Below, one piece after another: positions 1 to 38,616 of a stretch of 38,616 nt of DNA. This DNA comes from Candidatus Naiadarchaeum limnaeum (GTDB lineage Archaea > Undinarchaeota > Undinarchaeia > Undinarchaeales > Naiadarchaeaceae). Positions within the stretch are counted from its first letter, which is position 1. The number at the start of each line of letters is the position of its first letter. The stretch covers positions 1-38,616 of the forward strand of contig DVAB01000029.1 in the NCBI GenBank assembly GCA_014189685.1, in the 5' to 3' direction. Under the pieces are notes generated by a model, which did no database searches, was not told where the DNA came from, and saw only the letters and a program-made list of their open reading frames with translations. The translations under genes were made by a program, and so were the position numbers.

Positions 1-399
1 GGAAATTCTGTAAAGCTGAGCAACTTTAAAGGTAAAAAGGTTTTACTGGCGTTCTTTCCATTTGCATTTTCTCCAGTGTGCACTGATGAAATGAGCTGTT
101 TTCAAATGGACATGGAGCAGTTCAAAGGTAAAGGAGTGCAAATTCTTGGAATTTCCATTGATAGCCACTGGGCAAACAAGGCTTTTGCAGAAAAGTTAGG
201 AGTTAGTTTTCCTCTTTTATCTGATTTTAACAAAAAAACAACAACGGATTATGGAGTATTGAGAGAAGATGGATTTGCAAACAGGGCTTATTTTTTAATC
301 GATGAGAAAGGAACAATAAGATATAAACACGTAATGCCAACTCCTGGCCAGAAATTGGACAATGCGGAGTTACTAAGGGAGGTCAGGCAAAGCAGGTGA
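1..399 (+). CDS. Peroxiredoxin (AhpC/TSA/Bcp family), 5' end missing
   Basis: The frame is open from the first base of the window, so the N-terminus lies outside and 132 residues are visible. The motif PFAFSPVCTDE holds the peroxidatic cysteine at visible residue 27, with the typical Pro and Thr before and after it. A second cysteine six residues on (Cys33) could be the resolving cysteine of an atypical 2-Cys enzyme. Downstream come the thioredoxin-fold segments ILGISIDS and AYFLIDEKGTIRY. The family reduces hydrogen peroxide and organic peroxides in the cytoplasm. It lies 48 bases before sodN on the same strand, a sensible pairing because superoxide dismutase makes peroxide. The electron donor cannot be told from sequence. 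Confidence 0.93.
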   Translation, partial: GNSVKLSNFKGKKVLLAFFPFAFSPVCTDEMSCFQMDMEQFKGKGVQILGISIDSHWANKAFAEKLGVSFPLLSDFNKKTTTDYGVLREDGFANRAYFLIDEKGTIRYKHVMPTPGQKLDNAELLREVRQSR

Positions 400-407
400 A
401 ATAAATG

Positions 408-441
408 AAGCTTTGCTACCCTCCTCACTACGTTCGGAGGT
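408..441 (+). promoter_or_regulatory. Palindromic leader with SD-masking hairpin before sodN
   Basis: In the 48-base gap before sodN, CCTCC (420-424) can pair with GGAGG (436-440) across an 11-base loop. The second arm is the Shine-Dalgarno site GGAGGT, 7 bases before the ATG at 448. Just upstream is a decayed version of the GAAGCTTTGCT palindrome found elsewhere in the window. The same arrangement precedes rrp4 (36210-36250). Regulation of sodN translation by this hairpin is inference. Confidence 0.6.
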
Positions 442-447
442 AAAGAA

Positions 448-963
448 ATGAAAATAATTGAAAAAATAAAAAAACTGTTTGAGCCAAAAATTGCTTACGC
501 CCACTGTGATATACCATGCGGAATTTATGATCCACATTTAGCCCAAGTTGCAGCGCACACTGTTGTCAGGATGGGTATGCTGATTGATGAACTAACTGCA
601 AAGATGAATGCCAACCCAAACCCATCTGTAGAAGACAGGCGGGATTTTGTGCACAAACTTTCACGATACACAGAAATAAAAGAACACCATGCAGAAATTG
701 CTAAGCACGAAGTGCGAATACTTTGGGGCGACTATTTCAAGCCAGAGCACGTTCAGAAATATTCGGAGCTGCACGATTTAGTATGGAAGGTAATGAAGGC
801 TGGCTCAAAAGCAAAGCAGGAAGCCAATTTAAAGACCGCAGAGGAGCTGCTCGAGAGTGTTGAAAAAATTGCAGAGATTTTTTGGAAAACCAAAAACATT
901 GAGCCTGTAAAGAGAAAATCGTTCTACATAACAGAGAGGACTCTAGTATATCCAAAATTGTAA
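448..963 (+). CDS. sodN: Nickel superoxide dismutase precursor (SodN)
   Basis: The protein has 171 residues. Residues 19-25 read HCDIPCG, followed by IYDP, which is the nickel-hook signature of Ni-SOD (HCxxPCGxYDP). In known Ni-SODs a propeptide is removed so that the new N-terminal His and two Cys bind nickel. Here an 18-residue basic propeptide ends in AYA directly before His19, a signal-peptidase-like cut site, leaving a mature chain of about 153 residues. The rest is helical and charged, as expected for the four-helix bundle that forms hexamers. The enzyme dismutates superoxide to oxygen and peroxide. Start ATG 448 is set by GGAGGT at 436-441. sodX follows after one base, and a peroxiredoxin precedes. 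Confidence 0.93.
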   Translation: MKIIEKIKKLFEPKIAYAHCDIPCGIYDPHLAQVAAHTVVRMGMLIDELTAKMNANPNPSVEDRRDFVHKLSRYTEIKEHHAEIAKHEVRILWGDYFKPEHVQKYSELHDLVWKVMKAGSKAKQEANLKTAEELLESVEKIAEIFWKTKNIEPVKRKSFYITERTLVYPKL

Positions 964-964
964 G

Positions 965-1279
965 ATGACTGGACTTTTTAAGATTGAGGGGCACAGTATG
1001 GAGCCAGCTATTAAAGCTGGGCAATATTTTTTAGTCCTGAATTTTACGGGGCCGAAAGTGAACGATATTATTATCGTTAAACATCAGAAAAAAAGCATAT
1101 TTTTAGTTAAACGAGTGAAAGCTGTTTTGAAAGAAGGGAAATATTTAGTTGAAGGTGACAATCCAGGGCATAGCGAAGATAGTAGAAAATTTGGGGCAAT
1201 AAAAGAGGAACAAATTGTTGGAAAACTAAGTTTTTGTTTTTGGCCGCTGCAGAAATTTGGATTTGTGAAAAGGAGGTGA
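965..1279 (+). CDS. sodX: SodX-like S26 peptidase for Ni-SOD maturation
   Basis: This 104-residue protein belongs to the signal peptidase I (S26) family. It has the serine motif GHSMEPAI (Ser11), a lysine region LVKRVKAV, and the later GDNPGHSEDSR box. It lacks an obvious N-terminal membrane anchor, and a short soluble form is typical of the SodX proteases encoded beside sodN. It should cut the SodN propeptide before His19 so that nickel can bind. It starts one base after the sodN stop, so the two are almost certainly cotranscribed and translationally coupled. Its last codons contain the SD of the following micro-ORF. The name rests on family plus context. Confidence 0.88.
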   Translation: MTGLFKIEGHSMEPAIKAGQYFLVLNFTGPKVNDIIIVKHQKKSIFLVKRVKAVLKEGKYLVEGDNPGHSEDSRKFGAIKEEQIVGKLSFCFWPLQKFGFVKRR

Positions 1280-1284
1280 TAAAG

Positions 1285-1329
1285 ATGTGTACAATGTGCG
1301 CACGACACAAAAAAAAGAAAGGCAAATAG
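1285..1329 (+). CDS. 14-residue CxxC basic micro-ORF after sodX
   Basis: ATG at 1285 opens MCTMCARHKKKKGK and ends at TAG 1327-1329. Four bases upstream lies AGGAGGTGAT (1271-1280), a ten-base match to the archaeal 16S rRNA 3' end and among the strongest SD sites in the window. It overlaps the last codons of sodX. The peptide has a CxxC pair, a nearby His and a lysine-rich tail, so it could bind metal or nucleic acid. I do not recognise a family. The alternative is that the SD is a chance result of the KRR-stop codons of sodX and the ORF is not real. Confidence 0.45.
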   Translation: MCTMCARHKKKKGK

Positions 1330-1333
1330 CAAA

Positions 1334-2017
1334 TTAAGAGTATTCGTTCAAAATAAGAACCTCTCCTTTTACTGCTTTCTTTAGTTTTTCTTCAGCAGCA
1401 TGATATTGCTCTTTCAGCAGAGCGCGATAGTGAATTGGAACAGTAATTTTTGGTCGAATGTGATTTGAAGCTTCCGCAGCTTCCATTACATCCATTGTAA
1501 AAGTTCCACCGATTGGCAAAAATGCAACATCCAAATCTGTTAATTGTTTCATTTCATCAGTAAAATCCGTATCTCCTGCATGATAAAATGTCTGATTATT
1601 TATTGTAAAAATATATCCAATCCAATTGTTTTCGCGAGGGTGATAGACAAGCCTTTCAGGATGAATGTTATAAGCTGGAACTGCACGAATTTTTATGCCT
1701 TCCAAATTTTTGTAATCCCCTGGTTTTAAAATTTCCAAATTTTCGTGTGAAAAATCCTCGCATCCCTGAACTGCAAAAATTTTTGTATCATCTTTTACAA
1801 CTTTTTGCAAGTCTTTCGTGCTCCAGTGGTCGTTATGCGCGTGAGTAATAAAAACAAAATCAGCTTTTTTGTTGCCAAAATCATGCTTTAAATTAAAAGG
1901 ATCAATGAAAAATATCCGCTCGCCTGTATCTGGCTGAAAGAAAAACGTGGCGTGGCCCATCCAATTAAAGGTTTTCCTAAGCGTCTCTTTTAGAGATTCA
2001 ATTTCGCGGCTTACCAT
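1334..2017 (-). CDS. UlaG-type metallo-beta-lactamase-fold hydrolase
   Basis: This 227-residue protein belongs to the UlaG/UPF0173 branch of metallo-beta-lactamase enzymes. It shows WMGHATFFF near the start, IDPF at 38-41, the metal motif HAHNDH at 59-64, a third ligand region FYHAGDTDFTDE, and a late PIHY. Family members hydrolyse phosphoesters, lactones or N-acyl lipids with two metals; the substrate here cannot be predicted. The start ATG (2015-2017) is well supported by GGAGGT three bases upstream on the minus strand. It is transcribed away from the half-SWIB gene from a shared AT-rich region with a TATTTAAAT box. Confidence 0.85.
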   Translation of the reverse strand: MVSREIESLKETLRKTFNWMGHATFFFQPDTGERIFFIDPFNLKHDFGNKKADFVFITHAHNDHWSTKDLQKVVKDDTKIFAVQGCEDFSHENLEILKPGDYKNLEGIKIRAVPAYNIHPERLVYHPRENNWIGYIFTINNQTFYHAGDTDFTDEMKQLTDLDVAFLPIGGTFTMDVMEAAEASNHIRPKITVPIHYRALLKEQYHAAEEKLKKAVKGEVLILNEYS

Positions 2018-2046
2018 CTTACCTCCATTCTAGAGATGGAGATAAG

Positions 2047-2055
2047 TATTTAAAT
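2047..2055. promoter_or_regulatory. Divergent TATA box (UlaG-like gene / half-SWIB gene)
   Basis: TATTTAAAT is nearly self-complementary and lies about 30-40 bases from both divergent starts (2017 and 2095). Each gene also has a GGAGGT SD, so both probably have short leaders. Confidence 0.5.
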
Positions 2056-2094
2056 CATTTATTCATATGCAAAATAAATTATACGGAGGTTAGA

Positions 2095-2385
2095 ATGGCA
2101 AAGAAAGGAAAAGCTTTTGGCGGAATGATGATAAAGCCAGACGCAGTGCTTGGAAAAGTTATAGGTAGCGCAAAACAAGCTCCATCAAAAATGACAAAAA
2201 ATCTTTGGGGCTATTTTAAAAGGAGAAAACTTTTAAAGAAAACAGCTACAGGGCCATTTGGTGGATTGAAAGTTAAGCCAGACGCAATGTTGGGAAAAGT
2301 TACTGGCAACGCAATGATACCGCCAACGCAGGTGTTCAAGAAAGTTTGGGCCTACATAAAGAGAAAGAAATTAACTGCAAAATAA
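2095..2385 (+). CDS. Tandem half-SWIB repeat protein
   Basis: The 96-residue basic protein is two copies of one 42-residue unit, residues 8-49 and 55-96, which align without gaps at 22 of 42 positions. Each unit resembles the first half of a SWIB/MDM2 domain: a KPDAxLGKVxG helix start, then Pro and a helix ending in WxYxKRxKL, like the KKLWDYIK helix of SWIB proteins. The usual second half of SWIB is absent from both. Full SWIB domains (about 75 residues) are protein-interaction modules linked to chromatin in eukaryotes and Chlamydia. Here two identical halves could fold against each other, which is inference. SD GGAGGT at 2085-2090 fixes the start. The high Lys/Arg content allows nucleic-acid contact. 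Confidence 0.72.
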   Translation: MAKKGKAFGGMMIKPDAVLGKVIGSAKQAPSKMTKNLWGYFKRRKLLKKTATGPFGGLKVKPDAMLGKVTGNAMIPPTQVFKKVWAYIKRKKLTAK

Positions 2386-2441
2386 AATTTCTCTCGGAAA
2401 AATTTTTGAAAGTGAATCAGAGTTTGCTAGAAAGAAATTTC

Positions 2442-3389
2442 TTAATTTACTTTATTAGTTGCCACGCCTTTTAGAAAGTTTTCTATATTGGCGACAAAAA
2501 TTTCTTGCTTCGCCCTAGTTGCTTCTTTTGTTAAATAAGCGCCTGGCGGATAAATTATGCAGTTTTTATGTTTTGAAAGTTTTTTAAGATCATCAGCGGT
2601 CATTTCATCAGAGTGGTCAAGAATAAAAGTAATGTCCCAGCGGCCGAGTCTCTTTTCTAACGCATTTATATCGATTAATTCCATCGGGGCAGTGTTTATT
2701 ACAATCGCGCCGCTTTTTAATTTTTGAATTCTTTCTCTGTTTAAAAATTTTTCAGTATCTTTTGTAAGAGCGAAATGTAATGAGAGGAAATCGCACTTTG
2801 TAATTAATACGTCTGTATTTTCATATTTTATTCCTTTTTTCTCAAGTTCACTTTTCTTGTTTCGCGACCAATACCGTACATCTGCGCCAAAAGCAAGGGC
2901 GAGTTCCGCGACTCTGCTCCCAATTCGGCCGAGGCCAAGGATACCAAACACTTTACCTTTAATTTCAGCGGCACCAAACCCAAATTCAGAATAATTTCCA
3001 GCGCGAGCTTGAGATTTTCCTTTTTCTAAATCGCGCAAATGTTCTAAAAGTATTGCAAAAACAAATTCGGCGACTCCTTCTGTACTATATCTAGGGATAT
3101 TTGTTACAATTATTCCTTTTGTCTTTGCATGTACAGTATCAATTCTTCCATAGCCTGTGCCGAACATTCCAATATATTTTAAATGGGGTGCAGCATCAAT
3201 TTCTTCTCTGCCAAATTTTGTCCCTAAAAATAGGAGTGCACAATCGGAATCTGCGAGTTGTTTCTTAATATCAGAGCTATCTTTTGGAACATAAACTTTT
3301 TTTTCAGATATAGCGTCAATTCGTTTCCAAAAAAAGGGCTCTAATTTAGATTCTTCTATACCAACTATCAGAACTTTTTTAAATTTCAT
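2442..3389 (-). CDS. D-2-hydroxyacid dehydrogenase homologue lacking catalytic Arg and His
   Basis: The 315-residue length, the fold and the NAD-binding motif GLGRIG (152-157) place this in the D-isomer-specific 2-hydroxyacid dehydrogenase family (SerA/LdhA-like). The segment LKSGAIVINTAPMELID aligns with the usual INTARG segment, so the substrate-binding Arg is Pro235. The usual TPH is YPP at 280-282, so the general acid-base His is Pro282. The Glu motif (LDxxExEP) is also degraded (LDHSDEMT). The cofactor half looks intact. It may be a non-catalytic NAD-binding protein or use different chemistry. Its 5' end lies 3 bases from the rtcB stop, so it is probably cotranscribed with rtcB. Confidence 0.85.
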   Translation of the reverse strand: MKFKKVLIVGIEESKLEPFFWKRIDAISEKKVYVPKDSSDIKKQLADSDCALLFLGTKFGREEIDAAPHLKYIGMFGTGYGRIDTVHAKTKGIIVTNIPRYSTEGVAEFVFAILLEHLRDLEKGKSQARAGNYSEFGFGAAEIKGKVFGILGLGRIGSRVAELALAFGADVRYWSRNKKSELEKKGIKYENTDVLITKCDFLSLHFALTKDTEKFLNRERIQKLKSGAIVINTAPMELIDINALEKRLGRWDITFILDHSDEMTADDLKKLSKHKNCIIYPPGAYLTKEATRAKQEIFVANIENFLKGVATNKVN

Positions 3390-3392
3390 TAT

Positions 3393-4850
3393 TTACCCTT
3401 TCACATTCCCAATTGGAATAAATCGCACAACTTTCCTAGAAATGTCAGCTCTGTGAACAGCATCTATTACATCATCTATATCTTTGTAGGCTGGCCCAGC
3501 CTCCTCTGCCAATCCTGAAAAGGTAACTGTGCGCACATAAATCCCTCTCTGTTCCATTTCTTTTTGTAACTGCTCGCCGCGGTACATATGCTTTGCTTTT
3601 GTGCGGGACATTGTGCGACCGCTTCCATGACAAGTTGAACCAAAAGTTTCATTCATTGCTCCTTCTGTGCCGACTAAAAGATATGATCCTGTTTCCATCG
3701 AGCCTCCAATTATTATTGGCTGGCCGACTTTTCTGTATTTCTCAATAATTTCTTCTCTTCCAGGGCCGAATGCGCGAGTCGCGCCTTTTCTATGGACTAA
3801 AACTTCTTTTGTTTCTCCATCAATTTTGTGCTTTTCAATTTTTGCAGTATTGTGCGCAACATCATAAACCATGCGCAATCCTAATTTTTCTGCATCCTGT
3901 TTTAAAACTTTTGAAAAAACTTCTCTTATGCGATGCAAAATAACTTGCCTGTTTACAAAGCTCATATTTATTGCGCCTTTCATTGCAGCAAAATAATCTT
4001 GGCCTTCGGGAGAATTAAAAGGCGCGCATGCCAATTCGCGGTCAAGAATTTTAATTCCATACTTGCGCTCCATTACGGATAGAAATTTTTCAAGATAATC
4101 AGATGCAACTTGATGACCAAATCCGCGCGAGCCGCAATGAAACATGATTACAATTTGATTTGGAATTGTAATGCCGAATGTTTCTGCAATTTTTTTGTCA
4201 AAAACAAATTCAGGCTTTGCAACTTGGATTTCTAAATAGTGATTTCCGCTTCCAAGCGTTCCAATTTGAGAAAGCCCGCGCTTGATTGCCTTATCAGAAA
4301 TTTTTGAAACATCCACGCCCTCAATTCTTCCGTTTTCTTCTGTAAATTCTAAGTCCTCTTTCCACCCATAGCCTTTCTCAACGCACCACTCAGAGCCATC
4401 TGTTGTAATTTTTTTAAATTCAGCAGCGTTTAATTTTACAAATCCGCTTGCCCCGACTCCGGCCGGAACTTTGTGAAAGAGTTCGTCAACCAATTGTTTT
4501 AAATGAGGTTTTATATCATCATAAGTTAAATTTGTTGTAACTAAACGCATTCCGCAATTAATGTCAAAGCCAATTCCACCAGGGGAAATAACTCCATCAT
4601 TGTTTATGTCCATTGCAGCAACCCCGCCAATTGGAAATCCATAGCCTGAATGGCCATCTGGCATACAATAAGCGTATTTTAAAATTCCAGGCAGAGTTGC
4701 AACATTTGTAATCTGTTCATAAACTTGCAAATCCATTTCGCGCGCAAGCTTTTCAGTAGCGTAAATTCTTGCTGGGACGCGCATTCCTGGCTTAAAAGTT
4801 TTTGGAATTTCCCAGACAGTATCTGAAATTTTTTTCAGTTGCTCAAACAT
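3393..4850 (-). CDS. rtcB: RNA-splicing ligase RtcB
   Basis: RtcB joins 2',3'-cyclic phosphate and 5'-OH RNA ends in archaeal tRNA splicing, using GTP and manganese. The 485 residues contain all expected ligands: Asp96 and Cys99 in FDINCG, His204 in SGNHYLE, His238 in MFHCGSRG, His333 in DVAHN, and the guanylylated His408 in CHGSGR. Spacing matches the Pyrococcus enzyme closely and there is no intein. The activator archease is encoded just upstream on the same strand, separated by a broken gene on the opposite strand. A minus-strand TATA-like CTTTTTTATAG lies about 30 bases before the start. Confidence 0.97.
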   Translation of the reverse strand: MFEQLKKISDTVWEIPKTFKPGMRVPARIYATEKLAREMDLQVYEQITNVATLPGILKYAYCMPDGHSGYGFPIGGVAAMDINNDGVISPGGIGFDINCGMRLVTTNLTYDDIKPHLKQLVDELFHKVPAGVGASGFVKLNAAEFKKITTDGSEWCVEKGYGWKEDLEFTEENGRIEGVDVSKISDKAIKRGLSQIGTLGSGNHYLEIQVAKPEFVFDKKIAETFGITIPNQIVIMFHCGSRGFGHQVASDYLEKFLSVMERKYGIKILDRELACAPFNSPEGQDYFAAMKGAINMSFVNRQVILHRIREVFSKVLKQDAEKLGLRMVYDVAHNTAKIEKHKIDGETKEVLVHRKGATRAFGPGREEIIEKYRKVGQPIIIGGSMETGSYLLVGTEGAMNETFGSTCHGSGRTMSRTKAKHMYRGEQLQKEMEQRGIYVRTVTFSGLAEEAGPAYKDIDDVIDAVHRADISRKVVRFIPIGNVKG

Positions 4851-4919
4851 TTTTTCTCGCCTTAACTTAAAGGAGCTGCTATAAAAAAGTTCTTATTTAG
4901 AGTGAGCTACTATTAAACT

Positions 4920-5218
4920 ATGGAACCGATTGAGAGAGTGTTTGAAACAAAGCGTTATGAAGAATCTGGTGTCAGAAAGGGCACAAGAAGTATACCGGCA
5001 CACGAAGCTGGACTATCCATTTCAGAAGCAAAAAAGGAGAATTGCAGCTCGTGGTAGGTAGAGGGGAAGTTTTTATAAAAGGAACATTGAAAAAAGGCAT
5101 TTTTAAAAAAGAATACTATGAAAAGTCATTTGGAAGTGTAGACGATTTGGGAACTATAGAATTGGCACAGGAAAAAATAATTGAGCTTTTGAGAACTAAA
5201 TATCCAAAACAAAAATAG
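4920..5218 (+). pseudogene. Unknown small gene with a -1 frameshift at a slippery A-run
   Basis: ATG 4920 opens 45 codons that end at TAG 5055-5057. A second frame, open through 5033-5218, continues with GELQLVVGRGEVFIKG and ends in a Lys-rich helix. The two frames join by a -1 shift at AAAAAAG (5030-5036), read in the zero frame as A AAA AAG, the same heptamer used in E. coli dnaX. Joined, the product is about 98 residues of unknown family. It may be a disrupted gene, a homopolymer sequencing error, programmed frameshifting, or two cistrons (GGAG at 5036-5039 precedes TTG and GTG codons). The 3' end overlaps archease by 23 bases on the opposite strand. A TATA-like TTATTTAG lies about 25 bases before the ATG. 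Confidence 0.55.
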
Positions 5219-5654
5219 CGCGCCAGCCTTTTCTAACTTTTTTTTCAACATCGTCAAAAGTAAACTGCTCAACTTTTAGCATGTGCCTTGTTATTGCTTT
5301 TACATCTGTGCGCATTTTTTTCGGATCTTGAGTGATTTTTTCTCCATATGCAGTTGCTTCCAAAACATATTTTTTCCCTTTTTGTTGAATATTTACATCA
5401 AATTTTCCAAACCATAAATATTCAGCATCCTTCAAATAAATTAATTGTTCGAGCCATTTAAACAACAAATCATCTAATTTTTCACCCTCAACTTTTATTT
5501 CGCGGGTTTCAGAGCTTCCAACAGCAAAAATATCCACCATTTCTGAAAAAGTTGCCAGTGCTGCATCTCTGAAAATTTCGTTTAAATCTTTTCCAATTAC
5601 TTCAAAAGCTGCGTCTGCAATTGAGATATCTTCTAAAGGGCGGTAGGGGGTCAT
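5196..5654 (-). CDS. Archease, RtcB cofactor
   Basis: The 152-residue protein matches archease, which speeds guanylylation of RtcB and broadens its substrates. The N-terminal segment YRPLEDISIADAAFEVIG corresponds to the YxxLEHTADxxxxxYG start of the family, with Asp9 where many members have His. The C-terminal segment VKAITRHML matches the conserved DxKAxTYHxL region, and an acidic metal-binding C-terminus (FVLDI) is present. It is encoded upstream of rtcB on the same strand. Its leader carries the palindromic element at 5672-5705, and the start is only weakly defined because no clear SD is seen. Confidence 0.9.
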   Translation of the reverse strand: MTPYRPLEDISIADAAFEVIGKDLNEIFRDAALATFSEMVDIFAVGSSETREIKVEGEKLDDLLFKWLEQLIYLKDAEYLWFGKFDVNIQQKGKKYVLEATAYGEKITQDPKKMRTDVKAITRHMLKVEQFTFDDVEKKVRKGWRAIFVLDI

Positions 5655-5705
5655 TTTCGAGCGTTAGCGAGAAAATGCGAGGAAGCTTTGCTTCCAAAGC
5701 ATTTT
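5652..5705 (-). repeat. Palindromic leader element before archease
   Basis: An outer stem AAAATGC/GCATTTT (5672-5678 with 5699-5705) encloses an inner stem GGAAGC-TTT-GCTTCC (5681-5695). A competing stem CATTTTC/GAAAATG (5652-5658 with 5671-5677) reuses part of the outer arm, so two exclusive folds are possible. Nineteen bases of the core (GCGAGGAAGCTTTGCTTCC) recur exactly at 10226-10244. On the minus strand the element ends at the archease ATG through a TCGCTAACGCTCG spacer. Confidence 0.7.
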
Positions 5706-5756
5706 AGCAAAAATAGAGAGATTTGCTTAATTAATAGCTTTTTCTAAGCGCAAAGC

Positions 5757-5764
5757 TTTAAATA
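5757..5764 (+). promoter_or_regulatory. TATA box for the MarC gene
   Basis: TTTAAATA, preceded by a purine/GC context (GCAAAGC), sits 26-33 bases before the GTG/ATG start pair of the MarC-like gene. This suggests a leaderless or very short-leader transcript. Confidence 0.5.
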
Positions 5765-5795
5765 GAATAAATACTTACTCGCAGCCTAAGTGGGA

Positions 5796-6434
5796 ATGGC
5801 AGTAGAATATTTAATCACATCATTCATAAGTTTGTTTTTAATAGTAGATGCTATAGGCAATGTCCCGCTTTTTGAGGCTCTTTTGCACGGACTTGCGCAT
5901 CGCGAGCGGGTGAGAACAATAACTCTTTCAATAATTGTTTCGTTGGTAACTCTGATTGTATTAACTTATCTGGGAATTTATATTTTCAACTTTTTCAGCA
6001 TAAAGCTTTATTCGTTTAAAATCGCAGGCGGGATTTTAATTTTTATAATTGCATTGCAAATGCTTTTTGGAATAAGGCAAAGACTTTCTGCGCGTGAAGA
6101 AAGTGAGGTTGTTAAGAGGACTGATATTGCAATTGTTCCAATGGCAATTCCACTTCAAACAGGGCCAGGGGCAATAACAACTGGAATTTTGCTTTCTACA
6201 AGAGCAACAAATCTTACAACACAAGTACTGCTGCTCTTCAGTATATTGCTTGTTTTCTTAGTATCTTACATAATTTATGTAAGAGCAGAATTCTTCTTCA
6301 AACTGCTAGGGGAGACAGGGACAAAAGTCATAACTCGAATTATGGGATTGATTTTAGTTGCGATTGCTGTGCAGTTTATTATGGATGGGACCGGAGAGGC
6401 TTATGCAGCGATAAAAGCAGCGGCAGCGGTTTAG
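5796..6434 (+). CDS. MarC-family integral membrane protein
   Basis: About 212 residues with six predicted hydrophobic helices and the family pattern: an N-terminal SFISLFLIVDAIGNVPLF, then a middle GPGAITTGILL and a C-terminal helix ending in VAVQFIMDG. MarC/YhcE-like proteins are inner-membrane proteins with no firmly proven substrate; some archaeal relatives are called neutral amino acid transporters. I prefer ATG 5796; a GTG two codons earlier (5790) is also possible given the TATA box at 5757-5764. The stop overlaps the end of a small convergent zinc-ribbon gene by 4 bases. Confidence 0.88.
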   Translation: MAVEYLITSFISLFLIVDAIGNVPLFEALLHGLAHRERVRTITLSIIVSLVTLIVLTYLGIYIFNFFSIKLYSFKIAGGILIFIIALQMLFGIRQRLSAREESEVVKRTDIAIVPMAIPLQTGPGAITTGILLSTRATNLTTQVLLLFSILLVFLVSYIIYVRAEFFFKLLGETGTKVITRIMGLILVAIAVQFIMDGTGEAYAAIKAAAAV

Positions 6435-6544
6435 CAGCAGTCGTAGTAATATCCGCAATTTAAACATCTAGAACGTTTTTTGCTTCCTGCAATGGATTCC
6501 ATTTTTGAGCTGCATAGGGGGCAGTCTGTGTATTCCTCTGCCAT
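6431..6544 (-). CDS. 37-residue zinc-ribbon microprotein
   Basis: On the minus strand ATG 6544-6542 opens 37 codons ending at TAA 6433-6431. The peptide begins MAEEYTDCPLCSSKMES and ends RCLNCGYYYDCC, giving two CxxC knuckles 16 residues apart plus a terminal Cys pair: a complete small zinc ribbon. The upstream TATTTAAAT (6565-6574) is about 22-25 bases before the ATG and is shared with the divergent arvA gene, so the transcript is probably leaderless. The 3' end overlaps the MarC gene by 4 bases. No function can be assigned, but it could be a nucleic-acid or protein-binding adaptor. Confidence 0.78.
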   Translation of the reverse strand: MAEEYTDCPLCSSKMESIAGSKKRSRCLNCGYYYDCC

Positions 6545-6564
6545 GCGTGATTTTTGAGTGGTTA

Positions 6565-6574
6565 AACATTTAAA
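6565..6574. promoter_or_regulatory. Divergent TATA box (zinc-ribbon gene / arvA)
   Basis: ATTTAAATAT is near-palindromic and placed about 22-25 bases from the minus-strand zinc-ribbon ATG and about 35-44 bases from the arvA ATG. Confidence 0.5.
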
Positions 6575-6608
6575 TATTAGCTATTATTATGCAAAATCGG
6601 GAGAGATA

Positions 6609-7442
6609 ATGGTTAGTTCATTCCTAAGAAAACTGAAGCTGCTTTTTTCTAGCTTATTTGGGCGCAAAAAAACGATTACGCTCGGGATTTATGGAGAGCC
6701 AAATACAGGAAAGACAACTTTGGCAAATAAAATTGCGCTTGATTGGCTTGGGAGATCTGTTGGCGCTGTATCTGATATGCCGCATGAAACTCGAACAATA
6801 CAAAAAGCTGAGCATGTGGAGGTTAAGGCTGGCTCAAAAAAAATTGTTATGAATCTTTTGGACATGCCAGGACTGGCAACGCATATTGATTATAAAAAAT
6901 TCATGCAATATCACAGAACAAATTCGGATTCTGTCAAACTTGAGCGATTAAAACTTTCTGATTTGAAAAAAATAGCAGAAAGCGTGGGTGTTGAAGCTGA
7001 TGGAGGCAAGAGTAAATTTGTTAGAGCATTAAAGCCAAAAGTTGATGAGGGGGAGTTAAAAGATTTAGTTCAAAAATTAGGAATAAAAATTTCGCGCTCA
7101 AAAGGCAAAAAAAAGAAATACACCGAGTCAGAGGCAAAGAAAATTGCAGAGGAAGCAACTCAGGGAGTTGTTGAGGCAATTAAATTTTTGGACAAGGTTG
7201 ATGTTGTTCTTGCAATGATGGATGCAACAAGAGATCCATTAAACCAAGTAAATATTATGCTTGTTGGGAATTTAGAGGCAAAAGGAATTCCATTAGTAAT
7301 AGTTGCGAACAAAACAGATTTAAAGAGTGCAAAGCCAGAAAATATCAAAGCTGCGTTCCCGCAGCATTCTGTTGTTCCGATAAGCGCTTTAAAAGGGCAT
7401 AATTTAGAGGAACTTTACGAGATAATAGCAACGCATGTTTAA
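6609..7442 (+). CDS. arvA: Era-like GTPase, ArvA/OapA type
   Basis: The 277-residue protein is a TRAFAC-class GTPase. G1 is GEPNTGKT (29-36), G3 is DMPG (85-88), G4 is NKTD (234-237) and G5 is SAL (259-261). Between G3 and G4 lies an unusual Lys-rich helical insertion (about 100-190). A basic, hydrophobic N-terminus (SSFLRKLKLLFSSLFGRKK) could sit on the membrane. With the two following genes it forms the conserved trio that, in Haloferax, drives extracellular vesicle formation (ArvA with ArvB and ArvC). ATG 6609 is chosen because a GTG-started longer form would place the TATA box (6565-6574) inside the gene. Confidence 0.85.
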   Translation: MVSSFLRKLKLLFSSLFGRKKTITLGIYGEPNTGKTTLANKIALDWLGRSVGAVSDMPHETRTIQKAEHVEVKAGSKKIVMNLLDMPGLATHIDYKKFMQYHRTNSDSVKLERLKLSDLKKIAESVGVEADGGKSKFVRALKPKVDEGELKDLVQKLGIKISRSKGKKKKYTESEAKKIAEEATQGVVEAIKFLDKVDVVLAMMDATRDPLNQVNIMLVGNLEAKGIPLVIVANKTDLKSAKPENIKAAFPQHSVVPISALKGHNLEELYEIIATHV

Positions 7443-7443
7443 A

Positions 7444-7863
7444 ATGGCAAAAAAGAGAAAGGCAAAAACAAAAGTTATAAGAAGAAAGAAAGGCGGAAAG
7501 CTAAGGCTAGATTTTATATCAATTGGTATGCTCGCAGGCCTGAGTATGGACCAGAAAATTGCAAATATCATAAAAAGAGTGCGCGACAATCATATTGTTG
7601 TTCTTGATGAGTCACTAGATTTTATTGAAGAGGCAAAATTAGTTACATCTACAATGAAAGAAATTGATACAGATTTCAAAGGAATTGAGTTCTGCACGCT
7701 TCCGCGCAAAGCTGGTGTATTTATGACTTATGCAACAAAAGCTTTGGAAAGTTTAACTGGAAAGCCAACTGCAAAGCCTGGATTGACTTTAGTAGGCCCG
7801 TCAACTATTATTCGCGAAATTAAACGAGATCCAAATGCGTTTTATGTTTCGGCTGAGCTCTAA
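7444..7863 (+). CDS. arvB: DUF2073 protein (OapB/ArvB family)
   Basis: About 139 residues. A strongly basic start (KKRKAKTKVIRRKKGG) leads into LRLDFIS and IANIIKRVRDNHIVVLDESLDFIEEAKLV, the pattern of archaeal DUF2073 (OapB/ArvB) proteins. The C-terminal half has GLTLVGPSTIIREIKRDPN. It follows the GTPase with only a base or two between genes (ATG 7444; an ATG at 7435 overlapping arvA is the alternative). The conserved pairing with the GTPase and the next zinc-ribbon gene supports a shared role at the membrane. Its biochemical activity is not known to me; the basic N-terminus could bind RNA or lipid head groups. Confidence 0.82.
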   Translation: MAKKRKAKTKVIRRKKGGKLRLDFISIGMLAGLSMDQKIANIIKRVRDNHIVVLDESLDFIEEAKLVTSTMKEIDTDFKGIEFCTLPRKAGVFMTYATKALESLTGKPTAKPGLTLVGPSTIIREIKRDPNAFYVSAEL

Positions 7864-7876
7864 TTGAGGAATTCCT

Positions 7877-8251
7877 ATGCATCAATGCCTTAAATGCAAA
7901 AAAATGTATTCGAATGAGGAAGTTCCAATTGTAGAGGGCTGCGAATGCGGCTCAAGGCTTTTTTTGTTCATTAGAAATCCAGCTGATATTATACAGGCGC
8001 AGATTCATAAAAAAGAATTGGAGCAAAAAATTGCGGATATTGATAAGGAAAGAGAACAATCTGCCCGGCCGCGCAAGGCAAAAGGCAAATTTGGAGTAGA
8101 AACTATAAAAGTTCATGATATCGGAGTCTATTCAATTCATTTAGAAGCATTAATGAAAGGCGCGCCAATAATTGTTTTGTCAAAATCCGGCTCGTACATT
8201 ATAAGTTTTCCTTCGCTTTTTGGGGAGAAGATAGAAGTGCCGTTGAAATAG
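7877..8251 (+). CDS. arvC: Zinc-ribbon protein (DUF2072, OapC/ArvC family)
   Basis: The 124-residue protein opens with a zinc ribbon, CLKCKKMYSNEEVPIVEGCECG (four cysteines as two CxxC-like pairs), then LFLFIRNP. A charged coiled stretch follows (about residues 45-75), then a C-terminal domain IKVHDIGVYSIHLEALMKGAPIIVLSKSGSYIISFPSLF typical of DUF2072. It is third in the arvABC-like cluster, 13 bases after arvB. The ribbon is probably structural. I infer it works with ArvA and ArvB; direct evidence in this organism would be needed. Confidence 0.82.
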   Translation: MHQCLKCKKMYSNEEVPIVEGCECGSRLFLFIRNPADIIQAQIHKKELEQKIADIDKEREQSARPRKAKGKFGVETIKVHDIGVYSIHLEALMKGAPIIVLSKSGSYIISFPSLFGEKIEVPLK

Positions 8252-8278
8252 TAAACGGTAAGCGGTAAACAGTAAAAG
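8251..8278 (+). repeat. Four tandem 7-base repeats
   Basis: GTAAACG, GTAAGCG, GTAAACA and GTAAAAG follow each other directly after the arvC stop codon (its last base is the first G). The unit is seven bases, so it is not a coding repeat. A similar 7-base periodicity (AGCTTGT, AGCTAGT, AGCTTGT) appears in the large palindrome at 37850-37926. Confidence 0.75.
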
Positions 8279-8330
8279 ATGCCCATACAAATTTCGTTGG
8301 CTTCCAAACTAATTTTAGCCATACATTATT

Positions 8331-8370
8331 TTCTAACCAAAGCTAGAATCTTCTAACAAAAGCTAAAATC
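8331..8370. repeat. Two tandem 20-base repeats
   Basis: Units 8331-8350 and 8351-8370 match at 18 of 20 positions and end exactly at the 3' end of the lipoprotein gene. AATTTTAGC at 8311-8319 is complementary to GCTAAAATC in the second unit, so a transcript of the lipoprotein gene could fold here. It may be a terminator or a duplicated tail. The two units are too few and too close for a CRISPR. Confidence 0.7.
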
Positions 8371-9204
8371 CTAAGAGCAAAAATCGCAATATCCAGTTGT
8401 TCCCTGTACTACTAATTCATAATTCTTAATTTGATTGGAATCATCTTCTACAAATAATTCAAAAGGAGCTGTTTGGCCAGCCGCAAATCTCGGTGGGTTT
8501 GTATATGCAATCTCGCTCCTTATGATTTGTCCAGATTCATCATAAAAGCTGCCGATTACTTCCACCTCATCTACAGTTTTAGTGCCGGTATTTTTTACTT
8601 CTCCGACAACATGATAGTGATCAATACCATCGCTTTTTTTTACTCCTCCGACAAAATAGTCGTGATAAAGAATCTCTCTGTTTGTGGTTGTGCCTTGTAT
8701 TTTTAAATTTCTGTAGGGTAAAGAATCAGCTAAACTACCATTAACGACCAATTTGTAATTAGTGAAATTGGTGAAGCCCATAAGATTTATCTTGTATGGC
8801 GATTTTTCATTCGGCAACAAAATGTAAAGGCTTGTATATTTATGGTTAATTGTTGTGAGTACATTACCCTGTGCATCATAAAAAGTTGCTATCACTGTTA
8901 CATCATCTGCTGGTGCTGTTCCAATGTTTTGCACTTCGCCCAAAACATACCTATATTTTATGATGGGATCAACATAAACTGTGCTATTGCCAACAAATTG
9001 GAGCTTTACCTCTGGTTTTGGAGTGACCGTTTTTTCTACTTTTTGCGCTTGGGGTAGGTTTGCAATCTCATTACTTTCCGGGAGGGATGTTACTTTATCC
9101 CTAATCCCAGATTCCTGCGGTGGTTGTTTTTGTGTGCACCCTGCAATTAAAACCACTGCTATTAGTGCAAAAGCTAAGATTCCAAAGTGAAATTTTTTGT
9201 CCAT
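8371..9204 (-). CDS. Secreted lipoprotein with two FxLYD-like beta domains
   Basis: The 277-residue protein starts with a lipoprotein signal, a hydrophobic helix ending LIAGC (Cys23), then a Gln/Pro/Ser-rich linker. Two related beta-sandwich units follow: one around VLGEVQNIGTAPADDVTVIATFYDAQG (about 85-115), the other around VVGEVKNTGTKTVDEVEVIGSFYDESG (about 195-225). The pattern GEVxNxGTxxxDxVxVxxxFYD is that of FxLYD/CARDB-like domains on archaeal surface lipoproteins. It is probably anchored outside the cytoplasmic membrane. The C-terminus ends CDFCS, whose two cysteines could form a disulphide. The ligand is unknown. Confidence 0.82.
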   Translation of the reverse strand: MDKKFHFGILAFALIAVVLIAGCTQKQPPQESGIRDKVTSLPESNEIANLPQAQKVEKTVTPKPEVKLQFVGNSTVYVDPIIKYRYVLGEVQNIGTAPADDVTVIATFYDAQGNVLTTINHKYTSLYILLPNEKSPYKINLMGFTNFTNYKLVVNGSLADSLPYRNLKIQGTTTNREILYHDYFVGGVKKSDGIDHYHVVGEVKNTGTKTVDEVEVIGSFYDESGQIIRSEIAYTNPPRFAAGQTAPFELFVEDDSNQIKNYELVVQGTTGYCDFCS

Positions 9205-9235
9205 GTCTACCTAATAAAAATTAAAAAGAAAAAGC

Positions 9236-9304
9236 GCCTGTCAAGCGGTTCGGGAGGTGGGAGAATGGGATATTTTAGAAATAGCGCATTCCCGCTCAAC
9301 AGGC
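9236..9304 (-). other. Structured element between two minus-strand genes
   Basis: On the minus strand GCCTGTTGAGCGG (9304-9292) pairs with CCGCTTGACAGGC (9248-9236) over 13 bases, including two adjacent G-U pairs that hold only for minus-strand RNA. The 43-base loop is C- and A-rich. The 3' arm runs into GCTTTTTC and TTTTT. It lies downstream of the MscS-like gene, so it may be its terminator, or a small structured RNA. Confidence 0.5.
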
Positions 9305-9328
9305 AACTTTATTATCTTTGTTTAGTGG

Positions 9329-9976
9329 CTACCTCTTCCTCTGCAGTTTTCGCATCTGTCCCTCGGCCATATCTGCAACATGTTCCTTTAATCCAAGTCC
9401 AAGTGCTATTGCAAATCCAAATCCAACTGCGCCAACTACTATGAGGAGTATGTTGTTCACAAGAGTTGGGTCCAAGCCAACTTTTGGAAGCGCAAGAGCC
9501 ATCGAGATGTAAATTATCATGAAGAAGAACACTCTGCTCATCAAATGCGCATACACAAAGTCGCTATCGCTTATCAGCTCCTCAATGTACTTACCAATTG
9601 CATATCCTGCTGCTACAACTACCATCGCTGTAAGCACGTTTGGAATAAAGCTGACAACTTCTCCAACAAATGCTGAGATCACTCCTATCTGGAGAGCTGC
9701 TGCTGCTTGCTGGATAAACACTAGATAGATAACCCATTTCACAACCATTGTAAATATATGTGAAATCTTGAACTCTGCGCGCTTCACTTTGACGTAATCA
9801 TCTATCTTTATGCGCATTAGAATCTCTTCCAATGCTGTGCCAACAAGCTTCCCTATTACAAAACCAACTATCACTATTATGACCGCTGCGACTATATTTG
9901 GCAAAAGTGTTACTGTTGAGTTCCAAACACTCGCCAATGCTTGTGCTACTAGAGCCACTAGATCTATTCCAGGCAT
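9329..9976 (-). CDS. MscS-like conserved TM-helix membrane protein
   Basis: The 215-residue protein has about five hydrophobic helices. Two copies of a related helix carry the glycine pattern seen in MscS-related conserved TM-helix proteins: IVAAVIIVIVGFVIGKLVG and VLTAMVVVAAGYAIGKYIEE. The last helix (VGAVGFGFAIALGLGLK) resembles the pore-lining TM3 of MscS, but the beta domain of true MscS is missing. A small mechanosensitive or ion-permeable channel is the likely role, not proven. AGGAGGTGA five bases before the ATG is a strong SD. It is 23 bases downstream of a winged-helix gene and probably in its operon. Confidence 0.8.
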   Translation of the reverse strand: MPGIDLVALVAQALASVWNSTVTLLPNIVAAVIIVIVGFVIGKLVGTALEEILMRIKIDDYVKVKRAEFKISHIFTMVVKWVIYLVFIQQAAAALQIGVISAFVGEVVSFIPNVLTAMVVVAAGYAIGKYIEELISDSDFVYAHLMSRVFFFMIIYISMALALPKVGLDPTLVNNILLIVVGAVGFGFAIALGLGLKEHVADMAEGQMRKLQRKR

Positions 9977-9999
9977 TTATTCACCTCCTTTCTGTTTTT

Positions 10000-10206
10000 T
10001 CATTTCTCGATATGATAGTGAAGTTTTACAGGCCCAATCTGTCTTACTCCGATTTTTCCAGCCCCTATCAGCTGGCCTAATAAATAAACCGACTCATATC
10101 GGCTTATCTTAAACTCCCGCGCAACATCTTGTATCGAGACTCCCTGAGGACTTTTCTTTATGAAATCCTCCACTTCCTTTACTGTTGGGATGGAGTCTGC
10201 GGGCAT
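10000..10206 (-). CDS. Small winged-helix DNA-binding protein
   Basis: The preferred form (ATG 10206) has 68 residues: VKEVEDFIKKSPQGVSIQDVAREFKISRYESVYLLGQL is a helix-turn-helix, and IGVRQIGPVKLHYHIE is a winged beta-hairpin. A longer reading frame starts at ATG 10251, but its extra 15 residues are encoded by the palindromic element at 10224-10251, so I treat them as leader. It lies just upstream of, and probably in one operon with, the MscS-like gene, so it may regulate it or itself. A strong minus-strand TATA box lies at 10281-10294. Confidence 0.75.
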   Translation of the reverse strand: MPADSIPTVKEVEDFIKKSPQGVSIQDVAREFKISRYESVYLLGQLIGAGKIGVRQIGPVKLHYHIEK

Positions 10207-10223
10207 CTTGAGTGTAACGAAAG

Positions 10224-10251
10224 ATGCGAGGAAGCTTTGCTTCCGACGCAT
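10224..10251 (-). repeat. Palindromic leader element before the winged-helix gene
   Basis: An outer stem ATGCG/CGCAT (10224-10228 with 10247-10251) encloses GGAAGC-TTT-GCTTCC (10230-10244). The core is identical to the archease leader element and has the same orientation relative to the downstream gene. It contains an in-frame ATG, creating an alternative longer start. Confidence 0.72.
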
Positions 10252-10280
10252 TTTGAGATGTGATACTATTGTAACACGTC

Positions 10281-10294
10281 TGTATATATAAAGG
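10281..10294 (-). promoter_or_regulatory. TATA box for the winged-helix/MscS-like operon
   Basis: CTTTATATATACA on the minus strand is a near-consensus archaeal TATA box. Transcription would start near 10260, which keeps the whole palindromic element in the leader. Confidence 0.6.
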
Positions 10295-10374
10295 TAACGG
10301 TTCTGTAATTATGCTATCTCCAACCTGTTTTCTTTCCATAATTGATTTATGGCTTTATCGTAATAGAGCCGTTA

Positions 10375-10426
10375 GCTTTATAAATCTTATTTACAACTTT
10401 TCAGTGACAAAAAACTCACAAAAAGT
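10375..10426 (+). promoter_or_regulatory. Orphan TATA box followed by a hairpin
   Basis: GCTTTATAAATC (10375-10386) is a good TATA box reading in the plus direction. About 12 bases later ACTTTT/AAAAGT (10396-10401 with 10421-10426) and GTGA/TCAC (10404-10407 with 10416-10419) form one stem. No ORF follows before the convergent ndk gene. It may be a short RNA, an antisense start for ndk, or a bidirectional box serving the minus strand. Confidence 0.3.
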
Positions 10427-10470
10427 CAAATTTAGGCAATATTAAGGACTGTTATCTCCTAGAAAATAAT

Positions 10471-10896
10471 TCAACGCATAACGATTTCTCTTGGATTAAA
10501 GAAAATCCGGATTTCTCTTTTTGCACTCTTTGGTGAATCAGAAGCATGGATTACGTTAAACGGAAGCTTTGTTCCAAAGTCGCCTCTTATTGTTCCGCGC
10601 TTTGCCTTCTGTGGATCTGTCGCTCCGCACAGCGCGCGCGTGCGCTTAATAGCGTTCGCTCCCTGAACAACAGCAACAAAACAGGGGCCTGAGAGTGCGA
10701 ATTTTAAAAGCCCTTTGTAAAAACGCTTTTTCTTATGCTCTGCATAGAGCCTTTCTGCTTTTTGCCACTGAATTTTGATTAATTTTCCAGCAACAATTTT
10801 CAAGCCGGATTTTTCAATGCGGTGCAGAATTTCGCCTATGAGCTTTTTTCGAATTCCATCTGGTTTTATCATGACAAAAGTGCGCTCCTTGGCCAT
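10471..10896 (-). CDS. ndk: Nucleoside diphosphate kinase
   Basis: Ndk moves the terminal phosphate from ATP to other nucleoside diphosphates through a phosphohistidine. The 141-residue chain has the usual start RTFVMIKPDGIRKKLIGEI and the active site NVIHASDS with His117. The family-conserved GTIRGDFG segment precedes it. Length and motifs are standard, apart from a short basic insertion with HKKKRFYKGL in place of the usual EHxxxPFFxxL. It is a single gene between the orphan promoter region and the GGCT-like gene on the same strand. Confidence 0.96.
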   Translation of the reverse strand: MAKERTFVMIKPDGIRKKLIGEILHRIEKSGLKIVAGKLIKIQWQKAERLYAEHKKKRFYKGLLKFALSGPCFVAVVQGANAIKRTRALCGATDPQKAKRGTIRGDFGTKLPFNVIHASDSPKSAKREIRIFFNPREIVMR

Positions 10897-10957
10897 AGAA
10901 ATAGGATAGGCGTGTTTCTATTTATTAGTTTAGTATAGAAAGTCGGTTCAGAATGGA

Positions 10958-11395
10958 TTAGAGAGCTGGTCTTGTTGTTACAAAACCGCTTTGCCCTAAC
11001 TCACGAGTTGTGACCCCAACAGCTGCATCATTCTTTAATACGAATGCTTGCGCAGTTACTTCGTTCTCGCCCAGTTCGTGTTTTTCTTCAATAGTAACCT
11101 TGAACGCCCTAGTTTCCCACCTATTAGGATATCTCTTATCATGGTCTGCAACTATTCTTCCAAATTGTGATTGAGTTAGCTCATATAAAACACCATTAAC
11201 TTTGATTTTCTCCCCCTGCGGGAGAATGCCATATGGAATAAGGGTCTTAAAACCTAGTGCTTTCCAAAAAAGAAAAGGCGCGCAAATTGAGGCTTTTAGA
11301 GAAGATTTTCCAAGAGGTCCCATTATTCTTCGCTCTAAAACAGAAATAGTCCGGTCAGTTCCATATGAAAAATAATAAACTGTTTCTTTTGGCAT
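10958..11395 (-). CDS. Gamma-glutamylcyclotransferase-like (AIG2/GGCT fold) protein
   Basis: About 145 residues. The N-terminal YYFSYGTDRTISVLERRI corresponds to the YFAYGSNM start of GGCT/AIG2-like proteins, and VNGVLYELTQSQFGRIV resembles their V-x-G-x-LY-x-L strand. The catalytic Glu normally found after the core strand is not obvious, so activity is uncertain. Family members cyclise gamma-glutamyl groups or simply keep the fold. I take ATG 11395 as the start; a TTG three codons upstream is weaker. It lies just upstream of ndk on the same strand, with the ribosomal genes further upstream. Confidence 0.65.
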   Translation of the reverse strand: MPKETVYYFSYGTDRTISVLERRIMGPLGKSSLKASICAPFLFWKALGFKTLIPYGILPQGEKIKVNGVLYELTQSQFGRIVADHDKRYPNRWETRAFKVTIEEKHELGENEVTAQAFVLKNDAAVGVTTRELGQSGFVTTRPAL

Positions 11396-11426
11396 AGGTA
11401 TCAAAAATTAAGGGTTAGCTGAGGTT

Positions 11427-11732
11427 TTAAGCTTTTTTCTCTCCCTCTTTTTCCTTTGCCTCAACTGCGCCTTTGTCCTCAAACCGTGGAACTTTTGTGT
11501 CCTTTGCTTTCTTTTCCTCTTCCTCTAAAGCAAGAGCTTCCTCTTTTTTAGCTTTTCCGCGGAATTTTCTAAATCTTAAAGTCCAAGAGACTTTTAGAGG
11601 ATTTCTTTTCAAAACTAACATGTTTTTTTCGCATCTGCGTGAACAAAAGTGCAAAATACTTGCATCTTTCTGGACTACAGTTTTTCCAGTTCCTCTTTCT
11701 ATTTCATACCCGCAAAATGAGCATCTTGCCAT
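11427..11732 (-). CDS. rpl24e: Large ribosomal subunit protein L24e with charged tail
   Basis: The 101 residues begin ARCSFCGYEIERGTGK and contain FCSRRCEKN, giving the four-cysteine zinc ribbon of archaeal/eukaryotic L24e. The core ends near residue 65 (SWTLRFRK). A tail rich in Glu, Lys and Ala then extends about 35 residues, which is longer than in many archaeal homologues. It follows S28e by 4 bases, in the common archaeal L7Ae-S28e-L24e-Ndk order (here with a GGCT-like gene between L24e and Ndk). Confidence 0.95.
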   Translation of the reverse strand: MARCSFCGYEIERGTGKTVVQKDASILHFCSRRCEKNMLVLKRNPLKVSWTLRFRKFRGKAKKEEALALEEEEKKAKDTKVPRFEDKGAVEAKEKEGEKKA

Positions 11733-11736
11733 TTAC

Positions 11737-11961
11737 TTAAACCTGCCTTATCTCAGAAGCTTCCATATAAGTCTGCTTGAGCATTAAAACATCCCCAATT
11801 TTTATAGGGCCTTTAACATTTCTTCGCATAACGCGGCCCTTATCCCTTCCGTCCAAAAGTTCGCATCTAACTTGCGTAATTTCTCCAGTCGCGCCAGTCC
11901 TGCGAATTATTTCAATTACTCGCGCAGGTGTTGCTTCTCCGCCTGGGATTCTTTCGGCCAT
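11737..11961 (-). CDS. rps28e: Small ribosomal subunit protein S28e
   Basis: The 74-residue protein has the S28e OB-fold signature: [50 protein letters not shown]. Length and order match other archaea. It lies between L7Ae (12 bases upstream) and L24e (4 bases downstream) in one minus-strand operon. Confidence 0.96.
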
Positions 11962-11973
11962 AAATTTTTAAAA

Positions 11974-12495
11974 TTATTTTTTCTTCTCAGTTTTTGGCTT
12001 GTGCTCGGCAATCGGCTTATGTTCTGGTGCGTGGTGCGGCGCTGCTGGTTTGTGCTCTGCTGGTTTATGTTCTACTGGCTTATGCTCAACTGGTTTTACC
12101 TCTGGTGTGTGATGTGCTGGTGTTGCAGATGCTTTTTTGCCAGATTTCAAATCCTTTAATTTTGTTGCCAAGTCATGCACAATTGCTTTTGCCTCTCCGG
12201 CCTCAACAATTGCTGCGCTTGCTGTTCCAACTGTCAAACCGCTTACTTTGCCCAATTCCTCTTTGCGCGGTACAAAAAGATATGGAATGTCTTTCTCATC
12301 GCACAAAATAGGCAAATGAGCAACAACTTCTGGCGGCTGGACATCCTCTGCAATCGCAACTAGTAAAGCCTGCTTTCGCTCAACAGCTTTTGTAGTTTCA
12401 TTTGTTCCCTTTCTTAATTTTCCAGAGTCCTTAGCCAAACTAAAAGCCTGATATGCCTTGTCGATTAAATCCTTTGGAACTTCGAATTTTGCCAT
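11974..12495 (-). CDS. rpl7ae: Ribosomal protein L7Ae with His-rich repetitive tail
   Basis: Residues 1-120 are a complete archaeal L7Ae, a kink-turn RNA-binding protein of the ribosome, box C/D and H/ACA RNPs and RNase [21 protein letters not shown] and [14 protein letters not shown] are diagnostic. Residues 121-173 form an unusual low-complexity tail with five EHKP units (mostly V/A-EHKP), two HH pairs and nine histidines, ending in KTEKKK. Typical archaeal L7Ae is about 120-125 residues and lacks this tail. It opens the L7Ae-S28e-L24e run. The SD GAGGTGA is followed by AAGAACT before the ATG, next to a small CTCT-GAAA-AGAG hairpin. Confidence 0.95.
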
Positions 12496-12566
12496 AGTTC
12501 TTTCACCTCTCTTTTCAGAGATCAGTCATTACTTGCATAAAAGCAAGTGGCTTTATAGAGAATAAG

Positions 12567-12590
12567 GGAGTATATAAAGCTTATTTAATA
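12567..12590. promoter_or_regulatory. Divergent TATA boxes for L7Ae and DedA genes
   Basis: On the minus strand GCTTTATATACTCC (12580-12567) precedes L7Ae by about 70 bases. That leader contains a perfect ACTTGC/GCAAGT stem (12531-12548). On the plus strand CTTATTTAATA (12580-12590) is about 20-25 bases before the DedA ATG at 12610, so dedA is probably leaderless. Confidence 0.55.
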
Positions 12591-12609
12591 GTTCCTCTAA
12601 TTTACCCAA

Positions 12610-13209
12610 ATGGCAATTGTAGAATTCATTTCAAACTGGATTATTGGATTTATTTCAGATTACGGATATTTGAGCATTTTTTTCCTTATGCTTGTTGAAT
12701 CTGCAAATATTCCAATGCCCTCAGAAGTGACAATGCCATTCGCAGGCTTTCTTGTTTATCAGGGGCAATTTAGCTTTCTTGGAGTTACGCTCGCGGGTAC
12801 GCTTGGGAATTTGGCAGGCTCAATTCTTTCTTACTATTTAGGCGATTATCTCGGCCGCCCATTTTTGCTAAAATATGGAAAATATTTTTTAATTCCGCGC
12901 AAAAAATTTGAGCATGCTGAAAGCTGGTTTAAAAAATACGGGCATGAAGCTGTTTTTATTGGAAGACTTTTGCCTGTTGTGAGGACTTTTATTTCTCTGC
13001 CGGCTGGAATCGCAGAGATGGACATGAAAAAATTTTTGATTTATACTTTTATTGGCTCTTTAATTTGGAGCGCATTTCTTGCTTATATCGGAATTTGGCT
13101 AGGCCCGAATTGGAATTCAATAATTGCATTTTTTGAGAAAATTGAAATTGCAGTTGTAATTGGATTTGTGATTTTTGTAATTTGGTATGTAAAACATCTG
13201 AAAGAATAA
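12610..13209 (+). CDS. DedA/SNARE-associated (VTT) membrane protein
   Basis: The 199 residues show the DedA/VTT pattern: an N-terminal hydrophobic region, ESANIPMPSEVTMPFAGFLV, then LAGTLGNLAGSILSYYLGDYLGRPFLLKYGKYF, and the key FIGRLLPVVRTFISLPAGIAEM with the conserved Arg pair. Two helices follow. DedA proteins are proposed lipid scramblases or flippases in the cytoplasmic membrane; some recycle polyprenyl phosphate carriers. The carrier role would fit the neighbouring GT39-like gene, but that link is inference. Confidence 0.92.
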   Translation: MAIVEFISNWIIGFISDYGYLSIFFLMLVESANIPMPSEVTMPFAGFLVYQGQFSFLGVTLAGTLGNLAGSILSYYLGDYLGRPFLLKYGKYFLIPRKKFEHAESWFKKYGHEAVFIGRLLPVVRTFISLPAGIAEMDMKKFLIYTFIGSLIWSAFLAYIGIWLGPNWNSIIAFFEKIEIAVVIGFVIFVIWYVKHLKE

Positions 13210-13234
13210 AAGATGCTTTAAAAACATTATACAC

Positions 13235-15022
13235 TTAAACTTCAACTATACTGCCAGATATGAGTCGTTGACCATCTTTTTCGGCTATCTCACTGATACT
13301 AACTTTATATAATTTATACTCAAATCCGGGCGGAGGATTGTCCCCTCTGCCAATGAGAAGAGTATAAAGGGAGTTTATGTTTACGCGCCGCTCACAGCCA
13401 TAAAATGAAAGATAGCTCACATTATACCATTTCATTACTTCAACAGTTTTTTCTAAGGTGTCGTGTGGTAGCTCAACAACTTTCCTGTCTGTATAAAAAT
13501 GAATAGCTGAGGCTCCACATCCCATTATAACGGCATCACTCGCGGTTGTATGCTTTATTTGTTCCGCTGCTTGCATCAATCTTTTCTCTGGTAACGCATC
13601 CTGAAAGGGGAATGGCGCATTTTTATCGAGGAATTTCCCAAAAGTTAAGGGTAAATTAAATGATACAAAGATTAATAGAAGGATTAAAAGAATTCGCCAT
13701 ATGTAATGCGGTTTAAAATTTTTATATACTTTAGAAAAGATTTCTAAAATTCTACTAAATCCACCCCACGTAAAAATAAACAAAAATGGCACCAACGAGA
13801 GGAAGAATCTCCTGTCCGGCACGACAAGCGCACTATGGAATAATGCAAATGCTGCCCATAAAAGTGCAAATACTCTGTTTCTATTGCTATCTTTTGCGAA
13901 TACAAAATTAGCTAGAATTAGCATTATCAAATAGGGCAGAACATAGAGGATTATAAAACTGACAGTTATTGTCCTATAATATATCACCTGCAATCTTAAA
14001 AATATTGCAAAAATCACTACTATGTATGAAGCCATAAGAATATTTTCTTTAAGTTTTTCCCTAATTGTTATAAAAAGGCCAATAAATCCTGCTATGTAAA
14101 GAGTTATTAAATCAGTAATCTGCGCTGAAATACCATTCAACATCTTCGGGATAATTCCAAGATGAGATTGCGTTGGCTGAGAAAATATCCACGAAAGAGA
14201 AGGTTTTTGAACATCCCAAAATACACTTAACCTCCATTGTTTGTCAAGGGGGAACCATCCCTCTATCCATATAGCATATTTATTTGCTGTAAAGAATGGA
14301 TCGCCAAAAACTAAATAATTTCTAATTAGCCACGGGGACATAATTAAAACCGATAAAAACAATCCTTTTACTAGTCTGAGATTGAGTTCTTTTTTAATTA
14401 GATAATAGGCCAGAATTAGAGTTGGAAAAAATATCACTGCTGTTTGCCTAACAAGATAAGAAATTCCCAAAAATATTCCCATTAAATAAAAGTACTTTGC
14501 GCTTTCATCATTTAACCCCTTGTAAAAGAAATAAATTGTGGCAACTGCGAAGAATGCAAAGACAACATCGCGGAGTCCATTGAAGCTTGAATCAAATGTA
14601 GTTGCGTAAAAAAGAACTGAAACAGCAGAGAGAAATCCAATTCTTTTATTGAAAAATTCCTTTCCAAGGAAATAGGTTAAGAGAGGAAATAAAATTGTTC
14701 CTATGATTATGCTCGGAAGTTTAGCTGCAAGAGCTGTTTTTCCCAAAAAATAGATAAAAGGCAAAACTAGTATAGTCATCATTGGGAACCCCCACTCCTC
14801 TGGATGCGAAACTGAATCAAATTTAATATAATATTGATCCACATAATCTGTGGTAAACCCACGTCCTTGGAGAATGCTTTCTGCTGGCTCTGCAAAATAT
14901 GCACTAAACCCTACGAAATTTACTTTTGAGACAAAATAGGCTTGAACGATAAAAGCTAAAATTGAAATAATTAGAATTACAAAAAAATATTTACCGATTC
15001 TTAAATCTGCAAACTTCCCCAT
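13235..15022 (-). CDS. GT39/PMT-like polytopic glycosyltransferase
   Basis: The 595-residue protein has a dozen or more hydrophobic helices followed by a soluble C-terminal part (about residues 480-595). The first extracytoplasmic loop carries acidic residues (around 40-70: [27 protein letters not shown]), as expected for GT-C enzymes that use lipid-phosphate sugars. Helix [20 protein letters not shown] and the [28 protein letters not shown] region match the PMT_2/GT39 family. The likely role is sugar transfer from dolichyl or polyprenyl phosphate to surface glycans or proteins. The acceptor is unknown. It may be cotranscribed with the upstream Yip1-like gene. Confidence 0.8.
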
Positions 15023-15046
15023 AATTTAGCATATCTTTACACATAT

Positions 15047-15814
15047 TTAAAGCAAACTTTTTAAGAAGTTTAAAAACCCTGCGCCGAAAAATTGGAACAA
15101 ATACCAATTTACGAAGTAAAAAATTATTGTCCCGCCCAAAATTTTCATTGGCGGCACACGGGCAATTGTTGCAAGCATTATTGTTTTAATAATTCTGCCA
15201 GCGGTAAAATACAAGATGTATATCAGCGTGAGGCTCGCGAAAATATATCCCACTCCCTTAAAAGAAACTGCTGCCCACAAAAAAATAGTTGAAAAGAAAA
15301 GCTGCGCGGTTTGAATCCAGATTTTCATTGCATTCTTTTGGATGAAAAAGTCTATTGGGGTTTCGCTTTTTGCAAGATAAAGCGAGAATGCAGTTGAAAT
15401 CAGAACAGTTAGAAATCCTGGAATTATGCCAAAAATTAAAGTTATTCCAAAGTGCAGTAAGCTTGCGATGTCAAGCCCTCCCTCGTTCATGACAGAGTTT
15501 CCATTTAAACTAATTAGGACTATAAAAAAGGCAGAAACAAGAATTGCAGTCCCGCCAGGTACTTTTAAAGTGAGAAACTGGAGGGCAAAAAAACCGATTA
15601 AAATTATTGCGAAAGCGAGCAATAGCAAAATTTGCCATACTGGCATGTCAAAAACCACTGATTTCAGTCGGTTGCTTATTGAATTAAATGAAAACGGCGC
15701 AAAGTGGTTTTTGACAGACAGCGAATTCCTGTAAGTCGCAATACTATTTGAAAACAATGGAATTCGCTGGATTTTGAAAAGTACTGATTTAACACCGCTC
15801 TCTGCTTCTACCAT
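15047..15814 (-). CDS. Yip1-like five-helix membrane protein
   Basis: The 255 residues comprise a soluble N-terminal segment (about 1-55) and five or six hydrophobic helices. The helix arrangement, including GTAILVSAFFIVLIS and MKILGGTIIFYFVNWYLFQFFGAGFLNFLKSLL, resembles prokaryotic Yip1/YIP1-domain proteins, whose role is unclear. It lies 24 bases upstream of the glycosyltransferase on the same strand. The family call is tentative; 'multi-pass membrane protein' is the safe description. Confidence 0.55.
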   Translation of the reverse strand: MVEAESGVKSVLFKIQRIPLFSNSIATYRNSLSVKNHFAPFSFNSISNRLKSVVFDMPVWQILLLLAFAIILIGFFALQFLTLKVPGGTAILVSAFFIVLISLNGNSVMNEGGLDIASLLHFGITLIFGIIPGFLTVLISTAFSLYLAKSETPIDFFIQKNAMKIWIQTAQLFFSTIFLWAAVSFKGVGYIFASLTLIYILYFTAGRIIKTIMLATIARVPPMKILGGTIIFYFVNWYLFQFFGAGFLNFLKSLL

Positions 15815-15908
15815 AATTTAGTAAGAAGCATAGCGAGTTTAAAAAGTTATTCAAACAAAATTTAAAACTAAAGCTTTTTAAGCTTTATTTTGTTATAACT
15901 TGCAATAC

Positions 15909-17105
15909 ATGGCATCAATAGAATTGATATTTGCGCTTGCTGGAACAATTTTGTTAATTGGATTTCTCGGATATTACCTATCAAGAAAATTCAGAATCCC
16001 AGACATTTTAATATTGATATTTGTTGGATACATAATTACCACAACCTTTAAATTAATAGATCCAGCTCCACTGAAACCTATTGTTCCTTTGTTTACATCT
16101 CTCGCGCTGCTTGTAATACTTTTTGATGGCGGGTTGCAGTTAGAATTGCATAAATTCTTAAAAGAAAGCCCACGCGCTTTTGTGCTTTCTGTTCTAGCAT
16201 TTGTTCTATCAATGCTCGGAGTCGCGGCTTTTATGCATTTTTTACTTGGCTGGGATTTGTTGCTAAGTTTACTTTTAGGCTCAATAATAGGAGATTCTTC
16301 AGCTACTGTGGCAATTGCAATGGTACGCCATTTAAATATTCCAGAAAGAGTGAAGACATTGATAAGCCTTGAATCAACTTACAACAGCCCAATAACAATT
16401 GTTGTTACGCTTGTTATACTACAACTAATAACTGCTGGCGGAGAAGCGCAAATCTATAGCTCGGTAGCACAAGAAATTGCAAGCGCCTTTTCTATTGGAG
16501 TAGTTCTTGGAATAATTGCAGGAGTATTCTGGTTAAGAGTGCTATACGAATTAAGAGGAGGAAGCTATGAGGATATTTTAACATTAGCATTTGCTCTAAT
16601 GGGCTTCTCCACAGTTCAGGTATTGGGGGGAAATGGAGCAATATTCGCCCTGATATTTGGATTGGTGCTTGGAAACGGAAATGTAGTTGCAAGAATTTTT
16701 AGAATGGAAAAGAGAGCAAGCGCAGGAGTGTTGATGAAAAGATTTCAGGCACAAATTTCTTTTTTAGTCAGAACATTCTTCTTTATTTACATAGGAGTAG
16801 TATTTTTGCTTCCCTCCCCCCTCATCTTAGTATATTCAATCATCCTTGCGGCAATTTTAGTTCTAGTAAGATACGCTGCAACCGTAATTTCTTTATTAGG
16901 AGATACAATTTTACTTGATTACAGGCATATTGTAACAGCAATTATGCCGAGAGGATTGTCAACCGCAGTGCTAACGCCACTTGTTATTGCAGCAAATGTC
17001 AAAAATGCAGATATACTCGTGCAGATTGTTATTACAATGATAATACTTACTGCGATAATAGCTACTGCTGGCTCTTATTATTTTCATCATAAAGAAGTAG
17101 CTTGA
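15909..17105 (+). CDS. Cation/proton antiporter (CPA family) with altered ND motif
   Basis: About 398 residues and 12-13 hydrophobic helices of the Na+/H+ exchanger fold. Conserved patches include ILFDGGLQLELHKF (71-84), the helix-break GSIIGDSSATVAI with Asp129, and LESTYNSP (154-161). In CPA1 antiporters the last patch is usually E-x-x-x-ND, so the second transport Asp appears as Ser160 here. It probably exchanges Na+ or K+ for protons, but coupling may differ. ATG 15909 is preferred over an upstream TTG at 15900. A CTTTTTAAGC TATA-like box lies about 30 bases before. Confidence 0.85.
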   Translation: MASIELIFALAGTILLIGFLGYYLSRKFRIPDILILIFVGYIITTTFKLIDPAPLKPIVPLFTSLALLVILFDGGLQLELHKFLKESPRAFVLSVLAFVLSMLGVAAFMHFLLGWDLLLSLLLGSIIGDSSATVAIAMVRHLNIPERVKTLISLESTYNSPITIVVTLVILQLITAGGEAQIYSSVAQEIASAFSIGVVLGIIAGVFWLRVLYELRGGSYEDILTLAFALMGFSTVQVLGGNGAIFALIFGLVLGNGNVVARIFRMEKRASAGVLMKRFQAQISFLVRTFFFIYIGVVFLLPSPLILVYSIILAAILVLVRYAATVISLLGDTILLDYRHIVTAIMPRGLSTAVLTPLVIAANVKNADILVQIVITMIILTAIIATAGSYYFHHKEVA

Positions 17106-17114
17106 AATTCTGAA

Positions 17115-17126
17115 ACATTTAAATAC
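17115..17126 (+). promoter_or_regulatory. TATA box for the LsrF-like gene
   Basis: ACATTTAAATAC lies about 35-45 bases before ATG 17161, with an SD-like AGGTGGG at 17151-17157. Confidence 0.5.
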
Positions 17127-17160
17127 TTCATGGCGTATTTTAATTCCTACAGGTGGGAAA

Positions 17161-17946
17161 ATGGATTGGGGTATGAAGAATAGATTAAGCAGAGTATTCA
17201 AGCCAAATACTGGGAAGACTGTAATGCTCGCTGTTGACCATGGCTATTTCCAAGGCCCAACAACTCGCTTGGAAAATCCACGCAAGACAATTACTCCGTT
17301 AGTTCCTTATGCTGATTCTTTAATGCTAACTCGTGGCACTTTGAGAAATTGTGTTGATGCTGTAGCAGAAGTCCCTATTGTTTTAAGAGTTTCAGGTGGA
17401 CCAAGCATTTTATCTGAACTCTCGAATGAAGAAATCACAACTTCAGTTAAAGAGGCTGTTCGCTTAAACGCTGCCGGTGTTGGAATGTCAATTTTTGTTG
17501 GCGCGCCGAATGAGAAACAGACTCTTGTTAATTTGGGGCATTTAGTAAATGAAGCAGAGGAATATGGAATGCCTGTTCTTGCAATCACTGCTGTTGGAAA
17601 AGAAATGAACAGGGATGCGAGATATTTAGGACTGGCATGCAGAATTGCCGCAGAGTATGGCGCACATTATGTAAAAACTTATTACTGCGACAAAGATTTT
17701 GAAAAAGTTGTTGATGGCTGCCCTGTTCCAGTTGTAATTGCTGGAGGAAAAAAGATTTCTGAAAAAGAAGCACTTGAGATGAGTTATAATGCAATTCAAG
17801 CAGGCGCGAAAGGTGTTGATATGGGCAGAAATATTTGGCAATCTGATCATCCTGTTGCAATGATTAAGGCTGTGCGCGCTGTTGTGCATGAAAACGCGAC
17901 TGCAAAAGAAGCACTTGAGATTTTTGAGAAAGAAAGTAAAAAATAA
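17161..17946 (+). CDS. LsrF/DhnA-family class I aldolase-type enzyme
   Basis: The 261-residue TIM barrel starts MDWGMKNRLSRVF and carries AVDHGYFQGPTTRLE, the Schiff-base lysine in YVKTYY (Lys172), PVVIAGGKK and GVDMGRNIWQSDHPVAM. These segments match E. coli LsrF (thiolase for the phospho-AI-2 breakdown product) more closely than ordinary archaeal fructose-bisphosphate aldolase. It lacks LsrF's roughly 30-residue N-terminal extension. No other lsr genes are present, so an aldolase role in central metabolism is as likely as AI-2 breakdown. The upstream TATA box is at 17115-17126. Confidence 0.85.
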   Translation: MDWGMKNRLSRVFKPNTGKTVMLAVDHGYFQGPTTRLENPRKTITPLVPYADSLMLTRGTLRNCVDAVAEVPIVLRVSGGPSILSELSNEEITTSVKEAVRLNAAGVGMSIFVGAPNEKQTLVNLGHLVNEAEEYGMPVLAITAVGKEMNRDARYLGLACRIAAEYGAHYVKTYYCDKDFEKVVDGCPVPVVIAGGKKISEKEALEMSYNAIQAGAKGVDMGRNIWQSDHPVAMIKAVRAVVHENATAKEALEIFEKESKK

Positions 17947-17975
17947 TTATATAACAATAGAGACTTATCTTATTG

Positions 17976-18449
17976 ATGAAAAAGCAACTAGACATAAGAT
18001 ATGGGGCGGTTACTCCACCTCCATTTCAATTAAAACTTTTTTATGCTTGGATAGATGAAGGAATTGATGCACTAATTCTGGAGACTTATGCCGCCGGAGG
18101 TTTGCCCACTAAAAGGGAAAATTCTTACATCCCCCTGATTAGAAAAGCTGCTAAAAAGCGCACCCCTTTATTTTTAATTTATGGCTCTCTGACAGGCAGG
18201 CCTGCCTATACAGAATGGTCTAATTTCAAGGAAAAACTTTTGCCAGGTGTTTATGAGCCAGAAGTTGACGCAATCAAAGCAGGCGCAATATACCTTGAAA
18301 GAGACAAGAGCCAACTTGAGGAAGTTATTAGTGGAATAAAGGAAATATTCGAAACAATAACAGGATATGAAAAAAGAATAAAAGCGGTTATGAAAAGATT
18401 CAACAGTCCTGAATTCAATAGGAGATTACTGGAAATAAAAAATGGCTAA
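17976..18449 (+). CDS. Stand-alone asparaginase/GatD C-terminal domain
   Basis: About 157 residues. The segment DALILETYAAGGLPTK followed by YIPLIRKAAKKRTPLFLIYGSLTG, then IKAGAIYLERDKSQLEEVISGIKEIF, matches the C-terminal small domain of L-asparaginases and GatD (ALILxxYGxGNxP, TQ/G segment, GVIxxxDMTxEAA). The catalytic N-terminal domain with its Thr nucleophiles is absent, and the upstream gene is the LsrF-like enzyme, so this is not a simple split gene. It may bind amino acids allosterically or be a remnant. A TTATATAAC TATA box about 20-25 bases before ATG 17976 implies a leaderless start. It overlaps the next gene by 8 bases. Confidence 0.7.
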   Translation: MKKQLDIRYGAVTPPPFQLKLFYAWIDEGIDALILETYAAGGLPTKRENSYIPLIRKAAKKRTPLFLIYGSLTGRPAYTEWSNFKEKLLPGVYEPEVDAIKAGAIYLERDKSQLEEVISGIKEIFETITGYEKRIKAVMKRFNSPEFNRRLLEIKNG

Positions 18450-18705
18450 AAATCTTTCAAAAGAACTTGAATCAATCAAAGCGCGAAATGTTAAAGTAGA
18501 AGCCGACAAAGCCTGGGAAACCTCAAAAACCCGGCGCGGAATTATTGCGGTTGCAACTTATTTTATTTTTGTTTGGTTTTTGTGGCTGATTAAATCGCCA
18601 AATTATTGGTTGAACGCTTTAATACCAGCGGGCGCGTATATTATTTCAACTTTAACTTTGCCATTTGTTAAAAAATGGTGGACTGAAAAAATTTATAGAA
18701 AATGA
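18442..18705 (+). CDS. Small two-helix membrane protein
   Basis: The 87 residues have a charged N-terminus (KELESIKARNVKVEADKAWETSKTRRG) and two hydrophobic helices (about 33-50 and 57-73), ending in a basic tail. The KVEADKAWETS motif and the NALIPAGAYxxSTLTLPFVKKxW helix resemble small membrane proteins I recall from Patescibacteria genomes, which would hint at exchange with that group; this is from memory. It overlaps the asparaginase-like gene upstream and the next gene (4 bases, ATGA) downstream. Function unknown. Confidence 0.75.
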   Translation: MAKNLSKELESIKARNVKVEADKAWETSKTRRGIIAVATYFIFVWFLWLIKSPNYWLNALIPAGAYIISTLTLPFVKKWWTEKIYRK

Positions 18706-19166
18706 AAAAACTGTTCTTCCCTGCAATTCTCGCATTTTTGTTAGCTCTTAGCTTTGTTTCAGCACACGAGCGCGATTTCACTGAGGCAAAAATGCTTATT
18801 GATTCAAAAGTCAGCTGCAATCAGCTCACAGATGAGCAGCTTGAGGCACTTGGCGATTATTATATGGAGCAAATACATCCAGGAGAACAGCATGAAATGA
18901 TGGATGAAATGATGGGCGGTGAGGGCTCTGAAACTTTGAAACAGGCGCATATTAATATGGCGAGAAGGATTTATTGCGGCGAAAATGTTTCTATGAGCGA
19001 GATGATGATGCAAAATATGCCAATGATGAACGGGGGCAGGACAACAACGGATTCTACAAACATCCTAAATACTTTTTATCTAATTATTTTAATCGGAGTA
19101 ATAATTTTAGTCTATCTCGGAATCATAAAACTATGGAAAGATATGAAAAAAGGTGGTAAAAAATGA
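18702..19166 (+). CDS. Secreted Met-rich membrane-anchored protein
   Basis: The 154-residue protein has an N-terminal signal (FFPAILAFLLALSFVSA), an extracytoplasmic part with clustered Met and His (HPGEQHEMMDEMMGGEGSE and MSEMMMQNMPMMNGG), two cysteines, and a C-terminal anchor (YLIILIGVIILVYLGIIKL) with a Lys-rich end. Met/His clusters are common in copper- and silver-binding secreted proteins, so metal handling is plausible but not shown. ATGA overlaps link it to both neighbours, including an OsmC-type peroxidase, which suits a redox or metal-stress operon. Confidence 0.75.
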   Translation: MKKLFFPAILAFLLALSFVSAHERDFTEAKMLIDSKVSCNQLTDEQLEALGDYYMEQIHPGEQHEMMDEMMGGEGSETLKQAHINMARRIYCGENVSMSEMMMQNMPMMNGGRTTTDSTNILNTFYLIILIGVIILVYLGIIKLWKDMKKGGKK

Positions 19167-19675
19167 ACAACATAAATTTGGAAGCTATTAAAAAATTTAT
19201 GGAAGAAGTCCAAAAAAATCCTGAAGCTGCAAAAAAGACAAAATCTATAAGCGGGGAATGGAACTTTGAGCAGGGAAATCCGCAAGTTACGGCTGAAATA
19301 AAATTTCAAAGCGGTTCTGCAGTGATAGAAGCTGATTCGCCACAGTTCATGGGCGGCGCAGGATTAAAGCCTGACCCAATTCAGTATTGCTTGTTCGGGC
19401 TTGCAGCCTGCTATGCCTCAACATTTGTTTCAATTTGCGCTGAAAAAGGAATAGAGCTTTCTAAGCTAAAAGTAACAGCTGAAAATAAAACAAACTTAAC
19501 AAAAAGCTTGGGGCTTGGGGAGGAGCCAATTGTTGAAAAAGTGAAACTTTCTTTGGAAGTGGAAAGCGATGCTGATAAAGAAAAAATAAATGAAATTGAG
19601 AAATTTGCCAGGGAGCGATGCCCTGGAGTTTATTGCCTGACAAATCCTATAAAACTAATTACAGAACTTAAATGA
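19163..19675 (+). CDS. OsmC-family peroxiredoxin-like protein
   Basis: The 170 residues carry both OsmC catalytic cysteines: Cys83 in GLAACYASTF and Cys153 in RERCPGVYCLTNP. The family reduces organic hydroperoxides or controls protein thiols. An N-terminal helix (about 1-27) precedes the beta-rich core, where SGEWNFEQGNPQVTAEI begins the fold. Cys158 is an extra nearby thiol. It overlaps its neighbours by ATGA and so is translationally coupled to the Met-rich protein and the methyltransferase. Confidence 0.9.
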   Translation: MNNINLEAIKKFMEEVQKNPEAAKKTKSISGEWNFEQGNPQVTAEIKFQSGSAVIEADSPQFMGGAGLKPDPIQYCLFGLAACYASTFVSICAEKGIELSKLKVTAENKTNLTKSLGLGEEPIVEKVKLSLEVESDADKEKINEIEKFARERCPGVYCLTNPIKLITELK

Positions 19676-20301
19676 GCGAGCAAGAGGATCTCCAAAATTT
19701 TGTAGAATTCTGCGATTCTAAATTTGGACAAAGGATAATGAAGAAAGAAGCTAAATTCTTGAGAGAACAACTGCAAGGCCACGTTTCAATTTTAGATATT
19801 GGCTGCGGAATTGGAAGCATTGAGAAGAATTTGTCAGAAATGGATATAACCGGAATTGACACCTCAGAATTATTTTTGGAAGAAGCAAAAAAGCGCAACA
19901 AAATGCAGAGGAATAAAGTGTTCGAACAGTGTAATGCCACAAACTTAGAGGCTCTTTTTAGAGAAAAAAGTTTCAGCGCAGTATTTTCTGTTGCAACAGT
20001 TGAATTTATAGAGAATTACCAGCCAGTTTTGACAGGGATTTGGAGAATTTTGAAGAGCAATGGAAAAGTTATATTAATGATTTTAAATCCTGCTTCGAAA
20101 TACTTTGAAGAACATTTAAAAAAGCCCGATAGTTACTTCCGCAGAGTAAAACACAGCCCTGCGGAAATAAAGAAATATTTTGCAGCACTTTTTTACACAG
20201 AAGATGAATTCTATTTCCTGGGAATAAAAGGAAAAAGAATTTTTAATACTTCAGATAAACAATTTGCAAGCCTCTATGTGCTCATTGGGAGAAAGCGATG
20301 A
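19672..20301 (+). CDS. SAM-dependent class I methyltransferase
   Basis: The 209-residue protein has the Rossmann SAM-binding motif ILDIGCGIGSIEKNL (about 40-54), the acidic strand end ITGIDTSE, and the later AVFSVATVEFIENYQPVLTGIWRILKSNGKVILMI, as in Methyltransf_11-type enzymes. The substrate cannot be predicted. It is fourth in a chain of overlapping genes between OsmC and an alcohol dehydrogenase. Confidence 0.85.
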   Translation: MSEQEDLQNFVEFCDSKFGQRIMKKEAKFLREQLQGHVSILDIGCGIGSIEKNLSEMDITGIDTSELFLEEAKKRNKMQRNKVFEQCNATNLEALFREKSFSAVFSVATVEFIENYQPVLTGIWRILKSNGKVILMILNPASKYFEEHLKKPDSYFRRVKHSPAEIKKYFAALFYTEDEFYFLGIKGKRIFNTSDKQFASLYVLIGRKR

Positions 20302-21323
20302 GAGTGGCAATGTATTACAACAACAACGATGTCCGCCTAGAGGACATGCCAATCCCAGAAATTTCAGAGGGCGAGCTTTTGATAAAAATTATTGCAAGCG
20401 GAATTTGCGGCTCGGATGTAATGGAGTGGTACAGGATAAAAAAAGCGCCACTTGTTTTGGGCCATGAAACGACAGGGACAATTGAAAAGGTTGGAAAAGG
20501 TGTAAACGGATATAAAAAAGGAGACAAAGTTTTTGTAACACACCATGTCCCATGCTACAAGTGCAATTATTGCAAGCGCGGTGAAGAAACAAACTGTGAA
20601 CTTTTGCACAAAACAAAATATTACCCCGGCGGATTTTCAGAATTTTTGCGATTGCCAAAAATAAACATTCAGAATTTTGGAATTTTCAAACTTCCAAAAG
20701 AAGTTTCTTTTGAAGAGGGAACTTTTATTGAACCACTGGCTTGCGTTGTGCGCGCGCAAAAAAAGGCAAATGTAAAAAAAGGCGATACTGTTTTAGTCAT
20801 TGGAACAGGAGTTTCAGGAATTTTGCACATTCAAACTGCAAAAGCAAATGGAGCAAAGAAAATTTTTGGTACTGCAAGAAGCGAGCATCATTTAAATTAT
20901 GCAAAAAAGTTTGGAGCTATTCCAATCAATGCGAATGACAATGTTCCTGAAAAAGTTCGCTCTCTAAATGATGGAAAACTTGCAGATGTTGTAATTGTTT
21001 GCGCTGCGAATCAGAGCGCCTACAATCAGGCTATTAGTTCAGTCGCAAATGGCGGGACACTTTTGTTTTACGCGCCTGCAGACCCAGGAGTTAATTTAAA
21101 TCTTGATATGAATGAGATTTGGAAAAAAGGAATAAGAATGATGAGCTCCTACGCGGCCGCGAAAGATGATTTGAAAAAATCAATTGAATTGATTAGAACA
21201 AAAAAAGTAAATGTAAAAGATATGATAACTCATAGATTTCAGCTTTCCGAGGCGCAGAAAGGATTTCAATTAACTGCGCACCCGCAGAATTCGCTGAAAG
21301 TGATTATTGAACCGCATAAATAA
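20298..21323 (+). CDS. Zinc-dependent medium-chain alcohol/polyol dehydrogenase
   Basis: The 341 residues belong to the zinc MDR family. Catalytic zinc ligands are Cys37 (GICGSD), His56-Glu57 (GHETTG) and Glu145 (FIEPLACV). Structural zinc is held by Cys86, Cys89, Cys92 and Cys100. The nucleotide motif is GTGVSG at 169-174. The pattern is closest to sorbitol/threonine dehydrogenase-type enzymes; the alcohol is unknown. It ends the ATGA-coupled operon and is convergent with the zinc-ribbon membrane gene. Confidence 0.92.
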   Translation: MRVAMYYNNNDVRLEDMPIPEISEGELLIKIIASGICGSDVMEWYRIKKAPLVLGHETTGTIEKVGKGVNGYKKGDKVFVTHHVPCYKCNYCKRGEETNCELLHKTKYYPGGFSEFLRLPKINIQNFGIFKLPKEVSFEEGTFIEPLACVVRAQKKANVKKGDTVLVIGTGVSGILHIQTAKANGAKKIFGTARSEHHLNYAKKFGAIPINANDNVPEKVRSLNDGKLADVVIVCAANQSAYNQAISSVANGGTLLFYAPADPGVNLNLDMNEIWKKGIRMMSSYAAAKDDLKKSIELIRTKKVNVKDMITHRFQLSEAQKGFQLTAHPQNSLKVIIEPHK

Positions 21324-21324
21324 A

Positions 21325-21672
21325 TTAAAAATTAAACATTTTCTTAATTCTATAAACCAGTTTTGCAAAGATTACTAGGATTATTAAAATAATAACAACA
21401 ACCGCAACCCCAATTATTAAGAAAATTGTTTTGAAGAGTGGAAAAATTAAATAAAGAAGCGCAATTGCAATTAAAAGTATCAAAAATATCGAGCAACAAT
21501 TTTCTGTGTTAAGCGAAAACTGCCAGGATTTTGGCTCAGGAACATGGAAAATAAAATTTTGCCCGCATTCAGGGCAAATTCGCGCAGTTTTTGAGATTTT
21601 CGCGCCGCAGCTCGGGCACTTTTTGTGCTTAGATTCAAATTTCTTCTTCAAACCTTGAAAAACTTGTGACAT
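21325..21672 (-). CDS. Zinc-ribbon protein with two membrane helices
   Basis: The 115-residue protein has an N-terminal zinc ribbon, KCPSCGAKISKTARICPECGQNF (CxxC-x12-CxxC), then a short linker with two adjacent cysteines and two strongly hydrophobic helices (about 60-77 and 81-105) before a basic end. The ribbon should face the cytoplasm. No known function. Its start is 2 bases from the gltX stop, so it is probably cotranscribed with gltX. Confidence 0.8.
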   Translation of the reverse strand: MSQVFQGLKKKFESKHKKCPSCGAKISKTARICPECGQNFIFHVPEPKSWQFSLNTENCCSIFLILLIAIALLYLIFPLFKTIFLIIGVAVVVIILIILVIFAKLVYRIKKMFNF

Positions 21673-21674
21673 AA

Positions 21675-23396
21675 TTATTTATGCGTAAGAATTCCCTCAA
21701 TTTTTTCAGCACCAATTTTTTCAATTTTCACAAACCCAAATCTTTCAAACTGAACAGCCTCCCCTGGCTTAATATTTTTGCAATCTTCCTCACAAAATCC
21801 TTTAACAACTTTCATCGAATCGAGCAAAGGATTTTCATCTTTATCAAGAAGCACTCCTGGAATCCTTATCTCAGCAGGAATATTTGTTGGTGTAACCCAC
21901 TGAATCTTTGGGGTATTTTCAATCACATCCTTTCCTGAAAAAGTTGCACGCACAACTGCTGAATCTTTTGCATCAATTTTAACATTATATGCATCCTTGA
22001 ATCTGAAAACATCTCCGCTTGCCATTTTTTCAACATCTTCACGTGGAACAAAAAAAGTTCCAAGGACTTTTTGTTTTCTTTCCCCGCGCTCTGGAAAATT
22101 AGGATGTAGTTTTACAAAAATTACTCGTGTGGGCGCGTTTTTTACTTCAACTTTAATTGGATCCGGAACAAAAAAATAGCGATTCGCATTTTTATCCAGC
22201 AGTTTTCTATTTTCAGCCGCTAGCATATCCCAATCAATTGTTGTGCTTGAAAGGGTCATACGCACATTTAATGCCATTTTATAAATTGCCTCTGGCAAAA
22301 ATCCGCGGCCGCGCAGTGCTCTAATTGTAACTAATCTGGGATCGTCCCAGCTGCTAATTATTTTTCTATTCATTAAATCCAAAAGTTTTCTTTTTGAAGT
22401 CGGGCTGCCGGCAAAATTTATTCTTGAGTACGAAATTATTTCTGGATTCTTATATTCCAATAATTCACGGATTTTATTTTGCAATTCATCGCGCTGCATA
22501 AACTCTGCAGAGCGCAAAACATGCGTCACTCCGCATATAGCGTCCTCAACTGCGTTTGCAAAATCATAAAGCGGCCAAACTCTGTATTTATTTTTTTGAA
22601 TTGGATGTGCATGTTCTACAATTCTAAAAAGCGTTGGGTCGCGCATAACTGTATTTTCAGAGCTTAAATCGCTCTTTAATCTGAGAACTGCTTGCCCTTC
22701 TTTAAACTCATTAAACATATGCTCCCACAGATCCAAGTTTTCTTTACAATCATATTCCCTGTGAACGCAGGCTTTTCCACCAAAGCGATTCTTGCGCATT
22801 GTTTCAACATCGCAAGTACAAATGTAAGCAGCGCCTTTTTTTACAAGCTTTTCAGCAGCACTGTAAAAAGTTTCCATATCATCAGAATTGTTTTTCATTT
22901 CATCATACTTAATGCCAAGCCAGTCAATGTCTTCCTTAATTGCTGTGTAAAATTCAAGCTCCTCTGCCTCAGGATTTGTATCCTCAAAGCGCAGAATTAA
23001 TTTTCCGTTGTATTTTTGTGCATAATAATAATTGAAGAAAAATGAAATCGCGTTCCCAATGTGAATGAAGCCATTTGGCTCAGGCGGCAATCTCAGGACA
23101 ACTTTTCCCTTAACTGCGTTTTTTAATTCAGGCAATTCTCGTGTTTCCTCTTTTTTCCCCTGAGTGAAAAACTCTGGCCAGATTTCGCGCAGCTTTTTTT
23201 CCTGCGCCACTGATTTTAATTTGGTTACTTCAGAAACAACTTTTTTAATTTCTTTTCTTAAATTTTCAATATCTTTTTTCAACCCTGGATTTTCTGCTAA
23301 AACTTTGCCCAAAACCGCGCCCTCGTTTGCTTTTCCTTCATGAGTGAGCGCATTTGCTAAGGCGTGCTTTAGAATTAGATCTTTGTTTGAAACCAT
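21675..23396 (-). CDS. gltX: Glutamate--tRNA ligase (archaeal type)
   Basis: The 573 residues match archaeal GluRS, related to GlnRS. An N-terminal domain of about 95 residues precedes RLPPEPNGFIHIGNA (HIGH-like motif HIGN), the KMSKS equivalent is SPTSKRKL, and the C-terminal beta-barrel anticodon domain follows. No separate GlnRS is seen, so it may charge both tRNA(Glu) and tRNA(Gln), which is usual in archaea. Length is normal. Divergent from the archaemetzincin-like gene. Confidence 0.96.
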   Translation of the reverse strand: MVSNKDLILKHALANALTHEGKANEGAVLGKVLAENPGLKKDIENLRKEIKKVVSEVTKLKSVAQEKKLREIWPEFFTQGKKEETRELPELKNAVKGKVVLRLPPEPNGFIHIGNAISFFFNYYYAQKYNGKLILRFEDTNPEAEELEFYTAIKEDIDWLGIKYDEMKNNSDDMETFYSAAEKLVKKGAAYICTCDVETMRKNRFGGKACVHREYDCKENLDLWEHMFNEFKEGQAVLRLKSDLSSENTVMRDPTLFRIVEHAHPIQKNKYRVWPLYDFANAVEDAICGVTHVLRSAEFMQRDELQNKIRELLEYKNPEIISYSRINFAGSPTSKRKLLDLMNRKIISSWDDPRLVTIRALRGRGFLPEAIYKMALNVRMTLSSTTIDWDMLAAENRKLLDKNANRYFFVPDPIKVEVKNAPTRVIFVKLHPNFPERGERKQKVLGTFFVPREDVEKMASGDVFRFKDAYNVKIDAKDSAVVRATFSGKDVIENTPKIQWVTPTNIPAEIRIPGVLLDKDENPLLDSMKVVKGFCEEDCKNIKPGEAVQFERFGFVKIEKIGAEKIEGILTHK

Positions 23397-23468
23397 AAAG
23401 TATTGTTTAAAACCGGCTTTTATGTTCTTTTCGATAGGTATTTAATATGCAAATTTCTTTGCTTGTTT

Positions 23469-24041
23469 ATGCGCTTGAAAATTTCATTAATCCCTGCCTC
23501 TTTTTCAATAGAAAATAGAGATGCTGCATTGGGAAAAATAGCAGACTATCTGGAAACCTATTTACAAGAAAATGGGATTGAAGCGAATATAGAAATTAAA
23601 GAAGAAGTTAAACTTCCAACTGGTTTAATAAAAAAATTAAAACATTCAACTGTTATAACTGATGATGAGAGCGCACTTGAATTTATTGAAGGGCTTCAGA
23701 TTGATGGGCAAAAATTTGCAATCACCCAATACAAAATGAGCGATGAAGTGAGCCCAAAGGTAATAGGAATCTCATCCCCAGGAAGGCCAGCATTGCTAAT
23801 TTCATGGGAATCGCTTGGCAAAGAAAATGATTTAGATAAAATTTGTATAAGAGCTGCCAAAGAAATTATGCATGAACTGGGCCATAATCTTGGAATAATA
23901 GAGCATCACACATGGGGGTATGAATGCGCTATGGTAGAAACAGAGGATAATTTAGGAAACTTTTCTCCAGAGAATATTGACAAAAAAACTTACAAATTCT
24001 GCCAAGATTGCCGCGAAAAGCTTAAAATTCCCCAACAATAA
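23469..24041 (+). CDS. amzA: Archaemetzincin-like metalloprotease with shifted zinc motif
   Basis: About 190 residues from ATG 23469, chosen because TATTTAATAT (23440-23449) sits 20-30 bases upstream, making a leaderless start. The zinc helix HELGHNLG (135-142) carries His135, Glu136 and His139. In archaemetzincins this continues xxHC; here it reads IIEHH, so the third-ligand place is Glu145 and His comes at 146-147. Later CAM (153-155) and CQDC (178-181) resemble the conserved Met turn and CxxC but with altered spacing. The fold is probably a metzincin protease; activity is uncertain. Confidence 0.75.
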   Translation: MRLKISLIPASFSIENRDAALGKIADYLETYLQENGIEANIEIKEEVKLPTGLIKKLKHSTVITDDESALEFIEGLQIDGQKFAITQYKMSDEVSPKVIGISSPGRPALLISWESLGKENDLDKICIRAAKEIMHELGHNLGIIEHHTWGYECAMVETEDNLGNFSPENIDKKTYKFCQDCREKLKIPQQ

Positions 24042-24078
24042 CCTTTATATTTAACCAATTTATATGCGAAACTGTTAA

Positions 24079-24100
24079 TTTAGCTTTTCATTCAGCTAAA
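24079..24100 (+). promoter_or_regulatory. Leader hairpin before the unknown gene at 24125
   Basis: TTTAGCT (24079-24085) pairs with AGCTAAA (24094-24100) across an 8-base loop. It lies after a TATA box CTTTATATTTA (24043-24053) and before the SD GAGGTGA (24114-24120). The stem would form just after the predicted transcription start. Confidence 0.45.
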
Positions 24101-24124
24101 ATCACAAAAAAGTGAGGTGAAAAC

Positions 24125-24613
24125 ATGACAGCTGGAATTTCCAGAGAAACTTGGGATAGAACTGTTGAGCGCTACATGCTTGCGCCTTATTGCGAGCACT
24201 CAAAAAGCAGAGGTGATGAGGTTTTATTTTTAAGCAATTATATATCCGCGGTGCGCTTGAGCGATGAGTCAACATATTTGGTGCATCCATTGTTTGCAAT
24301 GCCATTTGATACGAAAAAAATTGTAATTGAGTTAACAGAAAATGCTGTAAAGGATTATGATGATTCAGTGCTTTTCAAGGATAGCAACACTCTTGGACTG
24401 ATTAACAATGCCCTCTTACACCTATTTGAAGACCAGCGCTACTATGTGACAGATTCTGAAAAAATGCAGCGCATAGAATCTCTGATTTCAGTTGCAAAGG
24501 AAAAATTCTACGAAAAGCTAAGAATGAGTTATCAGACTCAGGCAAGTCCATTACCGAAACCACATCCTCCGGCGGAGAAGTTTAAGCAGTATTTGACAAA
24601 ACCAACGTTTTAA
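24125..24613 (+). CDS. Unknown soluble protein
   Basis: I do not recognise this 162-residue protein. It has no signal peptide or membrane helix. It is mixed in charge with many aromatic residues, a helical middle (LGLINNALLHLFEDQRYYVTD and MQRIESLISVAKEKFYEKL), and a Pro-rich C-terminal linker with KPHPP. Two cysteines are absent from any CxxC pattern. Start is secure: GAGGTGA four bases upstream and a TATA box further back. It converges on the RNase J gene with one base between stops. Confidence 0.8.
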   Translation: MTAGISRETWDRTVERYMLAPYCEHSKSRGDEVLFLSNYISAVRLSDESTYLVHPLFAMPFDTKKIVIELTENAVKDYDDSVLFKDSNTLGLINNALLHLFEDQRYYVTDSEKMQRIESLISVAKEKFYEKLRMSYQTQASPLPKPHPPAEKFKQYLTKPTF

Positions 24614-24614
24614 T

Positions 24615-25952
24615 TTAGATTACAATTCTTGCCCCGTCTTTTGACAAGTGAACAGTCTCTCCTAGCTTGTATTTGTCTTCCTTGTACTCCTTGTTAATGT
24701 CATTTGCAAGATTCCAATAAGCGTTTAACTTTTCAGAGAAAGCATGGCAGGGAATTATATGATCTGGCTTGAGCATGTTTATCAAATCCCGGTGGTCTTC
24801 GCGTGCTGCATGCCCTGAAACATGCACATCCTGGAATACTCGCGCACCGTGGGCCGAAATTTTATGCTCTAAATTTTTCCTGTTCTCAATATTTCCTGGA
24901 TTTGGAATTGTATTGCAGGAAAAAATTACCTCGTCCCCCCCTTCCAGTTTGTAATCATAAGTATTATTCACAAGTTTTGAAAGAACTGATGTTGGCTCTC
25001 CCTGAGAGCCTGTTACAACTAAAATATAATCCCCTTTATCCCTGCTAGCCTCGGACAAAACTCTTCTTATTGATTTCGGCTTGCTTGCAACCTCTATATC
25101 CGGAAACTTTCTTATTCCAACGCGCTCTGCAACTTTTACATATTTTCCAAGTGAGCGGCCCACAAAAATTAAATCCCTGTTCAATTCCCTTGAGGCTTCA
25201 ACGATTGAATTTAATCTCTCAATATGAGAAGAAAAACTTGTAATTATAATTCCGCGGTCCTCATTCATTGTTTCTAAAAGAGTATTTCGCAAAAGTTCTT
25301 TTGCAACTGTTTCGCTTGGAGTTTTTCTGTATTCATCTGCGCGCACAGATTCTGTTATTAAGCATTTGACTCCTTCATTTCCCAATTCTTTAATTCGCTT
25401 ATAATCCGGCCGCTTGCTCAAAACTTGGAAGTTGTCAAACTTGAAATCGCTTCCATAAAAAATAACGCCCTCATCTGTGTGAATTGCAGTGAAAATAGTT
25501 TGCGGTATTGAATGTGTGATATGTATGAACTCAATTGAAATATCTCCAATTTCTAAAACCTCGCCTGCGTTCATCGCAGTTATTTTTTTAAGTTTTTCTT
25601 TGCGCTCTTTTAGCTCCTCTTTCACCAATTCAGTTGTGAATGGGGTTCCAAGTACAGGGGCATTGTATTTTGGGGCAACAATTGGAATTGCGCCTATGTG
25701 ATCCAAATGTCCGTGAGAAGCAACAATCGCAGAAACTTTGTTTCTCAAATCTTTAATTGGAGTATCGTCAGGGATAACTTCGCGGCTCGCAAGCTCATGC
25801 TCCCCAAAAAGCGAGGTAGCGTCCTCTAGCATGTAAACCTTCTCCATAGAAAATCCAATATCCAGAATAACAATTTGGTGGCCTACTTTAACAGCAGTCA
25901 TATTGCGGCCGACTTCCTCATAGCCGCCCAAGGTAAAAATTTCTATGGACAT
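24615..25952 (-). CDS. rnj: Archaeal RNase J (beta-CASP metallo-beta-lactamase)
   Basis: The 445 residues open with TLGGYEEVGRNMTAV and show the metal motif HGHLDHIGA (about 75-83), HITHSIPQT, FYGSDFKFD, the beta-CASP segment GIIITSFSSHIERLNSI, VTGSQGEPTSVLSKL and the C-terminal HVSGHAAREDHRDLI. These fit archaeal RNase J, a 5'-3' exoribonuclease that degrades RNA with 5' monophosphate. There is no RNase J-specific C-terminal extension. It follows rps2 after 9 bases in the eno-rps2-rnj unit. Confidence 0.94.
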   Translation of the reverse strand: MSIEIFTLGGYEEVGRNMTAVKVGHQIVILDIGFSMEKVYMLEDATSLFGEHELASREVIPDDTPIKDLRNKVSAIVASHGHLDHIGAIPIVAPKYNAPVLGTPFTTELVKEELKERKEKLKKITAMNAGEVLEIGDISIEFIHITHSIPQTIFTAIHTDEGVIFYGSDFKFDNFQVLSKRPDYKRIKELGNEGVKCLITESVRADEYRKTPSETVAKELLRNTLLETMNEDRGIIITSFSSHIERLNSIVEASRELNRDLIFVGRSLGKYVKVAERVGIRKFPDIEVASKPKSIRRVLSEASRDKGDYILVVTGSQGEPTSVLSKLVNNTYDYKLEGGDEVIFSCNTIPNPGNIENRKNLEHKISAHGARVFQDVHVSGHAAREDHRDLINMLKPDHIIPCHAFSEKLNAYWNLANDINKEYKEDKYKLGETVHLSKDGARIVI

Positions 25953-25961
25953 AATTCGGGT

Positions 25962-26792
25962 TTAAAACTTCCGAGGATAAATTACTTTCCCTTTTTTCTC
26001 AGATTCCTCTTTTACGTCAGTCGCTTCAAAATCCTCTATTTTATAAGTATATTCGTCATCGCGGCTTATCTTTCCCTTTGCTTTTAAAAATTCGCGGGTT
26101 AAAAGCCAAAACACAAGAGCCAAAGATTTTTTGCCTTTGTTATTCACAGGCAAAATCAAGTCAATGTTTTGAGTCATGTTATTTGTATCGCAAAGAGCAA
26201 CTATTGGGATATTCATTTTCAGAGCTTCTAAAATTGCTTGCCTATCTACTCCAGGGTCAACAACAAAAATTAAATCAGGCTCAATATAATTTGGAAAGTT
26301 TGGATTTGTAAGCGAGCCTGGGATAAATCTCTTAACAACTGCCCTGCATCCAGTTAATTCGCAGAATTTTTGAACCGGCTTTTTTCCAGTATCGCGGCCG
26401 CTTATTATCATTACTTTTTCAGGACTAAACTGTGTAAGAAAATCCGCAACCACCTTTATTCTCTTGTCAATTGTTGCAACATCCAAAACTGCCAATCCGT
26501 CCGAGCGGACTTTAAAAATAAATTTTTTCATCCCCGCTATTTTTCTCTGCATTCCAATATGAACTCCGCTAGCTAAATAGAGATCAACTGGGACTAAAGT
26601 TTCAGAAACTTTCTTTGAAACCTTTTTTACTTTTTCGCGCTCAACCTCTTCCTTGAATTCTTTTACAGCCTCAGCTGTGGCAAGTCCTGCTTGCGCAGCA
26701 ATCTGCACTGCTCTTTCCTTTAATTCCTCTGACCGCAAACCTTGTTTGCGGGTAGCGAATCCTTCGGTTTCGCCTGATTTTGTTTTTTCCAT
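25962..26792 (-). CDS. rps2: Small ribosomal subunit protein S2 with palindrome-encoded N-terminus
   Basis: The 276-residue frame contains a full archaeal S2: DLYLASGVHIGMQRKIAGM, FIPGSLTNPNFPNYIEPDLIFVVDPGVDRQAI and CDTNNMTQNIDLILPVNNKGKKSLALVFWLL. An N-terminal extension of about 70 residues precedes it. Residues 7-18 (GETEGFATRKQG) and the following LRS are encoded by two perfect inverted repeats (26733-26773 in genome coordinates), like palindromic elements inserted into genes. After that the extension is helical and charged. No clear alternative start is seen, so the ATG at 26792 is accepted. It sits 36 bases after eno. Confidence 0.94.
   Translation of the reverse strand: MEKTKSGETEGFATRKQGLRSEELKERAVQIAAQAGLATAEAVKEFKEEVEREKVKKVSKKVSETLVPVDLYLASGVHIGMQRKIAGMKKFIFKVRSDGLAVLDVATIDKRIKVVADFLTQFSPEKVMIISGRDTGKKPVQKFCELTGCRAVVKRFIPGSLTNPNFPNYIEPDLIFVVDPGVDRQAILEALKMNIPIVALCDTNNMTQNIDLILPVNNKGKKSLALVFWLLTREFLKAKGKISRDDEYTYKIEDFEATDVKEESEKKGKVIYPRKF
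26733..26773 (-). repeat. Palindromic element inside the coding start of rps2
   Basis: CCGCAAAC-CTT-GTTTGCGG (26733-26751) is a perfect 8-bp stem with a 3-base loop. GCGAA/TTCGC (26755-26759 with 26769-26773) is a second stem, with an inner CC-TTC-GG. The reading frame passes through both. The element matches the triloop palindromes in front of other genes in the window. Confidence 0.7.
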
Positions 26793-26828
26793 TGAAAGTC
26801 TGTGAAACTCGCTGATTTGCGAAGCAAC

Positions 26829-28046
26829 CTATAATCTTATTTTTGAAATGTTTGCTTTTGTTTTCTCTTCAATTCTAATCAATTCATTTAATTTTGCAAC
26901 TCTTTCGCCCCCAACTGCACCTGTCTTAATAATTGGACACTGAAAACCAACAGCTATATGCGCAATTGAAGTGTCTTGAGTTTCCCCAGATCTGTGTGAA
27001 ACAACAGGGATCACATTATTGCGTTTGGCCTGATTTATAACACTTTCTGTTTCGCTCAGCGAGCCTATTTGATTTGGCTTTACAATTAAAGAATTTATTG
27101 AATGCCTTTTGATGGCTGTTGTTAGTCTTTCAGTATTTGTGACTGTTAAATCATCACCAACAATTAAACATTTCTCACCTATCTGCGCATTCACAGCTGC
27201 AAATCCATCAAAGTCCTCCTCTTGCAAAGGATCCTCAATATAAAAGAAATTGTGCCTATCAAAAAGTTCAACAACAAAATTGACTTGGTCTTCAGAAGAG
27301 AGTGACATTGTTTTGTAATTGTATTTTTTGCTTTCAGGGTCGTAAAATTCAGAGGCCGCCAAGTCAACTCCTATGCGAATTTTTAACTTTAATTGCGAAT
27401 TTACCTCAAACACAGCCTCGTGTAAAATTTCAATTGCCTCCTCAATAGTTGCAGGCGGAGCCCATGCACCCTCATCATTTCTTCCGCGAGTAAAATGGGG
27501 CATTTTTTTATCTATAATCCTGGCAACAGCTTTATGAACTTGTGAATTTGCAAAAGCAGCTTCCCAGAAATTCTTCGCATTGAGCGGAATAACTAGAAAC
27601 TCCTGCAGCTCTGGAGCCCCTTTTCCTGAATGAACCCCTCCGCCAATTATATTTCCAAGTGGAAGTGGTAAAGTAAAGTTTTTACCAAATAATTCATAAA
27701 ACTCTTTTCCCCCATCCATTGCTTGCAGTTTAGCAACAGCCAAAGAAATTGCAATGCTGATATTTCCGCCTAAAATTTCTCTGTTTTGGTCAAAATTTTT
27801 AATTATGGAATCAACTTCCTGATAGGAACTTTTACCTAAAATTTTCTTTTCCAAGTTTTCTTTAAACGTTTTAATTGCTTTTGGGACTCCTCCTTTTACA
27901 AAAGACTTTACCTCATATTTGCCAACAGAAGCTCCGGATGGAGCAGCGGCTACTGCTTTAAATTTATCTGAATAAACTTCTGCTTCTATTGTTGTATTAC
28001 CACGCGAGTCCAGAATCTCGCGCAAAATTATTTTCTTAATTGCCAT
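26829..28046 (-). CDS. eno: Enolase
   Basis: Enolase interconverts 2-phosphoglycerate and phosphoenolpyruvate. The 405-residue protein begins KKIILREILDSRGNTTIEAEV and has AAPSGASVGKYEV, the metal-binding FFYIEDPLQEEDFDGF and IVGDDLTVTN, the lysine segment LIVKPNQIGSLSE and VVSHRSGETQDTSIAHIAVG near the end. Slightly shorter than bacterial enolases, and the usual NGG.HA is GGGVHSGKG. A minus-strand GTTATATATAATAC box (28080-28067) about 25-30 bases before the ATG makes it leaderless. It is the first gene of eno-rps2-rnj, a common archaeal grouping. Confidence 0.96.
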   Translation of the reverse strand: MAIKKIILREILDSRGNTTIEAEVYSDKFKAVAAAPSGASVGKYEVKSFVKGGVPKAIKTFKENLEKKILGKSSYQEVDSIIKNFDQNREILGGNISIAISLAVAKLQAMDGGKEFYELFGKNFTLPLPLGNIIGGGVHSGKGAPELQEFLVIPLNAKNFWEAAFANSQVHKAVARIIDKKMPHFTRGRNDEGAWAPPATIEEAIEILHEAVFEVNSQLKLKIRIGVDLAASEFYDPESKKYNYKTMSLSSEDQVNFVVELFDRHNFFYIEDPLQEEDFDGFAAVNAQIGEKCLIVGDDLTVTNTERLTTAIKRHSINSLIVKPNQIGSLSETESVINQAKRNNVIPVVSHRSGETQDTSIAHIAVGFQCPIIKTGAVGGERVAKLNELIRIEEKTKANISKIRL

Positions 28047-28066
28047 CCAATGGAATTAAACTCAAA

Positions 28067-28110
28067 GTATTATATATAACTAGAGAAAGTAAACCAATAG
28101 CTTTATATAC
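28067..28110. promoter_or_regulatory. Divergent TATA boxes for eno and psmB
   Basis: For eno (minus) GTTATATATAATAC covers 28080-28067. For psmB (plus) CTTTATATAC covers 28101-28110. The psmB transcript would start near 28130 and so carry a structured leader of about 140 bases, unlike the leaderless genes nearby. Confidence 0.6.
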
Positions 28111-28171
28111 AACAAACATGATTTAAAAATAAGTTCTGAGAATTTTACTGATTCATATGCGCGAAGTAGGT

Positions 28172-28260
28172 GAAGCAAATCATGCTTCGCTTATTTCAAA
28201 CCGGAACTGCGTTCCGGTTTGCGCACGAAAGCAAAGCTTTCGTGCTGTCGCTCACGAGGT
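28172..28260 (+). promoter_or_regulatory. Three-hairpin structured leader of psmB
   Basis: GAAGCA/TGCTTC (28172-28188), AAACCGGAAC-TGC-GTTCCGGTTT (28198-28220, 10-bp stem) and GCACGAAAGC-AAA-GCTTTCGTGC (28223-28245, 10-bp stem) follow each other. Then TCGCTCAC and the SD GAGGT (28256-28260) lead to ATG 28269. Two of the loops are 3 bases. The same frame is open through the hairpins, so an extended translation from 28170 is possible but unlikely. Confidence 0.7.
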
Positions 28261-28268
28261 TCGCGAAA

Positions 28269-28925
28269 ATGGCTGACGACAAAACTTTAAGTCATGAGCA
28301 AGTTGAGAAGTATTTAAAGGGTACAACTACTGTTGGGATTGTTTGCAAGGATGGAGTTGTGCTGGCTTCAGACAGCAGGGCAACTATGGGGTATTTGATT
28401 TCTGACAAGGAAGCTCAAAAGATTTTCCAGATTGATGATAAAGTTGCAATTACAACCGCAGGGCTTGTTGGAGATAATCAAAGCCTAGTAAGAATTATGC
28501 GCGCCCAGCTTGCGCTTGCAAGAATGGAGGAAAAGCCACTGACAATAAAAGCAACATCAACTCTTCTCGCTAATATTCTTCATTCTAGACGCTATTACCC
28601 ATTTCTTGCCCAGCTGATTGTTGGGGGTTTTGATACAGAAGGGCATATTTTTGAGCTCGATCCGGTAGGTGGAATGAGTGGAAAGAAAGTAAGCTCAACA
28701 GGCTCAGGAAGTCCTGTGGCATATGGAGCAATGGAAACTGCATACAGAGAAAATATGACTGTTCAGGATGGGATTGAGCTTGTAACACGTGCAATTTATT
28801 CTGCGCGAGAGCGTAATGCAGGAACCGGAAACAAAATTGAAGTTGTAACAATCACAGATAAGGGCTTTAAGAAATTAACTGAAGACCAAGTTAAGAAAAC
28901 TATTGAAACTCTGAAGGCCCAATAA
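28269..28925 (+). CDS. psmB: Proteasome beta subunit
   Basis: This is the catalytic 20S proteasome subunit, 218 residues from ATG 28269. An 18-residue propeptide (MADDKTLSHEQVEKYLKG) ends before the catalytic Thr19 in TTTVGIVCKDGVVLASDSRAT, with Asp and Lys of the Thr-protease triad in the usual DSR and later KI segments. SSTGSGSPVAYGAMETAYRENM is typical. The longer frame from 28170 would add 33 residues encoded by palindromic repeats; I reject it, because SD GAGGT precedes 28269 and beta propeptides are short. The alpha subunit is at 37014-37745. Confidence 0.95.
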   Translation: MADDKTLSHEQVEKYLKGTTTVGIVCKDGVVLASDSRATMGYLISDKEAQKIFQIDDKVAITTAGLVGDNQSLVRIMRAQLALARMEEKPLTIKATSTLLANILHSRRYYPFLAQLIVGGFDTEGHIFELDPVGGMSGKKVSSTGSGSPVAYGAMETAYRENMTVQDGIELVTRAIYSARERNAGTGNKIEVVTITDKGFKKLTEDQVKKTIETLKAQ

Positions 28926-28992
28926 TGCAGTTAGATTAAATGGATTTGTGAAAATTTTACAAGAGTAATTTATCTTAAAATTAGCGAAAACT

Positions 28993-30906
28993 ATGGCTCA
29001 GTCGTTTTTAGAGGAACTAAAAGCAGAATTGCCTGAAGATGCTGATGTAACAAAGGCGCAGCTAGAGGGATCTCGAATCGTTATTTACACAAAAACTCCT
29101 GAGTACTTTGCAGACCATCCTGATTTGATCAAAAAACTTGTCTCAAGATACAAGAAAAGAATTGATTTAAGGGCGCATCCCTCAATTCTTCTTGAAACTG
29201 CGACTGCTGAAAAGTTCATAAAAGAATTAATTCCAAAAGAGGCAGAGATAACTGACATAATTTTTATGCCTGAGGTTAGCAAAGTTATAATTGAAGCAAA
29301 AAAACCAGGGCTTGTTATTGGAAAATCAGGAAAAACTCTGCACGAATTAAAGCGATTGATAAAATGGGCGCCGCATGTTGAAAGAACCCCAAGCATTCCA
29401 AGCCAGATAACAAAGGTTGTTCGAAATGTTCTCTACACAAATGCAGAAGAGCGAAGAAAATTCCTTGAGAGCCTTGGAAAAAAAGTTCCTCCAAAAAAAT
29501 TGGTTGAGGAAGAATCTGGGGAAAAATGGGTAAGGGTTACAGCACTTGGTGGATTTAGAGAAGTTGGAAGATCAGCAATTCTAGTTCAGACAAATGAATC
29601 CCAAGTCCTTGTTGATTGCGGAGTAAATGTTGCTATTGAAAGTGTGCAGAGCTATCCTTATTTCAATGCGCCTGAATTTGATATTAATACATTAGACGCA
29701 GTTATTGTAACCCATGCACATTTAGACCACAGCGGATTAATTCCTTATTTGTACAAATATGGATACAAAGGCCCTGTTTACTCAACCCCGGCAACTCGGG
29801 ATTTAATGACTTTATTGCAATTGGATTATGTTGAAATCGCCCAAAGAGAGGCAAAAAAAATTCCTTATACGCAAAAAGATATTGAGGACGCAATCAAGCA
29901 CAGCATTGCAATTGATTACGGAGAAGTCACTGATATCACTCCGGATATAAGATTAACACTTTACAACGCAGGCCATATTCTTGGAAGCTCGCAAGTGCAT
30001 TTGCATGTTGGAGAGGGATTGCACAATTTAATTTACACAGGAGATTTAAAAGCCGAAGGAAGCAGATTATTCGGCCCGGCAGAAACAGAATTTATGCGCC
30101 TTGAAACTTTAATCATGGAATCTACTTATGGTGGAAAAGCTGATTTCCAGCCTCCACGCGGTGAAAGCGAAAAGCGCCTTTTTGAGATAATTGAGGAAGC
30201 GATTAAAACAAAGGCAAAAGTTCTTATTCCTGTTTTGGCTGTTGGAAGGGCACAGGAAGTAATGGTTATAATTGAGGAATTTGCACGAAGAAAAAAACTT
30301 GAGAATAGCTTTAACATTTATTTGGATGGAATGATATGGGATGCAACTGCGATTCATACTGCGTATCCAGAATATCTAAGTGAGAGTATCCGCCAACGCA
30401 TATTTCACGAGGATGAGAATCCATTTCTAAATCCAATTTTTAAACGAGTTGGAAGCCAAAAGGAAAGAATGGAAGTGATTGAAAGTTCTGAGCCAGTTTT
30501 AATAATGGCAACCTCTGGAATGCTCACAGGCGGTCCAAGTGTTGAATATTTAAAACATTTAGCTGAAACAAAAAAGAACTGGCTTGTTTTTGTTTCCTAT
30601 CAGGGAGAGGGGACTCTTGGAAGAAGGGTACAAAAGGGATGGGACAAAATAACTTTGGAAAATGAAAAAGGAAAACAGGAAGTGACTGAAATAAAATTGC
30701 ATATTGAAACACTAGAAGGTTTTAGTGGGCACTCTGACCGCGAGGCCCTGATGAGATTTGCTGAAAAGGTTTCTCCGCGGCCGGACAGAGTTTTAGTCTG
30801 CCATGGGGATAATAATAAATGCCTTGACTTGGCAAGCTCAATCCACAAGGCGTTTAATGTAGATACGTATGCGCCGAAAAATTTAGAAACCATACGCTTG
30901 CGCTAA
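28993..30906 (+). CDS. fttA: aCPSF1/FttA transcription-termination ribonuclease
   Basis: The 637 residues include two N-terminal KH-like domains (about 1-150; IIEAKKPGLVIGKSGKTLHELKR), a metallo-beta-lactamase domain with THAHLDHSGLIPYL (about 239-252), GHILGSSQVHLH and IYTGDLKAEGSR, and a beta-CASP domain ending GFSGHSDREAL and VLVCHGD. In archaea this factor cleaves nascent RNA at U-rich sites and ends transcription, acting with the exosome-like machinery encoded downstream. A TATA-like AATTTATCTT lies about 25 bases before the ATG. The gene follows psmB by 67 bases. Confidence 0.97.
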   Translation: MAQSFLEELKAELPEDADVTKAQLEGSRIVIYTKTPEYFADHPDLIKKLVSRYKKRIDLRAHPSILLETATAEKFIKELIPKEAEITDIIFMPEVSKVIIEAKKPGLVIGKSGKTLHELKRLIKWAPHVERTPSIPSQITKVVRNVLYTNAEERRKFLESLGKKVPPKKLVEEESGEKWVRVTALGGFREVGRSAILVQTNESQVLVDCGVNVAIESVQSYPYFNAPEFDINTLDAVIVTHAHLDHSGLIPYLYKYGYKGPVYSTPATRDLMTLLQLDYVEIAQREAKKIPYTQKDIEDAIKHSIAIDYGEVTDITPDIRLTLYNAGHILGSSQVHLHVGEGLHNLIYTGDLKAEGSRLFGPAETEFMRLETLIMESTYGGKADFQPPRGESEKRLFEIIEEAIKTKAKVLIPVLAVGRAQEVMVIIEEFARRKKLENSFNIYLDGMIWDATAIHTAYPEYLSESIRQRIFHEDENPFLNPIFKRVGSQKERMEVIESSEPVLIMATSGMLTGGPSVEYLKHLAETKKNWLVFVSYQGEGTLGRRVQKGWDKITLENEKGKQEVTEIKLHIETLEGFSGHSDREALMRFAEKVSPRPDRVLVCHGDNNKCLDLASSIHKAFNVDTYAPKNLETIRLR

Positions 30907-30951
30907 ATAAAGTTAACATAATCTTTGTACACACTATCTGTTTCTAAAAAT

Positions 30952-31350
30952 TTATAATTCTGCCGGAGTAGACATTTGCGCACTGGTTTGAACTACTGGA
31001 TGTTCGCCTCTCCAAATTGTAACATCAGGAGGTGTTATCAATATAACGTCCTCCTTTAATCCAGCCATATCGCCGCCAATTGCCGCTGCTGTTCGCTGAA
31101 TTCTCTTCAAAGCGCGCTTTAACTCCATTTTCTCCTGAAGTAAGCGAGGCTTTATTTTTAGAATTACTATGTTGTTCCTATCGCGCAGATAATTCAAAAC
31201 AACATCTGTGTCTGTGTACTCATTGAAGTTCACAACTCGAATAAAACTTTTGCCATCGGCTGCTTCCTTGCTCCACTCAACTTCCATGTAGCGAGGCTCC
31301 TGAGATGCAGAAAGTCTTGCTGATTTGAACAGGTTGTCCAAGATACCCAT
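30952..31350 (-). CDS. sepF: Cell division protein SepF (archaeal)
   Basis: SepF anchors FtsZ to the membrane. The 132 residues begin with an amphipathic MGILDNLFKSARL helix as a membrane anchor, then a flexible linker, then the SepF core FIRVVNFNEYTDTDVVLNYLRDRNNIVILKI and IQRTAAAIGGDMAGLKEDVILITPPDVTIW. Length is typical for archaea, and the GGDM segment is diagnostic. It has its own minus-strand TATA (TTTATAAATA, 31441-31432) with a leader of about 70 bases and a G-rich SD before the ATG. Confidence 0.94.
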   Translation of the reverse strand: MGILDNLFKSARLSASQEPRYMEVEWSKEAADGKSFIRVVNFNEYTDTDVVLNYLRDRNNIVILKIKPRLLQEKMELKRALKRIQRTAAAIGGDMAGLKEDVILITPPDVTIWRGEHPVVQTSAQMSTPAEL

Positions 31351-31457
31351 TTTTTGCCCCCCTAAAATTTTTTTACAACGCTTGTAAATTGCTGATAACA
31401 GTAAGCGTGCACTTTGTACCTGTGCGATGCCTATTTATAAATGTTTTGCCCCAAAAT

Positions 31458-31739
31458 TTACTCCGCAGAAAGAGATTCGACAAGCGTAATTGTGCTAAAC
31501 AATATTGTGCGGGTACGCATGTCTAAATTATTATCAGAAACCATTTCCTCCAAAACCTGAAGTGCTATATTTTTTCTCTTCTCGATTGAGCCATTCCCAT
31601 TTGAAAGCGCGTTTGTTATCTTCAGAGCCCCATTTCTAATTATTTGAGTTGCGTTTTGATCATAAATCAGCTCGCTGAGAGAATTTATTATTTCATTTAC
31701 CTTAGGATTTATTAGATTAACTTTAATTTTTGCTGCCAT
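31458..31739 (-). CDS. UPF0147 family protein
   Basis: The 93-residue helical protein matches UPF0147, an archaeal-only family of small all-helical proteins: VNEIINSLSELIYDQNATQIIRNGALKITNAL and RKNIALQVLEEMVSDNNLDMRTRTILFSTITLVESLSAE are characteristic. Its function is not established. It is 27 bases downstream of the DHH gene and ends the superoperon before the sepF promoter. Confidence 0.9.
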   Translation of the reverse strand: MAAKIKVNLINPKVNEIINSLSELIYDQNATQIIRNGALKITNALSNGNGSIEKRKNIALQVLEEMVSDNNLDMRTRTILFSTITLVESLSAE

Positions 31740-31766
31740 ATTGTCTCAAAAACCAGATTTTCTAGT

Positions 31767-32750
31767 CTATGGGGTATTTAATTTAGTTTTTGTATACTCA
31801 AAAATATACTTCAAAGCCTCATCCGCTCTATTAACAAGCTTTCCATTCGCGCCCGCAGCTGTTGGGTGGCCGCTTCCTGTTCCCTGAATTATTTTTGCGA
31901 TCCCAGGAATTACATCTTTCCCCAAATCTATCTTTGTTTTCTCATAAAAATTTTGATTAGAGCGCAATGAAATTCTTATTTCATCTTCTTTTTCAGCTGC
32001 AACTCCAACTAAATCTGCGCCTGCTCTGATTAAAGAGCGCGCTGCGCTTGCCTCAAAAGCAGCTATTTTGCTGGTTGCAACTAGAAATTCCCCAATTTTT
32101 TCAAATTTTACGCGCTGGGAAGCCTTTAATCTTGCGATTCGTTCAGAAGTATCTAAAGGCGTTTCAAGAGTTGCAAGAACCCATCGATAATCAATATTAA
32201 ATTTTTTCATTAATTCAGAAAGAATTTCAAAATTTTTCAAGCGGGCATATTGCAAATGCGCAGTTTCTGCAACAGTCCCAAGCAAAATTGCTTTTGCAAT
32301 TTTTTCGTCGATTTGAACTTTTAACTCTTTTAACAAATCATAAACAAGCTCAACTGTGCTAGAAGCGTTTTCATCGATAAATTTAAAATCTGCTTTTAAT
32401 GAGTAATCGTGAATTGTGTGATGGTCAATTATCATTTTCTTTGCAGAAGAGGAAAAAACTTTTCCAGCAAAGCTCGATAATTGCCCTTCAGTGGACATAT
32501 CCAACATAACAATTAAATCAACATTCAAATCAGGGTCAATTTCAACATCTGCCCCAATTGAATCTAAAATTTTTCGTGAAATTTTACTTGCACTTTCAAT
32601 AACTCCGCCGCGAACTTTAAAACCCAATTGTTTTAATCCAAGAGAAAGTGCAACAATAGAACATACAGAATCTGGGTCTGCATTTTTATGGCCTAAAAGC
32701 AAAATAGATTTTCCTTTAAACTGCTTTAGAGTTTCTGCAATATTTTTCAT
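31767..32750 (-). CDS. DHH-DHHA1 family phosphoesterase
   Basis: The 327 residues contain LLLGHKNADPDSVCSI at the N-terminus (DHH motif I variant), LIVMLDMS, the DHH motif IIDHHTIHDYS, and the DHHA1 segment GTGSGHPTAAGANGKL near the C-terminus. The family hydrolyses short oligoribonucleotides or phosphonucleotides (NrnA-like), which suits an exosome gene cluster, since it could finish RNA decay. It lies directly downstream of prefoldin beta. Confidence 0.88.
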   Translation of the reverse strand: MKNIAETLKQFKGKSILLLGHKNADPDSVCSIVALSLGLKQLGFKVRGGVIESASKISRKILDSIGADVEIDPDLNVDLIVMLDMSTEGQLSSFAGKVFSSSAKKMIIDHHTIHDYSLKADFKFIDENASSTVELVYDLLKELKVQIDEKIAKAILLGTVAETAHLQYARLKNFEILSELMKKFNIDYRWVLATLETPLDTSERIARLKASQRVKFEKIGEFLVATSKIAAFEASAARSLIRAGADLVGVAAEKEDEIRISLRSNQNFYEKTKIDLGKDVIPGIAKIIQGTGSGHPTAAGANGKLVNRADEALKYIFEYTKTKLNTP

Positions 32751-32779
32751 AAGAGAGGTGAGAGAATTAATATAAAAAA

Positions 32780-33148
32780 TTATCCGCCCTCTGAAACATT
32801 TCCGCCGCCAAGTCCTGCGAGGCCTTTTTGCAGTTCCTCTTGCAATGTTTTAACTTTCTCCATTACTTTTTTCTCTTGCTTTTCAATTGTTTTCAGTCTT
32901 AATTCTAAGGTTTCAACCTTTTCCTTTAATTCAGAGTGAACTGTATTTTTATCAGATTTAATCAAAATTTGTCCAACAACCTTGTGCACCTCTGTATTGC
33001 CTGCTTTCTCCAGCTCATCTAATGCGTTTTGAGTCTCTTTCATTTGTAATTCAATCTGATATTTCTGGCTTAAAAGAACGCGGGCTTGCTGCTGAGCTTC
33101 CTGAAAATCCTGAATCTTCTGCTGCATTTCCTGACTTAGTTGCGCCAT
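32780..33148 (-). CDS. pfdB: Prefoldin beta subunit
   Basis: The 122 residues form two long coiled-coil helices around a short beta hairpin: EMQQKIQDFQEAQQQARVLLSQKYQIELQMKETQNAL, then VHKVVGQILIKSDKNTV, then the second helix. This is the prefoldin beta pattern. With prefoldin alpha (not in the window) it captures unfolded proteins for the thermosome. A short Gly-rich end (GLGGGNVSEGG) follows. It lies 2 bases after Pcc1. Confidence 0.94.
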   Translation of the reverse strand: MAQLSQEMQQKIQDFQEAQQQARVLLSQKYQIELQMKETQNALDELEKAGNTEVHKVVGQILIKSDKNTVHSELKEKVETLELRLKTIEKQEKKVMEKVKTLQEELQKGLAGLGGGNVSEGG

Positions 33149-33150
33149 AT

Positions 33151-33375
33151 TTATTCGATATCCCCCACTTCTTTTACCGTATTAATTAATCGCAAATACG
33201 AATTAATTGCTGCGCGCGCAGCGGTCAAGTCTTTAGCATCAATTTGTATATATAGCTCTCCTTTTTTTGGAGTGACTTTAACGCTAAATCGCTCAGTATT
33301 TTCTAAATCAGGCTTTAAGGCCTCATAAGCCTCTTTTGGATTTTCTAACTTTATGCTAAACTCAGCTTTAATCAT
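33151..33375 (-). CDS. pcc1: KEOPS complex subunit Pcc1
   Basis: The 74-residue protein has the Pcc1 pattern: KAEFSIKLENPKEAYEALKPDLEN, FSVKVTPKKGELYIQIDAKDLTAARAAINSYLRLINTVKEV. Pcc1 is the dimerising subunit of KEOPS, which makes t6A in tRNA. The Asp-Leu-Thr-Ala-Ala-Arg helix is conserved. It is 4 bases downstream of rpoP and just before prefoldin beta, the usual archaeal neighbourhood. Confidence 0.9.
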   Translation of the reverse strand: MIKAEFSIKLENPKEAYEALKPDLENTERFSVKVTPKKGELYIQIDAKDLTAARAAINSYLRLINTVKEVGDIE

Positions 33376-33379
33376 AGAA

Positions 33380-33523
33380 TTAGATTGCTTTTACTTTTCT
33401 TGCAACAGGCTGCCTTACTTTTAAGAAAATTTTGTGATCACATTTTGGACACTGAATAATTCCTGAAGGGCCTTTTGGCTCCTTTGTAATTTCCCCGCAG
33501 TTAATACATTTGTACTCGACCAT
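33380..33523 (-). CDS. rpoP: RNA polymerase subunit P (Rpo12)
   Basis: The 47-residue frame reads MVEYKCINCGEITKEP, then IIQCPKCDHKIFLKVRQPVARKVKAI on the minus strand (ATG 33523-33521, stop 33382-33380). The CxxC-x15-CxxC zinc ribbon and the basic RQPVARKVKA tail are diagnostic for archaeal RpoP/Rpb12. It is easily missed because it is short. It lies between L37Ae (4 bases upstream) and Pcc1 (4 bases downstream), the conserved order. Confidence 0.95.
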   Translation of the reverse strand: MVEYKCINCGEITKEPKGPSGIIQCPKCDHKIFLKVRQPVARKVKAI

Positions 33524-33527
33524 TTTT

Positions 33528-33836
33528 TTACTCCTCTTTTACAACCTTTTGTTCCTGCTCTTTCTTAAATTTCTCAACGCTAACTATTTTTCCCTCAGCC
33601 TTTATTGCTTCAACAGCCGGGAACGGAATATAAGCTCCCCCTGCAAACTTAACTCCGCATTTTAAGCATTGCCAAATAGCTGTTGAAACGCGTTTAACTT
33701 TAAAAGCCTTACAATTTGGGCATTCATACTTTTTAGTCCGGTATTGCTCTTCAATCTCTTTAACTCGGAGCTTAATTTTTCTTCCATAGCGTGCTCCGAA
33801 TCTGCCGGTTATTCCGAGTTTTTTCAATTTGCCCAT
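33528..33836 (-). CDS. rpl37ae: Large ribosomal subunit protein L37Ae
   Basis: The 102-residue protein has the L37Ae core GITGRFGARYGRKIKLRVKEIE, then the zinc ribbon KYECPNCKAFKVKRVSTAIWQCLKCGVKFAGGAY. Length slightly exceeds the usual archaeal form because of a Lys/Glu-rich C-terminal tail. It follows Rrp42 by 25 bases and precedes rpoP by 4. Confidence 0.96.
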   Translation of the reverse strand: MGKLKKLGITGRFGARYGRKIKLRVKEIEEQYRTKKYECPNCKAFKVKRVSTAIWQCLKCGVKFAGGAYIPFPAVEAIKAEGKIVSVEKFKKEQEQKVVKEE

Positions 33837-33861
33837 TAGTAGAGCGAATATGTTAGCACAG

Positions 33862-34614
33862 CTATTTAAGTAATTTTCTAAGCTCTTTTCCCTTTCTCAA
33901 TGCAATTCTAACGCATTCCATAACCTCTTCTGGCGTCCAAAATCCTGCTGCTGCTTTCTGCATTGCAACTATATTTCCAAGCTCATCTGTTGTAACCGTG
34001 AGGCGAGCTTCCATTACTCTTTCTTCTTCTAAACTTGGATCAAGCAAAATTTTGTTGGCTATTTTTACAAAAGTGTTTGCAATTGGTTTCTTAGAGACTG
34101 GCAATTTTTCTCCATCTTTCATTGTTGCATTCCATAGAGCTACAATCGCCCCAAGAGCAGCTGCATCCATGAAATTTCCATCGTGGTCTAACACATAAGT
34201 GTCTACAAAAACGGATTTTACTTTTTCACCAGGAGTTATACAGAGCTTTTTCAAGTCAATTGTTTTTGCCTCTCTAATCCCCCTGTCAACAACCCTTGCC
34301 AATTCAATTGCATTCTCATCAGGCGGGCCTGGCTGAAAAGTCGGGGATGCCATTGGAACTAATTCTGCAGTTGTTGTAAGAGTTCCCTCATCCGGACTGT
34401 CTGGATATGGAATTGCTTCCCCTAATTTTATTCCGCATGCAACCATTGTATTTCCAATTTTTACCCTTGCAGAGCCCTCTGCGCGCTTGTAAACTCCAAT
34501 ATCAAGCTCAATTTTTCTGTATTCATCAAAATTTCTTCCGTCCAAACGCTTTCCAGATTCAATTAATTTATAAATTGAATCGCGTTCTATTTGCGGAACA
34601 ATTTGTACAGTCAT
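33862..34614 (-). CDS. rrp42: Exosome subunit Rrp42
   Basis: The 250-residue RNase PH-like protein opens with LIESGKRLDGRNFDEYRKIELDIGVYKRAEGSARVKIGNTMVACGIKLG. Rrp42 forms the hexameric ring with Rrp41 but does not itself carry the phosphorolytic site; it helps bind RNA. Its ATG is 2 bases after the end of rrp41, so translation is coupled. Confidence 0.95.
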   Translation of the reverse strand: MTVQIVPQIERDSIYKLIESGKRLDGRNFDEYRKIELDIGVYKRAEGSARVKIGNTMVACGIKLGEAIPYPDSPDEGTLTTTAELVPMASPTFQPGPPDENAIELARVVDRGIREAKTIDLKKLCITPGEKVKSVFVDTYVLDHDGNFMDAAALGAIVALWNATMKDGEKLPVSKKPIANTFVKIANKILLDPSLEEERVMEARLTVTTDELGNIVAMQKAAAGFWTPEEVMECVRIALRKGKELRKLLK

Positions 34615-34616
34615 TT

Positions 34617-35456
34617 TTATTCACTTCCTTTTTGATTGTTGTTTCCTTCAGTAGCTGAGGTTGCAGCAACATATTTTTTCTTGAGCGCTGCCTTTTGCAA
34701 TTCATATACTTTTTTGCATCCTTCAACCGCGTACTTTAATGCCTTTTCAAATTCATCCTCTGTAAGCTGTCCATCCATCTGCAGCAGAGTTATCTTGCTG
34801 TTCTTTGGAGAAAGTGCAACAGGGACATCAGCTTCTCCGGTGTTGTCCTCAATTCCATTCATATCAAGAACAACCTCACCATCAATTTTGCCAGCTGAGC
34901 AAGCTGCTACTAAGTCAGACATCTCAATTCCTGCATCTGCCAAAGCAACACTTGCGGCAGTTATTCCAGCAACTCTTGTTCCTGCATCAGCCTGCACAAT
35001 CTCAATAAAAACATCTATGCCTGTTTTTGGATAGTGCTTTAGAAAAACAACAGGCTCAAGAGCTTCGCGAGTTACTTTTGAAATTTCTATCGAACGCCTA
35101 TCCGGGCCTGGTCTTTTTCTGTCTCCAACAGAAAAAGGTATCATGTCATACTTTACCCTGAGAACAGCCTGCTGCGGCTCTGTCAAGTGCCTTGGATGAA
35201 GTTCTCGCGGACCATAAACAGCTGCGAGCGCATGTGTATCTCCATACTCTACATAAGCAGAGCCATCTGCCCTCTCAAGAACACCGGCTTCAATTTTTAT
35301 CGGTCTCAGTTCATTAAAGCCGCGGCCATCCAAACGCTTTCCTTTTACAATTAGTTTAACTGGCTCTTCAGAAATTACATCTTTCTCTTTTGTCTCAACC
35401 AATTCTTCTAATCCTATTTCTTCTTCTTTCTCTTTCGTTTTTGCTTTCTTTTTCAT
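34617..35456 (-). CDS. rrp41: Exosome subunit Rrp41 (catalytic RNase PH)
   Basis: The 279-residue chain (from ATG 35456) has [20 protein letters not shown], then [46 protein letters not shown], and the catalytic Asp region [22 protein letters not shown]. It degrades RNA 3'-5' with phosphate. An N-terminal Lys/Glu-rich extension of about 35 residues precedes the RNase PH core. ATG 35456 is chosen because GAGGTGA is 5 bases upstream; a GTG at 35465 is weaker. It sits just downstream of rrp4. Confidence 0.96.
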
Positions 35457-35468
35457 AAAATTCACCTC

Positions 35469-36206
35469 TTAAACATTAAAATCAGCCCCAGATTCCTCAA
35501 TTAAAGGAATGTCTGAAACTTTTTTCTGGGTTTTCTCCTCCAAAAATGTCTTAACACGATCAGTCAAGCCATGCATATGAGCCTCACGCTCAATAAGTCG
35601 GATTGCTTCAATTGCAATGTTTGGGTTTTCTCCGCTAATCCAAATTCTTCCATTCTGCCCGACTGTTATTCTACAATTAGTCATGTACTTGAGCAATTGC
35701 ACCATTGTCCCCTTTTTTCCAATTACGCGGGGAACTTTGGTTGGGCTTATTGATATCAAGCGGCCTTCTCTTAATTTGTAAAGTCCTTTGTCCCTCATTG
35801 TAAGTCCAACTTGCATTGACTGCGAAACATTCAAAACTTTTGCAACAATAACGTCTCCTATATTATAAATTTTTGACAAGTCTTCTTGATTTATATCTAT
35901 AAAGCGGTCAGTTGCATTTGCAATTCCAAGCACTCCCTGATATGGAGAATTTATATCAACACTCCAGCTTGAAAATGATATGTCCTCCACAATTCCAATT
36001 ACCAAATCGCGCGGAGCAGGAACATATTTCCCGCTGAGCGGAATAATTTTTATAAACTGTTCTTTTGTATCAACTAGGCCGAGAATGTTTGCATAAATAT
36101 TTTCGCCCTCTTTGTAAGTTCCTTCCCCTAGCAAATAATCTCCGCTTGCTAACAAATCTCCTGGGACTACCAAGTCCCTGCCTTTAACAAATAATTCCAT
36201 TTTCAT
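35469..36206 (-). CDS. rrp4: Exosome cap subunit Rrp4
   Basis: The 245 residues hold an N-terminal domain with VVPGDLLASGDYLLGEGTY, an S1 domain (about 60-140) and a KH domain containing KVPRVIGKKGTMVQLLKYMTNCRITVGQNGRIWISG. Rrp4 caps the exosome ring and guides RNA in. The leader carries a palindromic element with an SD-masking hairpin (36210-36250); the start ATG 36206 has GGAGGTGA a few bases upstream, with a second ATG two codons later as alternative. Confidence 0.95.
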   Translation of the reverse strand: MKMELFVKGRDLVVPGDLLASGDYLLGEGTYKEGENIYANILGLVDTKEQFIKIIPLSGKYVPAPRDLVIGIVEDISFSSWSVDINSPYQGVLGIANATDRFIDINQEDLSKIYNIGDVIVAKVLNVSQSMQVGLTMRDKGLYKLREGRLISISPTKVPRVIGKKGTMVQLLKYMTNCRITVGQNGRIWISGENPNIAIEAIRLIEREAHMHGLTDRVKTFLEEKTQKKVSDIPLIEESGADFNV

Positions 36207-36209
36207 TCA

Positions 36210-36250
36210 CCTCCGAGTGAAACGAGGAGGGTTGCAAAACGAAGTTTTGC
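36210..36250 (-). promoter_or_regulatory. Palindromic leader with SD-masking hairpin before rrp4
   Basis: In mRNA orientation GCAAAAC-TTC-GTTTTGC (36250-36234) is a 7-bp triloop hairpin. It is followed by CCTCC (36230-36226), an 11-base loop, and GGAGG (36214-36210), which is the SD of rrp4. The sodN leader has the same CCTCCTC...TCGGAGGT order and loop size, although the loop bases differ. Confidence 0.68.
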
Positions 36251-36269
36251 CCGACCTCAAATTTATTAA

Positions 36270-36983
36270 TCATAATTTTTTCTCAACAGCCTCTTTTAAT
36301 CTAGTAAACTGTGCCGCTCCCTTGCAGATTCCATTAATCTCTGAGTAGAAATCTGCCTCAATTCCTGCAGGAATTTTTACAATCGCTCTAAGGGAGCCAT
36401 CGCTTAGCCATTCCTCCCGTTCCATACCATATTTTTTTAGAGCTCCGTAAGCGCTTCCTGAGTATGTATTTGGAATCAAAACTTCAATTGTAAAAGTTTC
36501 AATGCTTATGGGCAAAATTTGCCTAATAGCTTTTACAACTTTTGATGCTTGAGCATCTACAGACTCAAAAGGGTCTATAGAGATATGGGATTCCTCAATT
36601 GCCTTTTCAATTCTTGAGGGCGGATGAGGAGTTTTTGTCTGTGGATTGTAAGCTTCGCGGGCAATTTTTGCAATTATTGCACGCTTCTTTTCCTCTGACA
36701 TGTGCCTTCTCTGATCTGTTGTTAATTGCAACTCGCCTTTTCGAATGATTTCTTTTGCAACAGTACTGCTATCTGTTGTTCCAAAAGTTTCTTTTATAGA
36801 ACTCTCTGCAGCTTTGTCTCCTTTTTTCGCATCTTTAAAAACTTCAGGACTTGCTAAAACAGAGCGCATATCCAATTCTTTCCCATGCTTGACCTCGAGA
36901 GCAAGCTGTGGATCAACATAAATCTCAAAGTGCTTGCCTGCTTTTGAAAGCCTTGCTAAAACTGCTTTATCAATTGAAACCAT
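36270..36983 (-). CDS. sdo1: Ribosome maturation protein SDO1 (SBDS)
   Basis: The 237-residue protein is a full archaeal SBDS/SDO1: KAGKHFEIYVDPQLALEVKHGKELDMRSVLASPEVFKDAKKG is domain 1, and the helical RRHMSEEKKRAIIAKIAREAYNPQTKTPHPPSRIEKAIEE is domain 2 with its conserved NP-TPHPPxRIE loop. It assists release of the 60S-type subunit's maturation factor. It lies between psmA and rrp4 in the superoperon. Confidence 0.97.
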   Translation of the reverse strand: MVSIDKAVLARLSKAGKHFEIYVDPQLALEVKHGKELDMRSVLASPEVFKDAKKGDKAAESSIKETFGTTDSSTVAKEIIRKGELQLTTDQRRHMSEEKKRAIIAKIAREAYNPQTKTPHPPSRIEKAIEESHISIDPFESVDAQASKVVKAIRQILPISIETFTIEVLIPNTYSGSAYGALKKYGMEREEWLSDGSLRAIVKIPAGIEADFYSEINGICKGAAQFTRLKEAVEKKL

Positions 36984-37013
36984 TTTTATTTTTAAATATT
37001 ATAGAAAATGCAA

Positions 37014-37745
37014 TTATTTTTTCCCAGTGGATTTCTGGATTTGCTTTTTCAAATCAGCGCCTTTTAGCTTGACAAATTTTCTATCTTTTGTAATGTAAGC
37101 AAGCTCAATGCTTTTCTCGCTAAAGTGGTCCTCTGTGCCCTTTTGCAAAGCTTTTAAAGCAAGATCAATTGCCTGATCAAGATTCATTGCTTCCTTGTAG
37201 TGCTTTGCAAAATGCGCCTTCACTTTGTCAGAGTTTTCGCCGATTGCAGTAGCCTTGTATTCCCAGAAAGATCCAGATGGGTCTGTCTCGAATAGATGTG
37301 GTTCGCCATCCACGCCTGCTATTAAAAGTGCAGTTCCGAATGGTCTTGTTCCAGCAATTTGTGTATGCAGCTGCTGGTAGTCGCAGATATCTTTAGTTAA
37401 TGTATCAACGCCCATTGGTTCATCGTATGTTAGTCTGTGGGACTGAGTCATTACTCGCGCACGGTCAACAATTCTGCGCCCGTCTGCTACTAATCCGCTT
37501 GTTGCTGCGCCAACGTGTTCATCTACCTGATAAATCTTTTCTATAGATTCAGGAATCATCAGCTCCTCGGTTATGTTTTTGTCTGCTGCCAAAACAACTC
37601 CGTCCTGGTAGACAACACCGAGAGAAACTGTCCCTTTTTTAACCGCTTCTCGAGCGTACTCCACTTGGTACAAACGCCCTTGTGGAGAGAACACAGTAAT
37701 TGCACGGTCATAGCCCATCATCTGGGGGGATTGCATTTCTGCCAT
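37014..37745 (-). CDS. psmA: Proteasome alpha subunit
   Basis: The 243-residue protein contains the alpha-ring signature YDRAITVFSPQGRLYQVEYAREAVKKGTVSLGV and has no propeptide Thr, as expected. Alpha rings gate the 20S core and bind the ATPase. A GAGGTGA SD lies unusually far (13 bases) upstream of ATG 37745. A minus-strand TATA box ATTTAAATACC (37831-37821) is further up. The gene is preceded by the large palindrome at 37850-37926. Confidence 0.96.
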   Translation of the reverse strand: MAEMQSPQMMGYDRAITVFSPQGRLYQVEYAREAVKKGTVSLGVVYQDGVVLAADKNITEELMIPESIEKIYQVDEHVGAATSGLVADGRRIVDRARVMTQSHRLTYDEPMGVDTLTKDICDYQQLHTQIAGTRPFGTALLIAGVDGEPHLFETDPSGSFWEYKATAIGENSDKVKAHFAKHYKEAMNLDQAIDLALKALQKGTEDHFSEKSIELAYITKDRKFVKLKGADLKKQIQKSTGKK

Positions 37746-37820
37746 TTTAGTTTTTTTTCACCTCGTTCTTTAATTTATTATTATAAATCGAGATTTGAAT
37801 TATAATAAGAAGCAGTTGGG

Positions 37821-37831
37821 GTATTTAAATG
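37821..37831 (-). promoter_or_regulatory. TATA box for psmA
   Basis: ATTTAAATACC on the minus strand lies about 75-85 bases before the psmA ATG and would give a leader of about 50 bases containing the distant SD. It separates the psmA-to-UPF0147 unit from the RNase P genes. Confidence 0.5.
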
Positions 37832-37849
37832 CTTTTATTTGGGGACACT

Positions 37850-37926
37850 CTGGCTTGCAGCTTGTAGCTAGTAGCTTGTGGTTTCTTGTTCAGGCCGCAA
37901 GCTGCGAGCTGCTAGCTACGAGCCAG
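37850..37926. repeat. Large 32-base-arm inverted repeat built of 7-base units
   Basis: Arm 37850-37881 is complementary to 37895-37926 at 25 of 32 positions, with four more G-U pairs if transcribed in the plus direction and a 13-base loop. The left arm is built of AGCTTGT/AGCTAGT units of seven bases. It begins three bases after the rnp2 stop, so it could be the terminator of the RNase P unit or a separate palindromic element. Confidence 0.75.
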
Positions 37927-37929
37927 CCT

Positions 37930-38304
37930 TCAGAAATATTTTTCGTTTGCTTTTTTTATCGTCCCACTCACTCCGCGCACATTAAAAACAACATCCTGCC
38001 CGTCTCCGAGCTTTTGCGAGGAGATACTCGTTAGAGCATTAATTTTAGTTATAGCAGTGAGTGCCGCAAGAACTTTTTGCTGGGCTTTATGCGAACACCT
38101 CAAAATTCCTTGCTTTTTTTCAGGGTTAAATTCAATTAGCCAGAGGTTTTCCTCAGAAGTTCCTAATTCGCCGTAGAGGTGGAGGTTAGCAGAGGTTACA
38201 GCTTTTACAATATCCTGATCAGAAAAATTTCCTCTACTGATTAGTTCAAAGGCGATGTAACGCCAATTTTCCTTCTGACTTGGTTTTACTTTAAATTTGA
38301 CCAT
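37930..38304 (-). CDS. rnp2: RNase P protein Rnp2 (Pop5)
   Basis: The 124-residue protein matches archaeal Pop5: NWRYIAFELISRGNFSDQDIVKAVTSANLHLYGELG, then WLIEFNPEKKQGILRCSHKAQQKVLAALTAI, and the ending VRGVSGTIKKANEKYF. Pop5 pairs with Rpp30 to activate the catalytic domain of RNase P RNA, which removes tRNA 5' leaders. It starts 1 base after the Rnp3 stop. A CTCC/GGAG stem (38003-38024) lies within its coding region. Confidence 0.94.
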   Translation of the reverse strand: MVKFKVKPSQKENWRYIAFELISRGNFSDQDIVKAVTSANLHLYGELGTSEENLWLIEFNPEKKQGILRCSHKAQQKVLAALTAITKINALTSISSQKLGDGQDVVFNVRGVSGTIKKANEKYF

Positions 38305-38305
38305 T

Positions 38306-38616
38306 TTATTCCTTTACAATTTTTACGCCGTCTTCAATCTCAATTCCCTTTCTTTTTTCGCGATTCCTTTTAACAAGTTCAAACGGAGTTTTCAAAACCG
38401 CAGCTTTTGCTTCTTCATGCTTAAATCCCAAACTTTCGGCAAATGCAATTATCTGTGTTGCGTTCCTGAGGCCATAAACATTTTGCGCCCCGCTTGCGAG
38501 AATTAAAGGCATTTTGTATTTCCGCGCCAGCTCCAAGTTAAACTGCAATTTTGAAACCATAGTTGCACGCTTCATTCCATAAACACCGAGGAAATCTGCT
38601 AAATCAAATTCAAGCA
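38306..38616 (-). CDS. rnp3: RNase P protein Rnp3 (Rpp30), 5' end missing
   Basis: The frame runs off the right edge of the window. The visible C-terminal 102 residues include FDLADFLGVYGMKRATMVSKL, then LARKYKMPLILASGAQNVYGLRNATQIIAFAESLGFKHEEAKAAV and KTPFELVKRNREKR, the TIM-barrel end of archaeal Rpp30. The ATG at 38575 is internal because the frame stays open upstream and encodes conserved Rpp30 residues. It is Pop5's partner and is directly upstream of rnp2. Confidence 0.93.
   Translation of the reverse strand, partial: LEFDLADFLGVYGMKRATMVSKLQFNLELARKYKMPLILASGAQNVYGLRNATQIIAFAESLGFKHEEAKAAVLKTPFELVKRNREKRKGIEIEDGVKIVKE

Follow-up and report, generated by a model that had tools for sequence, protein, structure and literature searches.

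Why should short palindromes stand directly before the start codons of unrelated archaeal genes? The question is raised by the window analysed here, a stretch of 38,616 nucleotides that forms contig C13 of an archaeal genome (984 kb, 98% complete), in which the initial annotation listed palindromes at sodN, archease, a winged-helix gene, psmB and rrp4, with a sixth copy inside rps2. All of these exist. They are members of a family of double-hairpin elements, 36-51 nt long, that is spread over the whole genome, occurs far above chance and is nearly absent from relatives of the same order, and there are two main kinds of element, here called type A and type B. We think it probable that they are short mobile double-hairpin elements, with a type A family spanning gene starts, tRNAs and pop5, and type B as a second element of 51 nt.

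Double hairpins at gene starts

Type A elements follow the plan GC-hairpin1-GCATTTTC-hairpin2-GAAAAT, and aligned copies read ATGC-TTC-GGAAGC-AAA-GCTTCC-TC-GCAT-TTT-C-TC-GC-TAAC-GC-TC-G-AAA-ATG. Hairpin 2 has a fixed design of a variable stem, a TC/TC internal loop, a 2-bp stem and a loop of 3-4 nt, with either the start codon (AAAATG, AAGATG) or a Shine-Dalgarno GGAGG in its 3' arm. The similar spacer that had been described before most of the ATGs is real but is itself this second hairpin, X'-TC-ab-N3/4-b'a'-TC-X. Its stem covaries (GCATTTT/AAAATG, GCATCTT/AAGATG, GCATCTC/GAGATG), and further copies vary outer and inner stems jointly, as in ATAC/GTAT with GGACGC/GCGTCC and AAAACAC/GTGTTTT with GGAATT/AATTCC. 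A short upstream open reading frame, MLRKQSFLAFSR*, is also conserved in type A, which may reflect nothing beyond sequence kinship.

Within the window the clearest copy lies on the reverse strand at the archease start codon (ATG 5654), where 48 nt at 5653-5700 contain the palindrome GGAAGC-TTT-GCTTCC (5681-5695) and end in an AT that forms the first two bases of the ATG. This copy is a training member of R1, a covariance model built from eight start-codon copies, and matches it at E 8e-20. R1 also covers a 45-nt element at 10205-10249 (reverse strand) with its palindrome at 10230-10244, placed at the start codon (10206) of a short gene that has an upstream in-frame ATG at 10251; "winged-helix-like" is the initial annotation's label for this gene, which has no Pfam match. 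Before rrp4 (ATG 36206) a type A-like element on the reverse strand (36210-36252) comprises two hairpins: the first, GCAAAAC-TTC-GTTTTGC, lies within 36234-36252 and appears on the forward strand as the palindrome GCAAAAC-GAA-GTTTTGC at 36234-36250, and the second, CCTCC-TC-GT-TTC-AC-TC-GGAGG (36210-36230), holds the Shine-Dalgarno sequence. The type A-like copy before sodN (ATG 448; forward strand, 407-440) is present but the weakest. Its hairpin 1 (407-420) has decayed, its triloop stem carries a mismatch, and only CCTCC...GGAGG in hairpin 2 (420-440, CCTCC-TC-AC-TAC-GT-TC-GGAGG, containing the Shine-Dalgarno sequence) is perfect.

Genes were called on 400 kb of the genome, taken as stretches, with whole-genome searches for the remainder; the relatives available included five genomes of the same order and none of the same genus or family. 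Chance frequency, which would have undone the initial proposal, is ruled out as an origin by shuffles, a reversed-pattern control and the relatives. The 400 kb contain 12 short-loop palindromes with a stem score of at least 24, where dinucleotide shuffles give 1.2. Densities in this sample are biased upward, as it was drawn from contigs with a GGAAGC core; the genome-wide model searches do not share this bias. The hairpin-2 module with at least 5 bp has 19 occurrences; placing other dinucleotides in the same frame gives 0-10, and 251 kb from mostly same-order relatives contain none. Strong triloop palindromes run at 4/Mb in those relatives against 42/Mb here. The core GGAAGCAAAGCTTCC has 10 places in the genome and its reversed control none.

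The proposed covariance-model check, run genome-wide with R1, returned about 27 distinct type A-like loci at E<=~0.04, of which about 20 end at a gene start by hand count, a proportion that the model's own end in ATG slightly favours. The genes concerned are unrelated, and include archease, SodN, proteasome beta, Rrp4 and TBP by Pfam and, from reading of translations, PurD, Rpl5, RNA polymerase and thiolase. Two copies lie away from gene starts, one reversed between genes (C51:17015) and one decayed (C7:17499), with no gene following the final ATG; the AT of that ATG therefore belongs to the element.

Such hairpins could be cis-regulatory leader RNAs, selected as a translation switch in which hairpin 2 masks the start codon or Shine-Dalgarno sequence and hairpin 1 acts as its competitor. 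The covarying stems suit this explanation, as do the 12 or more genes with a start codon or Shine-Dalgarno sequence inside the hairpin-2 stem and a GCAT able to pair upstream or downstream. It is nevertheless unlikely, given the unrelatedness of the target genes, the missing hairpin-2 module in same-order relatives, the reversed intergenic copy, the homologous copies in tRNAs and within pop5 described below, and type B stems without the G-U pairs that an RNA constraint would allow.

A second element and its insertions

Type B is an exact 51-nt unit, consisting of C, an 11-bp triloop hairpin, C, a 10-bp triloop hairpin and TG, inserted at T^T without target duplication. A model from five copies found at least 13 more that are full length or nearly so. 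The psmB copy is a training member (E 2e-18) and occupies 28197-28247 on the forward strand, with its hairpins at 28197-28221 and 28223-28245. It interrupts, at T^T, a type A-like element of a subtype called D, whose left part (28159-28196, with hairpin GCGAAG...CTTCGC) and right part (28248-28270) flank it on the same strand, the latter reaching the psmB start codon at 28269. Without the 51 nt, a complete ATTTTCGC-TC-AC-GAG-GT-TC-GCGAAAAT(G) stands at that start codon. Elsewhere type B is nested in hairpins of type A (C50, C51, C45), type D (also C32) and type E (C17 twice, C1) and in a plain hairpin (C7:88946), and deleting it restores each host hairpin as read from the sequence.

Protein genes are also hosts. 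PheT is longer by 17 residues through an in-frame type B unit, and GlmS by 15 through an in-frame variant of 45 nt; each insertion is absent from 29/29 homologues. Very similar to the GlmS insertion is a 45-nt double hairpin of type B2 in the window (26733-26777, forward strand), antisense in the 5' end of rps2 (25962-26792) and read in frame, to which the sixth palindrome, CCGCAAAC-CTT-GTTTGCGG at 26733-26751, belongs. Type B-like matches in genomes G082, G098 and G118 seem to be triloop-hairpin arrays of another sort and not this element.

Type B stems covary without G-U pairs: 11 pairs are altered on both sides and none on one side, with 20 double-changed pair cells. These numbers are small, and the pattern points to arms that may be copied from each other at the DNA level. 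The initial annotation had proposed a palindrome that is mobile and provides genes with translation start regions, a proposal now well supported by absence in homologues, by nesting and by start codons that appear to be regenerated; what does not survive is the single element, since there are at least two distinct ones.

Copies in tRNA T-loops and in pop5

A seventh copy in the window, missing from the initial list, lies within the pop5/rpp14 gene (37930-38304; PF01900), where 36 nt at 38002-38037 on the reverse strand are inserted in frame after AAT (R1 E 0.0017) and add 12 residues exactly at a gap in Pyrococcus Pop5; they are homologous to the T-loop insert of the genome's own tRNA-Lys (0/5000 shuffles). 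R1 further matches T-loop inserts after TTCAAAT in the genome's own tRNA-Lys(CTT) and tRNA-Ala(GGC), and two places in the unrelated archaeal family f16, one of them the T-loop of tRNA-Cys(GCA) of genome G017, again after TTCAAAT; a dedicated T-loop search added a related insert in the own tRNA-Arg(TCG). Removal of the insert yields a recognisable tRNA for Lys, Ala, Arg and the G017 Cys. No second copy of the Lys(CTT), Ala(GGC) or Arg(TCG) anticodon was seen among 30 tRNA loci, 4 of them uncallable and a few others left out, and the interrupted genes are therefore probably the working ones.

Between the G017 tRNA-Cys insert and a start-codon element on C7 the alignment runs the full length, from GCT to GAAAAT, both having the form GC...GAAAAT. 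The tRNA-Lys insert has 35 nt and can be aligned over its whole length with the 36-nt pop5 insert and the 36-nt rpl5 start element; each of the three stands after AAT. As judged from these alignments, the start-codon copies, T-loop inserts and pop5 insert are one homologous family. They could otherwise be selfish palindromes like the Rickettsia elements or the double hairpins of mitochondria, unrelated to tRNA introns; the tRNA likeness would then have arisen by convergence, since a short hairpin after AAT is required in both cases. Those systems do include in-frame insertions and double hairpins, and type B fits them well. For the family as a whole we consider this improbable, a shade more so than leader RNAs, as the T-loop alignments in two genomes, with matching termini, were reproduced in none of 1000-5000 mononucleotide shuffles.

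A splicing endonuclease is encoded in the genome (C26:9961). Strict bulge-helix-bulge (BHB) motifs, with a 4-bp helix and 3-nt bulges at both junctions, are present in the tRNA-Arg (5/2000 shuffles) and the G017 tRNA-Cys (1/2000 shuffles). The own tRNA-Lys and tRNA-Ala inserts fail both strict and relaxed tests, in a search insensitive enough to recover one of six control anticodon introns and miss five. With the same insensitive search and relaxed criteria, 0/8 start-codon and pop5 copies gave a BHB, so BHB splicing of mRNA copies is unsupported and these copies are expected to stay in the mRNA.

Probable survival at start codons and the question of movement

Most type A copies have a native AT on their left (AAAAT, TAAAT, AAGAT, CTTAT, CCCAT); six do not (C3, C45, C32:56, C12 and two in C22). 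Ordinary genes of this genome carry a TATA-like box at a median of 36 nt before the start, with a peak at 25-30. In element genes with a recognised box, the distance from the box to the left ATG of the element is 21-47 nt, with the start in use 45-97 nt further off. The match between the first distance and that of ordinary genes suggests that the left ATG is the former gene start. A type A element (GC...AT) would enter AT^G and restore an ATG at either end of itself: the old one is shifted upstream, and its 3' end provides a new one in frame that lets the gene survive. A tRNA would tolerate an element after TTCAAAT in its T-loop, with splicing as a BHB intron available to some tRNAs, and an in-frame copy within a protein gene would be translated.

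The placement at start codons can then be put down to the AT^G insertion of an AT-ending element, which recreates an in-frame ATG. The targeting of starts suggested initially accounts less well for related copies in tRNA T-loops, protein genes and other hairpins, and we infer that the locations reflect survival rather than targeting. On the best reading, these would be mobile tRNA-intron-like palindromes that persist where a start codon is recreated, where splicing is possible or where the frame is kept.

We further infer that the elements still move, and do so at the DNA level. Small hairpins, precise T^T junctions and type B's lack of target duplication would fit non-autonomous repeats, REP or IS200/IS605-derived, that depend on a Y1 (RAYT/TnpA) transposase for movement. 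This is the least probable of the alternatives and a very doubtful one: no Y1 transposase (Y1_Tnp, PF01797) was found in the 98% complete genome or in six others, and copies are found within coding genes and tRNAs as well as in intergenic DNA. Nor was a reverse transcriptase (RVT_1) found in the genome, and movement by either enzyme was rejected. Exact type A core patterns had no match in the contigs of other named genomes or in viral contigs, two more patterns had none in viral contigs, blastn against plasmids gave no match to the element, and Rfam gave none at the gathering score or E<=0.5 except tRNA.

Several known systems resemble these elements in part. Transposition of tRNA introns among archaeal tRNAs is known (Fujishima et al. 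2010, as summarised in PMC4090602), as are T-arm introns in archaeal tRNAs (PMC12397907). With archaeal BHB introns our elements share short tRNA-gene inserts after TTCRAAY, near-identical sequences in different tRNAs and, in two cases, a strict BHB; they differ in that homologous copies also occupy the start codons of protein genes and the interior of one such gene, places at which no BHB was found. Rickettsia palindromic elements are in-frame palindromes of about 150 bp in unrelated proteins (PMC10969869), and PheT, GlmS and Pop5 here likewise gain a peptide absent from homologues. Compared with the published description of those elements rather than their sequences, ours are archaeal, 36-51 nt long, also found at start codons and in tRNAs, and nested as double hairpins. 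Mitochondrial double-hairpin elements (PMC2800124), and the mitochondrial repetitive hairpins and yeast GC clusters (PMC2800124, PMC4478555), resemble type B in layout, with a tandem hairpin pair, merging of elements and no flanking duplication (Allomyces), whereas here an archaeal chromosome, a fixed 51-nt architecture and apparent start-codon regeneration are involved. REP elements with RAYT transposases are also small dispersed palindromes (PMC3733652), unlike ours in their Y1 transposase and intergenic confinement. No report that such elements occur at the start codons of archaeal genes emerged from a literature search outside subscription papers.

A fuller history, in which we have about as much confidence as doubt, is that a tRNA T-loop intron became a genome-wide mobile element carrying most of a start codon at its 3' end, which would spread through re-created ATGs and in-frame protein copies with no identified transposase or reverse transcriptase, and which the second hairpin element would parasitise. 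The elements bear on the question of how archaeal tRNAs acquire their introns: in this genome T-loop inserts are connected with dispersed copies whose boundaries are defined, and it appears that tRNA introns can spread across a genome. The rebuilt ATG would be a simple reason for the survival of inserts at start codons. The elements would also provide an archaeal counterpart to bacterial in-frame palindromic and mitochondrial double-hairpin elements, in which the nesting of insertions is legible to the single base.

Type B hairpins within larger repeats

The 51-nt double triloop hairpin designated type B occupies an identical internal position in all three of the type E copies that contain it (C17:52175, L168; C1:645, L169; and C17:6349, L170), type E being a larger intergenic repeat that consists of CCTCAGGCAAAAATAAAAG...GCGCCAGCTG or parts thereof. 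A degenerate type B pair, at C28:1812 (L173, 1501) and C6:3533 (L175, 1501), has flanks common to both copies on either side, a pattern that resembles duplication of a longer stretch.

Other palindromes and hairpins

The sequence between psmA and pop5 also contains an imperfect palindrome of considerable length (window 37848-37926; CTGGCTTGCAGCTTGTAGC...GCTAGCTACGAGCCAG), distinct from both type B and the double-hairpin element type A. Degenerate short repeats, TAAACGGTAAGCGGTAAACAGTAAAA, follow a gene end at window 8250-8280. The complete genome of another archaeon, G082, carries intergenic arrays of triloop hairpins of a different kind (L301, L303), and the unrelated archaeon G087 has an intergenic hairpin-2 module, the form of the second half of type A, reading CATTGCC-TC-GC-TAAC-GC-TC-GGCAATG (L308).

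A short reading frame in type A

A short open reading frame, MLRKQSFLAFSR, starts at the ATG at the upstream end of type A copies, for example at C7:3411 and window 5702, and stops about 9 nt upstream of the gene's ATG; for the copies on C46 and at window 10251, the frame of this left ATG continues in frame into the gene.

Follow-up and report, generated by a model that had tools for sequence, protein, structure and literature searches.

The SWIB/MDM2 fold, which is the p53-binding fold of MDM2, is said (by Kussie in 1996 and in SCOP) to consist of two structurally similar halves with little similarity in sequence. Small nucleoid proteins are poorly known in DPANN and ammonia-oxidising archaea. 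Among small SWIB proteins, that of Waddlia was found bound along the whole genome (PMC6426960), and the plastid SWIB-4, which carries an H1 motif, was shown to bind and compact DNA and to complement an E. coli hns mutant (PMC4154389). Here we describe a protein from Candidatus Naiadarchaeum limnaeum in which the first-half type of the SWIB sequence is present twice in tandem. With a probability of roughly 0.6, we consider it a covalent half-SWIB dimer that forms one near-symmetric, SWIB-like, nucleic-acid-binding domain.

The gene and its internal repeat

The window, i.e. the whole stretch of DNA analysed, is contig DVAB01000029.1 (assembly GCA_014189685.1), positions 1 to 38,616. An open reading frame with an ATG start encodes a 96-residue protein (MAKKGKAFGGMMIKPDAVLGKVIGSAKQAPSKMTKNLWGYFKRRKLLKKTATGPFGGLKVKPDAMLGKVTGNAMIPPTQVFKKVWAYIKRKKLTAK), and the following features were identified:

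2047-2055, forward strand: TATTTAAAT, TATA-box-like by consensus resemblance only, lying 40 bases ahead of the ATG
2085-2089, forward strand: Shine-Dalgarno-like sequence GGAGG, 5 bases before the ATG
2095-2385, forward strand: gene for the tandem half-SWIB protein, 96 residues, 24 K/R, 2 D/E, pI 11.0
2095-2115, forward strand: basic N-terminal tail MAKKGKA, low-confidence in both AlphaFold models
2116-2241, forward strand: half-SWIB unit 1 (residues 8-49), strand-helix-helix by prediction, Pfam SWIB positions 4-39, 17.1 bits
2242-2256, forward strand: linker TATGP, 5 residues, between units 1 and 2 (alignment A5)
2257-2382, forward strand: half-SWIB unit 2, residues 55-96, Pfam SWIB positions 3-37, 25.2 bits

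Ungapped alignment of residues 8-49 with residues 55-96 gives 22/42 identities. When the protein is compared with itself, the best offset (47) gives 22 matches and the runner-up 11, and none of 20,000 residue shuffles reached 22, the shuffle maximum being 18. The two gapless 42-residue units described in the earlier note are therefore real, but its title, which called the halves identical, overstated a likeness of 52% in protein and 58% in DNA. Since the units are only that much alike, differ at nearly half of their residues and diverge most at third codon positions of their DNA, an assembly duplication or artefact as source of the repeat was ruled out.

The gene is solitary; it points away from one neighbour and towards the other, and the functions of these neighbours are unrelated. 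PADLOC and PHROGs searches with the protein gave no match and therefore no hint of a phage or defence function, and neither Rfam families nor tRNA genes were detected in the window. Elsewhere in the window, a nickel superoxide dismutase (448-963, forward strand; Sod_Ni, E 2.8e-45, with HCDIPCGIYDP) is directly followed by an S26/S24 peptidase (965-1279, forward strand), probably its maturation protease; for so small an archaeal genome this pair appears unusual. The reverse strand encodes RtcB RNA ligase (3393-4850) and archease (5196-5654), close together as expected of these partners, a 148-residue ORF without a match in Pfam (10958-11404) and an L7Ae-family protein whose odd C-terminal tail consists of EHKP-type repeats and is rich in H, K, E and P (11974-12495).

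Match to the SWIB domain and predicted fold

Against Pfam PF02201 (SWIB, cut-off 25 bits), the whole protein scores 39 bits (E 6.7e-10) as two stretches, and this score is the sum of two first-half matches. Searched alone, unit 1 (17.1 bits) covers profile positions 4-39 and unit 2 (25.2 bits) positions 3-37 of 74; both stretches end at 37-39, and a match over all 74 positions, including the specific second half, is absent. The SWIB assignment made earlier, and the statement that each unit matches the first half only, were thus confirmed by profile searches, both with Pfam and with the family profile against SWIBs of the PDB. A phmmer search of the PDB with the protein itself returned only a chance uS4 match, SWIB being reached only by the family profile. 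Unit 2 aligns in register with the SWIB second half, yet it is of the first-half type, retaining W, YIK and KKL, which ordinary SWIB domains do not have in their second half. As it lacks the second half that is specific to the SWIB family, the protein belongs to that family, strictly taken, only in part; it likely works like a SWIB/MDM2 domain.

AlphaFold was run twice, with an alignment that included full SWIBs (A5) and with a control alignment of single halves only (A6), in which unit 2 was covered by no sequence other than the window protein. The A5 model reached pLDDT 77.3 and pTM 0.64, and the best A6 model 78.7 and 0.66 with near-identical secondary structure; two of the five A6 models were confident (78.7 and 74.6) and the other three lay at 46-54, values to be read bearing in mind that the network may recall the SWIB fold. 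For both models, the top Foldseek match in the PDB was the SWIB structure 1v31 (probability 1.00, 77 columns, E 6.0e-4 and 4.1e-4, TM 0.61/0.63); BAF60a, RSC subunits, MDM2 and eIF2D came next, frequently with 85-91 columns aligned. A pseudo-symmetric SWIB/MDM2-like fold made by both halves together, as the earlier note had proposed, was therefore recovered at the level of prediction, with both alignments and over nearly the whole chain, and the models suggest that the two units share one SWIB-like domain. Neither outcome that the earlier note had named as refuting, a profile search without SWIB or a prediction of two hairpins lacking SWIB-like packing, was obtained.

A family of free-standing half-SWIB proteins

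Profile searches revealed a family of stand-alone half-SWIB proteins, mostly of 50-65 residues with a few longer ones bearing basic tails. The family is apparently undescribed, as our searches of the open-access literature found no mention of it. Of 394 archaeal genomes searched with the first profile (A1), which was made from the two window units and two weak relatives, 23 contained a strong match, the window's own among them. Matches were found in 40 of 87 genomes of one archaeal phylum and, in a later search, in 50 of 156 genomes of a second. The genes are almost always single copy, the exceptions (G416 and G547) carrying two each on different contigs, and most single genes are preceded by a good Shine-Dalgarno site of the same kind as that of the window gene. 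A scan of labelled contigs found 265 with a half-SWIB; the 80 fetched were labelled mainly Diapherotrites, Aenigmatarchaeota, Micrarchaeota, Woesearchaeota, Rokubacteria/Methylomirabilota and Deltaproteobacteria. Together with four from IMG/VR, all 84 fetched half-SWIBs are single units, none with a second SWIB half, a remnant of one or a tandem. Among the members found, only the genome of the window has two units in one ORF, and the window protein thereby departs from the one-unit trait of the family. Half-SWIBs also occur in an archaeal family whose genomes (1.4-1.7 Mb, 99% complete) carry archaeal amoA, thus ammonia oxidisers, in which the N-terminal tails are rich in K/S/T.

Conservation is high: F4, G6, G23, P29, K34 and W37 are invariant in 103 distinct sequences, with M32, T33 and K41 conserved at 99%, and in alignment A2, which includes the window units, F, G, G, G, P, K, W and K are invariant. 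The window units have the FGG start, the G, the PS.MTK..W.Y.K core and the basic C-terminus of the family, the PSEMT part being lost from unit 2. The SWIB profile was matched by 26 of 26 family members, and topoisomerase-SWIB models are also matched by half-SWIBs.

The majority of half-SWIBs are of a long type (FGGYxIxFxGxxxTxExVFG), in which the first strand is followed by three additional residues. The short type (FGGxxIxPDxxLxxxxG), to which both window units belong, was found in seven genomes, all from one phylum. With two single short-type half-SWIBs, those of G493 and G495, unit 1 shares 65-68% identity, more than with unit 2 (50%). In a small tree of 44 residues the two units are sisters with a bootstrap of 64%, which weakly suggests that they group together. 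The proteins most closely related to that of the window being single half-SWIBs, it seems that two of these were fused in this lineage, re-enacting the original SWIB duplication rather than surviving from it. Of the alternatives put forward earlier, "primitive-like or re-duplicated", the former is hence too strong and the latter stands, in the sense of a re-enactment; if anything here is primitive-like, it would be the free half-SWIBs, which the note did not know of, rather than the window protein.

Several searches gave no further members. There was no half-SWIB match in five other genomes of the window's order (completeness 75-86%), and a scan of contigs with exact 8-mer patterns of the window sequence found no relative, probably on account of the 8-mer requirement. 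tblastn returned nothing for the window protein against phages and plasmids or for one free half-SWIB against phages, a paired W-x-[FY] DNA pattern in viral contigs gave 68 stretches of which none was a half-SWIB by profile, and no short-type half-SWIB was found in viral contigs. Four IMG/VR viral contigs (L131-L134) do carry half-SWIB genes, that of the 188 kb L133 being divergent, and these could possibly be virus-borne nucleoid proteins. In four contigs titled Thaumarchaeota, Falkowbacteria or Chloroflexi (L063, L066, L073 and L084), the half-SWIBs are Diapherotrites-like and the upstream genes are common to Diapherotrites-labelled loci, so their bins are probably mislabelled or contaminated.

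Relation of the free halves to full SWIB domains

The half-SWIB profile was built without any full SWIB sequence, and it matches nearly every full SWIB fetched twice, at a spacing of 40 residues and without a change of register (positions of about 15-47 for the first half and 15-41 for the second), the second-half matches being individually weak. SWIBs of the PDB give the same two-place pattern, the second-half match of 1v31 lying above HMMER's reporting threshold. In hhalign comparisons, in which the SWIB halves were a narrow sample mostly from proteobacterial plasmids, the half-SWIB matched the SWIB first half at 98% and the second half at 94%, whereas the first half matched the second at only 18%; for the three comparisons put to a shuffle test, the observed score was attained by 0 of 100 column shuffles. 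With 98% and 94% against 18%, the free half is, at the level of sequence profiles, closer to each SWIB half than those halves are to each other. This is the look expected of their common ancestor, and a truncated and re-adapted SWIB could give the same.

Charge, tails and gene neighbours

The window protein has a net charge of +22, and its relatives have pI values of 9.5-11.9. K/R-rich tails like those of histone H1 are present in three half-SWIBs (L245, L246 and L250), reaching 39 K/R per 100 residues in L246, and K-rich tails occur in half-SWIBs of the amoA-bearing archaea. No gene neighbourhood is conserved across half-SWIB lineages, synteny being seen within lineages only. In several Aenigmatarchaeota (L080, L090, L091, L099, L102 and L109), a SepF-like cell-division gene lies about 0.6-1.2 kb upstream on the same strand.

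Proposed explanation and alternatives

We propose that a half-SWIB gene was duplicated in tandem and in frame, giving the covalent dimer of the window. Each half would contribute one strand, one short helix and one long helix, and the two would pack round a near-twofold axis into a single SWIB/MDM2-like domain, so that one chain would do the job that two free halves, which probably homodimerise, would do together. Given the strongly basic domain and the H1-like tails of close free relatives, architectural nucleic-acid binding is the most likely role, and by analogy with the stand-alone SWIB proteins of Waddlia and of plastids the window protein is probably a basic, nucleoid-type nucleic-acid-binding protein. 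Basic charge alone is no proof of DNA binding, as MDM2-type domains bind peptides. Indeed, helix-binding clefts are the best-known role of MDM2/SWIB folds, and a peptide-binding adaptor that recruits a partner protein, like MDM2-p53 or the topoisomerase-fused SWIB domains, would agree with the topoisomerase-SWIB models matched by half-SWIBs and with the SWIB of CtTopA, which may contact either protein or DNA (PMC12445093). Nevertheless, the very high positive charge, the H1-like tails and the absence of a conserved neighbour gene as dedicated partner make us regard an adaptor as rather unlikely. Less likely again are two independent half-domains, each pairing with a unit of another molecule so that the protein acts as a bivalent linker or forms oligomers; the linker region is indeed longer than that of an ordinary SWIB and three of the five control models did not converge, but in the best model of either run the units come together as one closed SWIB-like domain, which matches solved SWIB/MDM2 structures over 77-91 columns. 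As the sequence is short and K-rich, even a chance basic helical repeat without SWIB kinship might be imagined, but this is highly improbable and effectively refuted by the Pfam E-value, the large conserved family with its uniform SWIB match and the Foldseek matches.

The direction of evolution between the halves and the full SWIB we infer from sequence. Perhaps, at somewhat short of even odds, the ancestor that gave rise to the SWIB/MDM2 fold by duplication and fusion lives on in the form of half-SWIB homodimers, the window gene being an independent and more recent replay. Alternatively, and with a slightly smaller chance, half-SWIBs are decayed SWIBs that lost their second half, the rest having learned to homodimerise before the window gene doubled it. 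Such decay would suit the halves being nearer to the first SWIB half (98%) than to the second (94%) and full SWIBs occurring in proteobacteria and eukaryotes while being rare in archaea. However, simple truncation would not predict the second-half match (94%, against 18% for first to second), and a remnant of the second half was seen in no half-SWIB.

Comparison with known systems

The series from free half to fused tandem may show how SWIB/MDM2 could have originated by the joining of two identical halves, and with proteins as small as these, of 50 to 96 residues, the supposed duplication origin of the fold would become open to direct bench tests. For DPANN and ammonia-oxidising archaea, half-SWIBs are also a new candidate chromatin protein, as yet without a name, that is widespread and highly conserved. 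Compared with SWIB/MDM2 domains (PF02201; stand-alone SWIBs of bacteria and plastids, BAF60/Rsc6, UAF30 and MDM2), the window protein has the same first-half sequence and motif order, the same predicted overall fold and a small, basic, stand-alone architecture. It differs in its second half, where the first-half type with its W, YIK and KKL recurs in place of the divergent icDekLkalFGkd.vsmfEMnklLskHL, and in its link, TATGP plus FGG, which is longer than the NP.NKR of ordinary SWIBs. With the single half-SWIBs of Diapherotrites, Aenigmatarchaeota, Micrarchaeota, amoA-bearing archaea and Rokubacteria it shares the unit, the FGG start and the basic C-terminus; those have one unit each and are mostly of the long type, whereas the window protein has two and is closest to the short type. 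SWIB-4 of chloroplast nucleoids and Wcw_0377 of Waddlia are likewise small SWIB proteins with DNA association, and although both have full two-half domains, unlike half-SWIBs, the H1-like segment of SWIB-4 resembles the K/R tails of some half-SWIBs.
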